A DNA stretch of 64,000 nucleotides from Amycolatopsis pithecellobii (GTDB taxonomy: Bacteria > Actinomycetota > Actinomycetes > Mycobacteriales > Pseudonocardiaceae), in contig NZ_WMBA01000022.1 of the NCBI RefSeq assembly GCF_009707865.1, positions 1 through 64,000 of the forward strand. Reading direction: 5' to 3'. Within the stretch, counting starts at the first letter, position 1. Each line of letters opens with the position of its first letter. Positions 1-64,000 of this stretch are shown here, one piece after another. The notes beneath the pieces are model-generated. The model searched no databases and had not been told where the DNA came from. It saw only the letters and a program-made list of their open reading frames with translations. The translations under genes and the position numbers were made by a program.

Positions 1-86
1 ACACGCCCCACCGTTCGAACCCCGCCCGCGCGTACCCCCGGCACGGGTCGGTGACCGGGCAGGCGGCGCACACCTGTTTCGCCGAT

Positions 87-1475
87 TCAGCGGAGCCTGA
101 GGGCAGCCACCGGGCACACTTGAACAGCCTGAGCGGCGGCCCCCGAGAGGTGGGCGGGTACGTCGGACTGGTCGATCACCAGCATGCCGTCGTCGTCGAG
201 GTGCACCAGATCCGGTGCTGCGTTTTCGCATAGGCCATGGCCTTCGCAGCGATCGCGGTCCACCTCGAGCTGCGTTGGCCGCGACGTCGGTTCATCGGCC
301 ATTGACGGATTCACGTCGACGAGCAGGCTCCGGGGTAAGCGCATTTGGGGGGCCGGCACATATTCGATTGTGAAACCGTCGCTGAGCCGCATGCGAGGAA
401 AACGTTCAGCGAGCGCCTCGATGATCACGCGTGCTTCGATGCGCGCGATCGGCGCTCCGAGGCAAGTGTGAATCCCGGAACCGAAGGCGAGATGCGCCGC
501 GACTCCCACGCGGTCGAGGTCGAATTCGAGCGCGGAGTCCCCCCAGGCATGCTCGTCCCAGTTGGCGGACTGCAGGCTCAACACGACCCGGTCCTTCGGC
601 GTGACCGGGCAGCCGGCGAGTTGGGTGCCGGTGACCGTGGTGCGCAGGGTGTATTGCAGAGGTGAGTCACGCCGGAGCGACTCCTCGACCGCCGCGGCCG
701 CAAGTGACGGGTCGGCGACGACACGGTCCCACCGAGACGGCTCTTCCAAGAGGCGGTACAGCACATTGCCGATCAAGCTGGTGGTGGTGTCAGCTCCCGC
801 GACGAACAGTTGCAGGAGGTGCCGGGCCGCGACCACATCGTCGAAGGAGAGGCCTTCGCCCGGGTGAACGAGACCGTCGATCACGTCGTCACGTCGTTCG
901 CCCGACTCGCGCCGCTGCTTGAGCACACGGACGAAGATGTCCATGATCTGGCCGATCAGCCCTGGGCTCGCCGCCGGGAGATTCGCGTTCAACTCGTCTG
1001 ACAGCGCCTGCATTCGGTCCCAGTCTTCGGTCGGGACGCCGATGATCGTATAGACGGTGCGACCGGGAATGACTCGACCTAAATGGTGGACGAGGTCGGC
1101 CCGACCATGGTCGGGGATTTCGGCGACGGCTTCCTTGACAAGCTCACGGACACGTGGTTCCAGTTTCCGCAGCCGCGCAGGCTCGAACCAGCGGCGGAGA
1201 AATCGGCGGATCTCGGTGTGGAAAGGCGGGTCGGACCTCGCGATGACGGTGTTCATCGGATCGCGTTCGGCTGGCGCGGGTCCACGCTCGAGATCGAAAT
1301 TGTATTCGTTGGAGAATCTGTCGACATCGCCGAGCACTTCGCGAACCGTGGCATTGTCGGCCACGACCGCCATTCCCGGATACGGGCAGGTCACCCTTGC
1401 GCGTGCGTCGGCCAGCGCCTGCTCGGCGGCGGCGTGGTGGGACTGGCTGAAGGGATCGAAGGGTGAATCGGCCAT
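87..1475 (-). CDS. cytochrome P450 with C-terminal 3Fe-4S ferredoxin domain
   Basis: A 462-residue fusion. Residues 1-390 are a bacterial class I P450: I-helix AGADTTT (about 226-232), ExxR at E265-R268, and haem loop FGSGIHTCLG (331-340) with Cys338 as the haem ligand. Residues about 403-462 form a small ferredoxin with CxxxxxC (C410, C416) and a later CP (C454), the three-cysteine pattern of 3Fe-4S ferredoxins. The reading frame is continuous through the short linker, although a Met codon (complement of 300-302) lies in it. AAAGGAG precedes the ATG. The downstream-facing partner, an FMN reductase, lies 62 bp upstream in the same direction, so an operon is likely. The expected role is hydroxylation or O-demethylation of a small organic substrate in the cytosol. 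The substrate is unknown. The fusion would supply electrons from the attached ferredoxin. Confidence 0.93.
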   Translation of the reverse strand: MADSPFDPFSQSHHAAAEQALADARARVTCPYPGMAVVADNATVREVLGDVDRFSNEYNFDLERGPAPAERDPMNTVIARSDPPFHTEIRRFLRRWFEPARLRKLEPRVRELVKEAVAEIPDHGRADLVHHLGRVIPGRTVYTIIGVPTEDWDRMQALSDELNANLPAASPGLIGQIMDIFVRVLKQRRESGERRDDVIDGLVHPGEGLSFDDVVAARHLLQLFVAGADTTTSLIGNVLYRLLEEPSRWDRVVADPSLAAAAVEESLRRDSPLQYTLRTTVTGTQLAGCPVTPKDRVVLSLQSANWDEHAWGDSALEFDLDRVGVAAHLAFGSGIHTCLGAPIARIEARVIIEALAERFPRMRLSDGFTIEYVPAPQMRLPRSLLVDVNPSMADEPTSRPTQLEVDRDRCEGHGLCENAAPDLVHLDDDGMLVIDQSDVPAHLSGAAAQAVQVCPVAALRLR

Positions 1476-1537
1476 CGGTTGCTCCTTTGCAAGCGTTGTG
1501 CGGTCTACAAAGTCCGAAATGCGGCGGGCGGTTCCCC

Positions 1538-2119
1538 TCAGCTGCCGGCCGCCTGGGGTGCGCGCAGCGGCGCCAACACCCGGTTGAGTGTCTCGAGCTC
1601 AGCGAGCATCGCGCTCGCGGCCTGCTCTGCCGAGTCGTTGGCGACGAAATTCGACTGCTCGTCGAACATCGCAAACACGTTGGGGAGCTTGACCGCGGTC
1701 GGCGCGGGCACCATTTGCAGCGCCACCACCACCTGCTGGAGCTGCTGGACGGCCCGGGTCCCCGCCGCTATACCGCCATAGGACACGAATCCCAGTGGTT
1801 TGTGCCGCCATTCGTGGCAAAGGTAGTCGAGCGCGTTCTTCAGCGGGGCCGGGTATCCGTGGTTGTACTCGGCGGTCACGATGACGATCGCGTCCGCGGC
1901 ATCGACCGTGGCGCTCCACGCGAGCGAGTGCGCCTTCGTGTACTGGCGCAAGTAAGGCGCATGGGGTTCGTCGAACAGCGGTAGCTCGAGTTCGGCGAGA
2001 TCAGCCAGTTCCACCTCGAAGCGGCCGTCGGCGACCGCGTGCGCCGCGAACCATTCGGCCACCGGGAGCCCGACGCGGCCTGGCCGGGTGCTGCCGATCA
2101 CGATCAGGAGTTTGGACAT
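1538..2119 (-). CDS. NADPH-dependent FMN reductase family protein
   Basis: A 193-residue flavodoxin-like protein. The phosphate-binding GSTRPGR sits at residues 9-15, and the TAEYNHGYP segment near residue 101 is characteristic of the NAD(P)H:FMN reductase / chromate-reductase family. Length is normal. It is the first gene of a minus-strand pair with the P450-ferredoxin. In this context it may supply reduced flavin or act as a quinone reductase for the oxygenase products. The start at 2119 gives the canonical N-terminus. Its upstream region (to 2636) carries the conserved promoter element shared with the cupin gene at 15.3 kb. Confidence 0.88.
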   Translation of the reverse strand: MSKLLIVIGSTRPGRVGLPVAEWFAAHAVADGRFEVELADLAELELPLFDEPHAPYLRQYTKAHSLAWSATVDAADAIVIVTAEYNHGYPAPLKNALDYLCHEWRHKPLGFVSYGGIAAGTRAVQQLQQVVVALQMVPAPTAVKLPNVFAMFDEQSNFVANDSAEQAASAMLAELETLNRVLAPLRAPQAAGS

Positions 2120-2290
2120 TCAGCCATCCCGTCAGAGTGGTCGTGTGGTTCAGGATCCAGCGCCGGACCGGGTGGGCGCGAACCCCTGGAGGCTGCACGA
2201 CCGTCCACAATGCACACTTTGTGGCGATCGGACGGTACTTCCTGCTCGAACATGACGATGCCCCTTTCCAGTGCCATGAAAGCCGCACAT

Positions 2291-2332
2291 CTCGACCCGG
2301 ACAAATACGAATCGGCCGCGAGGCGATCGGTG
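2291..2332 (-). promoter_or_regulatory. conserved promoter element, copy 1
   Basis: Bases 2291-2319 are identical to 15388-15416 (29 of 29). After five differing bases, GATCGGTG (2325-2332) matches again at the same spacing. Read on the minus strand, both copies contain TTGTCC, a plausible -35 hexamer. Both lie upstream of a minus-strand catabolic gene, here the FMN reductase (start 2119). In this copy the -10 position, 18 bases further, is poor. That would fit an activator-dependent promoter. Confidence 0.65.
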
Positions 2333-2453
2333 GATGGCGATATCCCGGCTCACACCCGACTTTGCGGCGACGACCTTTCAGGCGCCGATAGTATGTATAC
2401 GGATGGATAGCCTCCGACCTGGTCCCAACACGGCAGGTATCTCCTAGTGGTAA

Positions 2454-2470
2454 CAAGGTTTTACACCTTG
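2454..2470. promoter_or_regulatory. inverted repeat, possible operator
   Basis: CAAGGT (2454-2459) and ACCTTG (2465-2470) form a perfect 6-bp inverted repeat with a 5-base spacer, about 170 bp upstream of the FAD hydroxylase start. The size and symmetry suit a MarR- or LysR-type dimer. Regulators of both families are encoded just downstream (5.1-6.7 kb). Confidence 0.4.
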
Positions 2471-2636
2471 CATGCTCGAATTGATACGTATACGCTCTAT
2501 TATCAGGGTTCTCCCATCGCCGGGCCTGAGGCCACCGAGCCCACCAGCGTCCGGCCAAATCCACTTTCGCCGAACTTGATCGGAGCATCATGGCGACACG
2601 GCGGTTCGAGGCCACCTCCGCGATAGGAGCGACGGC

Positions 2637-3869
2637 ATGACAACCACGGTCCCGCTCCTCGTCGTGGGCGGAGGTATCGGCGGCTTGGCCACTGCGCTGT
2701 CGATCGCGCGGCACGGTCGGCGGGTCCACGTCCTGGAGCGCGCCGCCGAGTTCGCGGAGATCGGTGCCGGCCTGCAGTTCGGACCGAACGCGAGCCGGGC
2801 ACTTGCTGCTCTCGGTGTCTACGACGACATCCGCCCGCTCGCGGTCGCGCCGCGTCGGGCGGTGATGAAGGACGCGGTCGACGGAAATGTCTTGACGACG
2901 CTCGATTTCGGCACGGGGTTTGAAAGCCGTTATGGCTACCCCTACCTCGTCCTGCATCGCCGCGACCTGCTCGAAGCATTGCTGGCCAAGTGTCGTGCGT
3001 GCGAGCTGATCACCCTGGAGACCAGGCGGACCGTAGTCGACGCCGAGGTTCGCGCCGACGGCGCCACCGTCGTCTGCTCGGACGGCGCGACTTACCACAC
3101 CGATGCATTGGTCGCGGCCGACGGTCTGCATTCCACGTTGCGCGGCAAGGTCATCGGTGACGAAGCGGTGTGCAGCGGCTATGCCGCTTACCGCGGCACC
3201 GTGCCGATGGACCACATGGACGGCGCCGTCGCGGCCGATGAAGTCACATTGTGGGTCGGGCCCGGCATCCACGCCATTCAGTACCCGGTGCGTGGCGGCG
3301 AGCTGTACAACCAAGTTGTCGTGTTCCGTAGCAAGCGATTCCACAATGGACATACCGAGCCGGGCGAGTGGGGTACCCCGGACGAGCTCGACGACGCTTT
3401 CGCCGACGCTTGTGGAGCGGTGCGAGCGGCGGTGTCGCGGATCGGACGCGAGCGGCACTGGCCCATGTACGACCGCATACCGACGGACACCTGGATCAAC
3501 GGGCGGCTCCTGCTCACCGGCGACGCGGCACACCCGATGCTCCAGTACCTCGGCCAAGGCGCGTGTCAGGCGCTGGAAGATGCCGTCGAACTCGGCTATC
3601 GGTTAGCGCACAACGGTAGCGACATTGATACCGCTTACCGCGATTTCGAGACGGTGCGCCTGCCGCGCACGGCGCAATGCCAGACCCGGGCCCGGCCGTG
3701 GGGCGATATGTGGCATACCGATGATCCGCTCACAGTCGGACTGCGGAACAGGTTCCTGGCGATGCGTGCTCCCGACGACTACAGCGAACTCGACTGGCTC
3801 TACGCCGCCGCGCCACCCGGCGCCGCCGCGGCTTTCCAGATGCCGCGGGCCGGGTCCGTGCGGGGGTGA
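2637..3869 (+). CDS. FAD-dependent aromatic monooxygenase (salicylate / 3-hydroxybenzoate hydroxylase type)
   Basis: A 410-residue class A flavoprotein hydroxylase. The dinucleotide fold GGGIGG is at 11-16, the DG motif (AADGLHS) near 161-166, and the FAD-ribityl motif GDAAHP at 295-300. The segment RYGYPYLVLHRRDLL and the C-terminal WHTDDPL and DWLY stretches resemble 3-hydroxybenzoate 6-hydroxylase and salicylate hydroxylase-like enzymes. It would hydroxylate a phenolic or hydroxy-heteroaromatic acid using NAD(P)H and O2. The GTG of the next ORF overlaps its stop, so it is translationally linked to the ferredoxin reductase. The exact substrate cannot be told from sequence. Confidence 0.87.
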   Translation: MTTTVPLLVVGGGIGGLATALSIARHGRRVHVLERAAEFAEIGAGLQFGPNASRALAALGVYDDIRPLAVAPRRAVMKDAVDGNVLTTLDFGTGFESRYGYPYLVLHRRDLLEALLAKCRACELITLETRRTVVDAEVRADGATVVCSDGATYHTDALVAADGLHSTLRGKVIGDEAVCSGYAAYRGTVPMDHMDGAVAADEVTLWVGPGIHAIQYPVRGGELYNQVVVFRSKRFHNGHTEPGEWGTPDELDDAFADACGAVRAAVSRIGRERHWPMYDRIPTDTWINGRLLLTGDAAHPMLQYLGQGACQALEDAVELGYRLAHNGSDIDTAYRDFETVRLPRTAQCQTRARPWGDMWHTDDPLTVGLRNRFLAMRAPDDYSELDWLYAAAPPGAAAAFQMPRAGSVRG

Positions 3870-3922
3870 ACGGGAGTTCCCGGGTGGCGGCGGATCCATA
3901 TCTACTGAGGGCGAGGTCGAGG

Positions 3923-5152
3923 ATGTCGGAGCGGATTGTGGTTGTGGGGGCTTCCATAGCCGGGGTACGAACGGCACTGGCATTGCGCGGACAGGGATTC
4001 GAGGGAGAGCTCGTCCTCGTCGGTGACGAATCCCAGCTGCCCTACGACAAGCCGCCGCTTTCGAAGCAGTTCTTGTCGGGTCAATGGAACCTCGGGCGGT
4101 TCACCTTGCTGGACGAGCACGCCGCCGATGCCGCCCGCATCGACCTGCGGCTGGGAGCCGCAGCCGTCGGGCTGGCCCCCTCCGCGTCGTTGGTGGAACT
4201 GTCCGACGGAAGGGTTGTGCCCTACGACCGGCTTGTCGTCGCCACCGGCGCCTCAGCCCGTCCCTCACCGTGGAATCCCCACTCGGGACTTCACCGGATC
4301 CGCTCGGTCGCCGATATCGAAGCACTGACCGCAGACCTGCGCGGCGGCGGAGACGTGGCCGTCATCGGCGCCGGAGTGGTGGGGTGCGAGGTAGCCGCGA
4401 CCCTGCGGATGCTGGGCCATGCCGTCACGCTCGTCGACACGCTCACCGCTCCGATGGAGCGCGTCGTCGGCCCCGATCTCGCTGCCCGTTTCCTTGCGCT
4501 ACATCACCGGCACGGAGTGACCACCCACCTGGGCACCGAGGTTCGCGGCATCTCCGGGTGCATGGGCGATCTCAGCGTCGACCTCGCCGATGGGGCAACG
4601 ATCAAGGCCGCCGCCGTCGTGGTCGGGATCGGTTCCGTCCCCAATGACTCCTGGCTACGGGGCTCCGGACTGGCGCTCGACGGCGGAGTTCGCACCGACG
4701 AGTTCGGCCGCGCGGAAGGCTTTCCGGATATCTACGCGGTCGGTGACGTCGCGAATCGGTGGCATTCCGGCCTCGGCCGCCACCATCGATCCGAGCACTG
4801 GTCGGCCGCGGCCGAGGACGGGGTGCGAGTCGCCCACAACATCCTCCATCCCGGTTCTCCGGCCGTGCTGGAGTCGGTGCCCTACGTCTGGAGCCACCAG
4901 TACGACTGGAAGATCCAAGTTGCCGGCTTCGCAAGCGACGGCAAGTCCGAACTCGTCGGCGACCTTTCCGGCGAAAAGCCCAAAGGCGCTGCGCTCTATG
5001 CGGACGGCTCAGGATGCCTCGCCCGCGCCGTCACCGTGAACTGGCCCTCTGCGCTCGTGAAATGCCGGCGCCATCTCGATGTCGGCGGCTCCGTCGTGTC
5101 GATCCGCGAAAGTCTCGAGCAGATGCTCGAGCGGTCCGCTAAGGCGCGGTGA
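3923..5152 (+). CDS. FAD-dependent ferredoxin reductase
   Basis: About 409 residues if started at ATG 3923, where GAGGTCGAGG precedes the start and the FAD fold VVVGASIAG sits at the N-terminus. An in-frame GTG at 3866 overlaps the preceding stop and would add 19 residues with no homology to the family. A second dinucleotide fold VIGAGVVGCEVA (NADH) and the IYAVGDVA motif place it in the rubredoxin/putidaredoxin-reductase family with a C-terminal reductase domain. It is a natural electron donor for the P450-ferredoxin fusion encoded divergently at 0.1-1.5 kb, because no separate ferredoxin gene is nearby. Its 3' end overlaps the 3' end of the MarR gene. Confidence 0.9.
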   Translation: MSERIVVVGASIAGVRTALALRGQGFEGELVLVGDESQLPYDKPPLSKQFLSGQWNLGRFTLLDEHAADAARIDLRLGAAAVGLAPSASLVELSDGRVVPYDRLVVATGASARPSPWNPHSGLHRIRSVADIEALTADLRGGGDVAVIGAGVVGCEVAATLRMLGHAVTLVDTLTAPMERVVGPDLAARFLALHHRHGVTTHLGTEVRGISGCMGDLSVDLADGATIKAAAVVVGIGSVPNDSWLRGSGLALDGGVRTDEFGRAEGFPDIYAVGDVANRWHSGLGRHHRSEHWSAAAEDGVRVAHNILHPGSPAVLESVPYVWSHQYDWKIQVAGFASDGKSELVGDLSGEKPKGAALYADGSGCLARAVTVNWPSALVKCRRHLDVGGSVVSIRESLEQMLERSAKAR

Positions 5153-5681
5153 GGTCGAGTCGCGTCTCGTCATGGGCGTCCAGCACTCGCTGGAGCAGGG
5201 CCACCAGCTCCGCCTGCTCGGAGGGTGACAAGGCGCTCAGCATGGTGGCCTGGGACCGGTGCGCCGCGGCGGTCATCCGGCGCTCGGTCGTGCGCCCTTC
5301 GGTGGTGAGGGAAACCAGCACCCGCCGCCGGTCACTCGGGTCTCGTGAACGGGTGACACAGCCTTCACGCTCCAGGCGGTCGACGAAGCCGACGACCTGG
5401 CTGCGGTCGACGTCGAGCCGGTCCGCGAGCTCGTGCTGGGCCAGCGGCCCGAAATCGCGTAGGGCGACGAGTACCGCGTGATCGTTGATGCTCAGGCCTT
5501 CTTGCTCAAGGACACGAAGCAGCAACCGAGCCCCGACACGGCCCACATTGCCGGCCAAATACGCCGGCATGGCCAGCAGCGTCGGCGGGCGGACGTTGCC
5601 ACGCTCCAGGGCGGCCGGTCGGCCTGCCCGATCACGCGCTCCCCCTTGTGCTGTCGGGACATTCCGGGAATCGCTCACCAC
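5139..5681 (-). CDS. MarR family transcriptional regulator
   Basis: A 180-residue protein. The winged helix is at about 75-130: the recognition region includes HELADRLDVDRSQVVGFVDRLE, followed by the conserved DPSDRRR wing and VSLTTEGR. MarR proteins usually repress nearby catabolic or efflux genes and release DNA on binding phenolic ligands. The gene starts 5 bp after the LysR stop, so the two regulators are probably co-transcribed. It converges on the ferredoxin reductase with a 14-bp overlap. The N-terminal 30 residues are low-complexity, so the true start could be an internal Met (MPAYLAG) near residue 38. Confidence 0.88.
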   Translation of the reverse strand: MVSDSRNVPTAQGGARDRAGRPAALERGNVRPPTLLAMPAYLAGNVGRVGARLLLRVLEQEGLSINDHAVLVALRDFGPLAQHELADRLDVDRSQVVGFVDRLEREGCVTRSRDPSDRRRVLVSLTTEGRTTERRMTAAAHRSQATMLSALSPSEQAELVALLQRVLDAHDETRLDLTAP

Positions 5682-5686
5682 GCCCG

Positions 5687-6667
5687 CTACCTCGCAGCCA
5701 GGCGTGCCCGGGTCTGCTCCACCAGCTCCATCTGGATGGGCAGCGGCGGCCGCTCGGAATGCACGAGACTGAACACCGGCATCGACAGATCCGCGTCAGC
5801 GAACGGGATCTCCCGCAAGGTCCCCTGGCGAAGCTCGTCCTCGACGCAGCTGCGAAAAAGCAGGCATGCGTCGACACCATGGCGAATCACACGCTTCATC
5901 GCCTCCGGGTGCCCGAGCTCCATCACGGCGGTCTGCGGGGGGACGCCGCGTTCCATGAGCCGGCGGTCGACGACATCTCGCGCGACACTTCCGGCGAAGG
6001 GGGCCACGAGGGCCAACTTGGCGAGATCGGCCAGCTGGAGCTCGTCGATCCCGGCGAGCCTGTCGGGCGCCGCTACGAGCACGATCTCCTCACGGCCGAT
6101 TTCCTCCGAGCGCACGTGTGGGTGCTCGTGCCCCGGGCCGGCGATGACGATCCCGAGATCGCACTCACCCGACCCCACCGCGGCGAACGCCCTCTCCGGA
6201 TCAGACACCTGCATCGTGATGATCGCGCGCGGCAGCGCACGCCGGAACCCGGCGAGTATCGGCGGCAGCAGGTAGCTGCCCACGGTCAGGCTCGCGGCAA
6301 GCGCAAGGGTGCCGCTGTTCGCGTCATCGAGGTCGTCAAGCCTGCGCATGAGATCGCGCGTGCCGGCAAGCATTTCTTTCGCCCACTGGTAAACCTGCTC
6401 CCCCGCCTTCGTCAGCTTCATGCGCTGACCGTCGCGGTAGAGCACCTGGACACCGAGCCGCTCCTGCAACGACCGCAGGTGACCGGATACCACCGACTGG
6501 GCGACCCAGAGATGATCCGCCGCACGAGAGACACCGCCCAGCTCGATGACCGAGCAGAACACCTCCAGTTTCTGCAAAGTGATGCGGTTGTCGTAGCGGG
6601 ACGAGACCCGCGCCGGCGACTCGGGATCGACACTGCTCCCGGCCAGCTCATCAGTTACCGCAGTCAT
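5687..6667 (-). CDS. LysR family transcriptional regulator
   Basis: A 326-residue LysR protein. The N-terminal helix-turn-helix (about 30-90: LEVFCSVIELGGVSRAADH followed by LGVQVLYRD) precedes a two-lobed effector domain (ITMQVSDPERAFAAVGSGECDLGIV). It lies 61 bp downstream of the molybdenum hydroxylase operon in the same direction and 5 bp before MarR, so it may be read through from that operon. It is a candidate regulator of the hydroxylase genes. About 20 extra residues precede the usual N-terminus, so a later start is possible. Confidence 0.9.
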   Translation of the reverse strand: MTAVTDELAGSSVDPESPARVSSRYDNRITLQKLEVFCSVIELGGVSRAADHLWVAQSVVSGHLRSLQERLGVQVLYRDGQRMKLTKAGEQVYQWAKEMLAGTRDLMRRLDDLDDANSGTLALAASLTVGSYLLPPILAGFRRALPRAIITMQVSDPERAFAAVGSGECDLGIVIAGPGHEHPHVRSEEIGREEIVLVAAPDRLAGIDELQLADLAKLALVAPFAGSVARDVVDRRLMERGVPPQTAVMELGHPEAMKRVIRHGVDACLLFRSCVEDELRQGTLREIPFADADLSMPVFSLVHSERPPLPIQMELVEQTRARLAAR

Positions 6668-6728
6668 CCCGCCAGGCTAGCTGATGAGGGGGTCAATTGT
6701 TAAGACGCTCAATGATTATGATGGACCC

Positions 6729-9017
6729 TCAGAGCACCTTGTCCAGCGTGATCGGCAGGTTGCGGACGCGGCGGCCGGTTGCGTTGTGGATCGCGTTGGC
6801 GATCGCCGCGGCCACGCCGGTGATCCCGATCTCGCCGACTCCACGCGCGCCGGCGGGAGCGAGAGGATCGGGAACGTCGGTCCAGCTGACCTCGATCCTC
6901 GGCACGTCCAAGTGGACCGGCAGGTGGTATTCGGTCAGGCTCGGGTTCATGATCCGGCCGGTCCGCTCGTCGAACGCGGTCTCCTCCATGAGCGCGAGGC
7001 CGATCCCCATGATGATCCCGCCGCGGAGCTGGCTTGCGGCGGTCTTCGGGTTGAGGATGCGGCCGCAATCGTAGGAACCGACGACGCGGTCGACGCGGGT
7101 CTCGCCGGTGACTTCGTTGACCCGGACCTCGCAGAAGACGGCGCCGAAGGAATGCATCGAGTGGGCTTTCATCTCGTCCGGGTCGGCGGCGGAGGCGACG
7201 ACGGACACCTCGTCGTGCCCGGCGCGTTCCAGGATCCGCACGTAGCTCTCCCAGCGGCTCGGGTCGGCGAGTTCGCAGAGTCCCTCGTCGCGGCAACCGA
7301 TTTCGTCGGCGGTCAATCCGGCAAGAAGCGACTCTTCACCCGCGAGTTTGAGTAGCTGTGCCACGAGTTCGCGCTGTGCGGCAATCACCGCGGCGGCGAT
7401 CGTCACCGTCTGCGCGGAGGCCCCGGCCTGGAAAGTGCCGGGGAACGACGAGTCACCGTAGGCGACGGTCACCTGATCCAGCGGCAGCCCGAGGCGCTCC
7501 GCGGTGATGATCGTCTGTGTCGTCGAGGTGCCCATCCCCATGTCGCCGGCCGCCACCCGCACCGTCGCATGGCCGGTGCGGTCCAGGGTGATCCCCGCGC
7601 GGGCACCGGGAAAGCGCTGGTGCGGATACGTCGCGCTCGCGCACCCCATCCCGATCAGCCATTCGCCCTCCCTGCTCTCACCCGGCCGCTTCCGCCGCGC
7701 CCAGCCGAACCGTGCGGCGCCGGCACGCCACGCCGCGACCAGCTGACGGGACGAGAACGGCAACCCGGTACTTGGATCTTTCTCAGGCTCATTGCGGATT
7801 CTCAGCTCGATCGGATCCAGGCCGAGCTCGACGGCGAGCTCGTCGATCGCCGATTCGAGCGCGAAGGTACCGACCGCCTCCCCCGGCGCCCGCATGAACG
7901 AGTTGGAGAGCATATCCACGTCCGCCACGAGCTGATCCGCCTTCAGCGTCCCGGTCGCATACATGATCCGGGCGGGCAGCGTGAACGGCTCCGCGAGCAC
8001 GTTGTAAGGAGTGATCGCCGAGACGCCCGTATGGATCAGCGCGGTGAAGCACCCGTCGTCTTCGGCGCCGATCGCGACCCGCTGCTCGGTGTTGGTGCGA
8101 CCGCCGACCAGCCGGTAGACGCCCTCGCGCGAAAGCGTCAGCCGCACCGCACGCCCGGCGAGCTTCGCCGCGGCGGCGGCGAGCACATGGTGCGACCACA
8201 CCGTCTTGCCGCCGAACCCACCGCCGACGTGGGGCGAGCTGACGTGCACCTGGTCCTCATCGATCCCGAAGACCTGCGCCAAGGTCCAGGCGTGAGGTTT
8301 CACGGCCTGGCTCGAGTCATGGACGACGAGGTCGCCTTCGGTCCAGGCCACCGTCACCGCATGGGGCTCGATTGCGTTGTGGTTGTGGCGCGGCGTGCGG
8401 TAGACGACGTCGACAGAGTGGGGCGCACCGGCGAGTGCGGCCTCGGCGTCTCCCACGGCGACGGTGGTCGGCCGGAACAGAACGTGATCCGGCCTGCGTG
8501 GGTCGCTCTCGGCGTCCCCGAACGTCCGCGGTGCCGAGGACGAGTAGGCGACCTCGATCAGCGACGCCGCATGATCGGCCTGCTCCTGCGTCGCGGCCAG
8601 CACGACGGCGACCGGCTCACCGTTCCAGTGGATACTGTCGTCCTGCATGATCGGCAAAGTGCTCCCGCCGAAGGCCTTCGGCCCGGTCAGAAACGCCGGG
8701 GCCGGCCGGATTCGCGGGGCGTTGCGGTAGGTCATGACGAGCACGACCCCGGCCGCGGCCTCAGCGGCACGGGTGTCCAATGTGGAGATACGTCCGCGAG
8801 CGATGGTGGCGTAGCGCAGCGCGGCATAGACCATGCCCTCGAACACGTACTCGGCGGCGAAACGCGCCTCGCCCAGGACCTTGAGCCGCCCGTCCAGGCG
8901 CGATACGGGCGCGCCGATGAGCCCGCGCCGGGCACGCAACACCGGGTCGGGTCCAGTAGCCGGCGTCCAGCCCTCGTGAGCGACCGGCACTGCGGGCTGG
9001 GATTGCGCGTCGCTCAC
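6729..9017 (-). CDS. molybdenum hydroxylase large (MoCo) subunit, PaoC/YagR-like
   Basis: About 762 residues when started at GTG 9017, which overlaps the FAD-subunit stop as GTGA. The open frame continues upstream only as antisense of that subunit. The N-terminal aldehyde-oxidase a/b hammerhead domain (VSRLDGRLKVLGEARFAAEY) is followed by the molybdopterin domain. The C-terminal GARGVGEIGITG carries the expected active-site glutamate. With the two upstream genes it forms a three-subunit xanthine-dehydrogenase-family enzyme that hydroxylates an aldehyde or N-heteroaromatic ring with water-derived oxygen. Family resemblance is closest to periplasmic-type PaoABC aldehyde oxidoreductases, but no signal peptide is seen here. 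Confidence 0.9.
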   Translation of the reverse strand: MSDAQSQPAVPVAHEGWTPATGPDPVLRARRGLIGAPVSRLDGRLKVLGEARFAAEYVFEGMVYAALRYATIARGRISTLDTRAAEAAAGVVLVMTYRNAPRIRPAPAFLTGPKAFGGSTLPIMQDDSIHWNGEPVAVVLAATQEQADHAASLIEVAYSSSAPRTFGDAESDPRRPDHVLFRPTTVAVGDAEAALAGAPHSVDVVYRTPRHNHNAIEPHAVTVAWTEGDLVVHDSSQAVKPHAWTLAQVFGIDEDQVHVSSPHVGGGFGGKTVWSHHVLAAAAAKLAGRAVRLTLSREGVYRLVGGRTNTEQRVAIGAEDDGCFTALIHTGVSAITPYNVLAEPFTLPARIMYATGTLKADQLVADVDMLSNSFMRAPGEAVGTFALESAIDELAVELGLDPIELRIRNEPEKDPSTGLPFSSRQLVAAWRAGAARFGWARRKRPGESREGEWLIGMGCASATYPHQRFPGARAGITLDRTGHATVRVAAGDMGMGTSTTQTIITAERLGLPLDQVTVAYGDSSFPGTFQAGASAQTVTIAAAVIAAQRELVAQLLKLAGEESLLAGLTADEIGCRDEGLCELADPSRWESYVRILERAGHDEVSVVASAADPDEMKAHSMHSFGAVFCEVRVNEVTGETRVDRVVGSYDCGRILNPKTAASQLRGGIIMGIGLALMEETAFDERTGRIMNPSLTEYHLPVHLDVPRIEVSWTDVPDPLAPAGARGVGEIGITGVAAAIANAIHNATGRRVRNLPITLDKVL

Positions 9018-10000
9018 GAGCGACCTCCCTCGGTCAGCTGCCGCAAGACGGCGATGATCGTGCGACGGGCGAGGTCGACCTTGAAGGCGTTGCCCGCGAG
9101 GGGGCGGGCCCCGGCCAACTCGGCGTCGGCCGCCCGAGCGAAGGTCTCCATGGTCGCCGCGCGTCCTCGCAACACCTCCTCGGCGCGCCACGCCCGCCAC
9201 GGCTTGGGGGCGACCCCACCGAGGGCGAGGCGCACAACGGCGATCGTTTCGCCTTCGAGCACGAGTGCGGCGGCGACGGAAACAAGCGCGAACGCATAAC
9301 TGGAACGGTCGCGTACCTTGCGGTAGGTCGAACGCGTGGCGAGCTCGGGCGCAGGCAGCTCCACGGCGGTGATCAGCTCGCCGGGCTCGAGCACCGTCTC
9401 GACATCCGGACGATCACCAGGCAGCCGGTGCAGGTCGCACAGAGCGACCGTACGCACACCCGACGAGCTTTGCAGGTGCACGACGGCGTCCAGCGCGGCC
9501 AGCGCGACACCCATATCCGACGGGTGGGTGGCCACGCATGACGGGGAAGCACCGAGGATCGCGTGGCCGCGGTTGACGCCTTCGATCGCGTCGCAGCCAT
9601 GGCCTGGGGAACGCTTGTTGCACCGCGCACCCTCGGTGTCGTAGAAGTACGCGCACCGGGTGCGCTGCAACAGATTGCCGCCCACCGTCGCCATGTTGCG
9701 GATCTGTCCCGAGGCGCCGGCGACGATCGCGCGGGCGAGCATCGGGTAGCCAGTGCGGACCGCGGAGTGCTCGGCCACCGCGGTGTTGCGCGTGGCTGCC
9801 CCGATCATCAGGCCGCCGTCGGCGGTTCCCTGGATATCGGTCGACAGGCCGGTCACGTCGACGAGCGCCGACGGCGTCTCGACGTTCTCGCGCATCAGGT
9901 CGACGAGGTTCGTGCCGCCACCGAGGTAGCGCGCTCCCCCGTCGGCGAGGCGGATCGCGTCGGCGGCGTCGGCGGCGCGGGAATACCGGAACTCGATCAC
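9014..10000 (-). CDS. molybdenum hydroxylase FAD subunit with extra 4Fe-4S motif, PaoB/YagS-like
   Basis: A 328-residue CO-dehydrogenase-type FAD subunit: FAD-binding YLGGGTNLVDLM near 25-36 and TVGGNLLQR near 106-114. Four cysteines (C116, C127, C136, C155) lie in a loop insertion around RTRCAYFYD, RCNKRSPGHGCDA and SPSCVA. This arrangement is known for PaoB, where it holds an additional 4Fe-4S cluster. It overlaps the genes on both sides by 4 bp, which implies translational coupling and a fixed 1:1:1 complex. Confidence 0.9.
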   Translation of the reverse strand: MIEFRYSRAADAADAIRLADGGARYLGGGTNLVDLMRENVETPSALVDVTGLSTDIQGTADGGLMIGAATRNTAVAEHSAVRTGYPMLARAIVAGASGQIRNMATVGGNLLQRTRCAYFYDTEGARCNKRSPGHGCDAIEGVNRGHAILGASPSCVATHPSDMGVALAALDAVVHLQSSSGVRTVALCDLHRLPGDRPDVETVLEPGELITAVELPAPELATRSTYRKVRDRSSYAFALVSVAAALVLEGETIAVVRLALGGVAPKPWRAWRAEEVLRGRAATMETFARAADAELAGARPLAGNAFKVDLARRTIIAVLRQLTEGGRS

Positions 10001-10503
10001 CCGGCCCGCCCGGTGTAGACCTCGACGATCGCGTCGACGATCCCGTTGTGGGCGCCGCAGCGGCAGAGGTTCCCGCTCATCCGCTCGCGCAGTTCATCGT
10101 GGTTGAGCTCGATCTCGGCGGCCGTGACGTCCTCGGTCACGTGGCTGGGGACCCCGCGCGCCACCTCCGCGGCCATGCCGACTGCCGAGCAGATCTGGCC
10201 GGGGGTGCAGTAGCCGCACTGGAACCCGTCGTGGTCGATGAACGCTTGCTGGAGCGGGTGCAGGGCGCCGTCGCCGGCCAGGCCTTCGATCGTGGTCACC
10301 TCGCGCCCCTCGTACTGCACGGCCAGTGCCAGGCAGGAAAGGATCCGCTCGCCATCGACCAGCATCGTGCAGGCACCGCACGCGCCCTGAGCACATCCCT
10401 TTTTCGAGCCGTGAAGCCCGAGCTGCTCGCGCACGAAGTCGAGCAACGAAACACGCGTGTCGGCCGGAACCGCCGTTTCGAGACCGTTGACGATGATCGG
10501 CAT
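9997..10503 (-). CDS. molybdenum hydroxylase 2Fe-2S subunit, PaoA/YagT-like
   Basis: A 168-residue iron-sulfur subunit with the two standard clusters: plant-type cysteines C37, C42, C45, C57 (CAQGACGAC...C) and the C-terminal domain CGYC (C96, C99) plus CRC (C147, C149). It is the first gene of the operon, with its start at 10503. No Tat signal (twin arginine) is present, unlike E. coli PaoA, so the enzyme is probably cytoplasmic. The promoter region contains the AATACGTATT palindrome at 10540-10549. Confidence 0.93.
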   Translation of the reverse strand: MPIIVNGLETAVPADTRVSLLDFVREQLGLHGSKKGCAQGACGACTMLVDGERILSCLALAVQYEGREVTTIEGLAGDGALHPLQQAFIDHDGFQCGYCTPGQICSAVGMAAEVARGVPSHVTEDVTAAEIELNHDELRERMSGNLCRCGAHNGIVDAIVEVYTGRAG

Positions 10504-10698
10504 GCGCCCGACGGTAGGCCGACGACGCCGGGTGGCTCAAATACGTATTCGCGCGCCGGTCATCGGGCTGTGGCGATCGCACTCGGGCCATCGCCCGACA
10601 CCGATGACCCCGCGGGAGATTCCTACTTCCCGACGTGACGAGCGCGGCTTACCTTTCACCGAAGTTGCGCCGGCATCGGCGAAGATGGAGGAGGCGAC
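10504..10698. promoter_or_regulatory. divergent promoter region with AATACGTATT palindrome
   Basis: A 195-bp region between the molybdenum hydroxylase operon (leftward) and the NTF2-like gene (rightward). CAAATACGTAT (10538-10548) differs by one base from CAAATACGAAT inside the conserved element at 2302-2312 and 15399-15409. The core AATACGTATT (10540-10549) is a perfect palindrome about 35 bp upstream of the first operon start. A strong Shine-Dalgarno (GGAGGAGG) precedes the rightward gene. A shared regulator is inferred. Confidence 0.5.
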
Positions 10699-11082
10699 AT
10701 GACGGCCACACCAGAGACCTGGATCGGACGCTACTACGAGCTCTGCGGCGCGAAGGACATCGACCGCGCCATGGAATTCTGGGCGCCCGAAGGAGTGCTC
10801 CGGTTCGCGAACTTCGATCCCCTCGTCGGGCGCGAGCTGATCCACTCGACGTTGAGCGAACTCGTCAACAGCTGGGTCAAGGAGACGCATACACTGCTCA
10901 ACCTCTGGGAACTCACGGGCGGTCTCGTCGCCTTCGAGATGGACGTGGCGTTCGACCGCCACGACGGGCAGCACGTCAGCGTTCCCGGTGCCGCGGTCTG
11001 CCGTGTCGACGGTGAGCGCTTCCTCGAGCAACGTATTTACGTTGACATGGCACCCGTGTTCGCGGCCACGGCCGGCGTCTGA
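10699..11082 (+). CDS. NTF2-like (SnoaL-type) small protein
   Basis: A 127-residue alpha+beta cone-fold protein. The N-terminal helices (WIGRYYELCGAKDIDRAMEFWAPE) and the beta strands ending in DGERFLEQRIYVDMAPV are typical of SnoaL/NTF2-like proteins, which include isomerases, cyclases and steroid-type enzymes. GGAGGAGG lies 5 bases upstream of the ATG. It is the first gene of a rightward series with two amidohydrolases, so it may be a small isomerase or accessory enzyme of the same pathway. The catalytic role cannot be assigned. Confidence 0.75.
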   Translation: MTATPETWIGRYYELCGAKDIDRAMEFWAPEGVLRFANFDPLVGRELIHSTLSELVNSWVKETHTLLNLWELTGGLVAFEMDVAFDRHDGQHVSVPGAAVCRVDGERFLEQRIYVDMAPVFAATAGV

Positions 11083-11118
11083 CGACGGGACGACCAAGCG
11101 GGAGGTTCGAGTGATCGT

Positions 11119-12384
11119 GTGCGGGGTCCTGGGGGCACGAGTGTGAGTGGTTTTTCGGTGACGAATGTGCGGGTCTTCGACGGTGAGGCGGTGGTGGATG
11201 CGAACACCGTGACGTGTTCCGGCGGCGTGATCACCGCCATGGGGCAAGCGCCGCCAGCGGGTGTCGAGGTGGTCGATGGTGATGGTGGGACACTGCTCCC
11301 GGGCTTGATCGACGCGCATGTGCATCCGACCGAGCAGGGGCTGCGGCAGGCGGTGTCATTCGGGGTCACCACGGTGTTCGAGATGGGCGGGGCGCCGCGC
11401 AGCCGGGAGGACCGGGCACGGATCGCCGCCGACGATCAGCTGGCCGACCTTTTCTCGGCCGGGCTTCCGCTGACCGCGGTGTGCGGGCACCCGAACGAGC
11501 TGCTGGTCAGCCGGGACGAGCTGTTCTGGCCCGACGGTGGCTGCCGTCCCGAGGCGGCGCCGATTCCCGGCCTGACCGATCCCGCGGACCTTCCGGAGTT
11601 CATCGCCGGGCAGGTACGCGCGGGCGTGGACTTCATCAAGCTGCTCGCCGAGGAAGGCACCGTGCTGGCCGCACCCGGGCTCCCCGAGCTGAGCGAGAAC
11701 GTGTTCGCCGCCGCGGTTCGCGAGGCACACGGGCACAACAAGCTCGTGGTCGCCCACGCCCTCACCTACGACGCAGCACTGCGGATGGCGCGCACCGGAG
11801 CCGATGGCTTCGCCCACATCTTCCTCGACCGGCCACCCACCGAAGAGATCGTGAACGCCATCGTCGAGGCCGGCATGTTCGTCATCCCGTGCCTGGTCCT
11901 GAACCGGTCGATCACCGGAACGACGGGCGAGGACCTGGCCGCCGACCCGCGCGTCTCAGCACGCCTGGACGACACGTGGCTCCGCGCGCTCCGCCGGTCC
12001 TTCGGCACCTGGCCTGCCGGCGACTTCGACTCGTCACTGCAGACCGTCGCCGCGCTCCACCGCGCCGGCGTGCCCATTCTGGCCGGGACCGACACCGCCG
12101 CCCCCGACGAGGAATACGGCGGCCTGGCCCAGGGAGCCAGCCTGCACCACGAGCTACAACTGCTCGTCCGAGCCGGCCTCACCCCCATCGAAGCCCTGCG
12201 CTCGGCGACCTCCGTGCCCGCACGGCACTTCGGACTGCACGACCGCGGTGTCATCCGTCCCGGAGCCCGCGCCGATCTGCTCCTCGTCGACGGAAACCCC
12301 ACCACGGACATCACCGACACCCTGAACACGCGCACCACCTGGCGCCACGGCACACCCGCCGAACAACGAAACGGCACAGTATGA
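11119..12384 (+). CDS. metal-dependent amidohydrolase (imidazolonepropionase/prolidase-like)
   Basis: About 421 residues. It has the amidohydrolase TIM-barrel signature DAHVHP (near 66-71), a lysine segment (FIKLLAEEG) that could be the carboxylated metal ligand, two later histidines (VVAHALTYDA, GFAHIF) and LAGTDTA with the catalytic Asp. The start is uncertain. GTG 11143 gives the cleaner N-terminus (SGFSVTNVRVFDG) and overlaps the stop of an 11-codon ORF (11111-11146) that has its own GGAGG. GTG 11119 gives eight more residues. It would hydrolyse a cyclic amide, lactam or similar ring-opening product. It is followed 10 bp later by a second, unrelated amidohydrolase. Confidence 0.85.
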   Translation: MRGPGGTSVSGFSVTNVRVFDGEAVVDANTVTCSGGVITAMGQAPPAGVEVVDGDGGTLLPGLIDAHVHPTEQGLRQAVSFGVTTVFEMGGAPRSREDRARIAADDQLADLFSAGLPLTAVCGHPNELLVSRDELFWPDGGCRPEAAPIPGLTDPADLPEFIAGQVRAGVDFIKLLAEEGTVLAAPGLPELSENVFAAAVREAHGHNKLVVAHALTYDAALRMARTGADGFAHIFLDRPPTEEIVNAIVEAGMFVIPCLVLNRSITGTTGEDLAADPRVSARLDDTWLRALRRSFGTWPAGDFDSSLQTVAALHRAGVPILAGTDTAAPDEEYGGLAQGASLHHELQLLVRAGLTPIEALRSATSVPARHFGLHDRGVIRPGARADLLLVDGNPTTDITDTLNTRTTWRHGTPAEQRNGTV

Positions 12385-12394
12385 GGGCTCATTC

Positions 12395-13369
12395 ATGAAG
12401 ATCATCTGCCTCGAAGAGCACGTCTCCACGCCGCCGCTGGTCGACGCTTGGACGGCGCGCTCCCTGCGGTTCGGCGGGGGCCCGATCGCCGGCAAACTTG
12501 CGGACCTGTCGGAGGGCCGGCTGGCCGATATGGACGACGCGGGCGTCGATGTGCAAGTGCTCTCGCTGTCGGCGCCCGGACTTGAGGCGCTGCCCGCGGC
12601 GGAGGCCGTCGCGCTCGCACGCGATGCGAACGACCGCATCGCCGACGCGATCGCCGCCCATCCCGACCGGCTGCAGGGCTTCGTCAACCTGCCCACGCCG
12701 GACCCGGCGGGTGCGGCGGCGGAACTGCGCCGCGGCGTCGAAGACCTGGGTTTCCGTGCAGGCTTCATGTTCGGCCGGGTCGGCGAGCGCACCATCGACC
12801 ATCCCGACTTCGACGAGCTGTGGGCCACCGCTGCGGAGTTGCGCACCCCCATCTACCTGCATCCGGCCGAGCCCCCTCGCGCCGTCAAGGACGCCTACTA
12901 CTCCGGACTCGGGAACTCCGACGCCGACTTCCTCTTCTCCGCGGGCGCCATCGGCTGGCACTACGAAACCGGCATCCAGCTGCTGCGGCTGATCTACGGC
13001 CGCGTCTTCGATCGACACCCGGACCTGCAGGTCATCGTGGGGCACTGGGGGGAAGTCGTGCTCTTCTACGCCGAGCGCGTGCAACTGCTCGACCGGTCGA
13101 TGCGTCCCCCGCTCGATCGATCGCTTTCCGAATACCTGCGTGAGAACGTGTCCTACACGCCAAGCGGGATGTATTCGCCGCGGTACCTCGCGTGGACGAT
13201 CGATCTGGTGGGCGTCGACCGGATCCTGTTCTCGACCGACTATCCGTATATCCCGACCATCGGCGGCGGCGCTTCGCGCGCCTTCCTGGAGAAGTCGTCC
13301 CTTCTCTGCGAGGAGGAGCAGCACAAGATCGCCTACGCGAACTGGGAAAGGCTCACCGCGAAATCGTAA
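12395..13369 (+). CDS. amidohydrolase 2 / ACMSD-family decarboxylase-like protein
   Basis: A 324-residue member of the ACMSD-type amidohydrolases (2-amino-3-carboxymuconate semialdehyde decarboxylase, gamma-resorcylate and 2,3-dihydroxybenzoate decarboxylases). It has EEH at 7-9 in place of the HxH of classical amidohydrolases, YLHPAE mid-sequence, VIVGHWGE, and ILFSTDYPY with the active-site Asp. These enzymes decarboxylate hydroxylated aromatic acids or hydrolyse ring-cleavage products. In this locus it may remove a carboxyl group before ring cleavage by the cupin protein. It ends at a strong hairpin (13382-13423). Confidence 0.87.
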   Translation: MKIICLEEHVSTPPLVDAWTARSLRFGGGPIAGKLADLSEGRLADMDDAGVDVQVLSLSAPGLEALPAAEAVALARDANDRIADAIAAHPDRLQGFVNLPTPDPAGAAAELRRGVEDLGFRAGFMFGRVGERTIDHPDFDELWATAAELRTPIYLHPAEPPRAVKDAYYSGLGNSDADFLFSAGAIGWHYETGIQLLRLIYGRVFDRHPDLQVIVGHWGEVVLFYAERVQLLDRSMRPPLDRSLSEYLRENVSYTPSGMYSPRYLAWTIDLVGVDRILFSTDYPYIPTIGGGASRAFLEKSSLLCEEEQHKIAYANWERLTAKS

Positions 13370-13381
13370 GATGTCCGACCG

Positions 13382-13423
13382 GATACGAATGGCTCGCTCC
13401 CGCGGGAGCGAGCCTTTCGTATC
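13382..13423. terminator. bidirectional hairpin terminator between convergent genes
   Basis: A 24-base perfect palindrome (13391-13414, arms GGCTCGCTCCCG / CGGGAGCGAGCC) is flanked by a further 8-bp pairing, GATACGAA (13382-13389) with TTCGTATC (13416-13423), separated by a T-T mismatch. This gives a stem of about 21 pairs. It sits 13 bp after the amidohydrolase stop and 11 bp after the end of the convergent beta-keto acid cleavage gene. Confidence 0.8.
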
Positions 13424-13433
13424 GGTAGCCGGG

Positions 13434-14267
13434 TCAGGCGCCCTGGCCCACAGGCTGCCGGGGCAGCCGCAGGTCGTGTTCCGCCTGCGCCACGTCGGCC
13501 ACTGTCCGGCCCACACTGCTCACCAAGGCGACCGCACGTTCCACGAGCGGCTGGTTCCCGGCCGCGAGCTCACCCTTGGCGATGTGCAGCGTGTCTTCGA
13601 GCCCCGCTCGGGCGTTACCTCCCAGCGCGAGTCCGATCGCCGTCAGCTGAAGATTTGCCCGGCCAATCGCAATGACCTGCCACACGCTCCCCTCAGGAAG
13701 CCGGCGCACCACGCTGAACAGGTTGTCGGCCGTGGCCGCCATACCGCCACGCACTCCCAGCACGATGCTGAACTGCAAGGGCTCGTCCAGCAGCCCCTCG
13801 TCGCGCAACCGCAGGCAAGCGTCCAGATGCCCGGTGTCGTAGATTTCGAGCTCCGGCTTGACACCGAGTTCCCGCATGCGGGCCGCGAGGCGACGCACAT
13901 CCTGGGGCGGATTGCGGAACTCCCCCGCACCGAAACTCATGCTGCACGGATTGAGAGTCGCCATGCGCGGTCGCAGCTCGACCAGCCGTTCCCGCTCCTG
14001 AAAAGGAACATCAAGGCCGACGCCGGTGGAAAGCTGCACGAGGATCGGGCATCGCTCCGCAATCAGGTCGATCGTCCGCTGTGCGATCCCCAGATCGGCG
14101 GTCGGCCGATCGTGCTCGTCACGCAGGTGAAGATGTGCGACGGCAGCGCCGGCCCGGTAGGCGCTGGCCACCGCATCCGCGATCTCGTGCGGCTGAGTCG
14201 GCAGACTCGGGTTATCGCTCTTCATCGCGAGCGGCCCTGTCGGGGCGACGGTGATGACCGCGCTCAC
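13434..14267 (-). CDS. beta-keto acid cleavage enzyme (BKACE, DUF849)
   Basis: A 277-residue TIM-barrel enzyme of the 3-keto-5-aminohexanoate cleavage family. It starts with VITVAPTGP and has the zinc-binding HLHLRD (H45, H47), LEIYDTGHLD and the barrel-end GNARAGLEDTL (Glu zinc ligand). These enzymes condense a beta-keto acid with acetyl-CoA and release acetoacetate plus a new CoA ester. Its ATG overlaps the cupin stop (ATGA, 14264-14267), so it should act on a product of that ring-cleavage step. The substrate-specificity loop cannot be decoded by eye. Confidence 0.9.
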   Translation of the reverse strand: MSAVITVAPTGPLAMKSDNPSLPTQPHEIADAVASAYRAGAAVAHLHLRDEHDRPTADLGIAQRTIDLIAERCPILVQLSTGVGLDVPFQERERLVELRPRMATLNPCSMSFGAGEFRNPPQDVRRLAARMRELGVKPELEIYDTGHLDACLRLRDEGLLDEPLQFSIVLGVRGGMAATADNLFSVVRRLPEGSVWQVIAIGRANLQLTAIGLALGGNARAGLEDTLHIAKGELAAGNQPLVERAVALVSSVGRTVADVAQAEHDLRLPRQPVGQGA

Positions 14268-15304
14268 GCGTGACCGCCGGGCGTCTCGCCGGATCGGAGC
14301 GGGTGGAAGAGGCTGGTCTCCATCAACTCCGCAGCCGCGAGTCCCTCGGAAGTCAGCCTGATGGTTCCGCCGCTCTCGATGAGCCAGGCCAGATATCCGC
14401 CCTCGGGATCCTCCCTGGGACCCCAGTGGGCAACGGCCTTCGGGATCCAGATCCCGCTACCGGGCTGGGAGAGTCCGCCGTAGGGAGCGGGCCCGCGGAA
14501 GTAGAAGACCAGCTCGTCGTAATCGGCGTTGTGGTGCTGCGGCGGGCGGCCACCCGGCCGGGAACTCAACGTGTAAAGGAGGAGATCCTTGGTGGGCGTT
14601 TCCGCGAAATGTGACGGCGGGCCGCCGGCCGGCAGATAAGCCACCGGCTGGATGTCGCCCAGGTTGACCTTCCAAACGGGCACCTGACCATAGACGACCT
14701 CGGTCATCGCCAGTGGGTCGCGCGGCATGGTGAACCGCGTGACGCCGTCGGCCGTCCTGATGAGCAGCGTCGTCTCACCGCTCGCCTGGGACGTGCGCGT
14801 CGGATCGGGGCGGTGAACCGCACGTGCCGCGTTGATCATCCCCGGCTGAGCCTGCGGGTTCATGGAAATCGTCTCGGGCGTCTCGACAATCGCCCGAAGC
14901 GTGGACTCCGTCGTCGGGACGACCCGGTACGACGCCGCGCGCGGCAAGAACACGAAGTCACCCGGCTGCACCGAGAGGGTGCCCCAGTCGGTTACATAAT
15001 CGAGCTCGCCCTCCTGGACGAAATGCACCTCGTCGTACTCGGCATTGCGCCACACGAATGGTGCCGGCTCAGACCGGGCCGACACCGAGAGCGTCAGTTC
15101 GTTACGTGACCGCGCGAACACGGTCGGAAGCTCACCCGGATCTGCCGCATCGACCGCCTTGATCGCCGTGAGGTCGATGCGGTGAGGGGCATGTGGGCCG
15201 TTCACATCGGTGTACTCATTGATGGGGTGCGGCCGGAGGGTGACGACGAAGTCACCGAGGAAACCCTCTCTGCTCCAGTTATGCGGGTAGACGGTGTCGC
15301 CCAT
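14264..15304 (-). CDS. cupin ring-cleavage dioxygenase, homogentisate 1,2-dioxygenase-like
   Basis: A 346-residue bicupin related to homogentisate 1,2-dioxygenase but shorter than the usual 430-440. The N-terminal cupin includes YDEVHFVQEGELDY and PGDFVFLPRAASYRV. The C-terminal cupin has PPQHHNADYDELVFYFRG and a later AHWGP, which offers His, Glu and His iron ligands. It would be the ring-opening Fe(II) enzyme of region A. The promoter is good: TTGTCC, 18 bases, TATAAC (15396-15401 and 15372-15377 on the minus strand), with the -35 inside the conserved element. GAGGA precedes the ATG. Confidence 0.82.
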   Translation of the reverse strand: MGDTVYPHNWSREGFLGDFVVTLRPHPINEYTDVNGPHAPHRIDLTAIKAVDAADPGELPTVFARSRNELTLSVSARSEPAPFVWRNAEYDEVHFVQEGELDYVTDWGTLSVQPGDFVFLPRAASYRVVPTTESTLRAIVETPETISMNPQAQPGMINAARAVHRPDPTRTSQASGETTLLIRTADGVTRFTMPRDPLAMTEVVYGQVPVWKVNLGDIQPVAYLPAGGPPSHFAETPTKDLLLYTLSSRPGGRPPQHHNADYDELVFYFRGPAPYGGLSQPGSGIWIPKAVAHWGPREDPEGGYLAWLIESGGTIRLTSEGLAAAELMETSLFHPLRSGETPGGHA

Positions 15305-15387
15305 CCTGTCCTCACTTCGTTCGAACTTCGCGCTTCACCATTTCCGGTTGTCCGCGCCCACCTCATTTCCAGTTATAGCCCACGAAA

Positions 15388-15429
15388 CTCGACCCGGACA
15401 AATACGAATCGGCCGCCATGTGATCGGTG
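15388..15429 (-). promoter_or_regulatory. conserved promoter element, copy 2
   Basis: This is the second copy of the element at 2291-2332: 29 identical bases (15388-15416), five differing bases, then GATCGGTG (15422-15429). On the minus strand it contains the -35 TTGTCC of the cupin promoter, whose -10 TATAAC follows after 18 bases. It lies between the cupin gene and the divergent IclR gene, the usual place for an IclR operator. Confidence 0.7.
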
Positions 15430-15521
15430 ACCACCGATGTAAGACGTCGGCGCATCATCGCCATTCGGCGATGATGTCATGAGCGAAAAGCGATCGGTTC
15501 TGAATTGCGGAATTCCGCCGT

Positions 15522-16373
15522 ATGCTGAGTTTTATGACGAACCGTGACGCCACGTCCGGTACCTATCGCGGCCGCAACAGCACGGCCGATCGCACACTCG
15601 ATATTCTCCTGCTCTACACGGCGGACAAGCCGGTGTGGACCGGGAGCGACATCGCCGCACGGTTGGGCGTGGCACGGTCGACCGCATACCGATACCTGCA
15701 GAGCTTGATCGGTACCGGGTTGATCGAGGAGACCGAAGGCGGATTCCGCATCGGGCCACGGATTTTCGACCTGGCGCGGTCTGCCCGCACCGAATGCGGG
15801 CTTTCGGAGGTCTCGTTACCCGCCATGCGAAAACTGGCCGCGCAGCTCGACGGGACGGTGCTGCTGACCCGGCGATCCGGCCGATCGGTTGTCTGCGTGG
15901 AGTTGATCGAGGCGCGGCCTGCGGTGCGTTTGTCGTATGACCGCGGGCTCGCCCTGCCGATCAATGCGGGCGCCGCCGCCGAGGTGCTCCTCGCGTGGGC
16001 AGACCCCCATGAGATCTCCATGCTCCTCGACAGTGGGCCGTTGGCGCGGTTCACCAGCAGGACCCTGGCCGCTCCCGATACCCTTCGGGCTCGGTTCACG
16101 CAGATCCGCAATCGCGGAGTCGCCATCACCCGAGGCGAACTGGACGAACACATCCTTGGTGTGTCCGCTCCGATCCGCGATGTGACCGGCGCGGTCTGCG
16201 CGGCCATCAGCGTCGCGGCACTCGCCGCACGGGTACGGAAGGGCGAGCTGAAAAACCTCGCCACCGCCGTGTGCCGCGCAGCCACCGCGATAACGCACGA
16301 ACTCGAGCGGACCGCGAAAGGATGTCCTGAGAGTCGAGACAGGCTGATTGACCAGACGGCGACAGGATTCTAG
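15522..16373 (+). CDS. IclR family transcriptional regulator
   Basis: About 283 residues (or 279 from the second ATG at 15534). The N-terminal winged helix contains TGSDIAARLGVARSTAYRYLQSL and the wing GLIEETEGGFRIG. The IclR effector domain follows (VLLTRRSGRSVVCVE, GAAAEVLLAW, VAITRGELDEHILGVSAPIRD). It is transcribed away from the cupin/BKACE operon and next to promoter element copy 2, so it is the prime candidate to control that operon and, through copy 1, the P450/FMN-reductase operon. Confidence 0.9.
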   Translation: MLSFMTNRDATSGTYRGRNSTADRTLDILLLYTADKPVWTGSDIAARLGVARSTAYRYLQSLIGTGLIEETEGGFRIGPRIFDLARSARTECGLSEVSLPAMRKLAAQLDGTVLLTRRSGRSVVCVELIEARPAVRLSYDRGLALPINAGAAAEVLLAWADPHEISMLLDSGPLARFTSRTLAAPDTLRARFTQIRNRGVAITRGELDEHILGVSAPIRDVTGAVCAAISVAALAARVRKGELKNLATAVCRAATAITHELERTAKGCPESRDRLIDQTATGF

Positions 16374-16473
16374 CGTCTACGCCACTTCGTAGAGGATGCG
16401 CCGGCCGGCACCGGTCCACGGCCTCGACACGCTCGGCTTCCCCGGACGATCACTCAGCAGATAGGGCTATGCA

Positions 16474-17790
16474 ATGACGCACCCGAACTCGCCTGCGCGC
16501 GGCCAACTGGGCCGCGCCGTGCTGTCGAGCTTTCTCGGCAGCTTGATCGAATACTACGACTTCACGCTCTACGCCGCTGCCGCGGCGGTCGTATTCAACA
16601 AGGTGTTCTTCAGCAGCCTCGATCCCGTAGCCGGCACCGTCGCCAGTCTGGGCACATTCGCCACCGGATACGTCGCACGTCCGGTGGGCGGCATCGTGTT
16701 CGGGCATTTCGGTGACCGGCTCGGCCGCAAACGAATGCTGGTCCTGAGCATGACGATGATGGGACTGAGCAGCACGATCATCGGTGTCCTGCCAACGTCG
16801 GCGCAGATCGGGACCTGGGCACCGGTTCTCCTCATCGTAATGCGCGTAATCCAGGGCGTGGCCGTCGGCGGTGAGTGGGGTGGTGCGGTACTCATGTCCA
16901 CCGAGCACGCCAGGTCGCGGCGTGGCCTGTGGGCGAGCTTCACGAATGCGGGCGCGCCAAGCGGTTTGGTCGTGGCCACCCTGGTCATGGCCGTCTCCGC
17001 CGGCGCTACCGGCGAGACGGCATTCCTGAGCTGGGGCTGGCGGATCCCGTTCCTGGCCAGCGTCGTGCTACTCGCGATCGGACTCGTCGTCCGATCGCGA
17101 GTCACCGAAACGCCGGTGTTCATCGAGGCCGCCAAGTCGAAACGTACGGGGTCGCCACTCCTCGACGTCGTGCGCAACCATCCCCGTCGCCTGCTCCTCG
17201 CGATCGGCATCGCACTCGGCACATACGTCGGGCAGACAACGCTGACGACCTATGTCATCTCCTACGCCGTCCACGTCGGATTCCCCCGCCAGACCGTACT
17301 CAACGCGCTCACGGTCGCCTCGGTCGTCGCGGTGTTCGGCATCATCGGCTTCTCCGCGCTGTCGGACCGATACGGACGCCGTCCCCTGGTCCTCGCGGGC
17401 TCGGTCGGCATGTTGATCTGGGCCTTCCTGCTCTTCCCGTTGATCGACAGCAAGTCGACGTTCCAGCTGACCGTCGCAGTCGTCGTCGGGCTGGGCATTG
17501 TGTGTGCCTGCATGTCAGGGCCGCTCGCCGCGCTGTTCCCCGAACTGTTCCCCACCCGGGTCCGCTACACGGGCGCCTCGCTCGGCTACCAGATCGCCGG
17601 TATCGGGGGCGGCGTCGCGCCGGTCGTCTTCGCCTCGATGTTGGCAGGAGGCGGGAACACCTTGCCGATCTCGATTGTCATCGGGGCCGGGTGCGTACTG
17701 ACGATCGGCTGTGTCCTCGCCTTGCGCGAGACCGCCAAGTCGGACCTCGACGAGCCGGCACAGGTCGAAGGAATCACCGCCCGTACCTGA
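16474..17790 (+). CDS. MFS transporter, metabolite:H+ symporter (MHS) type
   Basis: A 438-residue membrane protein with about 12 hydrophobic segments. It has the MHS-family N-terminus SFLGSLIEYYDFTLY, the loop 2-3 motif GHFGDRLGRKRML, and RVIQGVAVGGEWGG. The family imports small organic acids such as shikimate, proline, citrate or aromatic acids with protons. It lies 100 bp downstream of the IclR regulator in the same direction and is the likely uptake system for the region A substrate. Its stop is 22 bp from the convergent LysR stop. Confidence 0.9.
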   Translation: MTHPNSPARGQLGRAVLSSFLGSLIEYYDFTLYAAAAAVVFNKVFFSSLDPVAGTVASLGTFATGYVARPVGGIVFGHFGDRLGRKRMLVLSMTMMGLSSTIIGVLPTSAQIGTWAPVLLIVMRVIQGVAVGGEWGGAVLMSTEHARSRRGLWASFTNAGAPSGLVVATLVMAVSAGATGETAFLSWGWRIPFLASVVLLAIGLVVRSRVTETPVFIEAAKSKRTGSPLLDVVRNHPRRLLLAIGIALGTYVGQTTLTTYVISYAVHVGFPRQTVLNALTVASVVAVFGIIGFSALSDRYGRRPLVLAGSVGMLIWAFLLFPLIDSKSTFQLTVAVVVGLGIVCACMSGPLAALFPELFPTRVRYTGASLGYQIAGIGGGVAPVVFASMLAGGGNTLPISIVIGAGCVLTIGCVLALRETAKSDLDEPAQVEGITART

Positions 17791-17812
17791 AAGAACGAAG
17801 AGAGCGCGGCGG

Positions 17813-18646
17813 TCAGAGATGCGTTGCCACGCGGATCAGATCGGCAACTGCCCGAGAACGGCTATGTGGTGGCCAGGCGATCACCGTGGTGACAGCGTGA
17901 GCATCCACCACCGGCACGGCGACGAGATCCTTGCGGAGGTCGGTCTTGCACGATGTGGGCAGAATCGCCGAGGCCCGCCTCAAGGCGATAAGCTCATACA
18001 GCTGAGTCAGGTTGCGTACCTCCACGCCGGGACCATCGGGATAGCCGTCGGGTCCGGGCCAGCGAGCCATCGGAAGGTCGGGCAGCGCGTTGACGTCCGC
18101 AGTGCGCACCTGGGAATGGCCGGCCAGCGGATGAGCGGCCGGCAGGATGGCGATCTGGTCCTCGGAGTGGAGTACCTCCGTGTCGAACCCCGCTGTCGAG
18201 TCATAGGGCTCGTGCAGGAGCGCGACGTCGGCTCGCCCGTCCCGCAGCAACAGGTGTGGCTGGGATTCGCACAGCAGCACCTCGACAGGGACCGCGCCTG
18301 GTTCGGCCGCATAGGCGTCGAGCAGCTTCGCCAGCAGCTCGCCGGACGCGCCCGCCTTGGCGCCGAGGACGAGTATCGGATTGTCCGCCGCGGCCTGCCG
18401 AGTGCGCCGCTCGGCCGCCGCGACGGCGCTGAGGATCGCCCGGCCCTCGGCGAGGAGCACGGATCCGGCCTCGGTCAGGGTCACCTTGCGACTGGTGCGT
18501 TCCAGCAGCGCCACCCCGAGCCGCCGTTCGAGTTGGGTGATGGTGCGCGACAACGGCGGCTGGGCAATCCCGAGCCGCTCGGCGGCACGGCCGAAATGCA
18601 ATTCCTCGGCAACGGTGATGAAATGCCGCAACTCCCTGATTTCCAC
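17813..18646 (-). CDS. LysR family transcriptional regulator
   Basis: A 277-residue LysR protein. It has a canonical N-terminal DNA-binding domain (ELRHFITVAEELHFGRAAERLGIAQPPLSRTITQLE) and an effector domain, and starts directly at MEIREL. The effector domain is slightly short. It converges on the transporter gene and diverges from the DUF2255-like gene at 18738, so it may control that gene and the following SDR. Confidence 0.9.
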   Translation of the reverse strand: MEIRELRHFITVAEELHFGRAAERLGIAQPPLSRTITQLERRLGVALLERTSRKVTLTEAGSVLLAEGRAILSAVAAAERRTRQAAADNPILVLGAKAGASGELLAKLLDAYAAEPGAVPVEVLLCESQPHLLLRDGRADVALLHEPYDSTAGFDTEVLHSEDQIAILPAAHPLAGHSQVRTADVNALPDLPMARWPGPDGYPDGPGVEVRNLTQLYELIALRRASAILPTSCKTDLRKDLVAVPVVDAHAVTTVIAWPPHSRSRAVADLIRVATHL

Positions 18647-18737
18647 TCCATTACACTAACCTCCGATCGGCGGTCACGATCACCGATATGAGCGAGCAAA
18701 CGGCGTGGAAGAACGACTGCCGAGGAGGCCCTCCATT

Positions 18738-19130
18738 ATGAGTCTTTCCTGGTCTCCGGACGACCTGCGTCTCATCGACAAGGCCGGGGAACTGGAGATC
18801 GCGGTCAAACGCTCCGATGGTGGCTTGCGACCCTGGATACCGATATGGGTTGTGTGCGTCGGCGGGCAGGTGTATGTGCGAACCTGGTTCCGGCGGGACA
18901 CCGGCTGGTTCGGTCACGCCCTGCGTTCCCGCAATGCCCGTATCAGGGTGCCCGGTCTGGAAGCCGATGTCGCCATCCAGGACATCGGCGACACGTGGAC
19001 CGACATCACCGATGATGTCGACGCCGCCTACCGCACCAAGTATGGCCGTGGTGGCGCCGGTTCCATGGTGACAGCCGCGGCCACGGCGACCACGCTGCGA
19101 CTCGACCCCGGCCGGGCGCCAAAGGACTGA
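18738..19130 (+). CDS. DUF2255-family protein
   Basis: About 130 residues from ATG 18738, chosen because GAGGAGG lies just upstream; an in-frame ATG at 18705 has no ribosome site. The sequence (LRLIDKAGELEIAVKR, WIPIWVVCVGGQVYVRTW, GWFGHAL) matches the small beta-barrel DUF2255 proteins, which resemble flavin-reductase-like or split-barrel folds and have no established function. The divergent LysR is the likely regulator. The SDR at 19241 follows in the same direction. Confidence 0.7.
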   Translation: MSLSWSPDDLRLIDKAGELEIAVKRSDGGLRPWIPIWVVCVGGQVYVRTWFRRDTGWFGHALRSRNARIRVPGLEADVAIQDIGDTWTDITDDVDAAYRTKYGRGGAGSMVTAAATATTLRLDPGRAPKD

Positions 19131-19240
19131 AGCCGTGGTTCGCGGCGCACCTGGCCAGGTCGCCGGCAATACTCGTTGGCTATCGGTGCCCTACCCAGAG
19201 GGTGTTGGTTCGTGGCCGGGCCGCCAACATCATCGGAGTC

Positions 19241-19966
19241 ATGAGTGAACAGACCATTGCGCTGGTGACGGGCGCGAATCAGGGAATCGGATACGAGATC
19301 GCGGCCGGCCTCGGCGCGCTCGGCTGGAATGTGGGCGTCGGCGACCACAATCGGGAGCGACAGCAGGACGCGGTAGCCAAACTACGCGCTGCCGGCGTCG
19401 ACGCGTTCGCGGTGGCCATTGACGTGACCGACGACGCGAGCGTGGCGGCCGCCGCTCGCCAGCTGGAAGAACACGCCGGCCGGCTGGACGTGCTGGTGAA
19501 CAACGCCGGAGCCACCGGCGCCTGGCCGCAGCTGCCGACGACGCTGGACCTGGACAGTGCCCGGGCGGCGGTGGAGACGAACGTATTCGGCATGATCCGG
19601 GTGATCAACGCGATGTTGCCGCTACTACGCCGCTCGGCGCACCCACGGATCGTCAACCAATCCAGCCACGTCGGCTCCCTGACCCTGCAGACCACCCCCG
19701 GTGTCGAACTCGGTGAGCTCAGCGGGGCTTACGCACCGACCAAGACCTACCTGAACGCCGTCACGATCCAGTACGTCAAGGAGCTTGCCGACTCCCACAT
19801 TCTCATCAACAACGCGTGCCCCGGGTACGTCGCCACGGAGCTCACCGACTATCAGGGGTTTCGCACTCCCCAACAGGGCGCCGCGATCGCCATCAAGCTC
19901 GCCACCCTGCCGGATGACGGTCCGACCGGTCAGCTGTTCGACGACGAGGGAGTCGTGCCCTGGTAA
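19241..19966 (+). CDS. short-chain dehydrogenase/reductase
   Basis: About 241 residues when started at the ATG (19241) immediately before the Rossmann strand IALVTGANQGIGYEIA. The open frame extends 13 residues further upstream. It has NNAG, a catalytic Ser (NQSSHVG) and YAPTK. The classical SDR pattern indicates NAD(P)-dependent alcohol/ketone oxidoreduction. The substrate is unknown. It follows the DUF2255-like gene by 110 bp. Confidence 0.88.
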   Translation: MSEQTIALVTGANQGIGYEIAAGLGALGWNVGVGDHNRERQQDAVAKLRAAGVDAFAVAIDVTDDASVAAAARQLEEHAGRLDVLVNNAGATGAWPQLPTTLDLDSARAAVETNVFGMIRVINAMLPLLRRSAHPRIVNQSSHVGSLTLQTTPGVELGELSGAYAPTKTYLNAVTIQYVKELADSHILINNACPGYVATELTDYQGFRTPQQGAAIAIKLATLPDDGPTGQLFDDEGVVPW

Positions 19967-20146
19967 CGACTCGTGCCCGGGCGACTGATCGCCGCTGGGC
20001 GATGGCTCTCGAGAAAAGACCTATTTGCCCATCAGACGAGGCCAAATCTAGCGTCGACGAAATGAAGCAGTCGCTTCCGCCTATCCGGGTCCGGAGATCG
20101 TCGTGAACGGACCTGTCACCCCCGCCACATCTGGAGTGCCCACAGC

Positions 20147-21844
20147 ATGAGTCTCTCGCAAAGCCCCCGCCCGGTGGACCGGCTCCTGCAGGACATGATC
20201 TGGATGGACGCGCTTGATCCTGCCGAGGGTGGGTATCCGGGCCTCCGAACGGGGGTTGTCGTCGAGGAAAACGGCGTGCTCATCGAGCGCGATGTCCCAG
20301 TGGCGCTACGCGATGGTGTGACCGTCTACGTCGACATATTCCGTCCACCCACCGCGACCGATATCCCGGCGATCCTGACGCTCAACCCTTATGGCAAGCA
20401 TGCACCGAAGGGCTTTCACCTGTTCCCGGGCGCCGACGTGCCCCCCGAGGCGATTTCCCGGCATACGGTGTGGGAAGGGCCAGACCCGATGTGGTGGGCC
20501 GAACAGGGATACGCCGTCATCAACGCCGACTCCCGAGGCTCTTGGATGTCCGAGGGGGACCTGGTCGTCCTCAGCGAGCAAGAGGGCGAGGACGGCCACG
20601 ACCTCGTCGAGTGGGCGGCGACCCTGCCCTGGTGCAACGGCAGGGTCGGCATGACTGGCGTCTCCTATCTGGCGGTCATCCAGTGGCGCGTCGCCGCGAC
20701 ACGACCGCCACATCTCGCGGCCATCAACCCGTGGGAAGGCTGGAGCGACTGTTATCGCGAGTACTTTTTTCATGGCGGTATACCCGAGACGAGGTTCGTC
20801 AGGTTCACGCAGTGGTCCTGCCGGTGTGGGACTGGCCGCGTCGAGAACCTGCCGGCGATGCACGACGCCCACCTCATGCTCGACGACTACAACCGCAGCA
20901 AATCGGTCGCGGATCTCTCGACGATCGCCGTGCCCGCTTACTGCGTCACCGATTGGGGCGACCACGGTCTGCACACGCGTGGGACGATCGAAGCGTGGCG
21001 CGAACTGAGCTCCGAGCACAAATGGCTTGAAGTCCATGGGCGCAAGAAGTGGCAGTACTACTACCGGACCGAGAGCCTGCGTCGCCAGAAGGCGTTCTTC
21101 GACCGGTTTCTCAAGGACATCGATGATGAGGTGGACAGCTGGCCGCCGGTGCGCGTAGAGGTCCGAGAGCGCTACTACGAGGGCGTCGAGCGTGCAGAGC
21201 GCGAGTGGCCTCTTGCCCGCACCGACTATCGCCCCTACGCGCTGGACGCCAGCGACGGTCTCCTGAAAGCCGAGCCGCCCGCGAGCGAGTCGTCGATCGC
21301 CTACGACTCGGGCGCCGACGACGGACGTGCTGTGTTCGACCTCCGGTTCGACACCCGCACAGAGGTCACCGGCCACGCAAAGCTGCGTCTCTTCGTTGAA
21401 ACCGACGACAGTGACGATATGGACCTGTTTGTGGCGCTGCAGAAGCTCGATCGTGCCGGTCAGCAGGTCCACTTCCCGTACTGGTCGATGATGAACGACG
21501 GCCAGGTCGCGCTGGGGTGGCTGCGCGCGAGCCACCGCGAGCTCGACGAAGAGCGTTCCACGCCCTGGCAGCCTCGACTGCGCCACGAACGGCAAATACC
21601 GCTTCGCCCAGGCGAACCCGAGGCGGTCGAGATCGAAATCTGGCCGTCCTCCACGTTATTCGAGGCGGGTGAGGCGCTGCGGCTCATCGTCCAGGGACGC
21701 GACATCCACCACTACGACATCGGGCCGGCACAGGCGCATGAGCACTCCGTCAACCGCGGGCAGCACCGGATCCACACTGGTGGCCGCTACGACAGCCATC
21801 TACTTCTCCCGATCATCCCAGATGAAGCGCATGAGCGGCGGTAG
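20147..21844 (+). CDS. CocE/NonD family hydrolase
   Basis: A 565-residue serine hydrolase of the X-Pro dipeptidyl-peptidase / cocaine esterase family. The N-terminal alpha/beta-hydrolase domain has the nucleophile in TGVSYLA (S173). The Asp lies in CVTDWGDHG with a later His, and the C-terminal jelly-roll domain (VFDLRFDTRTEVTGHAKLRLFVETD) is complete. It would cleave esters or amides and could release an acid from a conjugate. It stands alone, with 180 bp upstream and about 700 bp downstream without genes. No signal peptide is seen. Confidence 0.9.
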   Translation: MSLSQSPRPVDRLLQDMIWMDALDPAEGGYPGLRTGVVVEENGVLIERDVPVALRDGVTVYVDIFRPPTATDIPAILTLNPYGKHAPKGFHLFPGADVPPEAISRHTVWEGPDPMWWAEQGYAVINADSRGSWMSEGDLVVLSEQEGEDGHDLVEWAATLPWCNGRVGMTGVSYLAVIQWRVAATRPPHLAAINPWEGWSDCYREYFFHGGIPETRFVRFTQWSCRCGTGRVENLPAMHDAHLMLDDYNRSKSVADLSTIAVPAYCVTDWGDHGLHTRGTIEAWRELSSEHKWLEVHGRKKWQYYYRTESLRRQKAFFDRFLKDIDDEVDSWPPVRVEVRERYYEGVERAEREWPLARTDYRPYALDASDGLLKAEPPASESSIAYDSGADDGRAVFDLRFDTRTEVTGHAKLRLFVETDDSDDMDLFVALQKLDRAGQQVHFPYWSMMNDGQVALGWLRASHRELDEERSTPWQPRLRHERQIPLRPGEPEAVEIEIWPSSTLFEAGEALRLIVQGRDIHHYDIGPAQAHEHSVNRGQHRIHTGGRYDSHLLLPIIPDEAHERR

Positions 21845-22551
21845 TTGTGGCATATCGGACCTGATCCAGCCCCCGCCACGGCCTGTACGGGTTGAGCCAA
21901 TGGATGCACTTCAGCACCTTCAATGTGCATGTTCGCGCCCCTGACTCGGAACTGCGTGAGTTCGTGCCCCGAGGCGGTACAACCAACATCCATTCCGCAC
22001 GACATAGGCTGTACCTGCGGATTTCCGCAAGTTTGGGGATCACCCGGAACCGCAACCCCGCTCGAACACCCACGGACGACCACGATCTTGATCGGCTTGC
22101 GTCGTCCGAGCGAGCAAAACCGGGGCGTGTCACGCATCGTGATGCGACGTTTTCGATCAGTGCACCCATTGGCGGACAGACATCTCGCCATCCACCACGG
22201 TAAGACAGATAGGGCGTAACCAATGGGGGCGATCGGAGAACTGATGGATATCGCAGAATCATCGAAGGTTTCGTGCCGTCGGCGGCGGCCATTCAGCCGA
22301 GCTCCTGTTTAGCTAGGAAAGTCACGAAGAAGGCGGCGAAGATCGATGCAGGTCGCCGCACCAAGAAGCAGTGAACACACGATCGAAAACCAGGACCGTC
22401 TTGTGTCGAAGCAGGAACACAACCTCATGGGAACTGTTTCACACGCTCGCCCGAGCGCTTTCGGGACAGGACTCTTCGCGTGCGCTCGCGCAGCATTGAG
22501 GCTGCCTCGAGCACATCAGCCCCCTCCAAGCCACCAACCGAGTAGGTGTTG
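21845..22551. other. non-coding stretch, no feature recognised
   Basis: About 700 bp of visibly lower GC than the genes to the left, with several short open frames that resemble nothing known. It may contain the leader and promoter of the aminotransferase group that follows. No clear hairpin, repeat or transposase remnant was found here. Confidence 0.5.
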
Positions 22552-23592
22552 ATGAACAATCTTTCCCGCGGAGCCACGTACCGACAGGGAGGAGACCTCC
22601 GCGGACTTGCCGGTGAAATTTATCTGGACCTGAGCACCTGCGTCAATCTTTTCGGTCCTCCACCTGCGGTGCAGGAAGTGCTACGAGAACTCGACGTGCA
22701 GAGGCTTCGCCCGCATCCCTACGAGGCAGAACCGTTGTTCCGGGCGAGTTACGCTGAGTATCTCGCGGTGGATGCAGCACTTTTGGTCCCCGGGCGGGGA
22801 ATCACCGAGTTTATTCACATCCTGACTCGGCTACTGCCGCGTGACAGGATCGCGGTCGCGACACCGGACTACACTGACAGCATTCGCCACGTCGTCAATC
22901 ACTTACCTCCACCCCGAGGCGAGATCGACACGGTTGCAGCGCGGCTCGAGCGGATCGCCGCAGGAATGGCTCGCTACGACTACGTCATCCTGTCAAATCC
23001 GAACAATCCACTTGGATTGCATATCCCGGTGTCGGAACTGGCCGAAGTGTGCCGAATGCACCCGCAGTCGACCCTTGTAGTCGACGAAGCCTACGTCGAC
23101 TTTCTCGGCGGTGAACGGCAGTCGATGACATCGACGGAATTGTCCAATGTCGTCGTACTCACCTCGCCTAACAAAGTGCTCGGCATCGCCGGTATCCGTA
23201 CTGGCGCAATGTGGACGCGTGACCCCCGCCTTCGGCATGCGGTCGCTGGCGAAAGGTTGAACTGGCCACTGTCGTTTCTCGACTCCACGGTGGCGATCGC
23301 CGCACTGCAGGACTCGTCCTGGGTCGAGCGGACCCGGGCTCGGCTGCTGGCTAACGCCAACATCCTGGAGGACCTGCTGGATCGCCGATTCGACGGCGTG
23401 GTGAAGGGCACACCGGTGCACTACCGGTTCGTCGCGTCCGAATACCCCGAGCGCGATCACGAAGAGCTTGTGCAATCAGGCGTGGTGGTCCGCGCCTTCG
23501 GCGTCAATCAACCCGGGCGCGCCCCGGGGCTGCGCATCACCGCTCCGGCAGATGACGACCTGCCTAAGCTTATCGACGCCTTGGCCACCTGA
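22546..23592 (+). CDS. PLP-dependent class I/II aminotransferase (HisC/CobD-like)
   Basis: A 348-residue fold type I PLP enzyme. It has the substrate loop (LDLSTCVNLFGPP), SNPNNPLG (150-157), VVDEAYVDF with D180 and Y183, and the Schiff-base lysine K210 in TSPNKVLG. The pattern is closest to histidinol-phosphate aminotransferase and threonine-phosphate decarboxylase. No histidine or cobalamin genes are nearby, so a specialised role is likelier. The start may be TTG 22546 or ATG 22552. It leads a three-gene group with a deacetylase-fold protein and a GNAT enzyme whose codon usage is visibly less GC-rich than its surroundings. Confidence 0.85.
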   Translation: MLMNNLSRGATYRQGGDLRGLAGEIYLDLSTCVNLFGPPPAVQEVLRELDVQRLRPHPYEAEPLFRASYAEYLAVDAALLVPGRGITEFIHILTRLLPRDRIAVATPDYTDSIRHVVNHLPPPRGEIDTVAARLERIAAGMARYDYVILSNPNNPLGLHIPVSELAEVCRMHPQSTLVVDEAYVDFLGGERQSMTSTELSNVVVLTSPNKVLGIAGIRTGAMWTRDPRLRHAVAGERLNWPLSFLDSTVAIAALQDSSWVERTRARLLANANILEDLLDRRFDGVVKGTPVHYRFVASEYPERDHEELVQSGVVVRAFGVNQPGRAPGLRITAPADDDLPKLIDALAT

Positions 23593-23664
23593 GCAAGAAA
23601 GGCTGGAACCATCTCGAACCCGAAATCCTCCCCCTGGGAGTGGTCAGAAACGCAGTGGCGATCC

Positions 23665-24513
23665 ATGGTGGACGAGGCGAGCGCATGGAACCAGCTACCC
23701 CTGGGACACTGGCCACAGAACGCAATTGCGGCCGTCGCGATTTCGGTCGACGCCGACAACGAGACACTTGCCCTCTCCCGTGGTATGAGCGGCCCCGGCC
23801 TTCTTTCTCAAGGCCAGTATGGTGCGCGTGTCGGCCTACCCCGAGTCCTCGACACGCTTCGCCGACATTCCGTCCCCGCGACCTTCTTTTACCCCGTGGT
23901 GTCCGCCAAGCTCGATCCCGCAGGCTTTGCCGCAGTGAACGCAGACGGACACGAGATCGGCCTGCACGGCTGGATTCACGAAAAATGCGGAGATCTGACG
24001 GCAGAACAGGAACGTGAGCTGGCGCTGCGCAGTGCGGAGGCGCTTGAGGTTGCCGCCGGTGTCCGTCCGGTCGGTTTGCGTACCGCATATTGGGACTTCA
24101 CCGTGCACACGCTGCCGATCATCAGAGAGCTGGGCCTCGAATATGACTCATCGCTTATGGCTGACGACCAGCCATACGAGCTTCTGCACCGAGGTGAGGC
24201 GACCGGGGTGACTGAGGTTCCGGTGTCATGGATCCGGGACGACGCTCCATACTTTCCCGACGACGCCTTAGGGAAGCAGGTATTGGCACCACACGAAGTC
24301 TTGCGAATCTGGCAGGATGAGTTCGATGCGGCCTACTCCGAGGGCGGTCTGTTCACACTCGCGCTCCACCCTCACATTATCGGACACCGTTCGCGAATCA
24401 AGTTGCTGGACGAACTGCTGACGCATATCACGTCCCACTCCGGCGTGTGGTTCACGACTCACGCCGAGGTCGCGCAACACGCGGCCGCACGCCGGACGCT
24501 GCCCGCAAAATGA
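23665..24513 (+). CDS. polysaccharide deacetylase family (NodB-like) protein
   Basis: A 282-residue NodB-fold hydrolase. It has the metal/catalytic aspartates in AISVDADNET (D29, D31), the HxxxH pair in GLHGWIHE (H101, H105), RTAYWDF and LALHPHIIG near the C-terminus. It resembles the cytosolic subgroup (peptidoglycan deacetylase HpPgdA/PuuE-like) that hydrolyses amides of small molecules; no signal peptide is present. It lies 72 bp after the aminotransferase in the same direction. GTG or another upstream start is possible. Confidence 0.85.
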   Translation: MVDEASAWNQLPLGHWPQNAIAAVAISVDADNETLALSRGMSGPGLLSQGQYGARVGLPRVLDTLRRHSVPATFFYPVVSAKLDPAGFAAVNADGHEIGLHGWIHEKCGDLTAEQERELALRSAEALEVAAGVRPVGLRTAYWDFTVHTLPIIRELGLEYDSSLMADDQPYELLHRGEATGVTEVPVSWIRDDAPYFPDDALGKQVLAPHEVLRIWQDEFDAAYSEGGLFTLALHPHIIGHRSRIKLLDELLTHITSHSGVWFTTHAEVAQHAAARRTLPAK

Positions 24514-24552
24514 TTACTGTCCAGACGTTTATCACGAACCGAGAGGATCACT

Positions 24553-25176
24553 GTGCCCACCATCAGCGAAGTTCACGAAGACCAGGCAGAATCTCTGGTC
24601 GCTGTCTACACTCGCGCCTTCTTCGACGACCCCGTCTTTTCCTGGATCTTCCCAGAACCGGAACGCCGGGCCGAAGCCAACCGGCGCTTCTTCACTGTGA
24701 TCGTGGAATCGACGTTCGCAGGCGGCGGCCTTGCAATTCAAATCGAAGATTTCAGCGCCACCTCGTTATTCTATCCACCCTCTGTTCTCCCCACTGCACA
24801 GGCCCATGCCGATGTCCTGACGCAACTGGAAAACAAGCTGGACGAACAAGCTGAGCGAGCGGTGGCCTTTATGAATCTGCTCTACGACAATCATCCTCGG
24901 AACCTGCCACCACACCTCTACGGCACTTTCCTTTCGGCCGTTCCCGGGCGGCAAGGTAAAGGCCTCGGCACCAGGCTCAAGAAGGCCCAGTTCGCCCTCG
25001 CCGACGACACGGACGCCGGCGTGTACGGCGAAGCCAGCTGCCTGCGCAACCTGGCCCTGTATGAGCGCCTAGGACAGGTTCGCTTGGGCAAAACGATCAC
25101 CTTGGAAGGCGGCCCGTCACTGTATCCGATCTGGCGGCCGCAGGCGAGCAAGCGCTCTGGCAAGTCTGAAGACTGA
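24553..25176 (+). CDS. GNAT family N-acetyltransferase
   Basis: A 207-residue acyltransferase with a GTG start. The acetyl-CoA-binding motif is PGRQGKGLGTRL (about 134-145), followed by YGEASCLRNLALYERLG, the usual C-terminal GNAT helix-strand. It is the third gene of the aminotransferase-deacetylase group, 39 bp after the deacetylase stop. The set could make an amine, de-amidate an intermediate and acetylate the product. The substrate is not recognisable, and self-protection against an amino compound is an alternative. Confidence 0.85.
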   Translation: MPTISEVHEDQAESLVAVYTRAFFDDPVFSWIFPEPERRAEANRRFFTVIVESTFAGGGLAIQIEDFSATSLFYPPSVLPTAQAHADVLTQLENKLDEQAERAVAFMNLLYDNHPRNLPPHLYGTFLSAVPGRQGKGLGTRLKKAQFALADDTDAGVYGEASCLRNLALYERLGQVRLGKTITLEGGPSLYPIWRPQASKRSGKSED

Positions 25177-25403
25177 GCTCGGCCCTATTTTCCGGACCCT
25201 TCTGCGTTCCGGGTTGTACCGACATTCTATCCGACCACGCTTTCGTCGTCAGGATTATCAAGTTGCAAACGCCGAAACCATGGCCGTGTATTGTCGGTCC
25301 CCTTCGTCGGCTACGGCGACCACCGTTCCTTTACAGACGCGAAACCGCCGACCGGAGCCACGGTATGACAGCAACGGGAAATTAGCCATGATCTAGGAAA
25401 TAT
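25177..25403. other. intergenic, no feature recognised
   Basis: A 227-bp AT-richer spacer between the acetyltransferase and the transposase remnant. No terminal inverted repeat could be found by eye. Confidence 0.4.
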
Positions 25404-25842
25404 GTGTCCACGACGGAGCAGTTGGCGACGTCGACGGTAATCAACATGCGAGGCCATGTGGGCGCCACGCGGCCAGACTCCGGTGCTGAAGAAGGCAGCT
25501 ACAACACCGAATCACTGATCGCCTTCCTTACCGAGCTGCACGACGACCTTGACCGAGATCCCGTCACTCTGATCTGGGACGGCCTACCCCCATCGCGCGA
25601 AAAGCCACAAAGGCCTGGCTCGCCACGCAATGCCATTGACTGACCGTCGAACCCCTGCCCGGCTCGCCTATGACCTCAACCCCATGGAACAGGTCTGGGG
25701 CAACGTCAAAGCACACGAGCTGGCCAACCTCTGCCCCAACACCATCGACGAGGCCCACAACGCCGCACAGGCCGGCCTGGAACGCATCGACACCAGCTAC
25801 CAGCTGTGCTTCAGCTTCCTCGACCATACCGGCCTTTCCCAC
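25404..25842 (+). pseudogene. IS630-family transposase remnant (C-terminal DDE half)
   Basis: Two overlapping frames together give the C-terminal part of an IS630-type DDE transposase. The first (25404-25640) contains EEGSYNTESLIAFLTELHDDL and LIWDGLPP, with the second catalytic Asp. The second (from about 25640) contains AYDLNPMEQVWGNVK, with the catalytic Glu, and SYQLCFSFLDHTGL. The frame changes near 25600-25650 and the N-terminal half is missing. It marks an old insertion at the right edge of the low-GC group. Confidence 0.8.
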
Positions 25843-25935
25843 TGACCAACATCACTCAAAGACCGAAAGATCTTCAATGACACGGATGACCCGGCGGCTC
25901 CGCGGATATCTGATACTGGATGCGTCCAGTCCCGG

Positions 25936-26511
25936 TCAGGACGAGGCGGCCGTCAGGGTTTGCAGCTCGGCGTCGGACCGCTGCAGGTCGTGCGCAGCGA
26001 GCAGCGCCGGCAACTGCTCGACGATGCGTGCGGAGGCGATCGGTGCGGTCACAGTTGGCTGCTGCGCAAGCCAAGCCAGCGCCACTATGGCCATCTCCAC
26101 ACACCGCGCCGTCGCGACCTGCTCCAACGCGTCGAGCACCTTCACACCACGTTCGGTGTCCGCGTAGCCGCCACCAAGGCCGGGCAGATGGCTTTGATGG
26201 TGGCGGCCGCAACGCCCATGTACTGCGGGTGGTCGCCGACCTTGGTTGCGACCGATCACATCCTCGCGGTTGCCGCGAGCGGCGAGCCAGTTACCGATGA
26301 TGGTCTCGGACTGGCCCGGCTCGTTGCCCTGTTCGGGAAAGTAGTTCATGTACGAGTCGGAGGTGTCGATGAAGTTGCCGCCTGCGGCGAGGTAGGCATC
26401 GAGCGCCTCAAACGACTGTGCTTTGTCGGCGGTCCAGCCGAACACGTTGCCACCCAGGCAGAGAGGGGAAACGAAGAGATTGGACGATCCGAGGGCGCGA
26501 AGGTGAGTCAC
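25936..26511 (-). pseudogene. aldo/keto reductase, internally deleted and frameshifted
   Basis: From GTG 26511 the N-terminal AKR sequence is intact (LRALGSSNLFVSPLCLGG, FIDTSDSYM, GQSETIIGNWLAARG). Near 26262 the frame is lost: another frame continues with VATKVGDHPQYMGVAAATIK for about 30 codons. The original frame then resumes with the C-terminal family sequence (VKVLDALEQVA, VALAWLAQQPTVTAPI). Roughly 130-150 central residues, including the usual catalytic-barrel middle, are absent (about 190 codons against about 320 in the family). It cannot make an active reductase. Confidence 0.8.
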
Positions 26512-26706
26512 GTAAGTTCGACGTGTACGCCAGCCCAGATGTTCCGCGCTGGTCCAGCGAAGGCCGGGTGTGCTCCGGAACACGTCCTGAAAGGTAATGG
26601 CGAGGTTGTGCGTGGGCGGAGTCAAGACCGTCGCGATCAGTGAAGGTGGTCGAGGAGATGAGTGAATGCCAGTCGTGGCCGCGTGAATGCGCGTATCCGG
26701 TCGCAC

Positions 26707-26925
26707 TGATCGCTGCCACTTTCGTGAAGATTCGTGATAGCCGGGGCGTGAACGGGCCGTACGGACCCGGCAGATCAGAAACGCGGCTGGCTGGTCGGTG
26801 GTCGGTCATGATGAACTGACGAGACAGAGCGTGGCTCTTTCGAGCCATTGCTTCGCGAGGTGGCGGGGAACGGCCTCCGCTGGCGAGACCACCGTCGGGT
26901 GATCACCGCGATCCTATGGCAGCTG
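26707..26925. other. intergenic, no feature recognised
   Basis: A 219-bp stretch between the AKR pseudogene and the SDR gene. It has no motif that I can support. Confidence 0.4.
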
Positions 26926-27666
26926 CTACGCGGAAAGGCCGCCGTCGATCGACAGAGCCGTGCCCGTGACGAATGCCGATTCCGGCGCGGCGAGCCAGAA
27001 CACCGCCTCCGCCACCTCCTCGGGAGTACCGATCCGCTCCATCGGCACGGAGGTGCTGATTTTCGCGGCGAGGCCGGGCGAGGACTCCAGCATCAGCGTC
27101 GCGATCGGACCGGGACACACCGCGTTCACCCGGAACCCTTCGGGCGCCAGGTCCAGTGCCGCCGCCTTCGTCAACCCGATCAGCCCGTGCTTGCTCGCGA
27201 CGTAGGCCGGCATCGTCGGCGAGGCCTTCAGGCCCATGCGGGACGCGATGTTGACGATCACCGGCGAGTGCGAGACCTTCAGCAGGTCGTAGCAGTACTT
27301 CATACAGTAGAACGGACCCGTCAGGTTGGTGTCGATGATCCGGCCCCAATCCGCATCGTCGATCAGGCTCACAGGTGCCGGCCGTTCCCCCATGATTCCG
27401 ACGCAGTTCACGAGGACGTCGGCACCACCCCATGCCTCCGCAACAGTGGACACCATGTTCCGGACCGATTCGACGCCCGTGGCATTCAACTCGCACGCAC
27501 CGACTTGATCCGGCTGCCCGAGCGATTCGGCCAGAGCCGCAGCGCGACTCGCGTCGACATCGCAGACCATGACCCGGGCCCCCGCCGCGACGAAGCGGGC
27601 GACCACGGCCGCCCCGATGCCGCCCGCTCCGCCGGTGACCACCACTCTCTGCCCAGTGCCACTCAT
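26926..27666 (-). CDS. short-chain dehydrogenase/reductase
   Basis: 246 residues from ATG 27666, which is preceded by GAAAGGGG; the longer open frame is arginine-rich and not family-like. It has Rossmann VVVTGGAGGIGAAVV, NCVG in place of NNAG, a catalytic Ser in VNIASRMG, YVASK, and the C-terminal FVTGTALSIDGGLSA. It is an NAD(P)-dependent oxidoreductase of unknown substrate. It sits alone between two decayed insertion sequences. Confidence 0.9.
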   Translation of the reverse strand: MSGTGQRVVVTGGAGGIGAAVVARFVAAGARVMVCDVDASRAAALAESLGQPDQVGACELNATGVESVRNMVSTVAEAWGGADVLVNCVGIMGERPAPVSLIDDADWGRIIDTNLTGPFYCMKYCYDLLKVSHSPVIVNIASRMGLKASPTMPAYVASKHGLIGLTKAAALDLAPEGFRVNAVCPGPIATLMLESSPGLAAKISTSVPMERIGTPEEVAEAVFWLAAPESAFVTGTALSIDGGLSA

Positions 27667-27929
27667 CGCCGACCCCTTTCTGGTATCTCCTACGGACGGA
27701 TCAGGAGCTTCACGTGCCACGTGGCGACCTCGACGACGGCGTCGCCGTGATCGCGGTGCGAAACATCGCCTGCGGGCCGGCGGCACCCGGAACGCGCGAG
27801 CTGTACCGCGACGCGATAGACATTTCGGTGCATCAGCGGCCCGCCGTCCGGCCAGCACAAGGGCGCGCGATGATGTCTGTCGCCACTCGTTGAATCGGGT
27901 CACACCTGTGCGAGAAAAGTTCTCTTGCA
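27667..27929. other. spacer upstream of SDR
   Basis: A 263-bp sequence between the SDR start and the transposase remnant. It presumably holds the SDR promoter; no specific motif is supported. Confidence 0.4.
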
Positions 27930-28315
27930 TGCACTCCCCCTGTCGAAATGGCGGTCGCGGTTCGGTTCCGACCGGCTGGAGGGATTACCGACGAGCCGTG
28001 CCCGGGCCGCGAGCGTCTCAGCACGGACGGCAGGTGAACGAAGTGATCGTCAAGTGCATGGCCTCGGTGACGGGGATGCCGCAGTCGGCGATCTCCCGGA
28101 TCTGGCGGGCATTCCGCCTCAGACCACACGCGGTCGAAACCCGGCCCTGTCAATGGATCCGCAGTTCGTGGACAAGGCCCGCGATACGGTGGGCCTCTAC
28201 CTGGCCCCACCGGCGAACGGGCTGGTGGCGGTGGACGAGAAGAGCCGGATGCCGGCGATCGACCGCACCGCACCAATCCTGCCGGTCATGCCCCGTTACC
28301 GGCGCGCATCACTGA
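27930..28315 (+). pseudogene. second IS630-family transposase remnant (N-terminal/middle part)
   Basis: Read across three frames, the sequence gives LSKWRSRFGSDRLEGL, then DEPCPGRERLST, then VNEVIVKCMAS with MPQSAISRIWRAFRLRPHAVET, and then PQFVDKARDTVGLYLAPP with LVAVDEKSRMPAIDRTAPILP. This is the helix-turn-helix linker and the first catalytic Asp region of a different IS630 subgroup from the remnant at 25.4 kb. At least three frame changes are present and the C-terminus is missing. Confidence 0.8.
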
Positions 28316-28350
28316 CCACCAGCCCGTTCAGGGCCGTAGCGAATCGCCGT

Positions 28351-28713
28351 CTACTTGAATCGGCGCATCTCCACGTACATCCCGCGGGACACGTTGCGCA
28401 CGAACGGGAAGTTGCGGAGCGAGCGCTCGGAGACGGCTGCCGGTTCGCTCAGTGCCGACCACTCCTTGCCGGCGGGGATATTGATGTCCGACAGGTCGTA
28501 GACCTGGAGGTACTTCGGCAGCGTGACGATGTCCATGCCGGGCGGGGTCGCGAAGCCGCCCTCCGTCCGGACGAAGCGCCGCACCCCGGTGACGCCGTCG
28601 ATCGCGGCGCGCTCCGGCACGTGCTCCTCGTCGTACCAGCTGTTCAGCTCCTCGTCGTGCTCCCGATCGAAGTCCACGGCAACGATCATCATTCCTGGCG
28701 TGATGTCTGACAT
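28351..28713 (-). CDS. small EthD/dimeric alpha-beta-barrel-like protein
   Basis: 120 residues from ATG 28713 (GAGGAGA upstream); the longer frame is antisense to the neighbouring SDR. The sequence (MMIVAVDFDREHDEELNSWYDEEHVPER, VRRFVRTEG, YLQVYDLSD) looks like a ferredoxin-fold dimeric barrel protein of the EthD type, often an accessory to oxygenases or a small lyase/isomerase. It is the last gene of the large minus-strand block, 35 bp after the SDR. The function is unknown. Confidence 0.72.
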   Translation of the reverse strand: MSDITPGMMIVAVDFDREHDEELNSWYDEEHVPERAAIDGVTGVRRFVRTEGGFATPPGMDIVTLPKYLQVYDLSDINIPAGKEWSALSEPAAVSERSLRNFPFVRNVSRGMYVEMRRFK

Positions 28714-28748
28714 CTCGTTCTCCTCGGGTTGAGCTCGGTCTAGCGCTT

Positions 28749-29591
28749 TCAGACTGTGCTCAGGCCGCCGTTGACCATGACGGTCTCCCCGACCACGTAG
28801 CCCGCCATCTCGCTGGCGAGGAAGAGAGCCACCCTGGCGACCTCTTCCGGCCTCCCTCGCCGTAAGGCTGGAATCCGGACTTCGAGCGTTCCGGTCATTG
28901 CCGGCGGTGTACGTGCCAGCATCGGGGTGTCGATCTCCCCGGGAGCGATCGAGTTCACTCGGATGCCCCGGCCGGCAACCTCGGCCGCGACCGCGCGGCA
29001 CAAGGCATGCACGCCACCCTTGGATGCCGAATAGTGAGGGTAGGCGCTCACGCCCGTAACGCCCGCCTGCGAACCGATGACGACGATCGACCCACGGCCT
29101 TGCGGGAGCATGTGTTGCAACGATGATCGTACGACGTAGAACGCGCCACTGAGATTGATGTCGATCATGCGCTGCCACTGTTCGTCGCTCAGCTGAGCCG
29201 TGATATCGGCACGCTCACCGCGTTCCTGCTGAGCTGCGATCAATGTCTTCGTGTCCGGGTCGTCCACTCCTGCGCAGTGCACGACCACGTCCACGCTGTC
29301 CCTCAAACGGCAGATCTCCTTGAAGAGCCGGAACACCTGTTGTGAGTTCGCGACATCCACACAGTGAGAGGTGGACTCGCCCGGAAGTTCCGCGGAGATT
29401 CTTGCCGCCGCTTCCGCATCGATGTCCGCAACGGCGACACAAGCGCCCGCCGACGCGAATTCGCCCGCGACGGCTGCGCCGATCCCGGACCCTCCACCCG
29501 TGACAAGTACGGTCCTCCCGTCGAACTCACCGGTGTATCGGAACGACATCGAGATGCTCGGCCCCCGGAGGGGCCCGGCACTGCCGGTCAT
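28749..29591 (-). CDS. short-chain dehydrogenase/reductase
   Basis: 280 residues. It has Rossmann VLVTGGGSGIGAAVAGEF, Ser in VVIGSQAG, YSASK, and the C-terminal VVGETVMVNGGLS. The ATG at 29591 overlaps the FAH-family stop (ATGA, 29588-29591). A second in-frame Met (MSFRYTGEFDG) 14 residues in gives a more usual N-terminus. It would oxidise or reduce a hydroxy intermediate of the pathway encoded by this operon. Confidence 0.9.
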   Translation of the reverse strand: MTGSAGPLRGPSISMSFRYTGEFDGRTVLVTGGGSGIGAAVAGEFASAGACVAVADIDAEAAARISAELPGESTSHCVDVANSQQVFRLFKEICRLRDSVDVVVHCAGVDDPDTKTLIAAQQERGERADITAQLSDEQWQRMIDINLSGAFYVVRSSLQHMLPQGRGSIVVIGSQAGVTGVSAYPHYSASKGGVHALCRAVAAEVAGRGIRVNSIAPGEIDTPMLARTPPAMTGTLEVRIPALRRGRPEEVARVALFLASEMAGYVVGETVMVNGGLSTV

Positions 29592-30418
29592 GGCTTCCGG
29601 CTCACGATCGGGTTCCTGACCTCACCAATGCCCTCCACCTCGACGACGACCTCGTCACCGTCCTGCATGAGCCACTGAGGTGTGCGCGCGATACCCACGC
29701 CGGACGGTGTCCCGGTGGCGATGACATCACCGGGAAGCAGGGTGATCGTGTCGCTGATGTAGCTGATGATCTCCGAAATCTTGTGCACGAGGTCCTTGGT
29801 GTTCGCGTCCTGGACGATCTCGCCGTTGACGCGAGTGGTGACGCGCAGCGAGTTGACGTCGGGCAGTTCGTCGCGCGTGACGAGTACCGGCCCGATGGGC
29901 CCGCTGCCGTCCGCGTTCTTCCCGACGGTCCACTGCGGAGTTTCCATTTGTTTCCGCCGTGCGGTGACGTCGTTGAACGCGGTGTAGCCGAGGATGATTT
30001 CCTCTGCGTCGGCCTCGGCCACGTTCCACCCGCTGCTGCCGATGACGACTGCGAGCTCGACCTCCCAGTCGAGACCGTCCTCGTTCGGCGGAATTGAGAT
30101 CGGCGTGCCGTCGACGACCAGCGACTGGGCCCAGCGGCCGAAGACGGTCGGATATGCGGGTCGTTCGAAGTCGACGAGCGTCTTGGCTTCCTCCGCGTGG
30201 CTGTGGTAGTTCACGCCGACGCAGAAGACCCTTGCCGCCTCTGGCACCGGCGGAATCTGCGTGACGTCCTCGATATCGAATGCCTCGCCGGCCGGGCGGC
30301 CCCGATTCTCGGGGGCAGCCGAGTAGAACCCGGCCATCGTGCCGAGGGGAGTCACCTGGTTTCCCTGGACGGCGCCGATGTGTCGCTCGCCGTCCACTAC
30401 ATAACCGATAAGCCTCAT
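29588..30418 (-). CDS. fumarylacetoacetate hydrolase (FAH) family protein
   Basis: 276 residues from ATG 30418 (AAGGA upstream); the open frame extends 35 residues further and overlaps the monooxygenase, but without family similarity. It has GVNYHSHAEEA, the metal-binding DWEVELAVVIG, GYTAFNDVTAR, GPVLVTRDE and the C-terminal GDVIATGTPSGVG. FAH-family enzymes hydrolyse C-C bonds of ring-cleavage diketones, hydrate 2-oxopent-4-enoates or decarboxylate. Here it is placed to process the product of the extradiol dioxygenase at 32.2 kb. Confidence 0.9.
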   Translation of the reverse strand: MRLIGYVVDGERHIGAVQGNQVTPLGTMAGFYSAAPENRGRPAGEAFDIEDVTQIPPVPEAARVFCVGVNYHSHAEEAKTLVDFERPAYPTVFGRWAQSLVVDGTPISIPPNEDGLDWEVELAVVIGSSGWNVAEADAEEIILGYTAFNDVTARRKQMETPQWTVGKNADGSGPIGPVLVTRDELPDVNSLRVTTRVNGEIVQDANTKDLVHKISEIISYISDTITLLPGDVIATGTPSGVGIARTPQWLMQDGDEVVVEVEGIGEVRNPIVSRKP

Positions 30419-30506
30419 AAGGCAGTCCTTCTTTCCCAGTCGTGGTCCGCGATTGCTGGTGCTGGAGTGGCTCTGCAGAACGGAGCCGTGAACCTTCGGT
30501 TCGTCG

Positions 30507-32159
30507 TTATCGGGCTGCCTCATGGCCGGTCACGCAGTCCCATACGCCGGTCACATCGGCGGTTCCGGACCCACGCCAGGCGACGTGGCCGTCGGGCCGG
30601 ACAAGGACCGTGGTGGCGCGGTAGAGCTCGTCGAGCCCGGGCTCGACGAGCCCGAGCACCGTGAGCGGGATGCTCCTCTCGATCGCCTCGCGCTCCAGCT
30701 GCGCCGCCGTCTCCCCACCCTCGAGACACAGCAACGTGAATCCTGGGCCGAACTCGTCGAAGAGAGCCGCCCCCGTCGAAAGCCACCAGTGGGGGGCCCG
30801 TGCCCCCGGCCTTGCGGTAGGCACGTAGACATCGGGCCGATCGGGCGGAGCCGGCGTGCCGTCGTCCACGACGATGGGGGATCCGGCGTAGGAGGCGCCC
30901 AGCTGGATTCCCAGCGAGGCGAATTCGTCCTTGAACCCCTTCAGGAGCTCGGCGAGCTCGGCTACCGCCGTTGGGTCCTCGGTATCCGCGTCGTCGGTCA
31001 CGGCGCCGAGTGGAATGTCCCGCAGGCTCTTCGAGAGTGCCAGAGCCGCGTTCGTGTTCCGGATGGCGATCGGCCTGCGCTCGAGTTCGTAGCTGGCCAT
31101 CAGCGTCGAGCCGCCCCACCCCTGCACCGCTCCCGCCAACTTCCAGGCGAGATTGACCGCGTCGTCGACCCCGGTGTTCATCCCGAAGCCACCGGTGGGG
31201 GTGAACAGATGCGCGGAGTCTCCGCAGAGGAAAACCCGACCGGCCCCGTAGGAGTCGGCGACGAGCGCCCGCCCCGCCACCCAGTCCTCGGTCCCCAACA
31301 CCTCGGTCTCGAGGTCCGCGCCTGCACCCTTGGCCACTCGCTTGCGAATGGCCTCCTCATCAAGATCGTCCTCCTGGACGGCATGGAAGATGAACTCGTC
31401 CTCGCCGTCCAGACTGACGAAGTCGAAGATCCCCTCTGGCCGGATCACCCAGTACTGCCAGCAACGTCTGTCCTTGAGCAGGCGAGACAGACCCCGGACG
31501 CGGATGTAGGTCGAGTGCTGCAGCCCGTTCATGAATCCCTGCTCGCGGCCGTCCTCCCCGACGTACTTGGCACCGAGCCGCCGGCGCACCATGCTGCGTG
31601 GCCCGTCGCACCCGATGAGGTAGTCAACCGTGACGGTCTCGTGTCCGGTTGGCCTCTCGAGTTTCAGCTCGACGTGCTCGTCCCGCTCCGCGAAGTCGAT
31701 GCACTCCGTGCTCATCAGGCAAGTGATCCGTGGCGCTTGGAGCACCTCGGAGAGCAGGATGGCTTCCACGTACATCTGGTTGCTCCGATGAACGGGCTCC
31801 GGAGTCGGATCGCCCCTCTGCTTGCGGGCGACTTTCGCGAGCACCTCGCGGCACGAGTGCATCTCGAGTCGCTGGATCTCCCGGCCGGCGAGGCTCGTGA
31901 AATAGGCGACGTCGGTCGGATGATCCAGCGGCAAGCCGGTAGCACGAACTCGGCCGGCGAGGCCGAGACTCCGATAGTGCTCCATGGTCCGGGCGTTATG
32001 GGTGTTGCCCTTCGGGTGCATGCGCGCCGAACCTGATCGTTCTATGACGACGCTGTCGACGCCCAACTGCTGCAACTTGAGTGCCAACATCATGCCCACC
32101 GGCCCAGCACCGATGATTCCGACCGGGAAGTGGGAATTGTTGTCCGAGGTCTCGCTCAT
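30507..32159 (-). CDS. FAD-dependent aromatic hydroxylase (MhpA / phenol hydroxylase type)
   Basis: 550 residues: GIIGAGPVGMMLALKLQ (14-30), DG motif GCDGPRSMVRRRLG, and FAD motif CGDSAHLFTPTGGFGMN. A C-terminal thioredoxin-like domain (FTLLCLEGGET, VLVRPDGHVAWRG) is typical of the phenol-hydroxylase/MhpA subfamily. It would ortho-hydroxylate a phenol to a catechol using NAD(P)H. The adjacent VOC-type extradiol dioxygenase and FAH-family hydrolase complete a meta-cleavage route. Confidence 0.92.
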   Translation of the reverse strand: MSETSDNNSHFPVGIIGAGPVGMMLALKLQQLGVDSVVIERSGSARMHPKGNTHNARTMEHYRSLGLAGRVRATGLPLDHPTDVAYFTSLAGREIQRLEMHSCREVLAKVARKQRGDPTPEPVHRSNQMYVEAILLSEVLQAPRITCLMSTECIDFAERDEHVELKLERPTGHETVTVDYLIGCDGPRSMVRRRLGAKYVGEDGREQGFMNGLQHSTYIRVRGLSRLLKDRRCWQYWVIRPEGIFDFVSLDGEDEFIFHAVQEDDLDEEAIRKRVAKGAGADLETEVLGTEDWVAGRALVADSYGAGRVFLCGDSAHLFTPTGGFGMNTGVDDAVNLAWKLAGAVQGWGGSTLMASYELERRPIAIRNTNAALALSKSLRDIPLGAVTDDADTEDPTAVAELAELLKGFKDEFASLGIQLGASYAGSPIVVDDGTPAPPDRPDVYVPTARPGARAPHWWLSTGAALFDEFGPGFTLLCLEGGETAAQLEREAIERSIPLTVLGLVEPGLDELYRATTVLVRPDGHVAWRGSGTADVTGVWDCVTGHEAAR

Positions 32160-32233
32160 CCCGTCCTACCTGAGTGGCTGGTCTGCGTTCTTGGCCCGGG
32201 GGCCCGGTGCGTTGTACTGAGGCCGGAGACGCC

Positions 32234-32782
32234 CTAGTGCGTCTGCCCGACCTCCTGCTCGGCGAGCATCGCCTCGTCGATGTAGCCGGTCTGGCCGAAC
32301 TTCGCGACGCGCTCCCGCACCTCCGCGAGGAGGGTCTCCTCAGGCAGGGTGAGGTCGATGCCGTACAGAAACGGCTGACGGGCCTCGAGCCCGGTCTGCC
32401 AGTACACCTCGAGCCGGTTGCCTTCGGGATCCCGGAAGTACACGCCGATGGCGTTACCGTGCGACACGACCATGTCGATCGGTGCCTGCGCGTCCACGAT
32501 TCGGCCGTAAAGGGCTTTCAGCCCGGCCAGGGAACCGCACCGCCAGGCGATTTGCTGGACGAGGTGGACGTCTCGCTCGACATCGCGTCCCGAAGCCAGC
32601 AGCAGCTCGTGATGCTCGGCGTCCGGGCGCGAGCTCATGAACACGATTCCGTTCTCGGGCGCCTCGTCCGTGATCTGCAGGCCGAGCACATCCCGGTAGA
32701 ACGCGACCTGGTTGTCCAGATCATTCGTAAAAAGACCTGTGTGGCCGAGCTCTACGATCTCCTCTTTGCTACGTCCGCCCAT
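32234..32782 (-). CDS. VOC-family single-domain extradiol (catechol 2,3-) dioxygenase-like protein
   Basis: 182 residues with one VOC module (about 10-130) plus a C-terminal tail. Candidate metal ligands are H14 (ELGHTGL), H57/H58 (EHHELLL) and E125 (NRLEVYW). Many extradiol dioxygenases have two VOC modules of about 300 residues; the single-domain kind is less common and works as a dimer. It lies 74 bp upstream of the hydroxylase that would make its catechol. A glyoxalase or epimerase role is the alternative. Confidence 0.82.
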   Translation of the reverse strand: MGGRSKEEIVELGHTGLFTNDLDNQVAFYRDVLGLQITDEAPENGIVFMSSRPDAEHHELLLASGRDVERDVHLVQQIAWRCGSLAGLKALYGRIVDAQAPIDMVVSHGNAIGVYFRDPEGNRLEVYWQTGLEARQPFLYGIDLTLPEETLLAEVRERVAKFGQTGYIDEAMLAEQEVGQTH

Positions 32783-32807
32783 CTGATTCTCCCATCAGAA
32801 TTATTGG

Positions 32808-33800
32808 CTAGCTGAACTTCGTGCTCCGCTCCGAGCCCGTGGTCGAGGCAGGCTCGGTTCGCTGACCCTCGCGAAGCCAGCCCCAGTGCTCGAGCCACTG
32901 CCTCGCGGTCTTGGCGTGGGCGAGGTCGACGTGCTGGCCGCCCACGACGAGCGCGGCGTCACCGCGGACGACCGCGGCGTCGAACTGAGCCACGACCTCC
33001 TCGTAGAACGCGAACTCGGTGGCCGAGGGCGTGAAGACCTCATTGGCGATGTGGACGTGACTGGGGTGGATCACCATCGCTCCCCGGTAGCCGAGCTGCC
33101 GGTTCGAGCCGAGGAAATCGCGTAGCCCGACAACATCGCGGACGTCCTGCCACAGCCCGCAGACCGGGTGGTCCAGACCGGCGGTCCGACAGGCCAGGAG
33201 GATCTTGCTTCGCGCGTACAGAGTCTCGAGGCCCTCGGCCGTGAAGATGTAGCCCAGCGCCCGTGCGATGTCACCGTGCGGACCGGTGCCGCCGAGCATG
33301 CTCACCACACGTGGACTCGCCGTCGCCAGCTCGGCCGCTCCGGCGATCGCCTTCGCCGTCTCGAGCGTGAGCAGGAACTTGGTCCGCCCCTGCTCCACCC
33401 CGCCCAAGGCCTCGAGCGAGGTCACCACGCCGTCGAAGTAGTGGATCTCCGCCGATGTCTCGACCTTTGGCAGGACTAAGCCGTCGATCCCACTGCAGAC
33501 GACCTCGGCGAGATCGTGCCAGACCAGACCTGAATCCCACGAGTTCGGCCGAACCCAGACGCCGTAAGGCCGACCACCGGCCGCCAGCCTCCGAGAGGTG
33601 CGCGACACCGTCTGCCGAGCTTCCGCTTTGAGATCGGCTGGGACTGCGTCCTCCAGATCGAGGATCAGCGCGTCCGCGCCTGCCGCTACGCCTTTGTCCG
33701 CCCAGGACTCCTTGTGACCGGGCACGAACAGCATCGACCGGTACGGTTTCATCCCGTGCGAGGCAGCGCCGCTCTGATGTGCGTTGGCGACAGTGGTCAT
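32808..33800 (-). CDS. HpcH/HpaI or CitE-like CoA lyase/aldolase
   Basis: 330 residues of the citrate-lyase beta family: SMLFVPGHKESW, LILDLEDAVP (substrate/Mg site), WVRPNSWDSG, LVLPKVE and LLTLETAKAI. These enzymes cleave or form C-C bonds next to a CoA thioester (malyl-CoA lyase, citramalyl-CoA lyase, beta-methylmalyl-CoA lyase). The ATG overlaps the crotonase stop (ATGA, 33797-33800). A central lyase step for a hydroxyacyl-CoA intermediate is inferred. Confidence 0.9.
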   Translation of the reverse strand: MTTVANAHQSGAASHGMKPYRSMLFVPGHKESWADKGVAAGADALILDLEDAVPADLKAEARQTVSRTSRRLAAGGRPYGVWVRPNSWDSGLVWHDLAEVVCSGIDGLVLPKVETSAEIHYFDGVVTSLEALGGVEQGRTKFLLTLETAKAIAGAAELATASPRVVSMLGGTGPHGDIARALGYIFTAEGLETLYARSKILLACRTAGLDHPVCGLWQDVRDVVGLRDFLGSNRQLGYRGAMVIHPSHVHIANEVFTPSATEFAFYEEVVAQFDAAVVRGDAALVVGGQHVDLAHAKTARQWLEHWGWLREGQRTEPASTTGSERSTKFS

Positions 33801-34627
33801 TCGCGGTCACCGCCGGGCCAGTACTCCATGGCCCCCACGCCTTCGGCCATGACTCCTACATCGATTGCGTCGCTCATCGATCGCCTTAGTTCTCGGGTGA
33901 GCACCATTCTCGTCGAGCGCAATGCCACATCCGGCTTGGCCACGAGCTCCCGCGCGATCTGATGGGCCCGTGGGAGGAGGTCGGGCTTGTCCAGGACCTC
34001 GTTCACCACGCCCATCCTCAGTGCCTCCTCAGCCGAGTACTGCTTGCCGGTGAGAGCCATGTAGCGAGCCCGGTTGAGCCCGAAGACGGTTGACAGGACG
34101 GTGTGGATGCCGTCACCCGGAACGATCCCCCGGGTGAAATGGACGCGATCGGCGAAGAAGGCCGTGTCGGCCGCGATGACAATATCGCACAACAACGCCT
34201 GCTCACAATGAATCGTGGCAGGTCCGTTGACCGCGGCAATCATCGGAACCTCAATGTCCAAATGCCCCAGCACCAGGCGGCGCGCGATACCGTGAATGGT
34301 CTTCCAGCGGCGTGGCGTGAAACGATTTTCACCTTCCGCCACGACTCCTCCGAGATGAATGAAAGTGTCGCCCGTCCCGGTAACGATGACGACGCGATTA
34401 TCTTCATCGCGCGCGACACGCTCCCACAGCGAGACCAATTCGGCCTGAAACTCGAGGTTCCACCGCACGTCCCCGTTGCCGGTATGCAACCGAACCTCGA
34501 GCACGCCGGCTTGACGGCTCAAGTACACGAAGTTGAAGTCGTCGGCGTACTCCGGCCGCTCGACGCAAGAAGACATCATATCGCGTTTCTTCTCATGAAC
34601 GTGCTGGCGCACTGAATCACCTGACAT
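33797..34627 (-). CDS. enoyl-CoA hydratase/isomerase family protein
   Basis: About 276 residues from ATG 34627, which overlaps the preceding VOC gene by 11 bp; the frame is open 8 codons further. It has the crotonase oxyanion-hole segments (TFIHLGG, NGPATIHCEQALLCDIVIA) and the later VHFTRGIVPGDGIH. The first glutamate of hydratases is not obvious, so an isomerase or C-C hydrolase activity is possible. It is adjacent to the CitE-like lyase. Confidence 0.87.
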   Translation of the reverse strand: MSGDSVRQHVHEKKRDMMSSCVERPEYADDFNFVYLSRQAGVLEVRLHTGNGDVRWNLEFQAELVSLWERVARDEDNRVVIVTGTGDTFIHLGGVVAEGENRFTPRRWKTIHGIARRLVLGHLDIEVPMIAAVNGPATIHCEQALLCDIVIAADTAFFADRVHFTRGIVPGDGIHTVLSTVFGLNRARYMALTGKQYSAEEALRMGVVNEVLDKPDLLPRAHQIARELVAKPDVALRSTRMVLTRELRRSMSDAIDVGVMAEGVGAMEYWPGGDRE

Positions 34628-35126
34628 TGCCCGCTCCCGGTTTCGCCACATCCGGAGCCAGACCCGAATCCACCCATTTCATCAGGTCCTGATAAACGGC
34701 GTAAGAGACGGTCTCGATCCACAAGCCACCGACGGGACTGCGGAAATAGTAAGCGATCGGAGCGCCGTCGTCGGGGCCGTGCAGCTCAAAGGCCGGGACA
34801 TAGTCCTTTGCTTCCAGGTGGCGGCACGCGTCCTCGAGGTCCGGTACCGCAAAACCGAGATGATGGACGGGATGCTCCGCAGTGCGCCACATCTCGCCGT
34901 CGATGTGTTCGAGTAGCTCAACCCGGTGCGGACCATTCGTTGAGAAGGTCAGCCGTGTCGTCCGTTGGCCAACCGACGTCGGGTTCCGCATCTGTCCGGT
35001 CGTAGTGATGGGATCGGCCCACGCAAAGCCGAAACCCGCGGCCATCGTCTTCATCGCTGCGTCCAGATCGGGCACGATCATCCCGGTGTGGAAAAGCATG
35101 AACTGCTCGAGGTGTGGCTCCGTCAT
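34617..35126 (-). CDS. VOC-family (glyoxalase / epimerase-like) protein
   Basis: About 169 residues from ATG 35126, which has GAGGGG upstream; a frame-open ATG at 35183 overlaps the permease stop by 8 bp and adds 19 residues. It has one VOC fold: LFHTGMIVPDLDAAM near the start, HHLGFAVPDLEDA and WIETVS, giving His/His/Glu metal ligands. It resembles the methylmalonyl-CoA epimerase/glyoxalase group rather than ring dioxygenases. It is encoded directly after the importer genes. Confidence 0.78.
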   Translation of the reverse strand: MTEPHLEQFMLFHTGMIVPDLDAAMKTMAAGFGFAWADPITTTGQMRNPTSVGQRTTRLTFSTNGPHRVELLEHIDGEMWRTAEHPVHHLGFAVPDLEDACRHLEAKDYVPAFELHGPDDGAPIAYYFRSPVGGLWIETVSYAVYQDLMKWVDSGLAPDVAKPGAGNVR

Positions 35127-35175
35127 GCGAGCAGCCCCCTCTCGACGCCGTACCCCGACGTCCGCGCCCCGCGAT

Positions 35176-36318
35176 TCATTCATCGTTCGATCCCGTGCCT
35201 CTATGCTGCGTCTCAGCTGCGGAGACCGGGTACACGTCGTCGTGGTGTCGAGACCGGTCGGCGTTCTCGGTCACATGGTGGCGTGCGATCCGGTAGGCCC
35301 TTCTCAACCCGGCCGCGATTCCACCCGGCATTCGTGTGACGACAAGGATCACCAGCACGCCGTACAGAATGAGGGCGATCTGCGGGCCGAGGGTCGTGGC
35401 GCTTGATCCGATGCTCCCGCGCAGTACGGCGGTGGCGAGGACGGGCAAACACGTGACGAAGAAGGCGCCGACGATGGTACCCGCGATGGAGTCCGGTCCC
35501 CCGATGACGACCATCGCAACGTACTGCACCGTCAGGAGCAAGGTGTAGCTGCTCACCGTCGCGAACTGGGCGTAATGGGCGGCGAGCGCGCCTTGCAGGC
35601 CGATGATGCCGAATCCCACGCCGAACACCAGCAGCTTCGAGCGCATGGCGCTGATGCCGAAGGTCGGGGCGGCCCGCTCGTGGTCACGCACCATGCGCAG
35701 AGCACGTCCGGACTTCCCGCGGCTCAGCACCGAGCACAGCAGAACTACGACGCACACTACCCCCGTGAGCAGCCACGACCAGCGCATTGTGGTGTCCCTC
35801 GGGAATTCGCCACGCAACATCGCCGTGGGCAGTCGGAATCCGGCCTCGCCCACCGTCGCTCGCTGGAACTCGGAGCAGAAAAAATAAACGATGAAGTAGG
35901 CCGAGACCGTCGCCAATGCGAAATATAGGCCCTTGAGGCGCACTGCCGGGAATCCGATGAGAAGACCTATGACCCCTGCCACGACGACCGCAACGATGAC
36001 GTCGCCCGGGAAGCCGAACCCACTGCGAACGACTCCGGCCGCGGTGAACGCACCGAGTGCAAGGAATGCGGAGTTCCCCAGGGACACCTGCCCGGTAGTG
36101 CCCATTTGCAGATTGAGTGCGACAGCGCCCATGGAGGCAAGCAGACACAGGTTGAAAACGTACAGAGTGTAGTTCGGAAGAATGAGTACCGCGAGTCCGG
36201 TGATCAACAGAAGGAGTGGAATCCCCACCCAGGACGAGAAGACCCGGAGCTCGATTTCTCTGAGGAATGAACGCGATTGAGAGATCGGAGTCGCATTCAC
36301 GATTTCTGTCTGAGTCAT
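35176..36318 (-). CDS. branched-chain amino acid-type ABC transporter permease (LivM family)
   Basis: 380 residues with about 8-10 hydrophobic segments. The LivM signature region is LGNSAFLALGAFTAAG, GLLIGFPAVRLKGLYFALATVSAYFIV and a later GRALRMVRDHERAAPTFGI (EAA-like loop). The C-terminus is a charged tail. It overlaps the LivH-type gene by 4 bp. In catabolic clusters of actinobacteria such importers often carry aromatic or other carboxylates rather than amino acids. Confidence 0.93.
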   Translation of the reverse strand: MTQTEIVNATPISQSRSFLREIELRVFSSWVGIPLLLLITGLAVLILPNYTLYVFNLCLLASMGAVALNLQMGTTGQVSLGNSAFLALGAFTAAGVVRSGFGFPGDVIVAVVVAGVIGLLIGFPAVRLKGLYFALATVSAYFIVYFFCSEFQRATVGEAGFRLPTAMLRGEFPRDTTMRWSWLLTGVVCVVVLLCSVLSRGKSGRALRMVRDHERAAPTFGISAMRSKLLVFGVGFGIIGLQGALAAHYAQFATVSSYTLLLTVQYVAMVVIGGPDSIAGTIVGAFFVTCLPVLATAVLRGSIGSSATTLGPQIALILYGVLVILVVTRMPGGIAAGLRRAYRIARHHVTENADRSRHHDDVYPVSAAETQHRGTGSNDE

Positions 36319-37190
36319 AGTCTTGTCACCGCCGCGGTTCCGAACAGTCCTGCCGGCTTCACCAACAGCACCACGAGAAGGAAGGTGTAGGTGATGATGG
36401 GCACGAAGTCGCCACCCCAGTACTGGGCGGTGAAGCCGTTGATGACCCCGATCGCGACTCCCCCGATGATCGCGCCTTCGATGCTGTCGAGGCCGCCGAG
36501 GATGATGGCGGGAAACGCGGCGAACGCGGTCTCCGAGAGGCTGGGCGTCACGACGTTGGTGCTGCCGTAGACGATGCCCGCGAGTCCGGCCAGTCCGGCC
36601 GCGGTGATCCAGGATCCGAGGAATACGCGTCTGACATTGATACCGCTCTGGCTCGCCAGAAGCGCGTTCTGGCCGGCTGCACGGACACTGATCCCGATCC
36701 GCGTGAATCGGAGCAGGCAGGCGACCCCGATCGTGACGACGAGGCTGAACACGGTGAGGGTGAGGGCCCCGTTCGAGAAGCGGGCACCGGCGATTTCACT
36801 GGTACCGCCGGGCAGGACTGCCAGGTTGAAAGAATAATTGACGTTGCCGAAGTACAGTGAGATGAATCCGTCGAGGATTGCCGCGAGACCCAGAGAGGCG
36901 ATCAGGCCGTTCAGGTGCGCGTCCCCCGCCAGACGTCGGAGGACGAATTGATAGAACACTCCGCCGACGGCGCCAACGATGAGAAGCGAGAGGACGACAC
37001 TGACCGACATGCCGAATCGTCCGCTCGATGTCCACAGACCGGTGAAGAAGGCCGGGATGACCATCAGCTGGCCGTGTGCGAAGTTGAACGTCGAGGTGGC
37101 GCGAAAGACGAGGACCATACCGAGCGCAATGAGCGCGATGATCGCTCCGTTCGCGATTCCTCCCAGAAGGGAAACGGTGAACTGACTCAT
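36315..37190 (-). CDS. branched-chain amino acid-type ABC transporter permease (LivH family)
   Basis: 291 residues from ATG 37190; the frame upstream is antisense to the ATPase gene. It has LLGGIANGAIIALIALGMVLVFRAT, FNFAHGQLMVIPAF and ISVRAAGQNALLASQSGINV, which are diagnostic LivH features, with about 8 membrane spans. It partners LivM and sits 5 bp after the LivG-type ATPase gene. Confidence 0.93.
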   Translation of the reverse strand: MSQFTVSLLGGIANGAIIALIALGMVLVFRATSTFNFAHGQLMVIPAFFTGLWTSSGRFGMSVSVVLSLLIVGAVGGVFYQFVLRRLAGDAHLNGLIASLGLAAILDGFISLYFGNVNYSFNLAVLPGGTSEIAGARFSNGALTLTVFSLVVTIGVACLLRFTRIGISVRAAGQNALLASQSGINVRRVFLGSWITAAGLAGLAGIVYGSTNVVTPSLSETAFAAFPAIILGGLDSIEGAIIGGVAIGVINGFTAQYWGGDFVPIITYTFLLVVLLVKPAGLFGTAAVTRL

Positions 37191-37195
37191 CGTGG

Positions 37196-38071
37196 TCAGT
37201 CCCTCCTCTCTAGCGGACCGACCTGGGCGCCGGAACGTTGGTGGGACCTGCCGACCACGGCTTCCCGGTACTCCGGCGACTCGAATACCTCGTCCGGAGT
37301 CCCGGTCGCGATAACCCGGCCGGCTTGGACCCCGAGCACGCGGGAGGCGCACTGCCGCACGACATCCATGTGGTGCTCGACCAGCAGGATGCTGACCGAT
37401 GGGTCCGCCCTTAGGTCCTGGATGATGTCCACGACCTTGCGCTGCTCTCCGATGTCCAGCCCGGAGGTCGGCTCGTCGAGCAGGAGCAGCGCCGGCCTAT
37501 GGAAGATGGCGCGGAGGATGTCGACCTGCTTTCGTGCTCCGTACGGGAGGCTGCCGGCCTCACGGTGCTGCAGACTGCTCAGGCCTGCTCGCGCGAGCAG
37601 AGCTCGAGCCCTGACGTGCTCCGCACGCTCCGTCTGTCTGACCCGCCACGGCGTGAAAATTTGCCTGGCCGCAGCGAATCCCTCGGCGTGGTGGGACCCG
37701 ACCACGACGTTCTCGAGGACGGTGGCCGTATCGAGAAGCGGCGGATGTTGGAACGAGCGTGCGACACCCCGTTTGGCGATACGCACGGGGCTCTCCCGGA
37801 CAATGGAGCGGCCGAACAGCTCGATCTCGCCGCTCACAGCCCTGCCGAGGAGGCCGCTGATGGCGTTCAGGAAAGTTGTCTTGCCCGCCCCGTTCGGCCC
37901 CACCACGCCGATCGCCTCGCCGGCCTGGACGGTGGCGGTCAAGCCGTTCAGCGCCGTGACGCCCCCGAAGCGCGCGGTCAGGTTGTCGATGTGCAGCGTC
38001 GGGGCGCTCTCGGGACGAACGGGCGACGGGCGAGAAGTCGATGTCCGGGTCGGCGAATATCCGTTCATCAC
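37196..38071 (-). CDS. ABC transporter ATPase (LivG family)
   Basis: 291 residues: Walker A GPNGAGKTT, Walker B LLLLDEPTSGLD, and a signature motif that reads LPYGARKQ rather than the usual LSGGQ/LSYGQQ. The C-terminal VIATGTPDEVFESPEYREAVVG is typical of LivG. ATG 38071 overlaps the LivF stop (ATGA). It energises import by the LivH/LivM pair. Confidence 0.93.
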   Translation of the reverse strand: MMNGYSPTRTSTSRPSPVRPESAPTLHIDNLTARFGGVTALNGLTATVQAGEAIGVVGPNGAGKTTFLNAISGLLGRAVSGEIELFGRSIVRESPVRIAKRGVARSFQHPPLLDTATVLENVVVGSHHAEGFAAARQIFTPWRVRQTERAEHVRARALLARAGLSSLQHREAGSLPYGARKQVDILRAIFHRPALLLLDEPTSGLDIGEQRKVVDIIQDLRADPSVSILLVEHHMDVVRQCASRVLGVQAGRVIATGTPDEVFESPEYREAVVGRSHQRSGAQVGPLERRD

Positions 38072-38847
38072 GCCTCCACATATCCGGCAGCCAGTAGTTC
38101 GCTGCCCCGGAACTTCTCGGGGGGACCGGAGTCACGCACCACGCCCCCGACGAGCAGATAACAGTGATGCGCCACGTCGAGGGAGAAGCCGGCGCTCTCA
38201 TCGACGACGATCACGGCCGTGCCGTTCCTCGTGATCCGCTGCAACGCGTCGAACAACGGCTCATGAAGGCTGTGATGGAGCCCCAGGGTGAGCTCGTCCA
38301 CCACGAGCAGACGGGGATGGCGAAGGACCGCCCGGCCGAGCGCCAGCATCTGTTGCTGTCCGCCGCTCAGCTGTCCCGCCGCCTGGCGTGATAGATCGGC
38401 GAGCGCCGGGAACAGCTCGAAGACCTGGTCGAGCCGGTCATGTAGGGCCTGGCGCTGTCGGGGAAGGTCACCGGCCGCCCGTAGATTGTCCGCGACGGTG
38501 AGGTTGGCGAACACCTTGTCGCGCTCCGGCACGAAGCTGACGCCCATCCGCGCGATCTTGTGTGCTTCCAGCCCGGTGACGTCGCGGTCGAGCAGCGTGA
38601 CCCGGCCCCGCTCGATCCGCGTTTGCTCGGACCGCAGGAAGCCGCACAGCGCGCGCACGGAGGTCGTCTTGCCGGCACCGTTGGGTCCGAACAGCGCCAC
38701 GATCTGACCGGCCCGGACCTCGAACGAGATGCGCTCGACACCGAGGGCGCCGTTGGAGTAGCGGACGGCCACCTCGGACAGCTCGGCCACGACCGGCCGG
38801 TCGACCGTCTCGACGTCCGGTTCGGGAGCACGCACGCCGCCGTTCAC
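38068..38847 (-). CDS. ABC transporter ATPase (LivF family)
   Basis: 259 residues: Walker A GPNGAGKTT, signature LSGGQQQMLALGRA, Walker B LLVVDELTLGLH (Leu in place of the usual Pro-Ser after DE). It overlaps the FMN-oxidoreductase stop by 4 bp upstream and the LivG start by 4 bp downstream. It is the second ATPase of the importer. Confidence 0.92.
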   Translation of the reverse strand: MNGGVRAPEPDVETVDRPVVAELSEVAVRYSNGALGVERISFEVRAGQIVALFGPNGAGKTTSVRALCGFLRSEQTRIERGRVTLLDRDVTGLEAHKIARMGVSFVPERDKVFANLTVADNLRAAGDLPRQRQALHDRLDQVFELFPALADLSRQAAGQLSGGQQQMLALGRAVLRHPRLLVVDELTLGLHHSLHEPLFDALQRITRNGTAVIVVDESAGFSLDVAHHCYLLVGGVVRDSGPPEKFRGSELLAAGYVEA

Positions 38848-40001
38848 CGGAGGTACGACCCATCGAGCGCCGTGACGGAGTCGCAGCCCAGACCGGCAAG
38901 GGTGTCGTCGATGCCCTGTCGCAGCAGCTGGAGCACCCGGGCGACGCCCGGTTCGCCAGCAGCGAGCAGGCCGTAGAGGTAAGCGCGGCCGACGAGGACC
39001 GCCTTGGCGCCCATCGCGATCGCCTTCACGACGTCGGAGCCGCGCCGGATACCACCGTCAACCAGGACCTCGGCTCGACCGTCGACCGCGTCGAGGACCT
39101 CGGGCAGCACACTGAGCGTGGCCGGCTGGCCGTCCAGCACATTGCCACCGTGGTTCGAGACGATCACCGCCGCCGCCCCGTGGTCGACCGCCTTCAGCGC
39201 ATCCTCGGCGGACATCACCCCCTTCACGATGAGGGGGCCCTGCCAGGCCTCCCGGATCCACTCGAAGTCGGTCCAGGCCGGGGTCCGGCGGTAGATCGCT
39301 GATCCCACCTCGAACATCGTCATCGGTCGGCCGTCTTTGGCCCCACCCATCGGGACGTTGAGCCGCCCGCGACTCCTGGCGAACTCCAGCGCCCACCCGG
39401 GCCTCGCGGCAACCTGAGGCGCGACCCGCGTCAACTGGCCGTACCGCAGTGACGTGGGAGCGAAAGCACGCTCCCGCAACGGTCGCTCGTAGGAGGCGGG
39501 GGCCTGCGTGTCAATGGTCAGCACGAGGCCCGCACACTTGCTGTCCCGCGCCCGTTGGATGGCCTGCTCGGCAACATCTCGTCCACCGAGGTAGTAGAGC
39601 TGGAAGAACGTCGGCGCGGGTGTCGCCGCCGCGACCTCCTCGATGGGAGTCGTAGTGAGCCCGCTGACGATCTGAACGGTCCCCGCCGAGTCCGCTGCCC
39701 GGGCGACCGCGATCTCACCCCCACGGCGTCCGAGGCCGAGAAGGCCGACAGGTGCCGCGATCACGGGCATGGACAGCTCGTGGCCGAGGAAGGTCGTGCG
39801 GAGGTCGCGCACCGGGGTGAAGGTGGCGTGGCGTGCCTTCAACCCGGTCCGCTCGAAGGCGGCGACGTTGGCCTCGAGAGAGATCCCTTTCCCCGCCCCG
39901 CCCTGGAATCGCTGGAACAGGAATCGCGGGACCGCTCTCCGGGCCAGCTGCTCCGCGTCCGCCACGCTGTTCATGCGCTGGATGACGTTGTTGCGCAACA
40001 T
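38844..40001 (-). CDS. FMN-dependent alpha-hydroxy acid oxidoreductase, MftD-like
   Basis: About 385 residues from the Met at 40001 (the frame opens at 40055). It is a TIM-barrel FMN enzyme of the lactate/mandelate dehydrogenase family: MPVIAAPVGLLGL, FFQLYYLGGRD, VLTIDTQ, LIVKGVMSAEDA, VDGGIRRGSDVVKA and VGRAYLYGLLAAGEPGV. The active-site segment reads SNHGGNVLDG, with Asn where lactate oxidases have Arg. SNHGGN is the form I recall for mycofactocin-system MftD (premycofactocin synthase). It could be a MftD paralogue recruited to a catabolic operon, acting on a hydroxy acid or other substrate. It is inserted between the ABC binding-protein gene and the importer ATPases. Confidence 0.85.
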   Translation of the reverse strand: MLRNNVIQRMNSVADAEQLARRAVPRFLFQRFQGGAGKGISLEANVAAFERTGLKARHATFTPVRDLRTTFLGHELSMPVIAAPVGLLGLGRRGGEIAVARAADSAGTVQIVSGLTTTPIEEVAAATPAPTFFQLYYLGGRDVAEQAIQRARDSKCAGLVLTIDTQAPASYERPLRERAFAPTSLRYGQLTRVAPQVAARPGWALEFARSRGRLNVPMGGAKDGRPMTMFEVGSAIYRRTPAWTDFEWIREAWQGPLIVKGVMSAEDALKAVDHGAAAVIVSNHGGNVLDGQPATLSVLPEVLDAVDGRAEVLVDGGIRRGSDVVKAIAMGAKAVLVGRAYLYGLLAAGEPGVARVLQLLRQGIDDTLAGLGCDSVTALDGSYLR

Positions 40002-40109
40002 GTCGAGACTCTCTTCGTGTCCGTGGTCTGTGGGGTACCTCTCGTGCGACCGCACTCCGCGCCCGGCGTCCTCGGCGGGTTGCTCCCGGAACTCGGGGCC
40101 TCGCGCCGG

Positions 40110-41330
40110 TCAGCCCACCTGGGTCGGTGTTCCGACCGCGACCGGCTTCTGGCTCTGGGAGTCCCACCGGTAGAGCTGCACTGCCGTCAGGCCGTAGTGC
40201 TTGTCCGGGGTGAAGGTGATCGGGCCGTACATGGCGTCAGCGGGGACATTGATCGGCCCTGCGCCCTCTGCCGCCGCCTGGAAGCCCTCGGGGCTGCAGG
40301 ACGCGCCGCATTTCTGCAGGATCGCAGCTGCCGTGTACGCCGCAGCCCACCCCTGGGCGAAGTAGCTGGTGTCCTGAGCCTGGGCCTGAACTCCCTTGGC
40401 CTTGGCAGCGTCCGCGAGCGGGGAACCGGCCGTGGCGACGGCGCCGAGCCGGACGGCCGAGTAGTTCGCCGCCGCGACCTTGGCGAACGAGGACTCCTGT
40501 GCCACCCCGTGGGTGGCGATGATCTGCCCCTTGAAGCCCGCGGTGTTCAGGGCCTTCGCCTCCAGGACGGTCCCCGCCACGGAGTCGATCAGCAGGACGG
40601 TGTCGGGGGCGTCCTTGACGAGGGCGGCCGCCTGGCTGCTGAACGAGGTCTGGGTGATCTCCGTCCGCACCACCGAGGTGAGGTCGACGTTCGCCCCGGC
40701 GGCGTCCGCCTGGATCTTCTTGAGGTAGCTGTCGATGGCAGGAGTCGCGAGGCCAACCACCGCGACCTTCATCCGGTCGGTCTGCGGCACACCGCTGACG
40801 ACACGCGATCCCGAGAGCAGTGTCCGCGAGACCTGCCCCGCCTCGAGATTCAGGCTGTAGTGCAGCGGAATGGGTGGCGTCACCGCCTCCTGGGGCCCGC
40901 TCAGGTCGATCACGGGAATGCTCGAGTTCGCGAAGACCGGCAGGCTCGCCGCGACGCCGGCGCTCGAGGTCGACTCGATCACCACATCCGGGGTCTCGGA
41001 GAGCGCCTGCTGCGCGGCGGTCCCACCGCCGTCGGCGGTCGACTGGGCATCGAAGGGACCGACGACCGTGACCTTACGCCCGTTGATCCCGCCATCCTGG
41101 TTGATCTCGTCGACCGCGGCCAGCACGCCCGGGGAGCCCAGTCCCAGGGCCGTCTGGGGCCCGGTGAGGTCGGCGATCACCGCGATCTTGAGGTCCCCGC
41201 TCCCGGAGCCGGACCCACCGTCCGCGCATCCGGCAAGGGTCAGCGCCGTCAGGGCCACAAGACCAACGGCAACCGCCCGCGACGGGCCGGCGCCGGTTTT
41301 TCTCCAGTGCAACGTTGCCATCTGGATCAT
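40110..41330 (-). CDS. ABC transporter substrate-binding lipoprotein (LivK family)
   Basis: 406 residues. The N-terminal signal peptide ends in a lipobox LAGC (Cys35), followed by a Gly/Ser-rich linker and a periplasmic-binding-protein type I fold (LKIAVIADLTGPQTALGLGSPG, KVTVVGPFDAQST, VVIESTSSAGVAASLPVFANSSIPVI). It is a membrane-anchored receptor that delivers substrate to the LivHMGF proteins encoded downstream. The substrate cannot be read from sequence. Confidence 0.92.
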   Translation of the reverse strand: MIQMATLHWRKTGAGPSRAVAVGLVALTALTLAGCADGGSGSGSGDLKIAVIADLTGPQTALGLGSPGVLAAVDEINQDGGINGRKVTVVGPFDAQSTADGGGTAAQQALSETPDVVIESTSSAGVAASLPVFANSSIPVIDLSGPQEAVTPPIPLHYSLNLEAGQVSRTLLSGSRVVSGVPQTDRMKVAVVGLATPAIDSYLKKIQADAAGANVDLTSVVRTEITQTSFSSQAAALVKDAPDTVLLIDSVAGTVLEAKALNTAGFKGQIIATHGVAQESSFAKVAAANYSAVRLGAVATAGSPLADAAKAKGVQAQAQDTSYFAQGWAAAYTAAAILQKCGASCSPEGFQAAAEGAGPINVPADAMYGPITFTPDKHYGLTAVQLYRWDSQSQKPVAVGTPTQVG

Positions 41331-41348
41331 CCTTTGTGATTCGAGGGC

Positions 41349-42107
41349 CTACGCGTGGGGCTCGGACTTTTGAACGAAGCCGTAGATCTCGTAGACCAGG
41401 GACGCGTCAAAAACGGGGTACATCCCCCGGTACCAATGGTTGAGGGTGTGTTTCGTCCACCGAATTGAGTTCGGTGTCTTGCTCACCAGCCGACCGGCGA
41501 GGTCGACGCCGCGTGTCAGGGCCTCGCCGTCCGGCGCGCACACGGAGACGAGCCCGATCTGCTCGGCCTTGGGTCCGGTCACGGGTTCACTCGTCAAGAG
41601 GTAGTACTTGGCTCTCGCCATTCCGCACAGCAACGGCCAGCAGATCGCGGCGTGGTCGCCGGCGGCCACGCCGTGCGCATTGTGCCCGTCGCGCAGCGTC
41701 GCGGTATCGGAGGCGACCGAGATGTCGGCGAGCAGCGCCACCGCGAGCGCTGGACCGCTCGCCATCCCCTGAATCACGCTGACCAGCGGCTTGTCGAAGT
41801 TCAGCACGTTCATCACGATGTCCCGCGCTTCGATCATCGTGCGCGTGCGGACCTGCGGGTCGTCGACCATCGCCTCGATGAGGTCGGCGCTGGCGCCCCT
41901 GGAGAACGTGTCGCCGCTCCCCGCGATCAGGACCACCTCAACGTCGTCGTCTTGGCTGATCGCCGGCCACAGCCGTGTCAGCTGCTTGTGGAAGGCGGAA
42001 TTGATCTCGTTCCCGTTCGGCGCGGTGAGGTCGACCTGGAGCACGCCCTCACGCGGGTTGGAGAACGTGAATGCGTCGAACTCGCTCCGATAGGCGGCCA
42101 CACTCAT
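41349..42107 (-). CDS. enoyl-CoA hydratase/isomerase family protein
   Basis: 252 residues from ATG 42107, which overlaps the MaoC stop (ATGA, 42104-42107); upstream codons are antisense-like. It has crotonase fold segments [42 protein letters not shown] and [18 protein letters not shown]. The last segment resembles carnitine racemase or ring-cleavage hydrolase members as much as true hydratases. It may act after the MaoC hydratase or carry out a thiolytic/hydrolytic step. Confidence 0.88.
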
Positions 42108-42595
42108 CGTCCCGCCCCCGCACCGGCCGAGACTTCCGCGGACTCGGCCGGGCACCGCAGCATCAGGGCGCTCCGTTCACAGCGGGCGACCGCGGTGCCG
42201 TGCTGGTTGTAGCCTGTGTGCTCGAACGTCACCACTCCGGCGGACGAGCGGGACTTCGACTCCCTGCGGGCCTTCACCACGGTTTCCACTCGTATGGTGT
42301 CCCCGTGGAAGACGGGTGCCGGGAACTCGATCTTTCCGAAGCCGAGATTGGCCACGGTCGTGCCGAGAGTCGTCTCGCTCACCGATATCCCCACGACGAG
42401 CCCGAGTGTGAAGAGGCTGTTCACAAGGCGCTGCCCGAACTCCGTCCGGCTCGAGAACTCGGCATCCAGATGCAGCGGTTGCGGATTCATCGTCATGACG
42501 CTGAACAGCGTGTTGTCGGCCTCGGAAACGGTGCGCGTCACCGAGTGCTCGATTTTCAGCCCCTGGCTGAGCTCTTCGAACCACAGACCTGCCAT
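42104..42595 (-). CDS. MaoC-like (R)-specific enoyl-CoA hydratase
   Basis: 163 residues from ATG 42595, which has a strong GAGGAGG. It has a hot-dog fold with the catalytic pair in [33 protein letters not shown] (D-x-N/H hydratase 2 motif; here His-Leu-Asp) and [16 protein letters not shown]. It hydrates a 2-enoyl-CoA. It sits between the acyl-CoA racemase-like gene and the crotonase. Confidence 0.9.
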
Positions 42596-42606
42596 GGAAA
42601 ACCTCC

Positions 42607-43803
42607 TCAGACGGTCGAGCCGGTGGCTTGACCGAAGACGCCTCGTGCGATCAGCCTGTCGATCGCAGAACTGGTGTGGCCCAATTCCCGCAGCGTCGCA
42701 ACGCTGTGGGCGCCGACCCGCGGTGCCGCCTCCGGTACGGCAGGCTCGGACTCCGAGAACCGGGGAACCGGGGCCGGCTGCCGGACGCCAGCGATGTCCA
42801 CATAGGAGTTGCGCTCGACGTGGTGCTCGTGGCGGGATGCCTCCAGCGGATCCAGAACCGGCGCGACACAGGCGTCCCGGTCGCCGAAGATCGTCAGCCA
42901 CTCGCTGAGCGTCTTCGACCGGAACCGGCCGGCTACCAGCTCCTTGCGACGTGGCCAGCCGGCCCGGTCCAGCTGCGGATACATGTCCGTGTGGTCGAGA
43001 CCCAGCCCGTCGACGAGCTCCGCGTAGAAGGCGGCCTCAATCGCGCCGACGGAGATCCACTGGTGGTCCTCCGTCTCGTAGACGTCGTAAAACGGCGCGC
43101 CCGAGTCCAGCATGTTGGTCCCCCGCGGGCCACGACCCACTGTCCAGGGCGCCCCATGGAACATCGTTGTCAGGAGTGCCGATCCGTCGACCATCGCAGC
43201 GTCGACCACCTGACCCTTTCCGCTTCGATTCCGGGCCAGCAGAGCGCACAGCACGCCGAACGCCAGGAAGCAGCCGCCGCCACCGAGGTCGCCGAGCAGA
43301 TTGAGCGGCGGCGTGGGCGGCTGGTCGCGCCGCCCGATCATCGCCAGGGCGCCGCTCATCGCGATGTAGTTGATGTCGTGGCCGGCGCGCTGGGCATATG
43401 GCCCGGTCTGCCCCCACCCCGTCATCCGGCCATACACGAGCTGTGGGTTCACCGCGAGGCACGTCTTGGGCGAGAGACCGAGACGTTCCATGACACCCGG
43501 CCGATAGCCCTCGATGAGGACGTCCGACCGGGCCGTGAGTGCGAGCGCCACGTCACGCCCCTCGGGATGCTTCAGGTCGACGGCGACCGAACGACGCCCC
43601 CGCACGACGAGATCGCGTGCGGGGCGGCCCAGCTGGGACAGCCTGTCCAGCCGAATCACCTCGGCCCCCAGGTCGGCGAGCATCATGGCCGCGAAGGGTG
43701 CTGGGCCCATGCCCGCGAACTCGAGCACTCTGATCCCCGTGAGCGGCCCGGCCGACCGGGCGGCGCCCGGTTCGCCGGAGTGCACGGTCGCTACCTCGTC
43801 CAT
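42607..43803 (-). CDS. family III CoA-transferase fold, alpha-methylacyl-CoA racemase-like
   Basis: 398 residues of the CaiB/BaiF fold. The three catalytic residues known for mycobacterial alpha-methylacyl-CoA racemase are present in the same context: H142 (GHDINYIA), D172 (LGDLGGG) and E256 (GAIEAAFY). This points to a 2-methyl branch in the acyl-CoA substrate. The gene starts at the base after the stop of the next CoA-transferase gene. Confidence 0.88.
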
Positions 43804-45063
43804 CTAGATGACCCCCGCCGTACGTAGCGCCGCGACCTCGTCCTCGCCCAGGCCCAGAACGTCGTGCAGGAGCGCGGCGGTGTCCTGGCCGAGCCTCGGC
43901 GCCGGCTGCTTGAGGCTCACCTCGGAGCGGGAGAACTGCCACGGCACACCCGAGCCGACGAGCGCCGTCGACACCTCGGGATCCGGGTGCGGGAGATCGA
44001 CCAGGATGTTCCGTGCGTGCAGGCTCGCATCGTCGAGGACCTCCTCGACGGTGCGCACCGGTGCGCACGGGACGCCGTGCTGCTCGCTCAGCACCTCCCA
44101 GACCTCTGCCTTGGACCTCAGCAACGTCCAGCCCTGGATGATCTGGTCCAACTCGCTGCTGAACTTGACCCGTCGGCCCCGGCTGCTGAAACGCTCGTCT
44201 CTCACGAGCTCGGGATGGTCCATCGCTTTCGTCAGCGCCCGGAACCAGGGATCGAGCAACGCGGCGATCGCCATGTGGCCGTCCTTGCACTCGTAGACTC
44301 CGAACGGCGCGAGGCGAGAGTGGGAGTTGCCGCTTCGCTTCGGCAGACCGACGGCAGCGGACGCATCGAAATGCTCCAGTGCCACCAGCAGCGCGAGGGA
44401 CTCGACCAGCCCGACGGTGACGTTCTGCCCGACCCCTTCTCGGTCCACGACCCGAAGTGCGGCGAGGATGCCGCTCACGGCGAACATCGGGGCAACCAGG
44501 TCACCGATCGGGACGCCGACACGCATCGGAGGTGTTCCGGGCTCGCCCGTGACGTCCATGACTCCGCTCAGGGCCTGGATGATGATGTCCATGATCTTGG
44601 TGGAGGCGAACGTGCTGTCCGGAGAGACGCCGTCGATCGAGCAGTAGACGAGGCGTGGGTTGATCTTGTGCAGCGTCTCGTAGTCCGCGCCCAGCTTCTG
44701 CACCGTGCCCGAACTCAGGCTCTGCACGAACACATCGCTTCGCCGGACCAGGTCGTGCAACACGTCGCGGCCCTGCGGGGTCGAGGCGTCGAGCGTCAGG
44801 CTCCGCTTGTTCCGGGACCGGTTGAGCAGGGAGACCGAGTGATCATCCGGGCTCTCGGCGTGCAGGTGAATTCCGTTCGGCCCGACATAGGGCGGGTTGC
44901 TGCGGGCGAGATCACCGCCGCCGGGGCGCTCGATCTTGATCACTTCTGCGCCCAGGCTGCCGAGCAGCAGGGTGCAGAAAGGCCCTGCCAGCGCCGATGT
45001 CATGTCCAGCACCCGCAGTCCTTCCAGCGGCCTGGTCCGGAAATCCCGTGTCACGGCACCCAT
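43804..45063 (-). CDS. CaiB/BaiF family III CoA-transferase
   Basis: 419 residues: GLRVLDMTSALAGPFCTLLLGSLGAEVIKIE at the N-terminus, and the nucleophilic Asp expected of true transferases at D159 (MDIIIQALSG). The His of the racemase is absent here, in contrast to its neighbour. It would transfer CoA from a donor such as succinyl-CoA to the imported carboxylic acid. No AMP-ligase is encoded in this block, so this may be the activation step. Confidence 0.9.
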   Translation of the reverse strand: MGAVTRDFRTRPLEGLRVLDMTSALAGPFCTLLLGSLGAEVIKIERPGGGDLARSNPPYVGPNGIHLHAESPDDHSVSLLNRSRNKRSLTLDASTPQGRDVLHDLVRRSDVFVQSLSSGTVQKLGADYETLHKINPRLVYCSIDGVSPDSTFASTKIMDIIIQALSGVMDVTGEPGTPPMRVGVPIGDLVAPMFAVSGILAALRVVDREGVGQNVTVGLVESLALLVALEHFDASAAVGLPKRSGNSHSRLAPFGVYECKDGHMAIAALLDPWFRALTKAMDHPELVRDERFSSRGRRVKFSSELDQIIQGWTLLRSKAEVWEVLSEQHGVPCAPVRTVEEVLDDASLHARNILVDLPHPDPEVSTALVGSGVPWQFSRSEVSLKQPAPRLGQDTAALLHDVLGLGEDEVAALRTAGVI

Positions 45064-45065
45064 CC

Positions 45066-46229
45066 TCAGTACGACTTCGGCAGCGTCAGGACGTGCTCGG
45101 AAAGGTAGTTGAGCACCATCTCCTGGGAGATGGGCGCGATCCGGTACAGCCGCGACTCACGCCAGAGTCGCTCGATGTGGTACTCCTTCGCATAGCCGAA
45201 GCCTCCGTGCACCTGGAGCACGGCGTCACAGGCCGAGAAGCCGGCGTCTGCGCCCAGGAACTTCGCGGTGTTCGCCAAGGGCCCGCACGGCAAGCCGTTG
45301 TCGTAGTAGTCGGCCGCTTTCAGCGCAACGGTCTCCGCAGCGGTCAGCCGCGCCCAGTTCTCCGCCATCGGGTGCGCGATCGCCTGGTTCGCCGCGATGG
45401 GACGATCGAAGACCGTTCGGGACTTGCTGTAGTCGACCCCGAGTCGGAGGGCGGCGTGGCCCATGCCGATCGCCTCCATCGCGATGACGATCCGCTCGGG
45501 GTTCAGCCCATCCAGGAGGTAGCGGAACCCCTTGCCCACCTCGCCGATAACGTCGTCGTCCGTCGCGACGAGGTCCTTGATGAAGACCTCGTTCGAGTCG
45601 ACGGCTGACCGCCCCAGCTTCTCGATGACTCGGATGTCCACTCGGGACCGGTCGATCTCCAGGAAGAAAAGCGTCAGCCCGTCGAACGGGCGCTCCTCAT
45701 CCCTGGGAGAGGTGCGCGCGAGGAGGATCATGTGAGTCGCGTTCTGCGCGTTGGTGGTCCACACCTTTTGGCCGTTGATGATCCACTTGTCGGCTGAGCG
45801 CACCGCCCGCGTCGCAGTACGAGAGGTGTCCGAACCGGCGTTCGGCTCGGTGATGCCGAACGCCATGACCATCTCGCCCCGCGCGATCGTCGGCATGTAC
45901 CGGCTACGCATCTCCGCGGATCCGTGCCGGAGGATCGGAGACGGTGGGAAGACGTAGAAATGCATGGCCGCGGCGCCACTCGTGCCGGCCCCGGACGCCG
46001 CGATCTCCTTCATCAGGAGTGCCGCTTCCTTGATGCCGAGCCCGAGACCGCCGTATTCCTCGGGTACGACGATGCCCATCCAGCCCGCGTCGGCGAAAGC
46101 GTTGATGAACTCCCACGGGTACTCGTGGCTACTGTCGCAATGCGACCAGTAGTCTAGCGGAAACCGGGCCGCAAGCTTCCGAGACTGTTCGATGACGTCT
46201 CGCTGGACCTCGGTGAACTCTTCGAACAC
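45066..46229 (-). CDS. acyl-CoA dehydrogenase
   Basis: 387 residues, the usual length. It has AFGITEPNAGSDTSRTAT (FAD/substrate), WIINGQKVWTTNAQNA, QVHGGFGYAKEYHIERLWRE and the C-terminal helical domain. It introduces the alpha,beta double bond for the MaoC/crotonase steps. It is the first gene of the 19-gene minus-strand block, and its stop is 2 bp before the CoA-transferase start. The N-terminus (EEFTEVQRDVIEQSRKLAARF) is canonical. Confidence 0.93.
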   Translation of the reverse strand: MFEEFTEVQRDVIEQSRKLAARFPLDYWSHCDSSHEYPWEFINAFADAGWMGIVVPEEYGGLGLGIKEAALLMKEIAASGAGTSGAAAMHFYVFPPSPILRHGSAEMRSRYMPTIARGEMVMAFGITEPNAGSDTSRTATRAVRSADKWIINGQKVWTTNAQNATHMILLARTSPRDEERPFDGLTLFFLEIDRSRVDIRVIEKLGRSAVDSNEVFIKDLVATDDDVIGEVGKGFRYLLDGLNPERIVIAMEAIGMGHAALRLGVDYSKSRTVFDRPIAANQAIAHPMAENWARLTAAETVALKAADYYDNGLPCGPLANTAKFLGADAGFSACDAVLQVHGGFGYAKEYHIERLWRESRLYRIAPISQEMVLNYLSEHVLTLPKSY

Positions 46230-46617
46230 GGTTCTCCTTGATTACCTGCCTTGGCTCTCACCGACCGTCGGCGCCTGATCGACCACAGCAGCGCATCGAT
46301 TCGAGCTGCTCGTCGTTCGGCGTCAGGAGCCAGCCCCTCAGGGCCCGCTCAGCAAAACTCGACGAGACAACGCGCCACAAGCGCACCGACCGGCCTACGG
46401 CCACAGCGTCCGCATGATGAACAGGTCCTCGGCCGGCGATCGCATAGTGGACGCGCAGACATCAGACAGTTACCCGCGTGGGACCGTCAGACTTTCCGAC
46501 ATGCGGAATGCCGGCCACAACCGCTTGTCGTAAGTGCTGGCGAGCAGTCAACTATGTGTTGTCCATCACACGACCGGCTATCGTGTGGACCCTATTTTCA
46601 CCGTAGGAGTTCGCGAC
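46230..46617. promoter_or_regulatory. divergent control region of the large catabolic block
   Basis: This 388-bp region separates the minus-strand 19-gene block from the plus-strand small ORF and IclR gene. Its main feature is the perfect inverted repeat listed at 46567-46587. No other gene is supported. Confidence 0.55.
46567..46587. promoter_or_regulatory. palindromic site CACACGA-N7-TCGTGTG, candidate operator
   Basis: CACACGA (46567-46573) and TCGTGTG (46581-46587) are perfect inverted arms with a 7-base spacer, within the divergent intergenic region. It lies 31 bp upstream of the small ORF that precedes the IclR gene. Size and position suit autoregulation by a dimeric or tetrameric regulator such as IclR. 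Confidence 0.5.
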
Positions 46618-46899
46618 ATGGACGCACCGAACAGCGCCGGATCGCCCAACAAGGAAAACGATGCGGCGATCGGCGATCAATGGGGCTTCTGTGGAAACGG
46701 CTCGCCGCAGAACAATTGCGTACCGGAGCTGTCTCGTCCAACTCCCTGCAGCTCAGCTCTCAGATCGAGGGCTCCCGGATGCATCCTCAGCTCGGTGGCA
46801 GCGGGGATAGCGCACGACTGCCACCACGAGCAAGCAACTTCACGCCCGCGGGCCTCTCGCCCGCCGTGGAAACGGCCCCGGTGGAAGGTTACGCATTGA
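46618..46899 (+). CDS. small ORF upstream of and coupled to IclR regulator (hypothetical)
   Basis: A 93-codon frame that starts at ATG 46618 with GTAGGAG at the right distance. It ends with TGA overlapping the IclR ATG by one base (TGATG, 46897-46901). The first 30 residues (MDAPNSAGSPNKENDAAIGD) look plausible; the rest is Arg/Pro/Ser-rich and resembles no family I recognise. It may be a leader peptide for translational coupling, or chance. Confidence 0.3.
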   Translation: MDAPNSAGSPNKENDAAIGDQWGFCGNGSPQNNCVPELSRPTPCSSALRSRAPGCILSSVAAGIAHDCHHEQATSRPRASRPPWKRPRWKVTH

Positions 46900-47711
46900 T
46901 GGAACGACTTCAAGCGGATGAACACCGCAACGAGAAGAGCAGCGACGACGGCGCCGGCTCCAACGTCATAGCGAAAGCCGCAACACTCATGCGCGTCGTC
47001 GCCAATGCCGGGACGCGGGCTGGTGGTGTGACGACCGCAACGGCCGCGAGGCATGCGGGGATTCCTCGCCCGACCGCTCACCGCATCCTGATGCTGCTGG
47101 CCCACGAGGGCCTGCTCGAGCGAGACGAATCATCGGCTCGTTGGCTTCTGGGTCCGGAGCTGCAACTGCTTGGTGTGCAGTCGGCCTCGAGGCACGACGT
47201 GACACGGAAGGCGCGGGAGATTCTCGATCAGCTTTCCCGGGAAACTGGCGAGGACGCTATGCTGTACGCCCGGCGCGGCAGCGAGGTCGTCTGTACGGCA
47301 TCCGAGGAAGGCAGCTTTCCGCTACGGTCCCACAAAGTGGTAGAAGGTACTCGGTTCCCGTTGGGTGTGGGATCGGGTGGCCTGGCTGTCCTGGCCCACA
47401 TTCCGAGGACCGAGATGGAGACTTACCTGTCCTCGCTGCAACTGCAGACAATCTACGGGCCGGCTCACAGTGCGGCCGCAATTCGCAAGCGAATCGCCGA
47501 GACGCGCGCAAACGGATACTCGTTCAACCCGGGCCTCCTTGCGTCGAACAGCTTCGGAGTCGGGGCAGCAGTATTCGACAACCTGGGCTCACCTGCATAC
47601 GCACTATGCCTGACAGGTGTCGAGGACCGATTCACGCAACGTCGAGTTGCAACTTTGGGGAGGCTCGCGCTCGAGGCTGCTCACAGATTGAGTAAACGGA
47701 TCGCAGGCTGA
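46899..47711 (+). CDS. IclR family transcriptional regulator
   Basis: 270 residues from ATG 46899. The open frame runs back to 46251 but the extra 216 residues are not family-like. The winged helix is GGVTTATAARHAGIPRPTAHRILMLLAHEGLLER. The effector domain includes GEDAMLYARRGSEVVCTA, RFPLGVGSGGLAVLAH, NGYSFNPGLLASNSFGVGAAVFD and ALCLTGVEDRF. It is divergent to the 19-gene block, so it is the likely activator/repressor of that block. Confidence 0.9.
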   Translation: MERLQADEHRNEKSSDDGAGSNVIAKAATLMRVVANAGTRAGGVTTATAARHAGIPRPTAHRILMLLAHEGLLERDESSARWLLGPELQLLGVQSASRHDVTRKAREILDQLSRETGEDAMLYARRGSEVVCTASEEGSFPLRSHKVVEGTRFPLGVGSGGLAVLAHIPRTEMETYLSSLQLQTIYGPAHSAAAIRKRIAETRANGYSFNPGLLASNSFGVGAAVFDNLGSPAYALCLTGVEDRFTQRRVATLGRLALEAAHRLSKRIAG

Positions 47712-47820
47712 CTGCCGGCGGCGTGAAATCTGGTTGCGGCAGGTTTCCCTGAATTCCGGCGTCCGGCGACACCGCTGTCCCAGCACACGGTAAAGGCCAT
47801 GTCCTCCCTGCTACGCACAC

Positions 47821-49257
47821 TTATCGAGGGAGACGCTCGAACCCCGTGGGTGGGATGTTGTGGTTGAACCGGAACCGGTTTGCCGGGTCCCAGCGATCCT
47901 TGGTCGCCACCAAGCGCTCCCAGTCCCGTTCCGTATAGGCGGCCCTCACGCGTTCCGGCGTCGCGCCGTCGAGGGCCAGGAAGTTGATGCACTGGGTACC
48001 GCCGGTGTGTGGGTCGACATCGGCGGCGACGCGAGCGAGGTACTTCCCGACCGCCTCTCCCATTTCGGAAGTGAAGTTCCCCCCTAGTCCGTACAGCAGG
48101 AACCGGGCGTCGTTGTGCCCCATGGGGTTCAGGCTTTCCGACGGCCGGGAGGCGGCGCCACCGAGGTGGCGAATCTGCAGCTCGATGAGGGGTGAGCCGG
48201 ACGTCTCGCCACACAGCTCGATGAGCGTCCTGCAGGCCGCCGGCGAGAGATCGGTCAACATCTCCGTGTGATCGTAAGTCGCCACCGGGTCGACCGGGTC
48301 CATGCTGAGTGTGTCTGTGCTCCCGTAGGGCATCACACCGATGGTGTCCACGGCAGGCTTCTCGAGTTCCTCCCGCCAGGGACGAAGATTGTCCTCTCCC
48401 CGCTGTTCGAGATCGTCACCGGAGTAGCAGAACCTCAACACCGCCCACGACTTTCCACGGATGGAGGCGGGAACCTCCGGGAGGGGCGGGAGGTTCGTGA
48501 ACGCAAAGGTCGAAGAAACGTCGTCGGGCACGCTCGTCGACCAACAGCTGTACAGGTCCAAGACTTCCGTGGCCCGCGCGATCGGGTAGAAGAGGTTGCC
48601 TCCATAGACCTGGCTCACCGGGTACAGGGAAAACTCGAGAGATGTCACGACCCCGAAGTTCCCGTCTCCGCCCTTCAGACCCCAGAACAGGTCGGCGTTT
48701 TGCTCGGCACTGGCCGTCACCAGCTCACCGGCCGAGGTAACCACCTCGGCCGACTTGACCGAGTCACAGGCGAGTCCGTACTTGCGTCCGAGCCAGCCGA
48801 AGCCACCGCCGAGCGTGTAACCGACGATGCCGACGTCCGACGTCGAGCCCCACAGCCCCGCCAAGCCATGGGCTGCGGCCTTCGGGATCAAATCGGCCCA
48901 CTTCGCACCCGCACTCACCCGCGCCGTCCGAGTCTCGGGCATGACGTGAACGTCTCGCATGCGTGAAGTGTTCACGAGGACAGAGCCTTCATCGACCGGA
49001 GCAGTGATGCCATGGCCGGTGGCCATCACGCCGACCGTGAGATCTTCGTCGCGGGCGAAGCCCACCGCGGACACGATGTCGGCTGCACGCTCTGCCATCA
49101 CAACGAGCGCCGGGCGCTGCTCAGTGCTCAGATTCCAACCGGTCCGCGCCTGGTCATAGCCCTTATCCGAGACCATATAGACACCACCTTGGACCTCGCC
49201 ACGCAGTCTTTCGAGCCGCGAGATTGCTCGCCTATTCACGATCTGACTCCATCTCAT
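47821..49257 (-). CDS. FAD-linked oxidase (berberine-bridge-enzyme-like)
   Basis: About 478 residues from ATG 49257. GTG 49239, which has GGAG upstream, is an equally good start, and the frame opens at 49296. It has an N-terminal PCMH-type FAD domain (GVMATGHGITAPVDEGSVLVNT with a likely covalent His, GGGFGWLGRKYGLACDSV, LFWGLKGGDGNFGVVTS) and the C-terminal BBE motif WDPANRFRFNHNIPP. These enzymes oxidise alcohols, sugars or C-H bonds with O2. A palindrome lies directly over its 5' region. It converges on the IclR gene (109 bp apart). Confidence 0.9.
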   Translation of the reverse strand: MRWSQIVNRRAISRLERLRGEVQGGVYMVSDKGYDQARTGWNLSTEQRPALVVMAERAADIVSAVGFARDEDLTVGVMATGHGITAPVDEGSVLVNTSRMRDVHVMPETRTARVSAGAKWADLIPKAAAHGLAGLWGSTSDVGIVGYTLGGGFGWLGRKYGLACDSVKSAEVVTSAGELVTASAEQNADLFWGLKGGDGNFGVVTSLEFSLYPVSQVYGGNLFYPIARATEVLDLYSCWSTSVPDDVSSTFAFTNLPPLPEVPASIRGKSWAVLRFCYSGDDLEQRGEDNLRPWREELEKPAVDTIGVMPYGSTDTLSMDPVDPVATYDHTEMLTDLSPAACRTLIELCGETSGSPLIELQIRHLGGAASRPSESLNPMGHNDARFLLYGLGGNFTSEMGEAVGKYLARVAADVDPHTGGTQCINFLALDGATPERVRAAYTERDWERLVATKDRWDPANRFRFNHNIPPTGFERLPR

Positions 49258-49279
49258 AAAACGACAATTCCGTCGTTTT
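49258..49279. promoter_or_regulatory. palindrome AAAACGAC-N6-GTCGTTTT at the FAD oxidase start
   Basis: A perfect 8-bp inverted repeat with a 6-base spacer directly abuts ATG 49257. If the real start is GTG 49239, the palindrome covers the likely transcription or ribosome-binding region. This is a typical position for a repressor operator (TetR, GntR or MarR type). No regulator gene is adjacent apart from the IclR gene at 46.9 kb. Confidence 0.5.
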
Positions 49280-49563
49280 CCTTCGAGCGCCTGCATACTT
49301 GCCGGCCGCTGCGGCCCTGCGTGGATTCACGTCCCAGGCTCAGTCGCACGACTTTCAAGCACTGGCCTTACTCCAAGACCAGTCGGCTCACATGATCACG
49401 CAACTCCACCATGGGCTCCACGGTGCCATAACCGATAGCCGGGCACTGCTGTGGACATTTCCGTCGACCACGCACTCGTACCCTTTTAAACCGAACCCCG
49501 AATCGGTCTCGGCTTTGCACTCGGATCACGGGGCACGTTCGACTCGTTCTCCAAGACGGTATC

Positions 49564-49601
49564 TGGCTTCCCCGCGCGCAGATTCGCGCACGGGGAAGCC
49601 A
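49564..49601 (-). terminator. strong hairpin downstream of the deazaflavin-type reductase gene
   Basis: Arms TGGCTTCCCCG (49564-49574) and CGGGGAAGCCA (49591-49601) pair over 11 bp. After one mismatch, GCGC/GCGC pairs inside around a 6-base loop. It lies 90 bp after the end of the gene at 49692-50117. No U-run follows, which is common for actinobacterial terminators. The rest of 49280-49691 holds nothing else I can support. Confidence 0.55.
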
Positions 49602-49691
49602 GCCACCCAGGCCCCCGACCGCATCCCGGGTAAGATGAACTCCGCCATGCGGTTCCGCTATTTCTGCGTAACTCATGGCTCACGCTGGAGT

Positions 49692-50117
49692 TCAGGCGCG
49701 GGTAAGTGCCAGCACCGGAATCGTTCGGACTCCGGCCAACTTGTCGACGTAGTCGGCGAAGAACGGGGCCTGGTCGGTTTGCTTCTTCCAGACCCGCTCT
49801 CGCTCGGCACCGGTCAACTCCCGGACCGACACCGGATAAGTCGCCGAGGCTGTCTCGACGGTGCCCGTTCCGGCGGCGGTCAGGTTCCGGTACCACTGCG
49901 GACTGGTCGGCTGGCCTCCGTTGGTACCGAATACATAGACCGTGTTCGCGTCGTCGGCGTCGACCAGGCACACCACCGGATGCACGTACTCACGGCCGCT
50001 GGACCGGCCACGATGATGCAGGATCACCACAGGCACACCTTCGAGATGCCCACCGACCCGGCCGCCGCTAGCGCGAAACTCAGCAATGACCTGTTGGTTC
50101 AAATCGATATCGCTCAT
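49692..50117 (-). CDS. deazaflavin (F420)-dependent nitroreductase family protein
   Basis: 141 residues of the split-barrel DDN/nitroreductase family found in actinobacteria: GGRVGGHLEGVPVVILHHRGRSSGREYVHPV and the cofactor-contact region GGQPTSPQWYRNLTAAG, ending FFADYVDKLAGVRTIPVLALTR. It reduces quinones or nitro compounds with F420H2 or acts as a small flavin protein. It stands alone and ends at a hairpin. Confidence 0.87.
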   Translation of the reverse strand: MSDIDLNQQVIAEFRASGGRVGGHLEGVPVVILHHRGRSSGREYVHPVVCLVDADDANTVYVFGTNGGQPTSPQWYRNLTAAGTGTVETASATYPVSVRELTGAERERVWKKQTDQAPFFADYVDKLAGVRTIPVLALTRA

Positions 50118-50839
50118 CGTTGTTTCCTCTCGACTTCGTGTGAGATTGGTTGTGACCGAATTGGTCAGGCACTAACCGGATTCGCCCGGATCTGATGTCT
50201 CCCAGCGAATCTGCTGACGTCTCGATGTGTCGATCCGGTCCGAGAACCACCGGCCTGGCGTCGGACAGGCCAGCGGGCGCACGAAGTCGACAGCTCCTGT
50301 GATAGGGAGAATCATCTAGACGTTCCTGATCAAGAGATGCACGCCTGAAAAGGCTTGAATCAGCAAATTGTCCGCACCTGTGCAGAACGAGTGCTGCTAC
50401 GGATGATTACCTACACATCCAGCGAGGGCCGAGCGCACTGCCGTCCATCGAGGCCGACAGCCGACAGGTCAGTGTTCTGTCGCCGCGTCGAAGCTCGGCA
50501 TCGTCCTCTTCGGACAGAAGAGTGGCACTGCCGCCCGGCAGTCGGTTCATATCGGAGGACAGCCCTACAACAGCTCGATTGCCGGACCCTAGCCGCCGAC
50601 AGCACAATCCACACCTCGTTCGCCTCCGGCTACTCGCGCGCGAACTCCGACAGGGCGAGCTGGACCTGGGAGCGACATCGTCACGGCCTTCTCCTGGGAT
50701 CGGATAATAGTTGCTTGGTAAAGCATCTATCCCTGTGGTCTGCTTCGTCAAGCTTCCCGACGGTGTGTGTGACTTATGGGGCAAACTCACTATGATGTTG
50801 GTACCGCCTATCCCTAATATGAGGGTGGCTTGGTGCGGC
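50118..50839. other. long non-coding stretch, no feature recognised
   Basis: Over 700 bp of lower GC than the surroundings without a gene I can support on either strand. Short open frames exist but lack family similarity and codon bias. It may be remnant DNA plus the promoter of the deazaflavin-type reductase gene. Confidence 0.45.
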
Positions 50840-50947
50840 GTCAGTGGCCGCAGCGCCCAAGCGAAACTGGCGCGGGCACCGGACGACAACGCCGACCGCC
50901 GGGTCACCGCGGTGCTGCGCTACCTGGACGACAACCGCCGGAAGTAG
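50840..50947 (+). pseudogene. possible 3' gene remnant (coding-like codon bias)
   Basis: The end of the frame closing at 50947 switches to strongly GC3-biased codons and reads LARAPDDNADRR followed by VTAVLRYLDDNRRK and a TAG. That looks like the true C-terminus of some lost protein. Upstream of about 50840 the codon bias vanishes. The family is not identifiable. Confidence 0.25.
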
Positions 50948-51095
50948 CGGTTTCTGGCCGCGCCGCCGAGCTGGAGAACCCACCTCGGACACTCCATAAC
51001 CCGTTGCCCGCCAGCGTGTCGTTCCAGCCAGCTACCCTGTTTTCCGGCCAGCCAGTGGGATTTCGGGTGGCCCGACGTTCTCCTAGGTTCACCTC

Positions 51096-52709
51096 ATGCA
51101 ATCACAAGAGGACGCTCAGCCCAGGCGGCGCCGCGCCCGCACCGCGCTGAAAGTGGCCGGCATCGTTTCCGTGGCGGCGATCGGCAGTGTCGCTTTCGCC
51201 GCAGTGTCCAACTCGTCGGCACAGACGGCACCGCAGTCTCCGAGCACTTCCGGGCTCGCCTGGGGTCCATGTCCGACCGGGGCGCCGGCGCCCCAGCAGT
51301 GCGCCGAGCTCGAGGTGCCCCTCGACTATCGGGCGCAGGCGCCGGAAAGCCGGAATATCAAGATCGAGGTTTCCCGTATCCCGGCGGCGAAACCTGAGCG
51401 GCGCAAGGGCGTACTGATGCTCAATGGCGGAGGACCGGGCGCCAGCCTCGACGTGCCCACGATGTTCGGCGGGCTGCTGTCCCGGCAGATCCGCGACAGC
51501 TACGACCTCGTCGCCTTCGACCCGCGCGGTATCGGGCACAGCACGCCGATCGACTGCGGCCGCCAGGCCGACGAGATGATCCGCGACGAGCAGTTGGAGG
51601 TGCTGTCCTTCCCTACAGCCGACGGCTCGATCGACGCCAACGTGGCGTATTCGCACCGGATGGCCGATCAGTGTGCGGCGTTGTCCGGTGATCTGCTGCC
51701 GCACCTGACCACCGCCAACATCGCCCGCGACATGGACCGGATCCGTGCGACGCTGGGTGAGCGCACGGTGTCCTACTACGGCATTTCGTGGGGCACCTAC
51801 CTCGGCTCGATCTACCGCGCGCTGTTCCCGCAGAACGTCGACCGCATGGTGATCGACAGCTCGGTCGACCCGAACGAGCGCGGCTACGAAGACTTCCGCC
51901 TCTTCAGCGGCGCGATGGAAGACCGCTGGCCCGACCTGGCCCGCTTCGGGGTCGCGCAGAAGGACGTTGTGCACCTGGGCGACACCGAAGCCGACGTCCG
52001 GCGGAACTATCTGGCGATGACCGCCGAGCTCGACCGCACCCCGGTCACCCTTCCCGGGACGAAGGCGCGTATCGACGGCAACTTCATCCGGCTCTTCACC
52101 TGGCAGCTGTCCTACAACGACCACAACCTGACCGCGACGGCCGGGGCGCCGGTCTCACAGCTGGCCTCCCTGTGGCGGGCCGGAAGCAACCTCGCGGCGC
52201 ACAAGGCCACCGACGAGGACCGGAACTACCTCACGACCGTGGCCAACGACTTCATCAACGCCGGCGTCCTGCCGGGCCTGCCGCCCGACAACCTCCTCTC
52301 AACGGGCTGGGCGATCAGCTGCGCGGACAAGGCGTGGCCGCGGGACGTGCGGACCTACGCGCACAACACCGCGGCCGACCGGGCCCGCTTCCCCCTGATG
52401 GCGGGTGCGCCGGCAAACGTCGCACCGTGCTCATTCTGGTCGACCCAGCCGCGTGACGCGGAGCCGAAGGTGCAGTCGGTCGGCACGCGCAACGTGCTCA
52501 TCCTGCAGAACCGCCGCGATCCGTCGACCCCGTTGCGCGCCGCCCAGGGCATGAAAAAGGCGATGGGGTCCGATGCCGTCCTGGTCGAGGTCGACGCCGG
52601 CGGGCACGGCGTGCTCGTGCACCCGCAACCGAACTCCTGCGCGATCAGCGCGATGAACAAGTACTTCATGACCGGTGAACTGCCCGCTGGCGACCTCACC
52701 TGTTCCTGA
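51096..52709 (+). CDS. secreted alpha/beta hydrolase, tripeptidyl aminopeptidase (SlpD/TAP) type
   Basis: 537 residues. The N-terminus has an Arg-rich n-region and a hydrophobic segment (ALKVAGIVSVAAIGSVAFAA) ending near an Ala-rich cleavage site, so it is exported or membrane-anchored. The hydrolase core has MLNGGGPGAS (oxyanion), VAFDPRGIGHST and the nucleophile S232 in YYGISWGTYLG. The C-terminal TAP-like domain holds NRRDPSTPLRAAQ (Asp) and DAGGHGV (His). It removes N-terminal tripeptides or hydrolyses small esters outside the cell. It appears monocistronic. Confidence 0.9.
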   Translation: MQSQEDAQPRRRRARTALKVAGIVSVAAIGSVAFAAVSNSSAQTAPQSPSTSGLAWGPCPTGAPAPQQCAELEVPLDYRAQAPESRNIKIEVSRIPAAKPERRKGVLMLNGGGPGASLDVPTMFGGLLSRQIRDSYDLVAFDPRGIGHSTPIDCGRQADEMIRDEQLEVLSFPTADGSIDANVAYSHRMADQCAALSGDLLPHLTTANIARDMDRIRATLGERTVSYYGISWGTYLGSIYRALFPQNVDRMVIDSSVDPNERGYEDFRLFSGAMEDRWPDLARFGVAQKDVVHLGDTEADVRRNYLAMTAELDRTPVTLPGTKARIDGNFIRLFTWQLSYNDHNLTATAGAPVSQLASLWRAGSNLAAHKATDEDRNYLTTVANDFINAGVLPGLPPDNLLSTGWAISCADKAWPRDVRTYAHNTAADRARFPLMAGAPANVAPCSFWSTQPRDAEPKVQSVGTRNVLILQNRRDPSTPLRAAQGMKKAMGSDAVLVEVDAGGHGVLVHPQPNSCAISAMNKYFMTGELPAGDLTCS

Positions 52710-52727
52710 CCCACGGCGTCAGAACGT

Positions 52728-53112
52728 GCAGGCCACCACCGGGGATCCCAGCGCCCAGGCCGGATGCTGGATCGGGCGGGTGTCGGTGGGTGTCGGTGGA
52801 CGGCTACAGCGTGCTCGGGTTCTGGGCTTACTCTTCACCTACCGCGTGGACTGGTGTGAGGACGCCGACCTGGTGCTCGGGGTCCACTACCGGCACCCCA
52901 GTGGGCAGCTCGGTGATTTCATGATCGACCGTGGGGCTTTCCAAGGACTGGGCGACCCCAGCGCGTGACGTGCAGACGAAACATGACCGGCACCTCGAGA
53001 ACTGCCCCCCACTGCTGCCGTGCGTGAACTCGGACTTCCCGTACGTGGAGTGGCATCTGACGGCGGGCCGCTTCGGTACCGACTGGGCTGAACCCGGTAT
53101 CGAGGGCTGACT
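52728..53112 (+). pseudogene. unassigned coding-like remnant(s)
   Basis: From about 52830 to 52968 a plus-strand frame with strong GC3 bias reads YRVDWCEDADLVLGVHYRH and continues to a TGA. A second frame (about 52971-53110) reads VQTKHDRHLENCPPLLPC and then EWHLTAGRFGTDWAEPGIEG before its stop. Neither has a convincing start or a family I recognise. Together they may be pieces of one broken gene. Confidence 0.25.
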
Positions 53113-53179
53113 CGCAGGGGAGGTAGCCCGACTGCGGCCGGGGGCGAGGTCCCCGGCTGCAGTCCGTGTGGTCGCGAGT

Positions 53180-53800
53180 TACCGCACGGGGCCCAGCGAG
53201 AAGCCGCCGTCGGCGACGAGTTCCGAACCGGTGGCGAAACGCACCCGGTCGGAGGCGATGAAGGTGATGAACTCGGCGATCTCGTCGGGCTGTGCCTGGC
53301 GGGGAATAGCGAAACTGTCGACGGGAACGAGTTAGTTGGCCTCGGGATCGTTGGCCAGCGGCGTGTCGACGATCCCGGGATGGACGGAGTTGACGCGGAT
53401 GTTGTCCCGGGCGAGCTCCCCCGCGGCCGCACGCATGAGCCCGCGCAGGGCCCATTTGCTGCTGCTGTAGGCGACGAGGCCGGGCGCGGCGGCGGGGCCC
53501 GCGATGGAGTTGACGTTGACGATGCCACCGCCGCCACGCTTGCGCATCGACGGGGGGACGGCCCGGATCCCCAGGAGGGCACCGGTCAGATTGGTCTCGA
53601 TGACCTTCTGGAATTCGTCGAGCGGAATGGACTCGGTGGTCCCCACGACGAGATAAGCGGCGTTGTTGATGAGCACATCGACGCCGCCGAAGCGGTTCTC
53701 GGCCTGCGTGACGGCGTCCGCCCAGTCGGTGTCGCTGGTGACGTCGAGCGTGACGCCCAGCGACTCGCCCTGGGTTTCGTCGGCGAGCTCCTCGCCGCCG
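53180..53800 (-). pseudogene. short-chain dehydrogenase, 5'-truncated and with an in-frame stop
   Basis: The minus strand reads an SDR from GGEELADET through VDVLINNAAYLVVG, VNVNSIAG, YSSSKWALRG and VHPGIVDTPL, then meets TAA at 53332-53334 after DPEAN. The same frame then continues with LVPVDSFAIPRQAQP and ATGSELVADGGFSLGPVR. A single GAA-to-TAA change would explain the stop. The Rossmann N-terminus (TGxxxGIG) is missing. The residues before GGEELADE are antisense to the TetR fragment. Confidence 0.82.
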
Positions 53801-54194
53801 CCCGCGAGGAGTTCGCCCGTTACGGTCTGGCCGGCGCACGAGTCGACCGGATGGCGGAGAACGCGAAGGCCAACAAGCGCGCCCTCTATGGGCACTTCGG
53901 CACCAAGGAAGAACTCTTCGACTTCGTCGTCGCCCGGAGCCTGCTGGAGTTGGCCGACGCCGCACCCTTCGACGTGGCGGCGATCCGGCGGTACGCCGGC
54001 GCCCTGTTCGACATCCTCGAGGAGCGTCCCACGATCCCGTCGGCCTGCTCGCCATGGTCCTGGCGCTGGTCACCAACTGGACCAGCGCCTCGTGGTCCTT
54101 GCGCGCGCTCGACGACCGGGCCGATCCGGCCACCCCGCCGGCGGATTTCCGGGCCGGCATGATGACCGCCGTCGAAGCGATCACCACGCCGTAG
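53785..54194 (+). pseudogene. TetR family regulator, 5'-truncated and frameshifted
   Basis: The plus strand reads ELLAAAREEFARYGLAGARV, MAENAKANKRALYGHFGTKEELFDFV: the TetR helix-turn-helix beginning at its first helix without a start codon. Near 54030-54045 the frame shifts, and the second frame continues with LLAMVLALVTNWTSASWSLR and ends MMTAVEAITTP at 54194. It faces away from the SDR pseudogene and shares its 5' boundary. Confidence 0.8.
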
Positions 54195-54206
54195 CTCACC
54201 GGTCCG

Positions 54207-55637
54207 TCAGCGCTGGATGGACTTCGTCTCGAGGAATTCCTCCAGCCCGTACCGGCCGAGCTCCCGGCCGTTGCCGGACTGCCGGTACCCGCCGAAGGGC
54301 GCCAGCATGTTGAACTTCGCCCCGTTCACGTCGACCTGGCCGGTCCGCAGCCGGCGGGCGACGGACAGCGCGTGCTCGTCCTCGCCGAACACCGCGCCCG
54401 CCAGCCCGTAGATCGTGCTGTTCGCGACCTCGACCGCCTCGTCCTCGGAGGTGTACGGGATCACCGCCAGCACCGGCCCGAAGACCTCTTCCTGGGCGAG
54501 CTCGGAGTCCGGCGCCACCCCGGTGAAGATCGACGGCTTCACGTAGGCGCCCGGCTTCAGGTCCTCGAGGCTTTCCGGGCCACCGAACACCAGCTTCGCG
54601 CCGTCCGCGATCCCGCGCTCCAGATAACCCGCCACGCGATCTCGTTGTGCCGCCGAAGACATCGGGCCGATCTGCGTCTTCTCGTCCACCGGATCGCCCA
54701 CGACATACGTCGCGGCGGCGGCGACCAGCATTTCCACGATCTCCGCCTGTTTCGCGGCCGGGACAAGCATGCGGGTCCACGCGTTGCACGACTGGCCGCC
54801 GTTCTGCCACGCGGCGCCGAGCCCGGTCTCGACCGCCACGGCCAGATCGGCGGATTCGAGCACGACGTTGGCCGACTTGCCGCCGAGTTCCAGCGCGACC
54901 CGCTTCACCGTCTCGGCGGCGACGACCGAGACCCGCTTCCCGGCGCGCGTCGAACCGGTGAACGACACCATGTCCACGCCGGGATGTGCCGCGAGTGCCT
55001 CACCGACGACTGGTCCCGTACCGTACACGACGTTATATACCCCGGCCGGGACACCGGCCTCGGCCACCGCCTCCGCGAGGATCGCGGCCGTGCGCGGCGC
55101 GACTTCGCTCGGCTTCAGCACCACGGTGTTCCCGGCCAGCACGGCGGGCGCGACCTTCGCGACGATCTGGTGCAACGGATAGTTCCACGGCGTGATCGCG
55201 GCGACCACCCCGATCGGCTCCTTCACCACCAGCGAGTTGCCGATCTCCTCCTCCCACGGGAACGTCTCGGCGAGCTCGGCAACCGTGCGCGACGACGCGA
55301 CCGGCATCCGAGCCTGTACCTTCCGCGAAAAGACGATCGGCGCGCCCATTTCCGTCGTGATCGACGTCGCGATGTCGTCCGCGCGTTCCTTGAGCGCGGC
55401 GGATATCCGCCGCACGGCGGCAACCCGTTCGGCCAGCGGCGTGGCCGACCACTCGCGGAACGCGTCTTGTGCCGCGCGGACGGCCGCGTCGACGGTCCCG
55501 GCGTCTCCGGCGGGTACCGCGGTCACGACCCGGCCGGTCGCCGGGTCGGCGACCTCGATCGTGCCGTCGTGGGCGGCGACGCGTCGGCCACCGATCCAAT
55601 GGGTGAGCTCGAGCCGCCCGGCTGCGGTCATCGTCAT
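54207..55637 (-). CDS. NAD(P)-dependent aldehyde dehydrogenase
   Basis: 476 residues of the ALDH superfamily: ITPWNYPLHQIVAKVAPA (147-164), FTGSTRAGKRV, the general base E250 (ALELGGK) and the nucleophile C284 (GGQSCNAWTR). The C-terminal QEEVFGPVLAVI is present. It oxidises the aldehyde made by the alcohol dehydrogenase encoded 24 bp upstream. It is the last gene of the region E operon. Confidence 0.93.
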   Translation of the reverse strand: MTMTAAGRLELTHWIGGRRVAAHDGTIEVADPATGRVVTAVPAGDAGTVDAAVRAAQDAFREWSATPLAERVAAVRRISAALKERADDIATSITTEMGAPIVFSRKVQARMPVASSRTVAELAETFPWEEEIGNSLVVKEPIGVVAAITPWNYPLHQIVAKVAPAVLAGNTVVLKPSEVAPRTAAILAEAVAEAGVPAGVYNVVYGTGPVVGEALAAHPGVDMVSFTGSTRAGKRVSVVAAETVKRVALELGGKSANVVLESADLAVAVETGLGAAWQNGGQSCNAWTRMLVPAAKQAEIVEMLVAAAATYVVGDPVDEKTQIGPMSSAAQRDRVAGYLERGIADGAKLVFGGPESLEDLKPGAYVKPSIFTGVAPDSELAQEEVFGPVLAVIPYTSEDEAVEVANSTIYGLAGAVFGEDEHALSVARRLRTGQVDVNGAKFNMLAPFGGYRQSGNGRELGRYGLEEFLETKSIQR

Positions 55638-55661
55638 CCTTTCCTCGGCGAGAAACGCAGA

Positions 55662-56777
55662 TCAGTACACGATCAGGCCACGCAGGTTGCGCCCCGCGTG
55701 CAGGTCGTCGAAGCCTTCGGCGACCTGGTCCAGTGAGTAGCGGGTGGTGACCAGCTCCTCGAGCTTGAGCCGCCCTTGCCGCCAGAGTTCCAGCTGGGCG
55801 GGGATATCGGCGGTCGGTGCCGACGCTCCGAAAAGCGAGCCCTGCAGCCGCTTCTGGTAGAGCACCAGTTCCATCAGCGGGATGTCGTCCTCGCGGGACC
55901 GCACGTCCCCGAGACCGACCACGACGCAGGTGCCGCCCTTGCGGATCGCCCGAACCGCCTGGCCGACATGCGAGCCCAGGGTCACGCCGACCGCGACGAT
56001 CGCCGAATCCGCCCCCTGGCCGCCTGTGAAGGAGCGGGCGAGTTCGGTGGCCTCGGCGATGTCGGCGACCGCGTGCGTGGCCCCGAACTCGAGCGCCGCC
56101 TGGCGTTTGAACCCGACCGGGTCCACCGCGATGACTACCGCCGCGCCGGCCTGCGCGGCCCCCTGCACGGCGTTGATGCCGATCCCGCCGACGCCCATCA
56201 CGATCACCACCTGCCCGGGCCGGACCTGCGCCGAGTTCACCGCGGCACCCCACCCGGTGCCGACCCCGCATCCGGTCAGGCACGCGATGTCGAGCGGGAT
56301 GGCGGGATCGATCTTGACCGCCGACGCCGTCGAAACGGTGGTGTACTCGCAGAACGTGGACAGCCCGCACATCTGCCCGACCGGCTGCCCGTCAAGGGAA
56401 AGCCGGAACGAGGACGGGTCGTCCCAGCGCGCGTTGGTGCCTAGTGCCGCGCCGAGCTCGCACAGGTTCTGCATGCCGCGCGCGCACCACTGGCACCGCC
56501 CGCACACGGGCAGGAACGAGAACACCACGTGATCGCCCTCGGCGAAGCCCGCCGTGCCGGGACCGACCGCGTCCACCACCCCGGCCCCCTCGTGCCCACC
56601 GGCGAACGGCAGGATCGCCACCTTCTGGTCGCCCTTCGCGTGGTGGTCATCGGAATGGCATAGCCCGGAGGCCACCATCCGCACCCGGAGTTCCCCGGGG
56701 CGCGGATCGTCCACCTCCAGTTCCACCACTTCGAATCGGCCGGGGACTTCGCGCAGTACCGCGCCTCTCGTCAACAC
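55662..56777 (-). CDS. zinc alcohol dehydrogenase, NDMA-dependent (mycofactocin-associated) type
   Basis: 371 residues. Catalytic zinc ligands are C40 and H62 with GHEGAG, the structural zinc cysteines C92, C95, C98, C106, and a later LTGCGVGTGWG. It also has VGQMCGLSTFCEY, VMGVGGIGINAVQGA and VVGLGD. This pattern matches the actinobacterial NDMA-dependent alcohol dehydrogenases, which retain their nicotinamide and are thought to pass electrons to mycofactocin. It is paired with aldehyde dehydrogenase. It likely oxidises an alcohol that enters or leaves the carboxylase pathway. Confidence 0.9.
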   Translation of the reverse strand: MLTRGAVLREVPGRFEVVELEVDDPRPGELRVRMVASGLCHSDDHHAKGDQKVAILPFAGGHEGAGVVDAVGPGTAGFAEGDHVVFSFLPVCGRCQWCARGMQNLCELGAALGTNARWDDPSSFRLSLDGQPVGQMCGLSTFCEYTTVSTASAVKIDPAIPLDIACLTGCGVGTGWGAAVNSAQVRPGQVVIVMGVGGIGINAVQGAAQAGAAVVIAVDPVGFKRQAALEFGATHAVADIAEATELARSFTGGQGADSAIVAVGVTLGSHVGQAVRAIRKGGTCVVVGLGDVRSREDDIPLMELVLYQKRLQGSLFGASAPTADIPAQLELWRQGRLKLEELVTTRYSLDQVAEGFDDLHAGRNLRGLIVY

Positions 56778-56808
56778 TGCAGCGCCACTTTCGCCGGTGA
56801 CAAGGGAA

Positions 56809-57102
56809 TCAATCCTGCGCGGACAGCGAGGCGGCCCGGGTCAGCACGTCGGCCCTGGCGACGACCTCAGTGCGCAGCGCCGTACCGCAGGAGGGACACA
56901 GCAGCTGCCGGAACTCGACGTCTTCGTCGACCACCGGCGGTTCCGGTACCTGCACGTGCGGTCCGGCGAGGGGGACGTCGCCGGTAAGCAGCACGGCCCG
57001 GTGCAACGGCGGCTCACCCGGCGCGGCCAGCACGGTCGCGCAGTGGACGCAGGAGAAGGTCCCGCCGGCGTCGTAGCCGACGTTGTCGTCGAAGCGATTC
57101 AC
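56809..57102 (-). CDS. small zinc-ribbon subunit of acetone-carboxylase-type enzyme
   Basis: 97 residues from GTG 57102, which overlaps the B-subunit stop (GTGA, 57099-57102). Two CxxC pairs (C18/C21 and C69/C72) suggest a zinc site, as in the gamma subunit of acetone carboxylase and the small subunits of acetophenone carboxylase. The GTGA overlap with HyuB supports a stoichiometric complex. The longer open frame upstream is antisense to HyuB. Confidence 0.75.
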   Translation of the reverse strand: MNRFDDNVGYDAGGTFSCVHCATVLAAPGEPPLHRAVLLTGDVPLAGPHVQVPEPPVVDEDVEFRQLLCPSCGTALRTEVVARADVLTRAASLSAQD

Positions 57103-59096
57103 CGCCGGCTCCCTTCGGGCTGGGGCGACGCGGCGGCGAGCCGCGCGTCCCGGATTTCCTGCCGCTTCGCCAACGTGCCTTCCACGTCGAGCCGGCCGTC
57201 GTCCGAGGTCACCACCCCGTACACCGCGGAGGCGGCCACGGCGCTGACCTTCCCGGCCCGGAGATCGGCCTCGACCAGCGCCGGCTCCCGGTGCAGCGGG
57301 TCGCCGTATCCACCACCGCCCTGCCACGCCATGTAGTAGGCATCATCCTGCCCCAGATAGGTTTCCAGGTGCGGTGGCATCGGCTCCCGCTCCCCCGCGA
57401 TCTCGTCGAGACTGGTCGCCATCTGGCCGGCGGCGAACCGGTCCCGCACGTCCGAAGCACGGATCGCCATGTCCAGCTGGGTGTTCGCCGGGTAGCCCCC
57501 GGAGATGCCGGACGACTGCGGAACCGCTTTGCCACCACCGGAAACGACCAGGTGCAACGCCGGCGCGGCACTGCGGTGCATGACGAAGCACGATGAACCA
57601 CCTACGCCGCCACGGTACCGCCCCGGCCCGCCCGAATCCGGCTCCTCCCGCCGCCACAGGTACAGGACCGGATAACTGAACTCGGTCATCTCGACATCGG
57701 GAATGCGCCCCATCGGAGCGGCGGCCATTCCGCCGGTGTCGACGCCGTCCTGGTCGGTCCGCGCGCCGAAGCCGCCGGCCATCGCGTCGCCCACCATGCT
57801 GACGAACGGCGCGCCGCGTTGGTCGAGCCCGGCGAGCAGGGCGAGATCCCAGGAGCCGAGGCACACCCCGGTGACGTTGGCGCGGCTCTCCTCGCGAGTG
57901 TCGAGCATGCCGCCGAGACACTCGGCCACGACGTTCAGGGTCGCCCAGGCCGAGGCCACCGAGCCCTTACTGATGCCGGCCGGGAAGGTGCAGTCGTTGA
58001 TCGAACCGGGTTCGCTCGTGATGTCGATGCACCGGAACACCCCGGCCGGGGCCCAGGCCATGTCGCCGCACAGCGCGGTGAGGATGACCGGGGTCATGCC
58101 CCCGCGCACGCCCGCGTGCGTGCAGTTGATCAGGCCGTCGGCCTGTGGGTCGGTGCCGGTGAAGTCGAAATGCATGCGGTCGCCGCGCTTGGTCAGCTTC
58201 AGCCTGATGCGGTAGAGGGTTTCGTCGCCTTCGCGGGCCGAGTCCTGATAGGCGACGGCGGACCACTCACCGTCCGGAATGGACTCGAGCTTGTCGCGCA
58301 CCCGCCGCTCTGTGTTGTCGAGGATGCGCCGCATGACGGCCTTGACCGTGGTGGCGCCGTAGCGCTCCACCAGCTCGTTCAACCGCTCCTGCGCCATGTG
58401 GTTCGCCCCGATCTTGGCGCGCAGATCGAGCCCGACGAGCGCGGGTATCCGGCTACGCCGCAGCCACACATCCTCGATGTCGCTACGCAGCACGCCGCCC
58501 TCGACGATCTTCACCGGCGGGGTCGGCAGCGACTCCCAGAAGACGTCGGTGGACTTGACCGACCAGCTGCCGGGCGACACACCACCGAGGTCGACCTGGT
58601 GCGCGACCGCACCGGTCCAGGCGAACAGTTCGTCGCCGACGAAGAGAGGCGCGAACAGCGCGGTGTCGTTCTGGTGCAAGCCGCCGCCGACCCACGGGTC
58701 GTTGCACAGGAACATGTCGCCGGGACCGATGCCGGGATTGGCGGCCCGGTTCTCGAGCGTCCATTTCACCGCCATGTCCATCGCGGCGCACAGCGCCGTG
58801 TTGTACAGGCCTATCTCGACCTCGTCCCCGATCTCGTCCATGATCACGAAGTTGAAGTCGTTGCAGTCGGTCACGATGACCGAACCGGACATCCGCTTGA
58901 TCGCCTCCCCCATCTCGTGGGTGATCGACTCCAGGCGGTGCCGCACGACTTCGTAGGTGAGCGGATCGACGACGGCAAGGTCCGCCTCGGCCACGTCGTG
59001 CAGCCGGACGTGCTCGCCGGCGATTTCGCGGAGCCGGGCGGCGGGGGTGGGCCGGTACGCGAACTTCTCCGACCCGGGAACGGGAGTGACGGGCAT
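57099..59096 (-). CDS. hydantoinase B/oxoprolinase family subunit (HyuB / ketone carboxylase alpha-like)
   Basis: 665 residues from ATG 59096, 2 bp after the HyuA stop; the open frame continues upstream only as HyuA antisense. It has ADLAVVDPLTYEVVRHRLESI, IGPGDMFLCNDPWVGGGLHQND, FDFTGTDPQADGLINCTHAG, GGYPANTQLDM and WQGGGGYGDP. In HyuA/HyuB pairs ATP-dependent amide opening or ketone carboxylation occurs; the extra zinc-ribbon gene favours carboxylation. Confidence 0.88.
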   Translation of the reverse strand: MPVTPVPGSEKFAYRPTPAARLREIAGEHVRLHDVAEADLAVVDPLTYEVVRHRLESITHEMGEAIKRMSGSVIVTDCNDFNFVIMDEIGDEVEIGLYNTALCAAMDMAVKWTLENRAANPGIGPGDMFLCNDPWVGGGLHQNDTALFAPLFVGDELFAWTGAVAHQVDLGGVSPGSWSVKSTDVFWESLPTPPVKIVEGGVLRSDIEDVWLRRSRIPALVGLDLRAKIGANHMAQERLNELVERYGATTVKAVMRRILDNTERRVRDKLESIPDGEWSAVAYQDSAREGDETLYRIRLKLTKRGDRMHFDFTGTDPQADGLINCTHAGVRGGMTPVILTALCGDMAWAPAGVFRCIDITSEPGSINDCTFPAGISKGSVASAWATLNVVAECLGGMLDTREESRANVTGVCLGSWDLALLAGLDQRGAPFVSMVGDAMAGGFGARTDQDGVDTGGMAAAPMGRIPDVEMTEFSYPVLYLWRREEPDSGGPGRYRGGVGGSSCFVMHRSAAPALHLVVSGGGKAVPQSSGISGGYPANTQLDMAIRASDVRDRFAAGQMATSLDEIAGEREPMPPHLETYLGQDDAYYMAWQGGGGYGDPLHREPALVEADLRAGKVSAVAASAVYGVVTSDDGRLDVEGTLAKRQEIRDARLAAASPQPEGSRR

Positions 59097-59098
59097 GG

Positions 59099-61210
59099 TC
59101 AGTCCTTTCCGGACACAGAGGCGGTGCTGAGTACGAGATTGCCGAGATGGTCCACGGTCGCCCGGGTCCGTTCGGGCACCGCGAGGGTCGTGGTGTCGGC
59201 CTCCACCACGGCCGGCCCGCAGAACTCCTGTCCCGCGCGAAGATCGGTGTAGCGGTAGACGTCGACGTCCTGCCAGCCGTCCTCGTGCGCGAGGAACGCC
59301 CGGCGGCGGCCGTACGGGCGCGGTTTCCCGTCGCCCCGCCGGGCTGCGGGCAGTTCCGGGCGCACCGGCAGGGTGCCCGTGGCATAGCACCGGTAGGTGA
59401 TCAGCTGGTGGCCGGCGGCGCGGAATCCGGCCTCCGCCCCGTAAAGCTGGGCGTAGAGCGTGTCGAACCGGTCGGTCACCGCGGTGACGGCGGCGTCGTC
59501 GACCGGCCCGGGGGCGACCGGTGTCGCCACCTCCGAAAGCTGCATGCTGTAGCGCACGTCGACTTCCCGGCTGATCTCCACGGTCTCGAACGGAAGGCGC
59601 TGCCCGCCCATGCGATCCCTCAGTTCTTTCTCCAGCCCGTCGAACGCGCGCTGCACCGACTCGGCCGGCACCGGGAAGTTCGCCGGGTCGGAGACCTCAC
59701 CGGAGAGTACGACGTCACTGCTGGCGAGCCCGTAGGCGGAGAACGTGGCGGCGGTGGCGCCCAGCGGGACGACGACCGCTTTCGCGCCGAGGTCGCGCGA
59801 GTAGTTCACGCAGTGCACCGGGCCCGCCCCGCCGAAGGAATAGACCACGAAATCGCGCGGGTCGTAGCCGGCGTTCACGACGACGTTGCGCACCAGGTCG
59901 GCGGCTTGCGCGTTCTGGATCGCGTAGATCGCCGCGGCGGCGTCCTCGACGTCGAGCCCCAGCGGTTCGCCGATCCTTTCCCGGATCGCCTTCTCCGCGA
60001 GCGCACGGTCCAGCCGGCGGCGGCCACCGAGGAAGTTGTCGGGGTTGACGATGCCGAGTACCACATCGGCATCGGTCACGGTGGGCTCGGTGCCGCCGGC
60101 GCCGTAGCACGCCGGTCCGGGACGGGCACCCGCGCTGCGCGGCCCCACACGGAGATTGCCGCCGCCGTCGAGCCACGCGATCGCGCCGCCTCCGCTGCCG
60201 ATGGTGCTGACCTTCACCGTCGGCGTGCTGATCGTGTACTGGTTGAGGATCGTGGTCGTGGACTTGACCGGCTCGCCGTCGACCACCATGCCGACGAGGA
60301 ACGTGGTCCCGCCGATGTCGGTCGAAATGATGTTCTCGTGTCCCAGCTGCCGGCCGAGGTTCCGGCAGCCGACGAGGCCACCGGTGAGCACGGAGCCGAT
60401 CGTCGTGATGGCCCGGTCGGGCGCCTCCTCGGCGGTCACCGCGCCACCGGAACCCTGCATCACCAGCAGTGAACCGGCGAATCCGCGTTCGTCGAGCCGC
60501 GCCCGCAGCGGCACCAGATAGTCCCGCAGCCGCGGACCCACCTGGGTGCCCATGATGGTGGTGACGTTCCGCGGGTACTCCCGGATGCGCGGGCTGAGTT
60601 CACTGGAAAGCCCGACGTAGGCACCGGGGGACTGCTCGTGGATCAGCTCGCGGAGCCGCAACTCGTGCGCGGGGTTCGAAAACGACCACAGGAGCGACAC
60701 GGCGAACGCCTCGGCGCCGTCGGCGATCAGTTCCGCGATCGCGGCCCGCGCCCGGTCCTCGCCGAGCGGCACCACCACCTGACCGCCGCTGTCGACGCGC
60801 TCGGTGATCTCGCGGATCCGGCGCCGTGGCACCAGCGGCTGCGGTTTGGTGTGCCGCGTCATGTTCTTGACGTAGTCGGAATCCCGCCCCGCGTAACGGC
60901 CTTCCAGGTTCATAATCATGATCGAGTCGGCGTGCCCGGCCGTGGTCAGGAAACCGACCTCGGCGACGTCGCCGGTGACCAGTGCGTTGAGCGTGGCCGT
61001 GGTGCCGTGGCAAATATGCGACGTCTGCCCGAGCAGCGACGCGGTGTCCAGTCCGGCCGCTGCCGCCAGCTCGTCGACGGCGCTGAGCACCCCCTGCTCG
61101 AAATCGGGCGGAGTGGAGGGCGACTTCGCCGAGTGCACGCGGCCGTGCTCGTCGGTGGCGAACGCATCCGTGAACGTGCCGCCGACATCGATTCCGATGA
61201 CGTAGCTCAC
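59099..61210 (-). CDS. hydantoinase A/oxoprolinase family subunit (HyuA / ketone carboxylase beta-like)
   Basis: 703 residues with the ASKHA-fold nucleotide site at the N-terminus (GIDVGGTFTDAFA), HGTTATLNAL, FLTTAGHAD, LSPRIREYPRNVTTIM, ISTDIGGTTFLVG, GSGGGAIAWLDGGG and FGGAGPVHCVNY. It phosphorylates or activates the carbonyl substrate with ATP. The gene lies 55 bp after the SDR and immediately before HyuB. Confidence 0.9.
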   Translation of the reverse strand: MSYVIGIDVGGTFTDAFATDEHGRVHSAKSPSTPPDFEQGVLSAVDELAAAAGLDTASLLGQTSHICHGTTATLNALVTGDVAEVGFLTTAGHADSIMIMNLEGRYAGRDSDYVKNMTRHTKPQPLVPRRRIREITERVDSGGQVVVPLGEDRARAAIAELIADGAEAFAVSLLWSFSNPAHELRLRELIHEQSPGAYVGLSSELSPRIREYPRNVTTIMGTQVGPRLRDYLVPLRARLDERGFAGSLLVMQGSGGAVTAEEAPDRAITTIGSVLTGGLVGCRNLGRQLGHENIISTDIGGTTFLVGMVVDGEPVKSTTTILNQYTISTPTVKVSTIGSGGGAIAWLDGGGNLRVGPRSAGARPGPACYGAGGTEPTVTDADVVLGIVNPDNFLGGRRRLDRALAEKAIRERIGEPLGLDVEDAAAAIYAIQNAQAADLVRNVVVNAGYDPRDFVVYSFGGAGPVHCVNYSRDLGAKAVVVPLGATAATFSAYGLASSDVVLSGEVSDPANFPVPAESVQRAFDGLEKELRDRMGGQRLPFETVEISREVDVRYSMQLSEVATPVAPGPVDDAAVTAVTDRFDTLYAQLYGAEAGFRAAGHQLITYRCYATGTLPVRPELPAARRGDGKPRPYGRRRAFLAHEDGWQDVDVYRYTDLRAGQEFCGPAVVEADTTTLAVPERTRATVDHLGNLVLSTASVSGKD

Positions 61211-61265
61211 CGTTGAGCTCCTTTCCGGCCCCGGTGGGACCGCGGGTGTGGGTGGCGCTGTTGGC

Positions 61266-62069
61266 TCAGACGGCGAACGAGTAGCCGCCGTTGACCGGAT
61301 AGGTCTGCCCCGTGATCCACGAGGCGGCGTCGGACACGAGAAAGAGCACCAGCCCCGCGACGTCCTGTGGTTGGCCGATCCGCCGGATCACGTACCGGCG
61401 CAAGCTCTTCTCGACCTGCGCCGGGTCGGCGTTGAGCGGCGCGACGCCGGGGGTGTCGATCGAGCCGAGCGAGACGCAGTTGACGGTGATCCCGTGGCGC
61501 CCGACCGCTTTCGCCAGCCCCCGCGAGAACCCGGCGGCGCCGGCCTTGGCGCCCCCGTACACGGCGAGGTTCGGCTCACCGACGCGGCCCGCGTCGGAAA
61601 TGGTGGTGACGACCCGGCCCCAGCCGCGGGACACCATGCCCGGCAGCGCGGCTCTGGTCACGTTCAGCACGCCGAAGAAGTTGGTGCCCAGCCACGGTTC
61701 CCACTCCTTCGGCCCGGTCTCCCAGAAGGGCGGGGCCGGGACCGTGCCGTCGACGACGGGTCCGGCGTTGCCGGCGTTGTTGACCAGGATGTCCACACCG
61801 CCGACCGCGCTGTCGATGCGGTCGATCATTGCCAGTACATCGTCGAATTCGGTGACGTCACAGCGCTCGGCGACGGCGCGGCCACCGTCGGCCTTGATCT
61901 CGCCGACGACGGATTCGGCCCGGTCGAGGTGGAAGTCGTTGACGACGACCGTGGCCCCGAACTCGGCGCAGCGGCGGGCGATCTCGCGCCCCACCCCCTG
62001 CCCGGCCCCGGTGACCAGGACGGTCCGGCTGGTCAGGTCCAGCAGGTCGGCCGTGGCAGAGGCTGTCAT
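61266..62069 (-). CDS. short-chain dehydrogenase/reductase
   Basis: 267 residues: VLVTGAGQGVGREIARRC, NNAG, Ser in VVTTISDAG, YGGAK, and the C-terminal ITGQTYPVNGGYSFAV. It could oxidise a secondary alcohol to the ketone carboxylated by the HyuAB proteins encoded next. Confidence 0.9.
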   Translation of the reverse strand: MTASATADLLDLTSRTVLVTGAGQGVGREIARRCAEFGATVVVNDFHLDRAESVVGEIKADGGRAVAERCDVTEFDDVLAMIDRIDSAVGGVDILVNNAGNAGPVVDGTVPAPPFWETGPKEWEPWLGTNFFGVLNVTRAALPGMVSRGWGRVVTTISDAGRVGEPNLAVYGGAKAGAAGFSRGLAKAVGRHGITVNCVSLGSIDTPGVAPLNADPAQVEKSLRRYVIRRIGQPQDVAGLVLFLVSDAASWITGQTYPVNGGYSFAV

Positions 62070-62097
62070 AGTCTGCTCCTTCGAAGGTCGGGCCGGC

Positions 62098-63090
62098 TCA
62101 GGCGTGCAGCTCGGCGATCAGGTCGGCGTACCGGGTGGGCGGTGGCACGTCCCCCGGGATGTAGAAGTTCAGGCGGTCGGCGAGCCCATCGAACCGAGAC
62201 CGCAGGCCCTTGGCTACTTCGGCTGTGGACCCAACGACGCTCATCGTGCGCACCACCTCGTCGGGCACAAGTGCGGTCATCTCATCCCAACGGCCCTGTT
62301 TGGACAGTGGGTGCAGTTCGTCCTGCAGCGCACCCCAGCCGTGCAGTTCCAGCACCGGGCGGTAGGCCAGAGTCGAGGCGTAGAAAGCGATCTGGGCGCG
62401 CGATGCCTCGAACTCCGCATCATCGGTGGCGATGAGCGTCGACACGGCGATCTCCACCGCGTCCGCGGGGCGGCCGGCCGCCTCCTGACCGGCCCGCACC
62501 GCCGGCACCACGACCTCGCGCAGGTAGCGCTCCGTGGTGAAGGCGTGCGGGAACAGCCCGTCGGCCACCTCCCCCGCGACCTGCAGCATCCGTGGCCCGA
62601 CCCCGGCGAGGAACACCTTCGGCGGCCCGTACGGGTTCCGGGTCGGCGACATCATCGGCGCCATCAGGGTGTGCTGGTAGAACTCGCCCCGGAAATCGAG
62701 CGATTCACCGGTGTCCCAGGTGTGCCAGATCGCCCGCAGCGCCGACACGAACTCCTTCATCCGCGCCGCCGGATGACCCCATGGCATCCCGTATCGCCGC
62801 TCTACGTGTGCCCGGATCTGGCTGCCCAGCCCGAGAATGAACCGTCCTTTCGAGAACCGCTGCAAGTGGTAGGCCGGGTAGGCCACGGTCATCGGGGTAC
62901 GGGCGAACGCCACAGCCACCGCAGGCCCCAGGCCAACCCGGTCCGTCCGCGCGGCGGCCAGCGCGAGCCCGGGGAACGGGTCCTCCTCGATCTCGGCGTT
63001 GAGGATCCCGTCGGCGCCCAACTCCTCGGCCACGTGAGCGTCCTCGCCGATGACCTCAAGTGCGTTGCGCACCCGGACGTCGATCCGCAT
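62098..63090 (-). CDS. LLM-class (F420- or FMN-dependent) oxidoreductase
   Basis: 330 residues of the luciferase-like family: ALEVIGEDAHVAEELGADGI, VGLGPAVAVAFARTPMTVA, FSKGRFILGLGSQIRAHVERR, FRGEFYQHTLMAPM and FLAGVGPRMLQVAGEVADGLFPHAFTT. This is the pattern of actinobacterial F420-dependent members. It could act as an oxidoreductase or monooxygenase on an upstream intermediate of the operon. Confidence 0.87.
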   Translation of the reverse strand: MRIDVRVRNALEVIGEDAHVAEELGADGILNAEIEEDPFPGLALAAARTDRVGLGPAVAVAFARTPMTVAYPAYHLQRFSKGRFILGLGSQIRAHVERRYGMPWGHPAARMKEFVSALRAIWHTWDTGESLDFRGEFYQHTLMAPMMSPTRNPYGPPKVFLAGVGPRMLQVAGEVADGLFPHAFTTERYLREVVVPAVRAGQEAAGRPADAVEIAVSTLIATDDAEFEASRAQIAFYASTLAYRPVLELHGWGALQDELHPLSKQGRWDEMTALVPDEVVRTMSVVGSTAEVAKGLRSRFDGLADRLNFYIPGDVPPPTRYADLIAELHA

Positions 63091-63121
63091 CCAACCTCCT
63101 CGGCTGTGTTATCCGGTGTCC

Positions 63122-64000
63122 TTAGTGGACTTGCCGGTCGAGGCCGGCCCAGTACGGGGCCCGCAGGGCCTTCTTGTCGATCTTTCCGACCGGCGTGGTC
63201 GGCAGGGTCTCCACGACCTCGATCACCTTGGGTGTGTAGTGCGGCCCTTTGCGCTTGCGCACCAGCGCTTTCAGCTCGCCTACGTCCACCGCGGCGCCTT
63301 CCCGCGCGGTGACGATCGCGCGGACGGCCTCACCCCAGCGCTCGTCCGGGGTGCCGATCACCGCGGCCGCCGCCAGCGCCGGATGTTCCATGAGGACGTC
63401 CTCGACCTCACGCGGATAGACGTTGAACCCGCCGGAGATGATCATGTCCTTGGACCGGTCGACGAGGTACAGATATCCCTCGTCATCGCGGTAGCCGAGG
63501 TCACCGGTGTAGAGCCAGCCGTGCTTGAGTACCTGCGCGGTCAGTTCGGGCCGGCGCCAGTAGCCGCGCATCACGCCGCGCGCCCGCACGCAGATCTCGC
63601 CGATTTCCCCGTGCGGCACTTCGTTTCCGTCCGGGTCGAGGATCGCCGTTCGCACCCCGATCGCGGTGCGGCCGCAGGAATTCAGCAGTTCCGGCCGGCG
63701 CCCGCCGGGGTCGTGATCGGACGGTTCGAGCACGGCGATCGGGCCGCCCGCTTCGGAACACGCGTAGCCCTGCCACAGCACCGGGCCCATCCGCTCCCAC
63801 GCTTCGGCGATCCGGCTGCGCGACATCGGCGCGGCGCCGTAGAGCAAGGTCCGCATGGACGACAGGTCGTGGCGGCCGGACCCCATCGTGTCCAGCACCG
63901 CGGAAACCATGGTGGGCACCATCAGCGCGATGTTGATCCGCTCCGCCTCGACGGTGGCCAGCCACGCCTCGGGATCGAAACCGGAGTGCAGCACCACGGT
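63122..64000 (-). CDS. acyl-CoA synthetase / AMP-dependent ligase (partial, 5' end beyond the window)
   Basis: At least 292 C-terminal residues of an ANL-superfamily ligase: LWQGYACSEAGGPIAV (A5-like), GYRDDEGYLYLVDRSKDMI (A7/A8 hinge), SGGFNVYPREVEDVLMEHP, and the catalytic Lys region TTPVGKIDKKALR near the end. It activates a carboxylic acid, for instance the carboxylase product, to its CoA ester. The N-terminal half and start lie past base 64000. The stop is 31 bp from the LLM gene start. Confidence 0.9.
   Translation of the reverse strand, partial: TVVLHSGFDPEAWLATVEAERINIALMVPTMVSAVLDTMGSGRHDLSSMRTLLYGAAPMSRSRIAEAWERMGPVLWQGYACSEAGGPIAVLEPSDHDPGGRRPELLNSCGRTAIGVRTAILDPDGNEVPHGEIGEICVRARGVMRGYWRRPELTAQVLKHGWLYTGDLGYRDDEGYLYLVDRSKDMIISGGFNVYPREVEDVLMEHPALAAAAVIGTPDERWGEAVRAIVTAREGAAVDVGELKALVRKRKGPHYTPKVIEVVETLPTTPVGKIDKKALRAPYWAGLDRQVH

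Follow-up and report, generated by a model that had tools for sequence, protein, structure and literature searches.

A nineteen-gene block of Amycolatopsis pithecellobii that appears to join a ring-cleavage module to a CoA module

Described systems and the present locus

In the 2-isopropylphenol (ipp) cluster of Rhodococcus sp. D-6, an alkylhydroquinone is reported to undergo ring opening by an extradiol enzyme with a single domain, and 2,3-dimethylbutanoate, which is a 2-methyl acid, is a proposed later product (PMC12442392). In the naringenin operon (fde) of Herbaspirillum seropedicae, as far as the accessible portion of its description goes, the FAD hydroxylase FdeE starts ring degradation and meta-cleavage is proposed (PMC11303751). 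The block compared here with these systems lies in a 64,000-nucleotide stretch of Amycolatopsis pithecellobii DNA (the window). The likeness to ipp consists of flavin hydroxylation, a single-domain VOC enzyme for ring cleavage (putative in the present block), an FAH-domain protein and a proposed 2-methyl-branched acid. However, ipp has a two-component hydroxylase and an acetoacetyl-CoA-synthetase-like ligase, whereas the present block has a single-component flavin hydroxylase (FMO), a VOC protein with Gln77, a CoA-transferase, an alpha-methylacyl-CoA racemase (AMACR), MaoC and CitE proteins, and a Liv importer. The fde operon, compared by description alone, is alike in its hydroxylase-led ring degradation; the portion available mentions neither a CoA module nor an AMACR.

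The best solved relatives of the MaoC and CitE proteins belong to the lower steps of the ethylmalonyl-CoA and methylaspartate pathways (mesaconyl-CoA hydratase and beta-methylmalyl-CoA lyase), and the block's class III CoA-transferase is related to Mct. Unlike those pathways, the block has a MaoC protein with a single hot-dog domain, a transferase below the model cut-off and associated ring-cleavage genes. As is the case for itaconate degradation (RipABC or Ict-Ich-Ccl), a MaoC-type hydratase, a CitE-type lyase and a CoA-transferase occur together, but scores are low for RipB/Ich, the top NCBIfam model of the MaoC protein (133.1 bits, cut-off 340), and for the RipC equivalog (112.7 bits, cut-off 375), and an acyl-CoA dehydrogenase (ACAD) and the AMACR are extra. 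Another cluster of the same genome (contig C144, L028) has similar ACAD (54% identical), FMO (41%), FAH (39%) and VOC (38%) proteins; it differs in its HHE-type VOC protein and in having ORFs that on visual inspection resemble ligases and thiolases, with no MaoC or CitE match within 40 kb. Two further candidates were set aside: the riboflavin (lum) pathway, whose Rieske-dioxygenase and pyrone-hydrolase steps, in the part of the account available (PMC12746152), are unmatched in the block, and an orcinol-type pathway as direct precedent, for which the literature search gave no lead.

The initial annotation could not match the block to a described pathway, and in the collections searched (plasmids, genome contigs and order genomes) no identical cluster was found. 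Plasmid relatives in tblastn searches are all below 60% identity (1042 records for the crotonase OCH, 45 for VOC2 and 139 for FMO), ruling out identity with a known cluster there, and a scan of genome contigs with 8-residue patterns, run for VOC2 only, gave 27 stretches, in none of which a relative was confirmed. With the best few candidates scored per genome, samples of 397 order genomes (host included) yielded VOC2 at E<=1e-40 in 2 and FMO at E<=1e-120 in 4. The literature search found no published description of a matching pathway or cluster, which is not a claim of absence from print.

Gene organization, regulator and importer

Nineteen consecutive ORFs (g01 to g19) run along the minus strand from 46229 to 28351 in the ORF map of the window, which reproduces the coordinates and strand first reported; with the orientation of each gene drawn at random, such a same-strand run of 19 would have a probability of about 2^-18. 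The number of overlaps depends on the choice of starts: 12 of the 18 junctions overlap with the longest ORFs, 7/18 with refined starts and 5/18 if the FAH and first SDR genes also start later, so that the original count of at least eight stands with the longest ORFs and fails with refined starts. Gaps are 40 bp or less at 16/18, 15/18 and 14/18 junctions, respectively. The largest intergenic gaps separate LivK from the FMN dehydrogenase (108 bp), VOC2 from FMO (74 bp) and LivM from VOC1 (49 bp), and the FMO-FAH gap is possibly 88 bp. No sigma-70-like promoter was found on either strand of 27600-46700 (shuffles expect 1.6), in a scan that actinobacterial promoters may escape, and terminator-like sites there number 6 (7.4 expected from shuffles). 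Judged by its spacing, the block may be one transcript. Gene order, enzyme families and racemase motifs are established at the level of sequence comparison.

Three genes went unmentioned in the initial annotation: an FMN hydroxyacid-dehydrogenase-family gene, a second VOC gene and a divergent upstream regulator of the IclR family (46830..47711, plus strand, 5' end approximate; Pfam IclR_C 1.3e-19, HTH_IclR 3.8e-8). The top NCBIfam model of the regulator is BhcR (109 bits, below the cut-off of 350), and a check for regulator sites in the IclR-ACAD gap gave weak or short inverted repeats, none better. The block may be a dedicated catabolic operon, which would probably be under IclR control.

All five components of the importer recorded by the initial annotation were recognised by family models, on the minus strand as are all the genes below: the substrate-binding protein LivK (g06, 40110..41330; Peripla_BP_6 2.8e-33), the ATPases LivF (g08, 38068..38847) and LivG (g09, 37196..38071) and the permeases LivH (g10, 36315..37190) and LivM (g11, 35176..36318). 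Among 298 order genomes, host included, with the best few candidates scored per genome, LivK matched only itself at E<=1e-50. Between LivK and LivF lies the MftD-like FMN-dependent dehydrogenase of the hydroxyacid-dehydrogenase family (g07, 38844..40001; FMN_dh 1.1e-112). Its score with the NCBIfam equivalog for MftD (pre-mycofactocin synthase) is 359 bits, below the cut-off of 470.85, a mycofactocin role being set aside on this ground, and no protein of the whole genome exceeds that cut-off. Its motif reads SNHGGN, against SNHGGR in 4/4 of the own-genome paralogues shown. VOC1 (g12, 34617..35126) is a Glyoxalase_4/epimerase-like protein (PF13669, 1.9e-13) that resembles methylmalonyl-CoA epimerase weakly, at 2.8e-4 and under the model cut-off.

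The ring module and the putative metal site of VOC2

The aromatic hydroxylase and FAH hydrolase named at the outset were recovered as such: FMO (g16, 30507..32159) is a class A flavin enzyme (PRK06126, 588.7 bits, cut-off 445; best PDB match RebC, 1.4e-78), and g17 (29588..30523, with a start at 30418 more likely) is an FAH-family hydrolase (FAA_hydrolase 6.5e-72; best PDB match 1gtt, 5e-57). An SDR oxidoreductase (g18, 28749..29591; family-model search) follows. The last gene (g19, 28351..28713), earlier called EthD-like, encodes a 120-aa protein with no EthD or other match in Pfam or NCBIfam, and its single-sequence model (pLDDT 33.7) is too poor for a fold search.

Two crotonases had been taken for hydratases. 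OCH (g13, 33797..34579) is by sequence a predicted member of the 6-oxocamphor/beta-diketone hydrolase group: its top relatives are 1o8u (phmmer 3.2e-54), 1szo and 2j5g, the best chain outside the hydrolases reaches 2.2e-25, and the His and Asp of the HF..GIVPGDG stretch are kept in the alignment, residues whose counterparts His145 and Asp154 presumably have functional roles in 6-oxocamphor hydrolase. The other, g05 (41349..42107), is EchA15-like (1.2e-75; as the longer ORF, PRK07327 at 298.5 bits, cut-off 292). Of the two hydratase types first proposed, the MaoC type stands and the crotonase type is doubtful, the plain enoyl-CoA hydratase reading being rejected for both crotonases on their best relatives. 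Since they fall in these groups, hydrolytic C-C cleavage is a step that the initial annotation missed. The four plasmid relatives of OCH fetched lie in unrelated settings, often adjoining molybdopterin oxidoreductases.

The presumed ring-cleavage enzyme is VOC2 (g15, 32234..32782), a single-domain VOC protein. Among solved structures, its sequence comes closest to extradiol dioxygenases, weakly matched (best 3.4e-8) over the first half of two-domain enzymes, which we take to be the half without iron, and the NCBIfam catechol 2,3-dioxygenase model gives 43.5 bits (cut-off 320.2). H14 and E125 are conserved among relatives, and the alignment marks Gln77 as the clade-defining residue of the VOC2 group; position 77 is His in 30 of 91 aligned rows, among which one gene is counted twice (L010 and L045). 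H14, Gln77 and E125, matched by residue numbers with the IppB sequence outside the alignment, have the spacing (63 and 48) of the IppB iron triad H29, H92 and E140, given as His-His-Glu in the available part of its report (PMC12442392). VOC2 therefore departs from the type I extradiol triad in having Gln77 at the second His position; the earlier label of extradiol dioxygenase keeps its weak similarity and lacks the second iron ligand, and is not secure. The VOC2 loci were picked by DNA patterns spanning YF.DP.GN and R.EVYW (best 80 of 119), so that Y115, P119, N122 and E125 owe part of their conservation to this choice, which is not the case for H14, H58, H108 and position 77, outside the patterns.

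A rather unlikely alternative, compatible with both of those discussed below, is that VOC2 is a glyoxalase-, epimerase- or isomerase-type VOC protein, the ring being opened elsewhere or the substrate being alicyclic. Gln77 in place of a ligand His speaks for it, as do the top Foldseek matches of the predicted structure (pLDDT 90.4, VOC fold), which are glyoxalases with many Fos proteins; the fold searches return VOC-fold proteins in tied rows, with no split between dioxygenases and glyoxalases. The assignment of OCH to the 6-oxocamphor family would suit a camphor-like alicyclic substrate. If VOC2 does cleave the ring, as we infer, its clade could comprise single-domain ring-opening enzymes with a His-Gln-Glu metal site, or with His58 substituting, that lack the 2-His-1-carboxylate triad and stand behind flavin hydroxylases in many bacteria, the product here entering a beta-methylmalyl-CoA-type lyase route and the ring ending as propionyl-CoA and glyoxylate; this extended proposal is doubtful. 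The clade raises a testable question, whether a VOC ring-cleavage enzyme can function without the second iron His; the literature search found no published description of unusual VOC iron ligands, absence from print not being claimed.

The CoA module and its association with the ring module

The families initially given for CoA transfer, dehydrogenation, MaoC hydration and CitE-like lysis were all confirmed. ACAD (g01, 45066..46229; assigned by Pfam, best PDB matches acyl-CoA dehydrogenases) has PERIVIA at residue 244, a site that we equate with the catalytic Glu position of isovaleryl-CoA dehydrogenase and where its own catalytic Glu likely lies. CaiB2 (g03, 42607..43803) is clearly, from its sequence, an alpha-methylacyl-CoA racemase, in agreement with the 2-methylacyl racemisation first suggested: it is closest to AMACRs (8rmw, phmmer 4.3e-116) and shares their active-site motifs AGHDINY, LNLLGD (LNL.GD) and GAIE, whose roles we take to be catalytic. 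CaiB1 (g02, 43804..45063) is a class III CoA-transferase with succinyl-CoA:mesaconate CoA-transferase as top NCBIfam equivalog (275 bits, cut-off 700), DIIIQALSG at 159 and GNSH at 245, fitting the GNxH loop reported, in the accessible part of the source, for Mct/YfdE (PMC5592240).

The MaoC hydratase (g04, 42104..42595; 163 aa) has beta-methylmalyl-CoA dehydratase as best PDB match (3.8e-20); it has one hot-dog domain, whereas PDB 8hgn matches it with two, and the mesaconyl-CoA hydratase model PF19315 (353 positions) gives 52.3 bits (cut-off 26.5) over positions 21-166 only. The CitE-family beta-hydroxyacyl-CoA lyase (g14, 32808..33800) matches malyl-CoA lyase (1.4e-34) and malyl/beta-methylmalyl-CoA lyase (2.6e-32) in the PDB. 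The RipB, RipC, CitE and Mct models all stay below cut-off in the block. CitE enzymes cleave malyl-type CoA esters and normally need a carboxylated substrate of that type. The CoA module is therefore more likely to act on a substituted-succinate-like fragment than on a long branched side chain, against the original view of an aromatic compound with a branched acyl side chain.

The reading that we prefer, and to which we give about an even chance, is one catabolic operon joining two modules. LivKFGHM would import an aromatic, probably acidic, substrate, FMO would hydroxylate the ring and VOC2 would open it. The FAH hydrolase and OCH would make C-C cuts in the resulting diketo acid, yielding, besides small keto acids, a succinate-like acid with a methyl branch. 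CaiB1 would transfer CoA to this acid, CaiB2 would racemise its alpha-methyl centre, and the ester would be desaturated by ACAD, hydrated by MaoC and split by CitE. The simplest route would lead from methylsuccinyl-CoA through mesaconyl-CoA and beta-methylmalyl-CoA to propionyl-CoA and glyoxylate; alternatively, citramalyl-CoA could give acetyl-CoA and pyruvate. Both the order of steps and the C5 acid are putative. If right, the operon would be a full route from import to central metabolism and would provide a gene set for finding the substrate class.

Rather than the complete logical path first described, the block reads, from its relatives, as two modules that recur apart from each other, a ring module (hydroxylase-VOC-FAH) and a CoA module (ACAD-MaoC-CitE). 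Neighbours were counted if they matched at E<=1e-8 across half of the query. Among the best 80 of 119 VOC2 loci, FAH (31/80), hydroxylase (13/80) and crotonase (9/80) neighbours occur, and none (0/80) has MaoC or CitE. For CitE, 22 non-self matches in 21 genomes of the order were listed; none of the 20 loci fetched has VOC2, hydroxylase or FAH, Liv-type ATPases match in 6/20, and ACAD, MaoC and CitE relatives occur together in 15/20 (ACAD 50-64%, MaoC 51-59% identical; Liv-type ATPase in 5/15). The crotonase and ATPase families are large, and the matches to them may be to any of their members. The VOC2-locus counts are lower bounds because flank lengths vary (below 15 kb in 27/80; about 3.5 kb in L010, L011 and L017), and since the queries for neighbours were proteins of the window itself, so that loci resembling it are favoured, the contrast between Gln and His neighbourhoods is partly an effect of distance. 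In relatives, no AMACR-like gene adjoins the ACAD-MaoC-CitE set (the closest match to CaiB2 shown in those loci is about 32%), so that the methylsuccinate reading rests on the present locus. Of six plasmid loci retrieved by their VOC2 or FMO matches, three have hydroxylase, FAH, VOC and IclR genes close together; of the others, one has no annotated hydroxylase or FAH beside VOC, one contains a cupin but lacks a hydroxylase, and one has other regulators.

Adjacent modules need not share one substrate. Two independent pathways, an importer with a CoA module that would take a branched dicarboxylate (itaconate, mesaconate or methylsuccinate) beside a separate ring-cleavage module, would explain why the modules recur apart and why some CitE loci have Liv-type ATPases; we nevertheless think this quite improbable, as genes of the two are interleaved, with VOC1, OCH and CitE placed after LivM and before VOC2, a 4-bp overlap of OCH with CitE and 25 bp from CitE to VOC2, and as the block has no promoter-like site or terminator excess, in a scan weak for actinobacteria. 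The order first proposed, in which the CoA module shortens a 2-methyl-branched side chain before ring cleavage, would suit the CoA genes leading the block and a PDB title among racemase relatives that names 2-arylpropionyl-CoA, but is unlikely given the substrates of CitE-type lyases and the lack of a recognised thiolase, among the 19 genes searched with family models, to complete ordinary beta-oxidation.

On the preferred reading of one joined operon, what is new looks like a combination of familiar enzymes, two widespread degradation modules joined in a soil actinobacterium, and not new biology. At E<=1e-30 the FAH domain is matched 45 times in the host genome and 6-15 times in 18 congeners, and the host appears rich in ring-degradation routes that are still unexplored.

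Layout and gene content of the block

As the initial annotation had claimed, nineteen genes run from 46229 to 28351 of the window, all on the minus strand of this 7.9-Mb genome, and the tight spacing it described is borne out in part with refined starts: 15 of the 18 junctions fall between -17 and +40 bp, the remaining ones being 108, 74 and 49 bp (the junction between the flavin hydroxylase gene, FMO, and the FAH-family hydrolase gene, FAH, is 88 bp if FAH starts later). Scans of the block region revealed no sigma-70-like promoters and no excess of terminator-like sites, both of which are weak evidence for actinobacteria. In order, the genes encode an acyl-CoA dehydrogenase (ACAD), a class III CoA-transferase, an alpha-methylacyl-CoA racemase, MaoC and an EchA15-like crotonase; LivK, an MftD-like FMN dehydrogenase, LivF, LivG, LivH and LivM; a first VOC protein (VOC1), a 6-oxocamphor-hydrolase-type crotonase (OCH), a CitE-type lyase and a second VOC protein (VOC2); and finally the flavin hydroxylase, the FAH hydrolase, an SDR and a 120-aa protein with no family assigned to it.

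A divergent IclR gene (46830-47711) lies upstream. The best NCBIfam match of its product is BhcR (109 bits, below the cut-off of 350), a regulator of the beta-hydroxyaspartate cycle, which perhaps hints at a link to glyoxylate. Just past it is a berberine-bridge-type FAD oxidase gene (47821-49296, minus strand). At the other end, beyond a 684-bp gap, an SDR gene (26926-27666, minus strand) is followed by an aldo/keto-reductase-like ORF; the two, spanning 25936-27666, may or may not be part of the block.

Among the CoA enzymes, the racemase assignment is strong, judging by its match (4.3e-116) and its kept motifs. In a pairwise alignment ACAD is without the YEGT glutamate of 5lnx; it does contain PERIVIA, which we take to mark where isovaleryl-CoA dehydrogenase has its catalytic Glu. 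The closest solved relatives of MaoC are beta-methylmalyl-CoA enzymes and those of CitE malyl-CoA enzymes, with every NCBIfam cut-off shown being missed by both. The CoA-transferase scores under the cut-off of the mesaconate CoA-transferase model and has a GNxH loop, as reported in that enzyme (PMC5592240). The FMN dehydrogenase (38844-40001) carries an SNHGGN motif, with Asn for the Arg of SNHGGR found in all four own-genome paralogues shown, and no protein of the genome scores over the MftD model cut-off.

Position 77 of VOC2

The importer, CoA and ring-cleavage families named in the initial annotation are present, but its extradiol dioxygenase, VOC2 (32234-32782, minus strand), stands only in part. 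In its favour is a weak match to extradiol dioxygenases (3.4e-8). Its AlphaFold model (pLDDT 90.4) has a VOC fold, and among the fold matches a homogentisate dioxygenase of 169 residues (9u42) shares its rank with glyoxalases and Fos proteins. Against it is the metal site: the single-domain extradiol enzyme IppB, from Rhodococcus sp. D-6, is reported to need H29, H92 and E140 for activity (PMC12442392), and at equal spacing VOC2 has H14, Q77 and E125. Given the weak match, Q77 and the tied fold matches, it is mainly context that speaks for the presumed ring-cleavage role, and the metal site is atypical. That VOC2 is a non-dioxygenase seems rather doubtful to us, and would be compatible with either of the pathway alternatives discussed below.

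Of 91 aligned rows, two of which are one gene, 61 have Gln and 30 have His at position 77; H14, H58 and H108 are kept in 87, 86 and 90 rows, respectively. On a tree built with the position-77 column masked, Gln and His interchange twice, where 500 shuffles gave 25.3 changes on average and never fewer than 17; support is 0.89 for the main His clade (29 tips), and 0.79 and 0.68 for the largest Gln clades. As far as the alignment indicates, the family is divided by clade into Gln and His forms. FMO or FAH is nearby in 37/60 Gln rows (window row excluded) versus 5/30 His rows, a contrast that arises partly because the His rows lie farther from the queries. Of the novel features, the Gln77 clade lends itself best to testing.

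Occurrence of the two modules

Hydroxylase, VOC and FAH genes, which we call the ring module, occur together in three of six fetched plasmid loci (Variovorax, Paraburkholderia and Agrobacterium vitis); an IclR gene is present in all three, and a Liv-type transporter as well in that of A. vitis. The Streptomyces plasmid locus has the VOC gene without an adjoining hydroxylase or FAH, that of R. opacus PD630 a cupin and FAH without a hydroxylase, and that of Polaromonas different regulators. OCH relatives are widespread, and the four fetched plasmid loci with OCH are other gene settings. For the best 80 of 119 VOC2 loci in genomes, lower bounds (flanks vary) are 31 with FAH, 13 with FMO, 9 with a crotonase and 14 with a LivG-type ATPase, the last two being possibly any member of those families.

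The CoA module (ACAD, MaoC, CitE) recurs too. CitE is found at E<=1e-60 in 22 of 298 genomes of the order, the window's own included, and relatives of ACAD (50-64%), MaoC (51-59%) and CitE (42-55%) lie within <=20 kb at 15 of 20 fetched CitE loci, six of the 20 having Liv-type ATPase matches. At E<=1e-8 over half of the query, VOC2, FMO and FAH match at none of these 20 loci, and MaoC or CitE at none of the best 80 of 119 VOC2 loci, whose flanks vary. On these counts, the block appears to be a composite of two recurring modules, joined nowhere else in the samples examined. For LivK, the 297 other genomes sampled gave no match at E<=1e-50, the best few candidates per genome being scored.

A probable route and its genomic setting

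The reading of the block as a catabolic path is partly supported, its steps being deduced from gene families. The probable working order would be import of the substrate and hydroxylation by the flavin hydroxylase, ring opening by VOC2, and hydrolysis of the resulting diketo acid by FAH and OCH, yielding a methyl-branched succinate-like acid that would undergo CoA transfer, racemisation, desaturation, hydration and cleavage by CitE. Methylsuccinate would be the simplest acid suiting all five CoA enzymes. A route from an alkylhydroquinone to a 2-methyl acid is proposed in the ipp study (PMC12442392). Alternatively, the two modules could belong to separate pathways that lie side by side, which we consider unlikely. 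It is equally improbable that the CoA enzymes process the side chain first, with ring cleavage after.

The nearest counterpart of the block lies on contig C144 of its own genome (9395-19906 of fetched locus L028): a cluster with ACAD, FMO, FAH and SDR relatives and a VOC of the HHE type, where 40 kb of sequence gave no match to MaoC or CitE. It also has ORFs that by eye look like ligase and thiolase genes, and is reminiscent of the ipp cluster. At E<=1e-30 the host genome yields 45 FAH-domain matches, and at 1e-3 it yields 53; the figure for 18 same-genus genomes is 6-15, a comparison in which 40 of the host's 59 candidates were scored; this FAH-domain expansion looks extreme. Glyoxalase-domain matches number 81. 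Actinobacteria commonly have large catabolic operons, and this host has so many FAH-domain matches that finding a bespoke cluster in it is less of a surprise.
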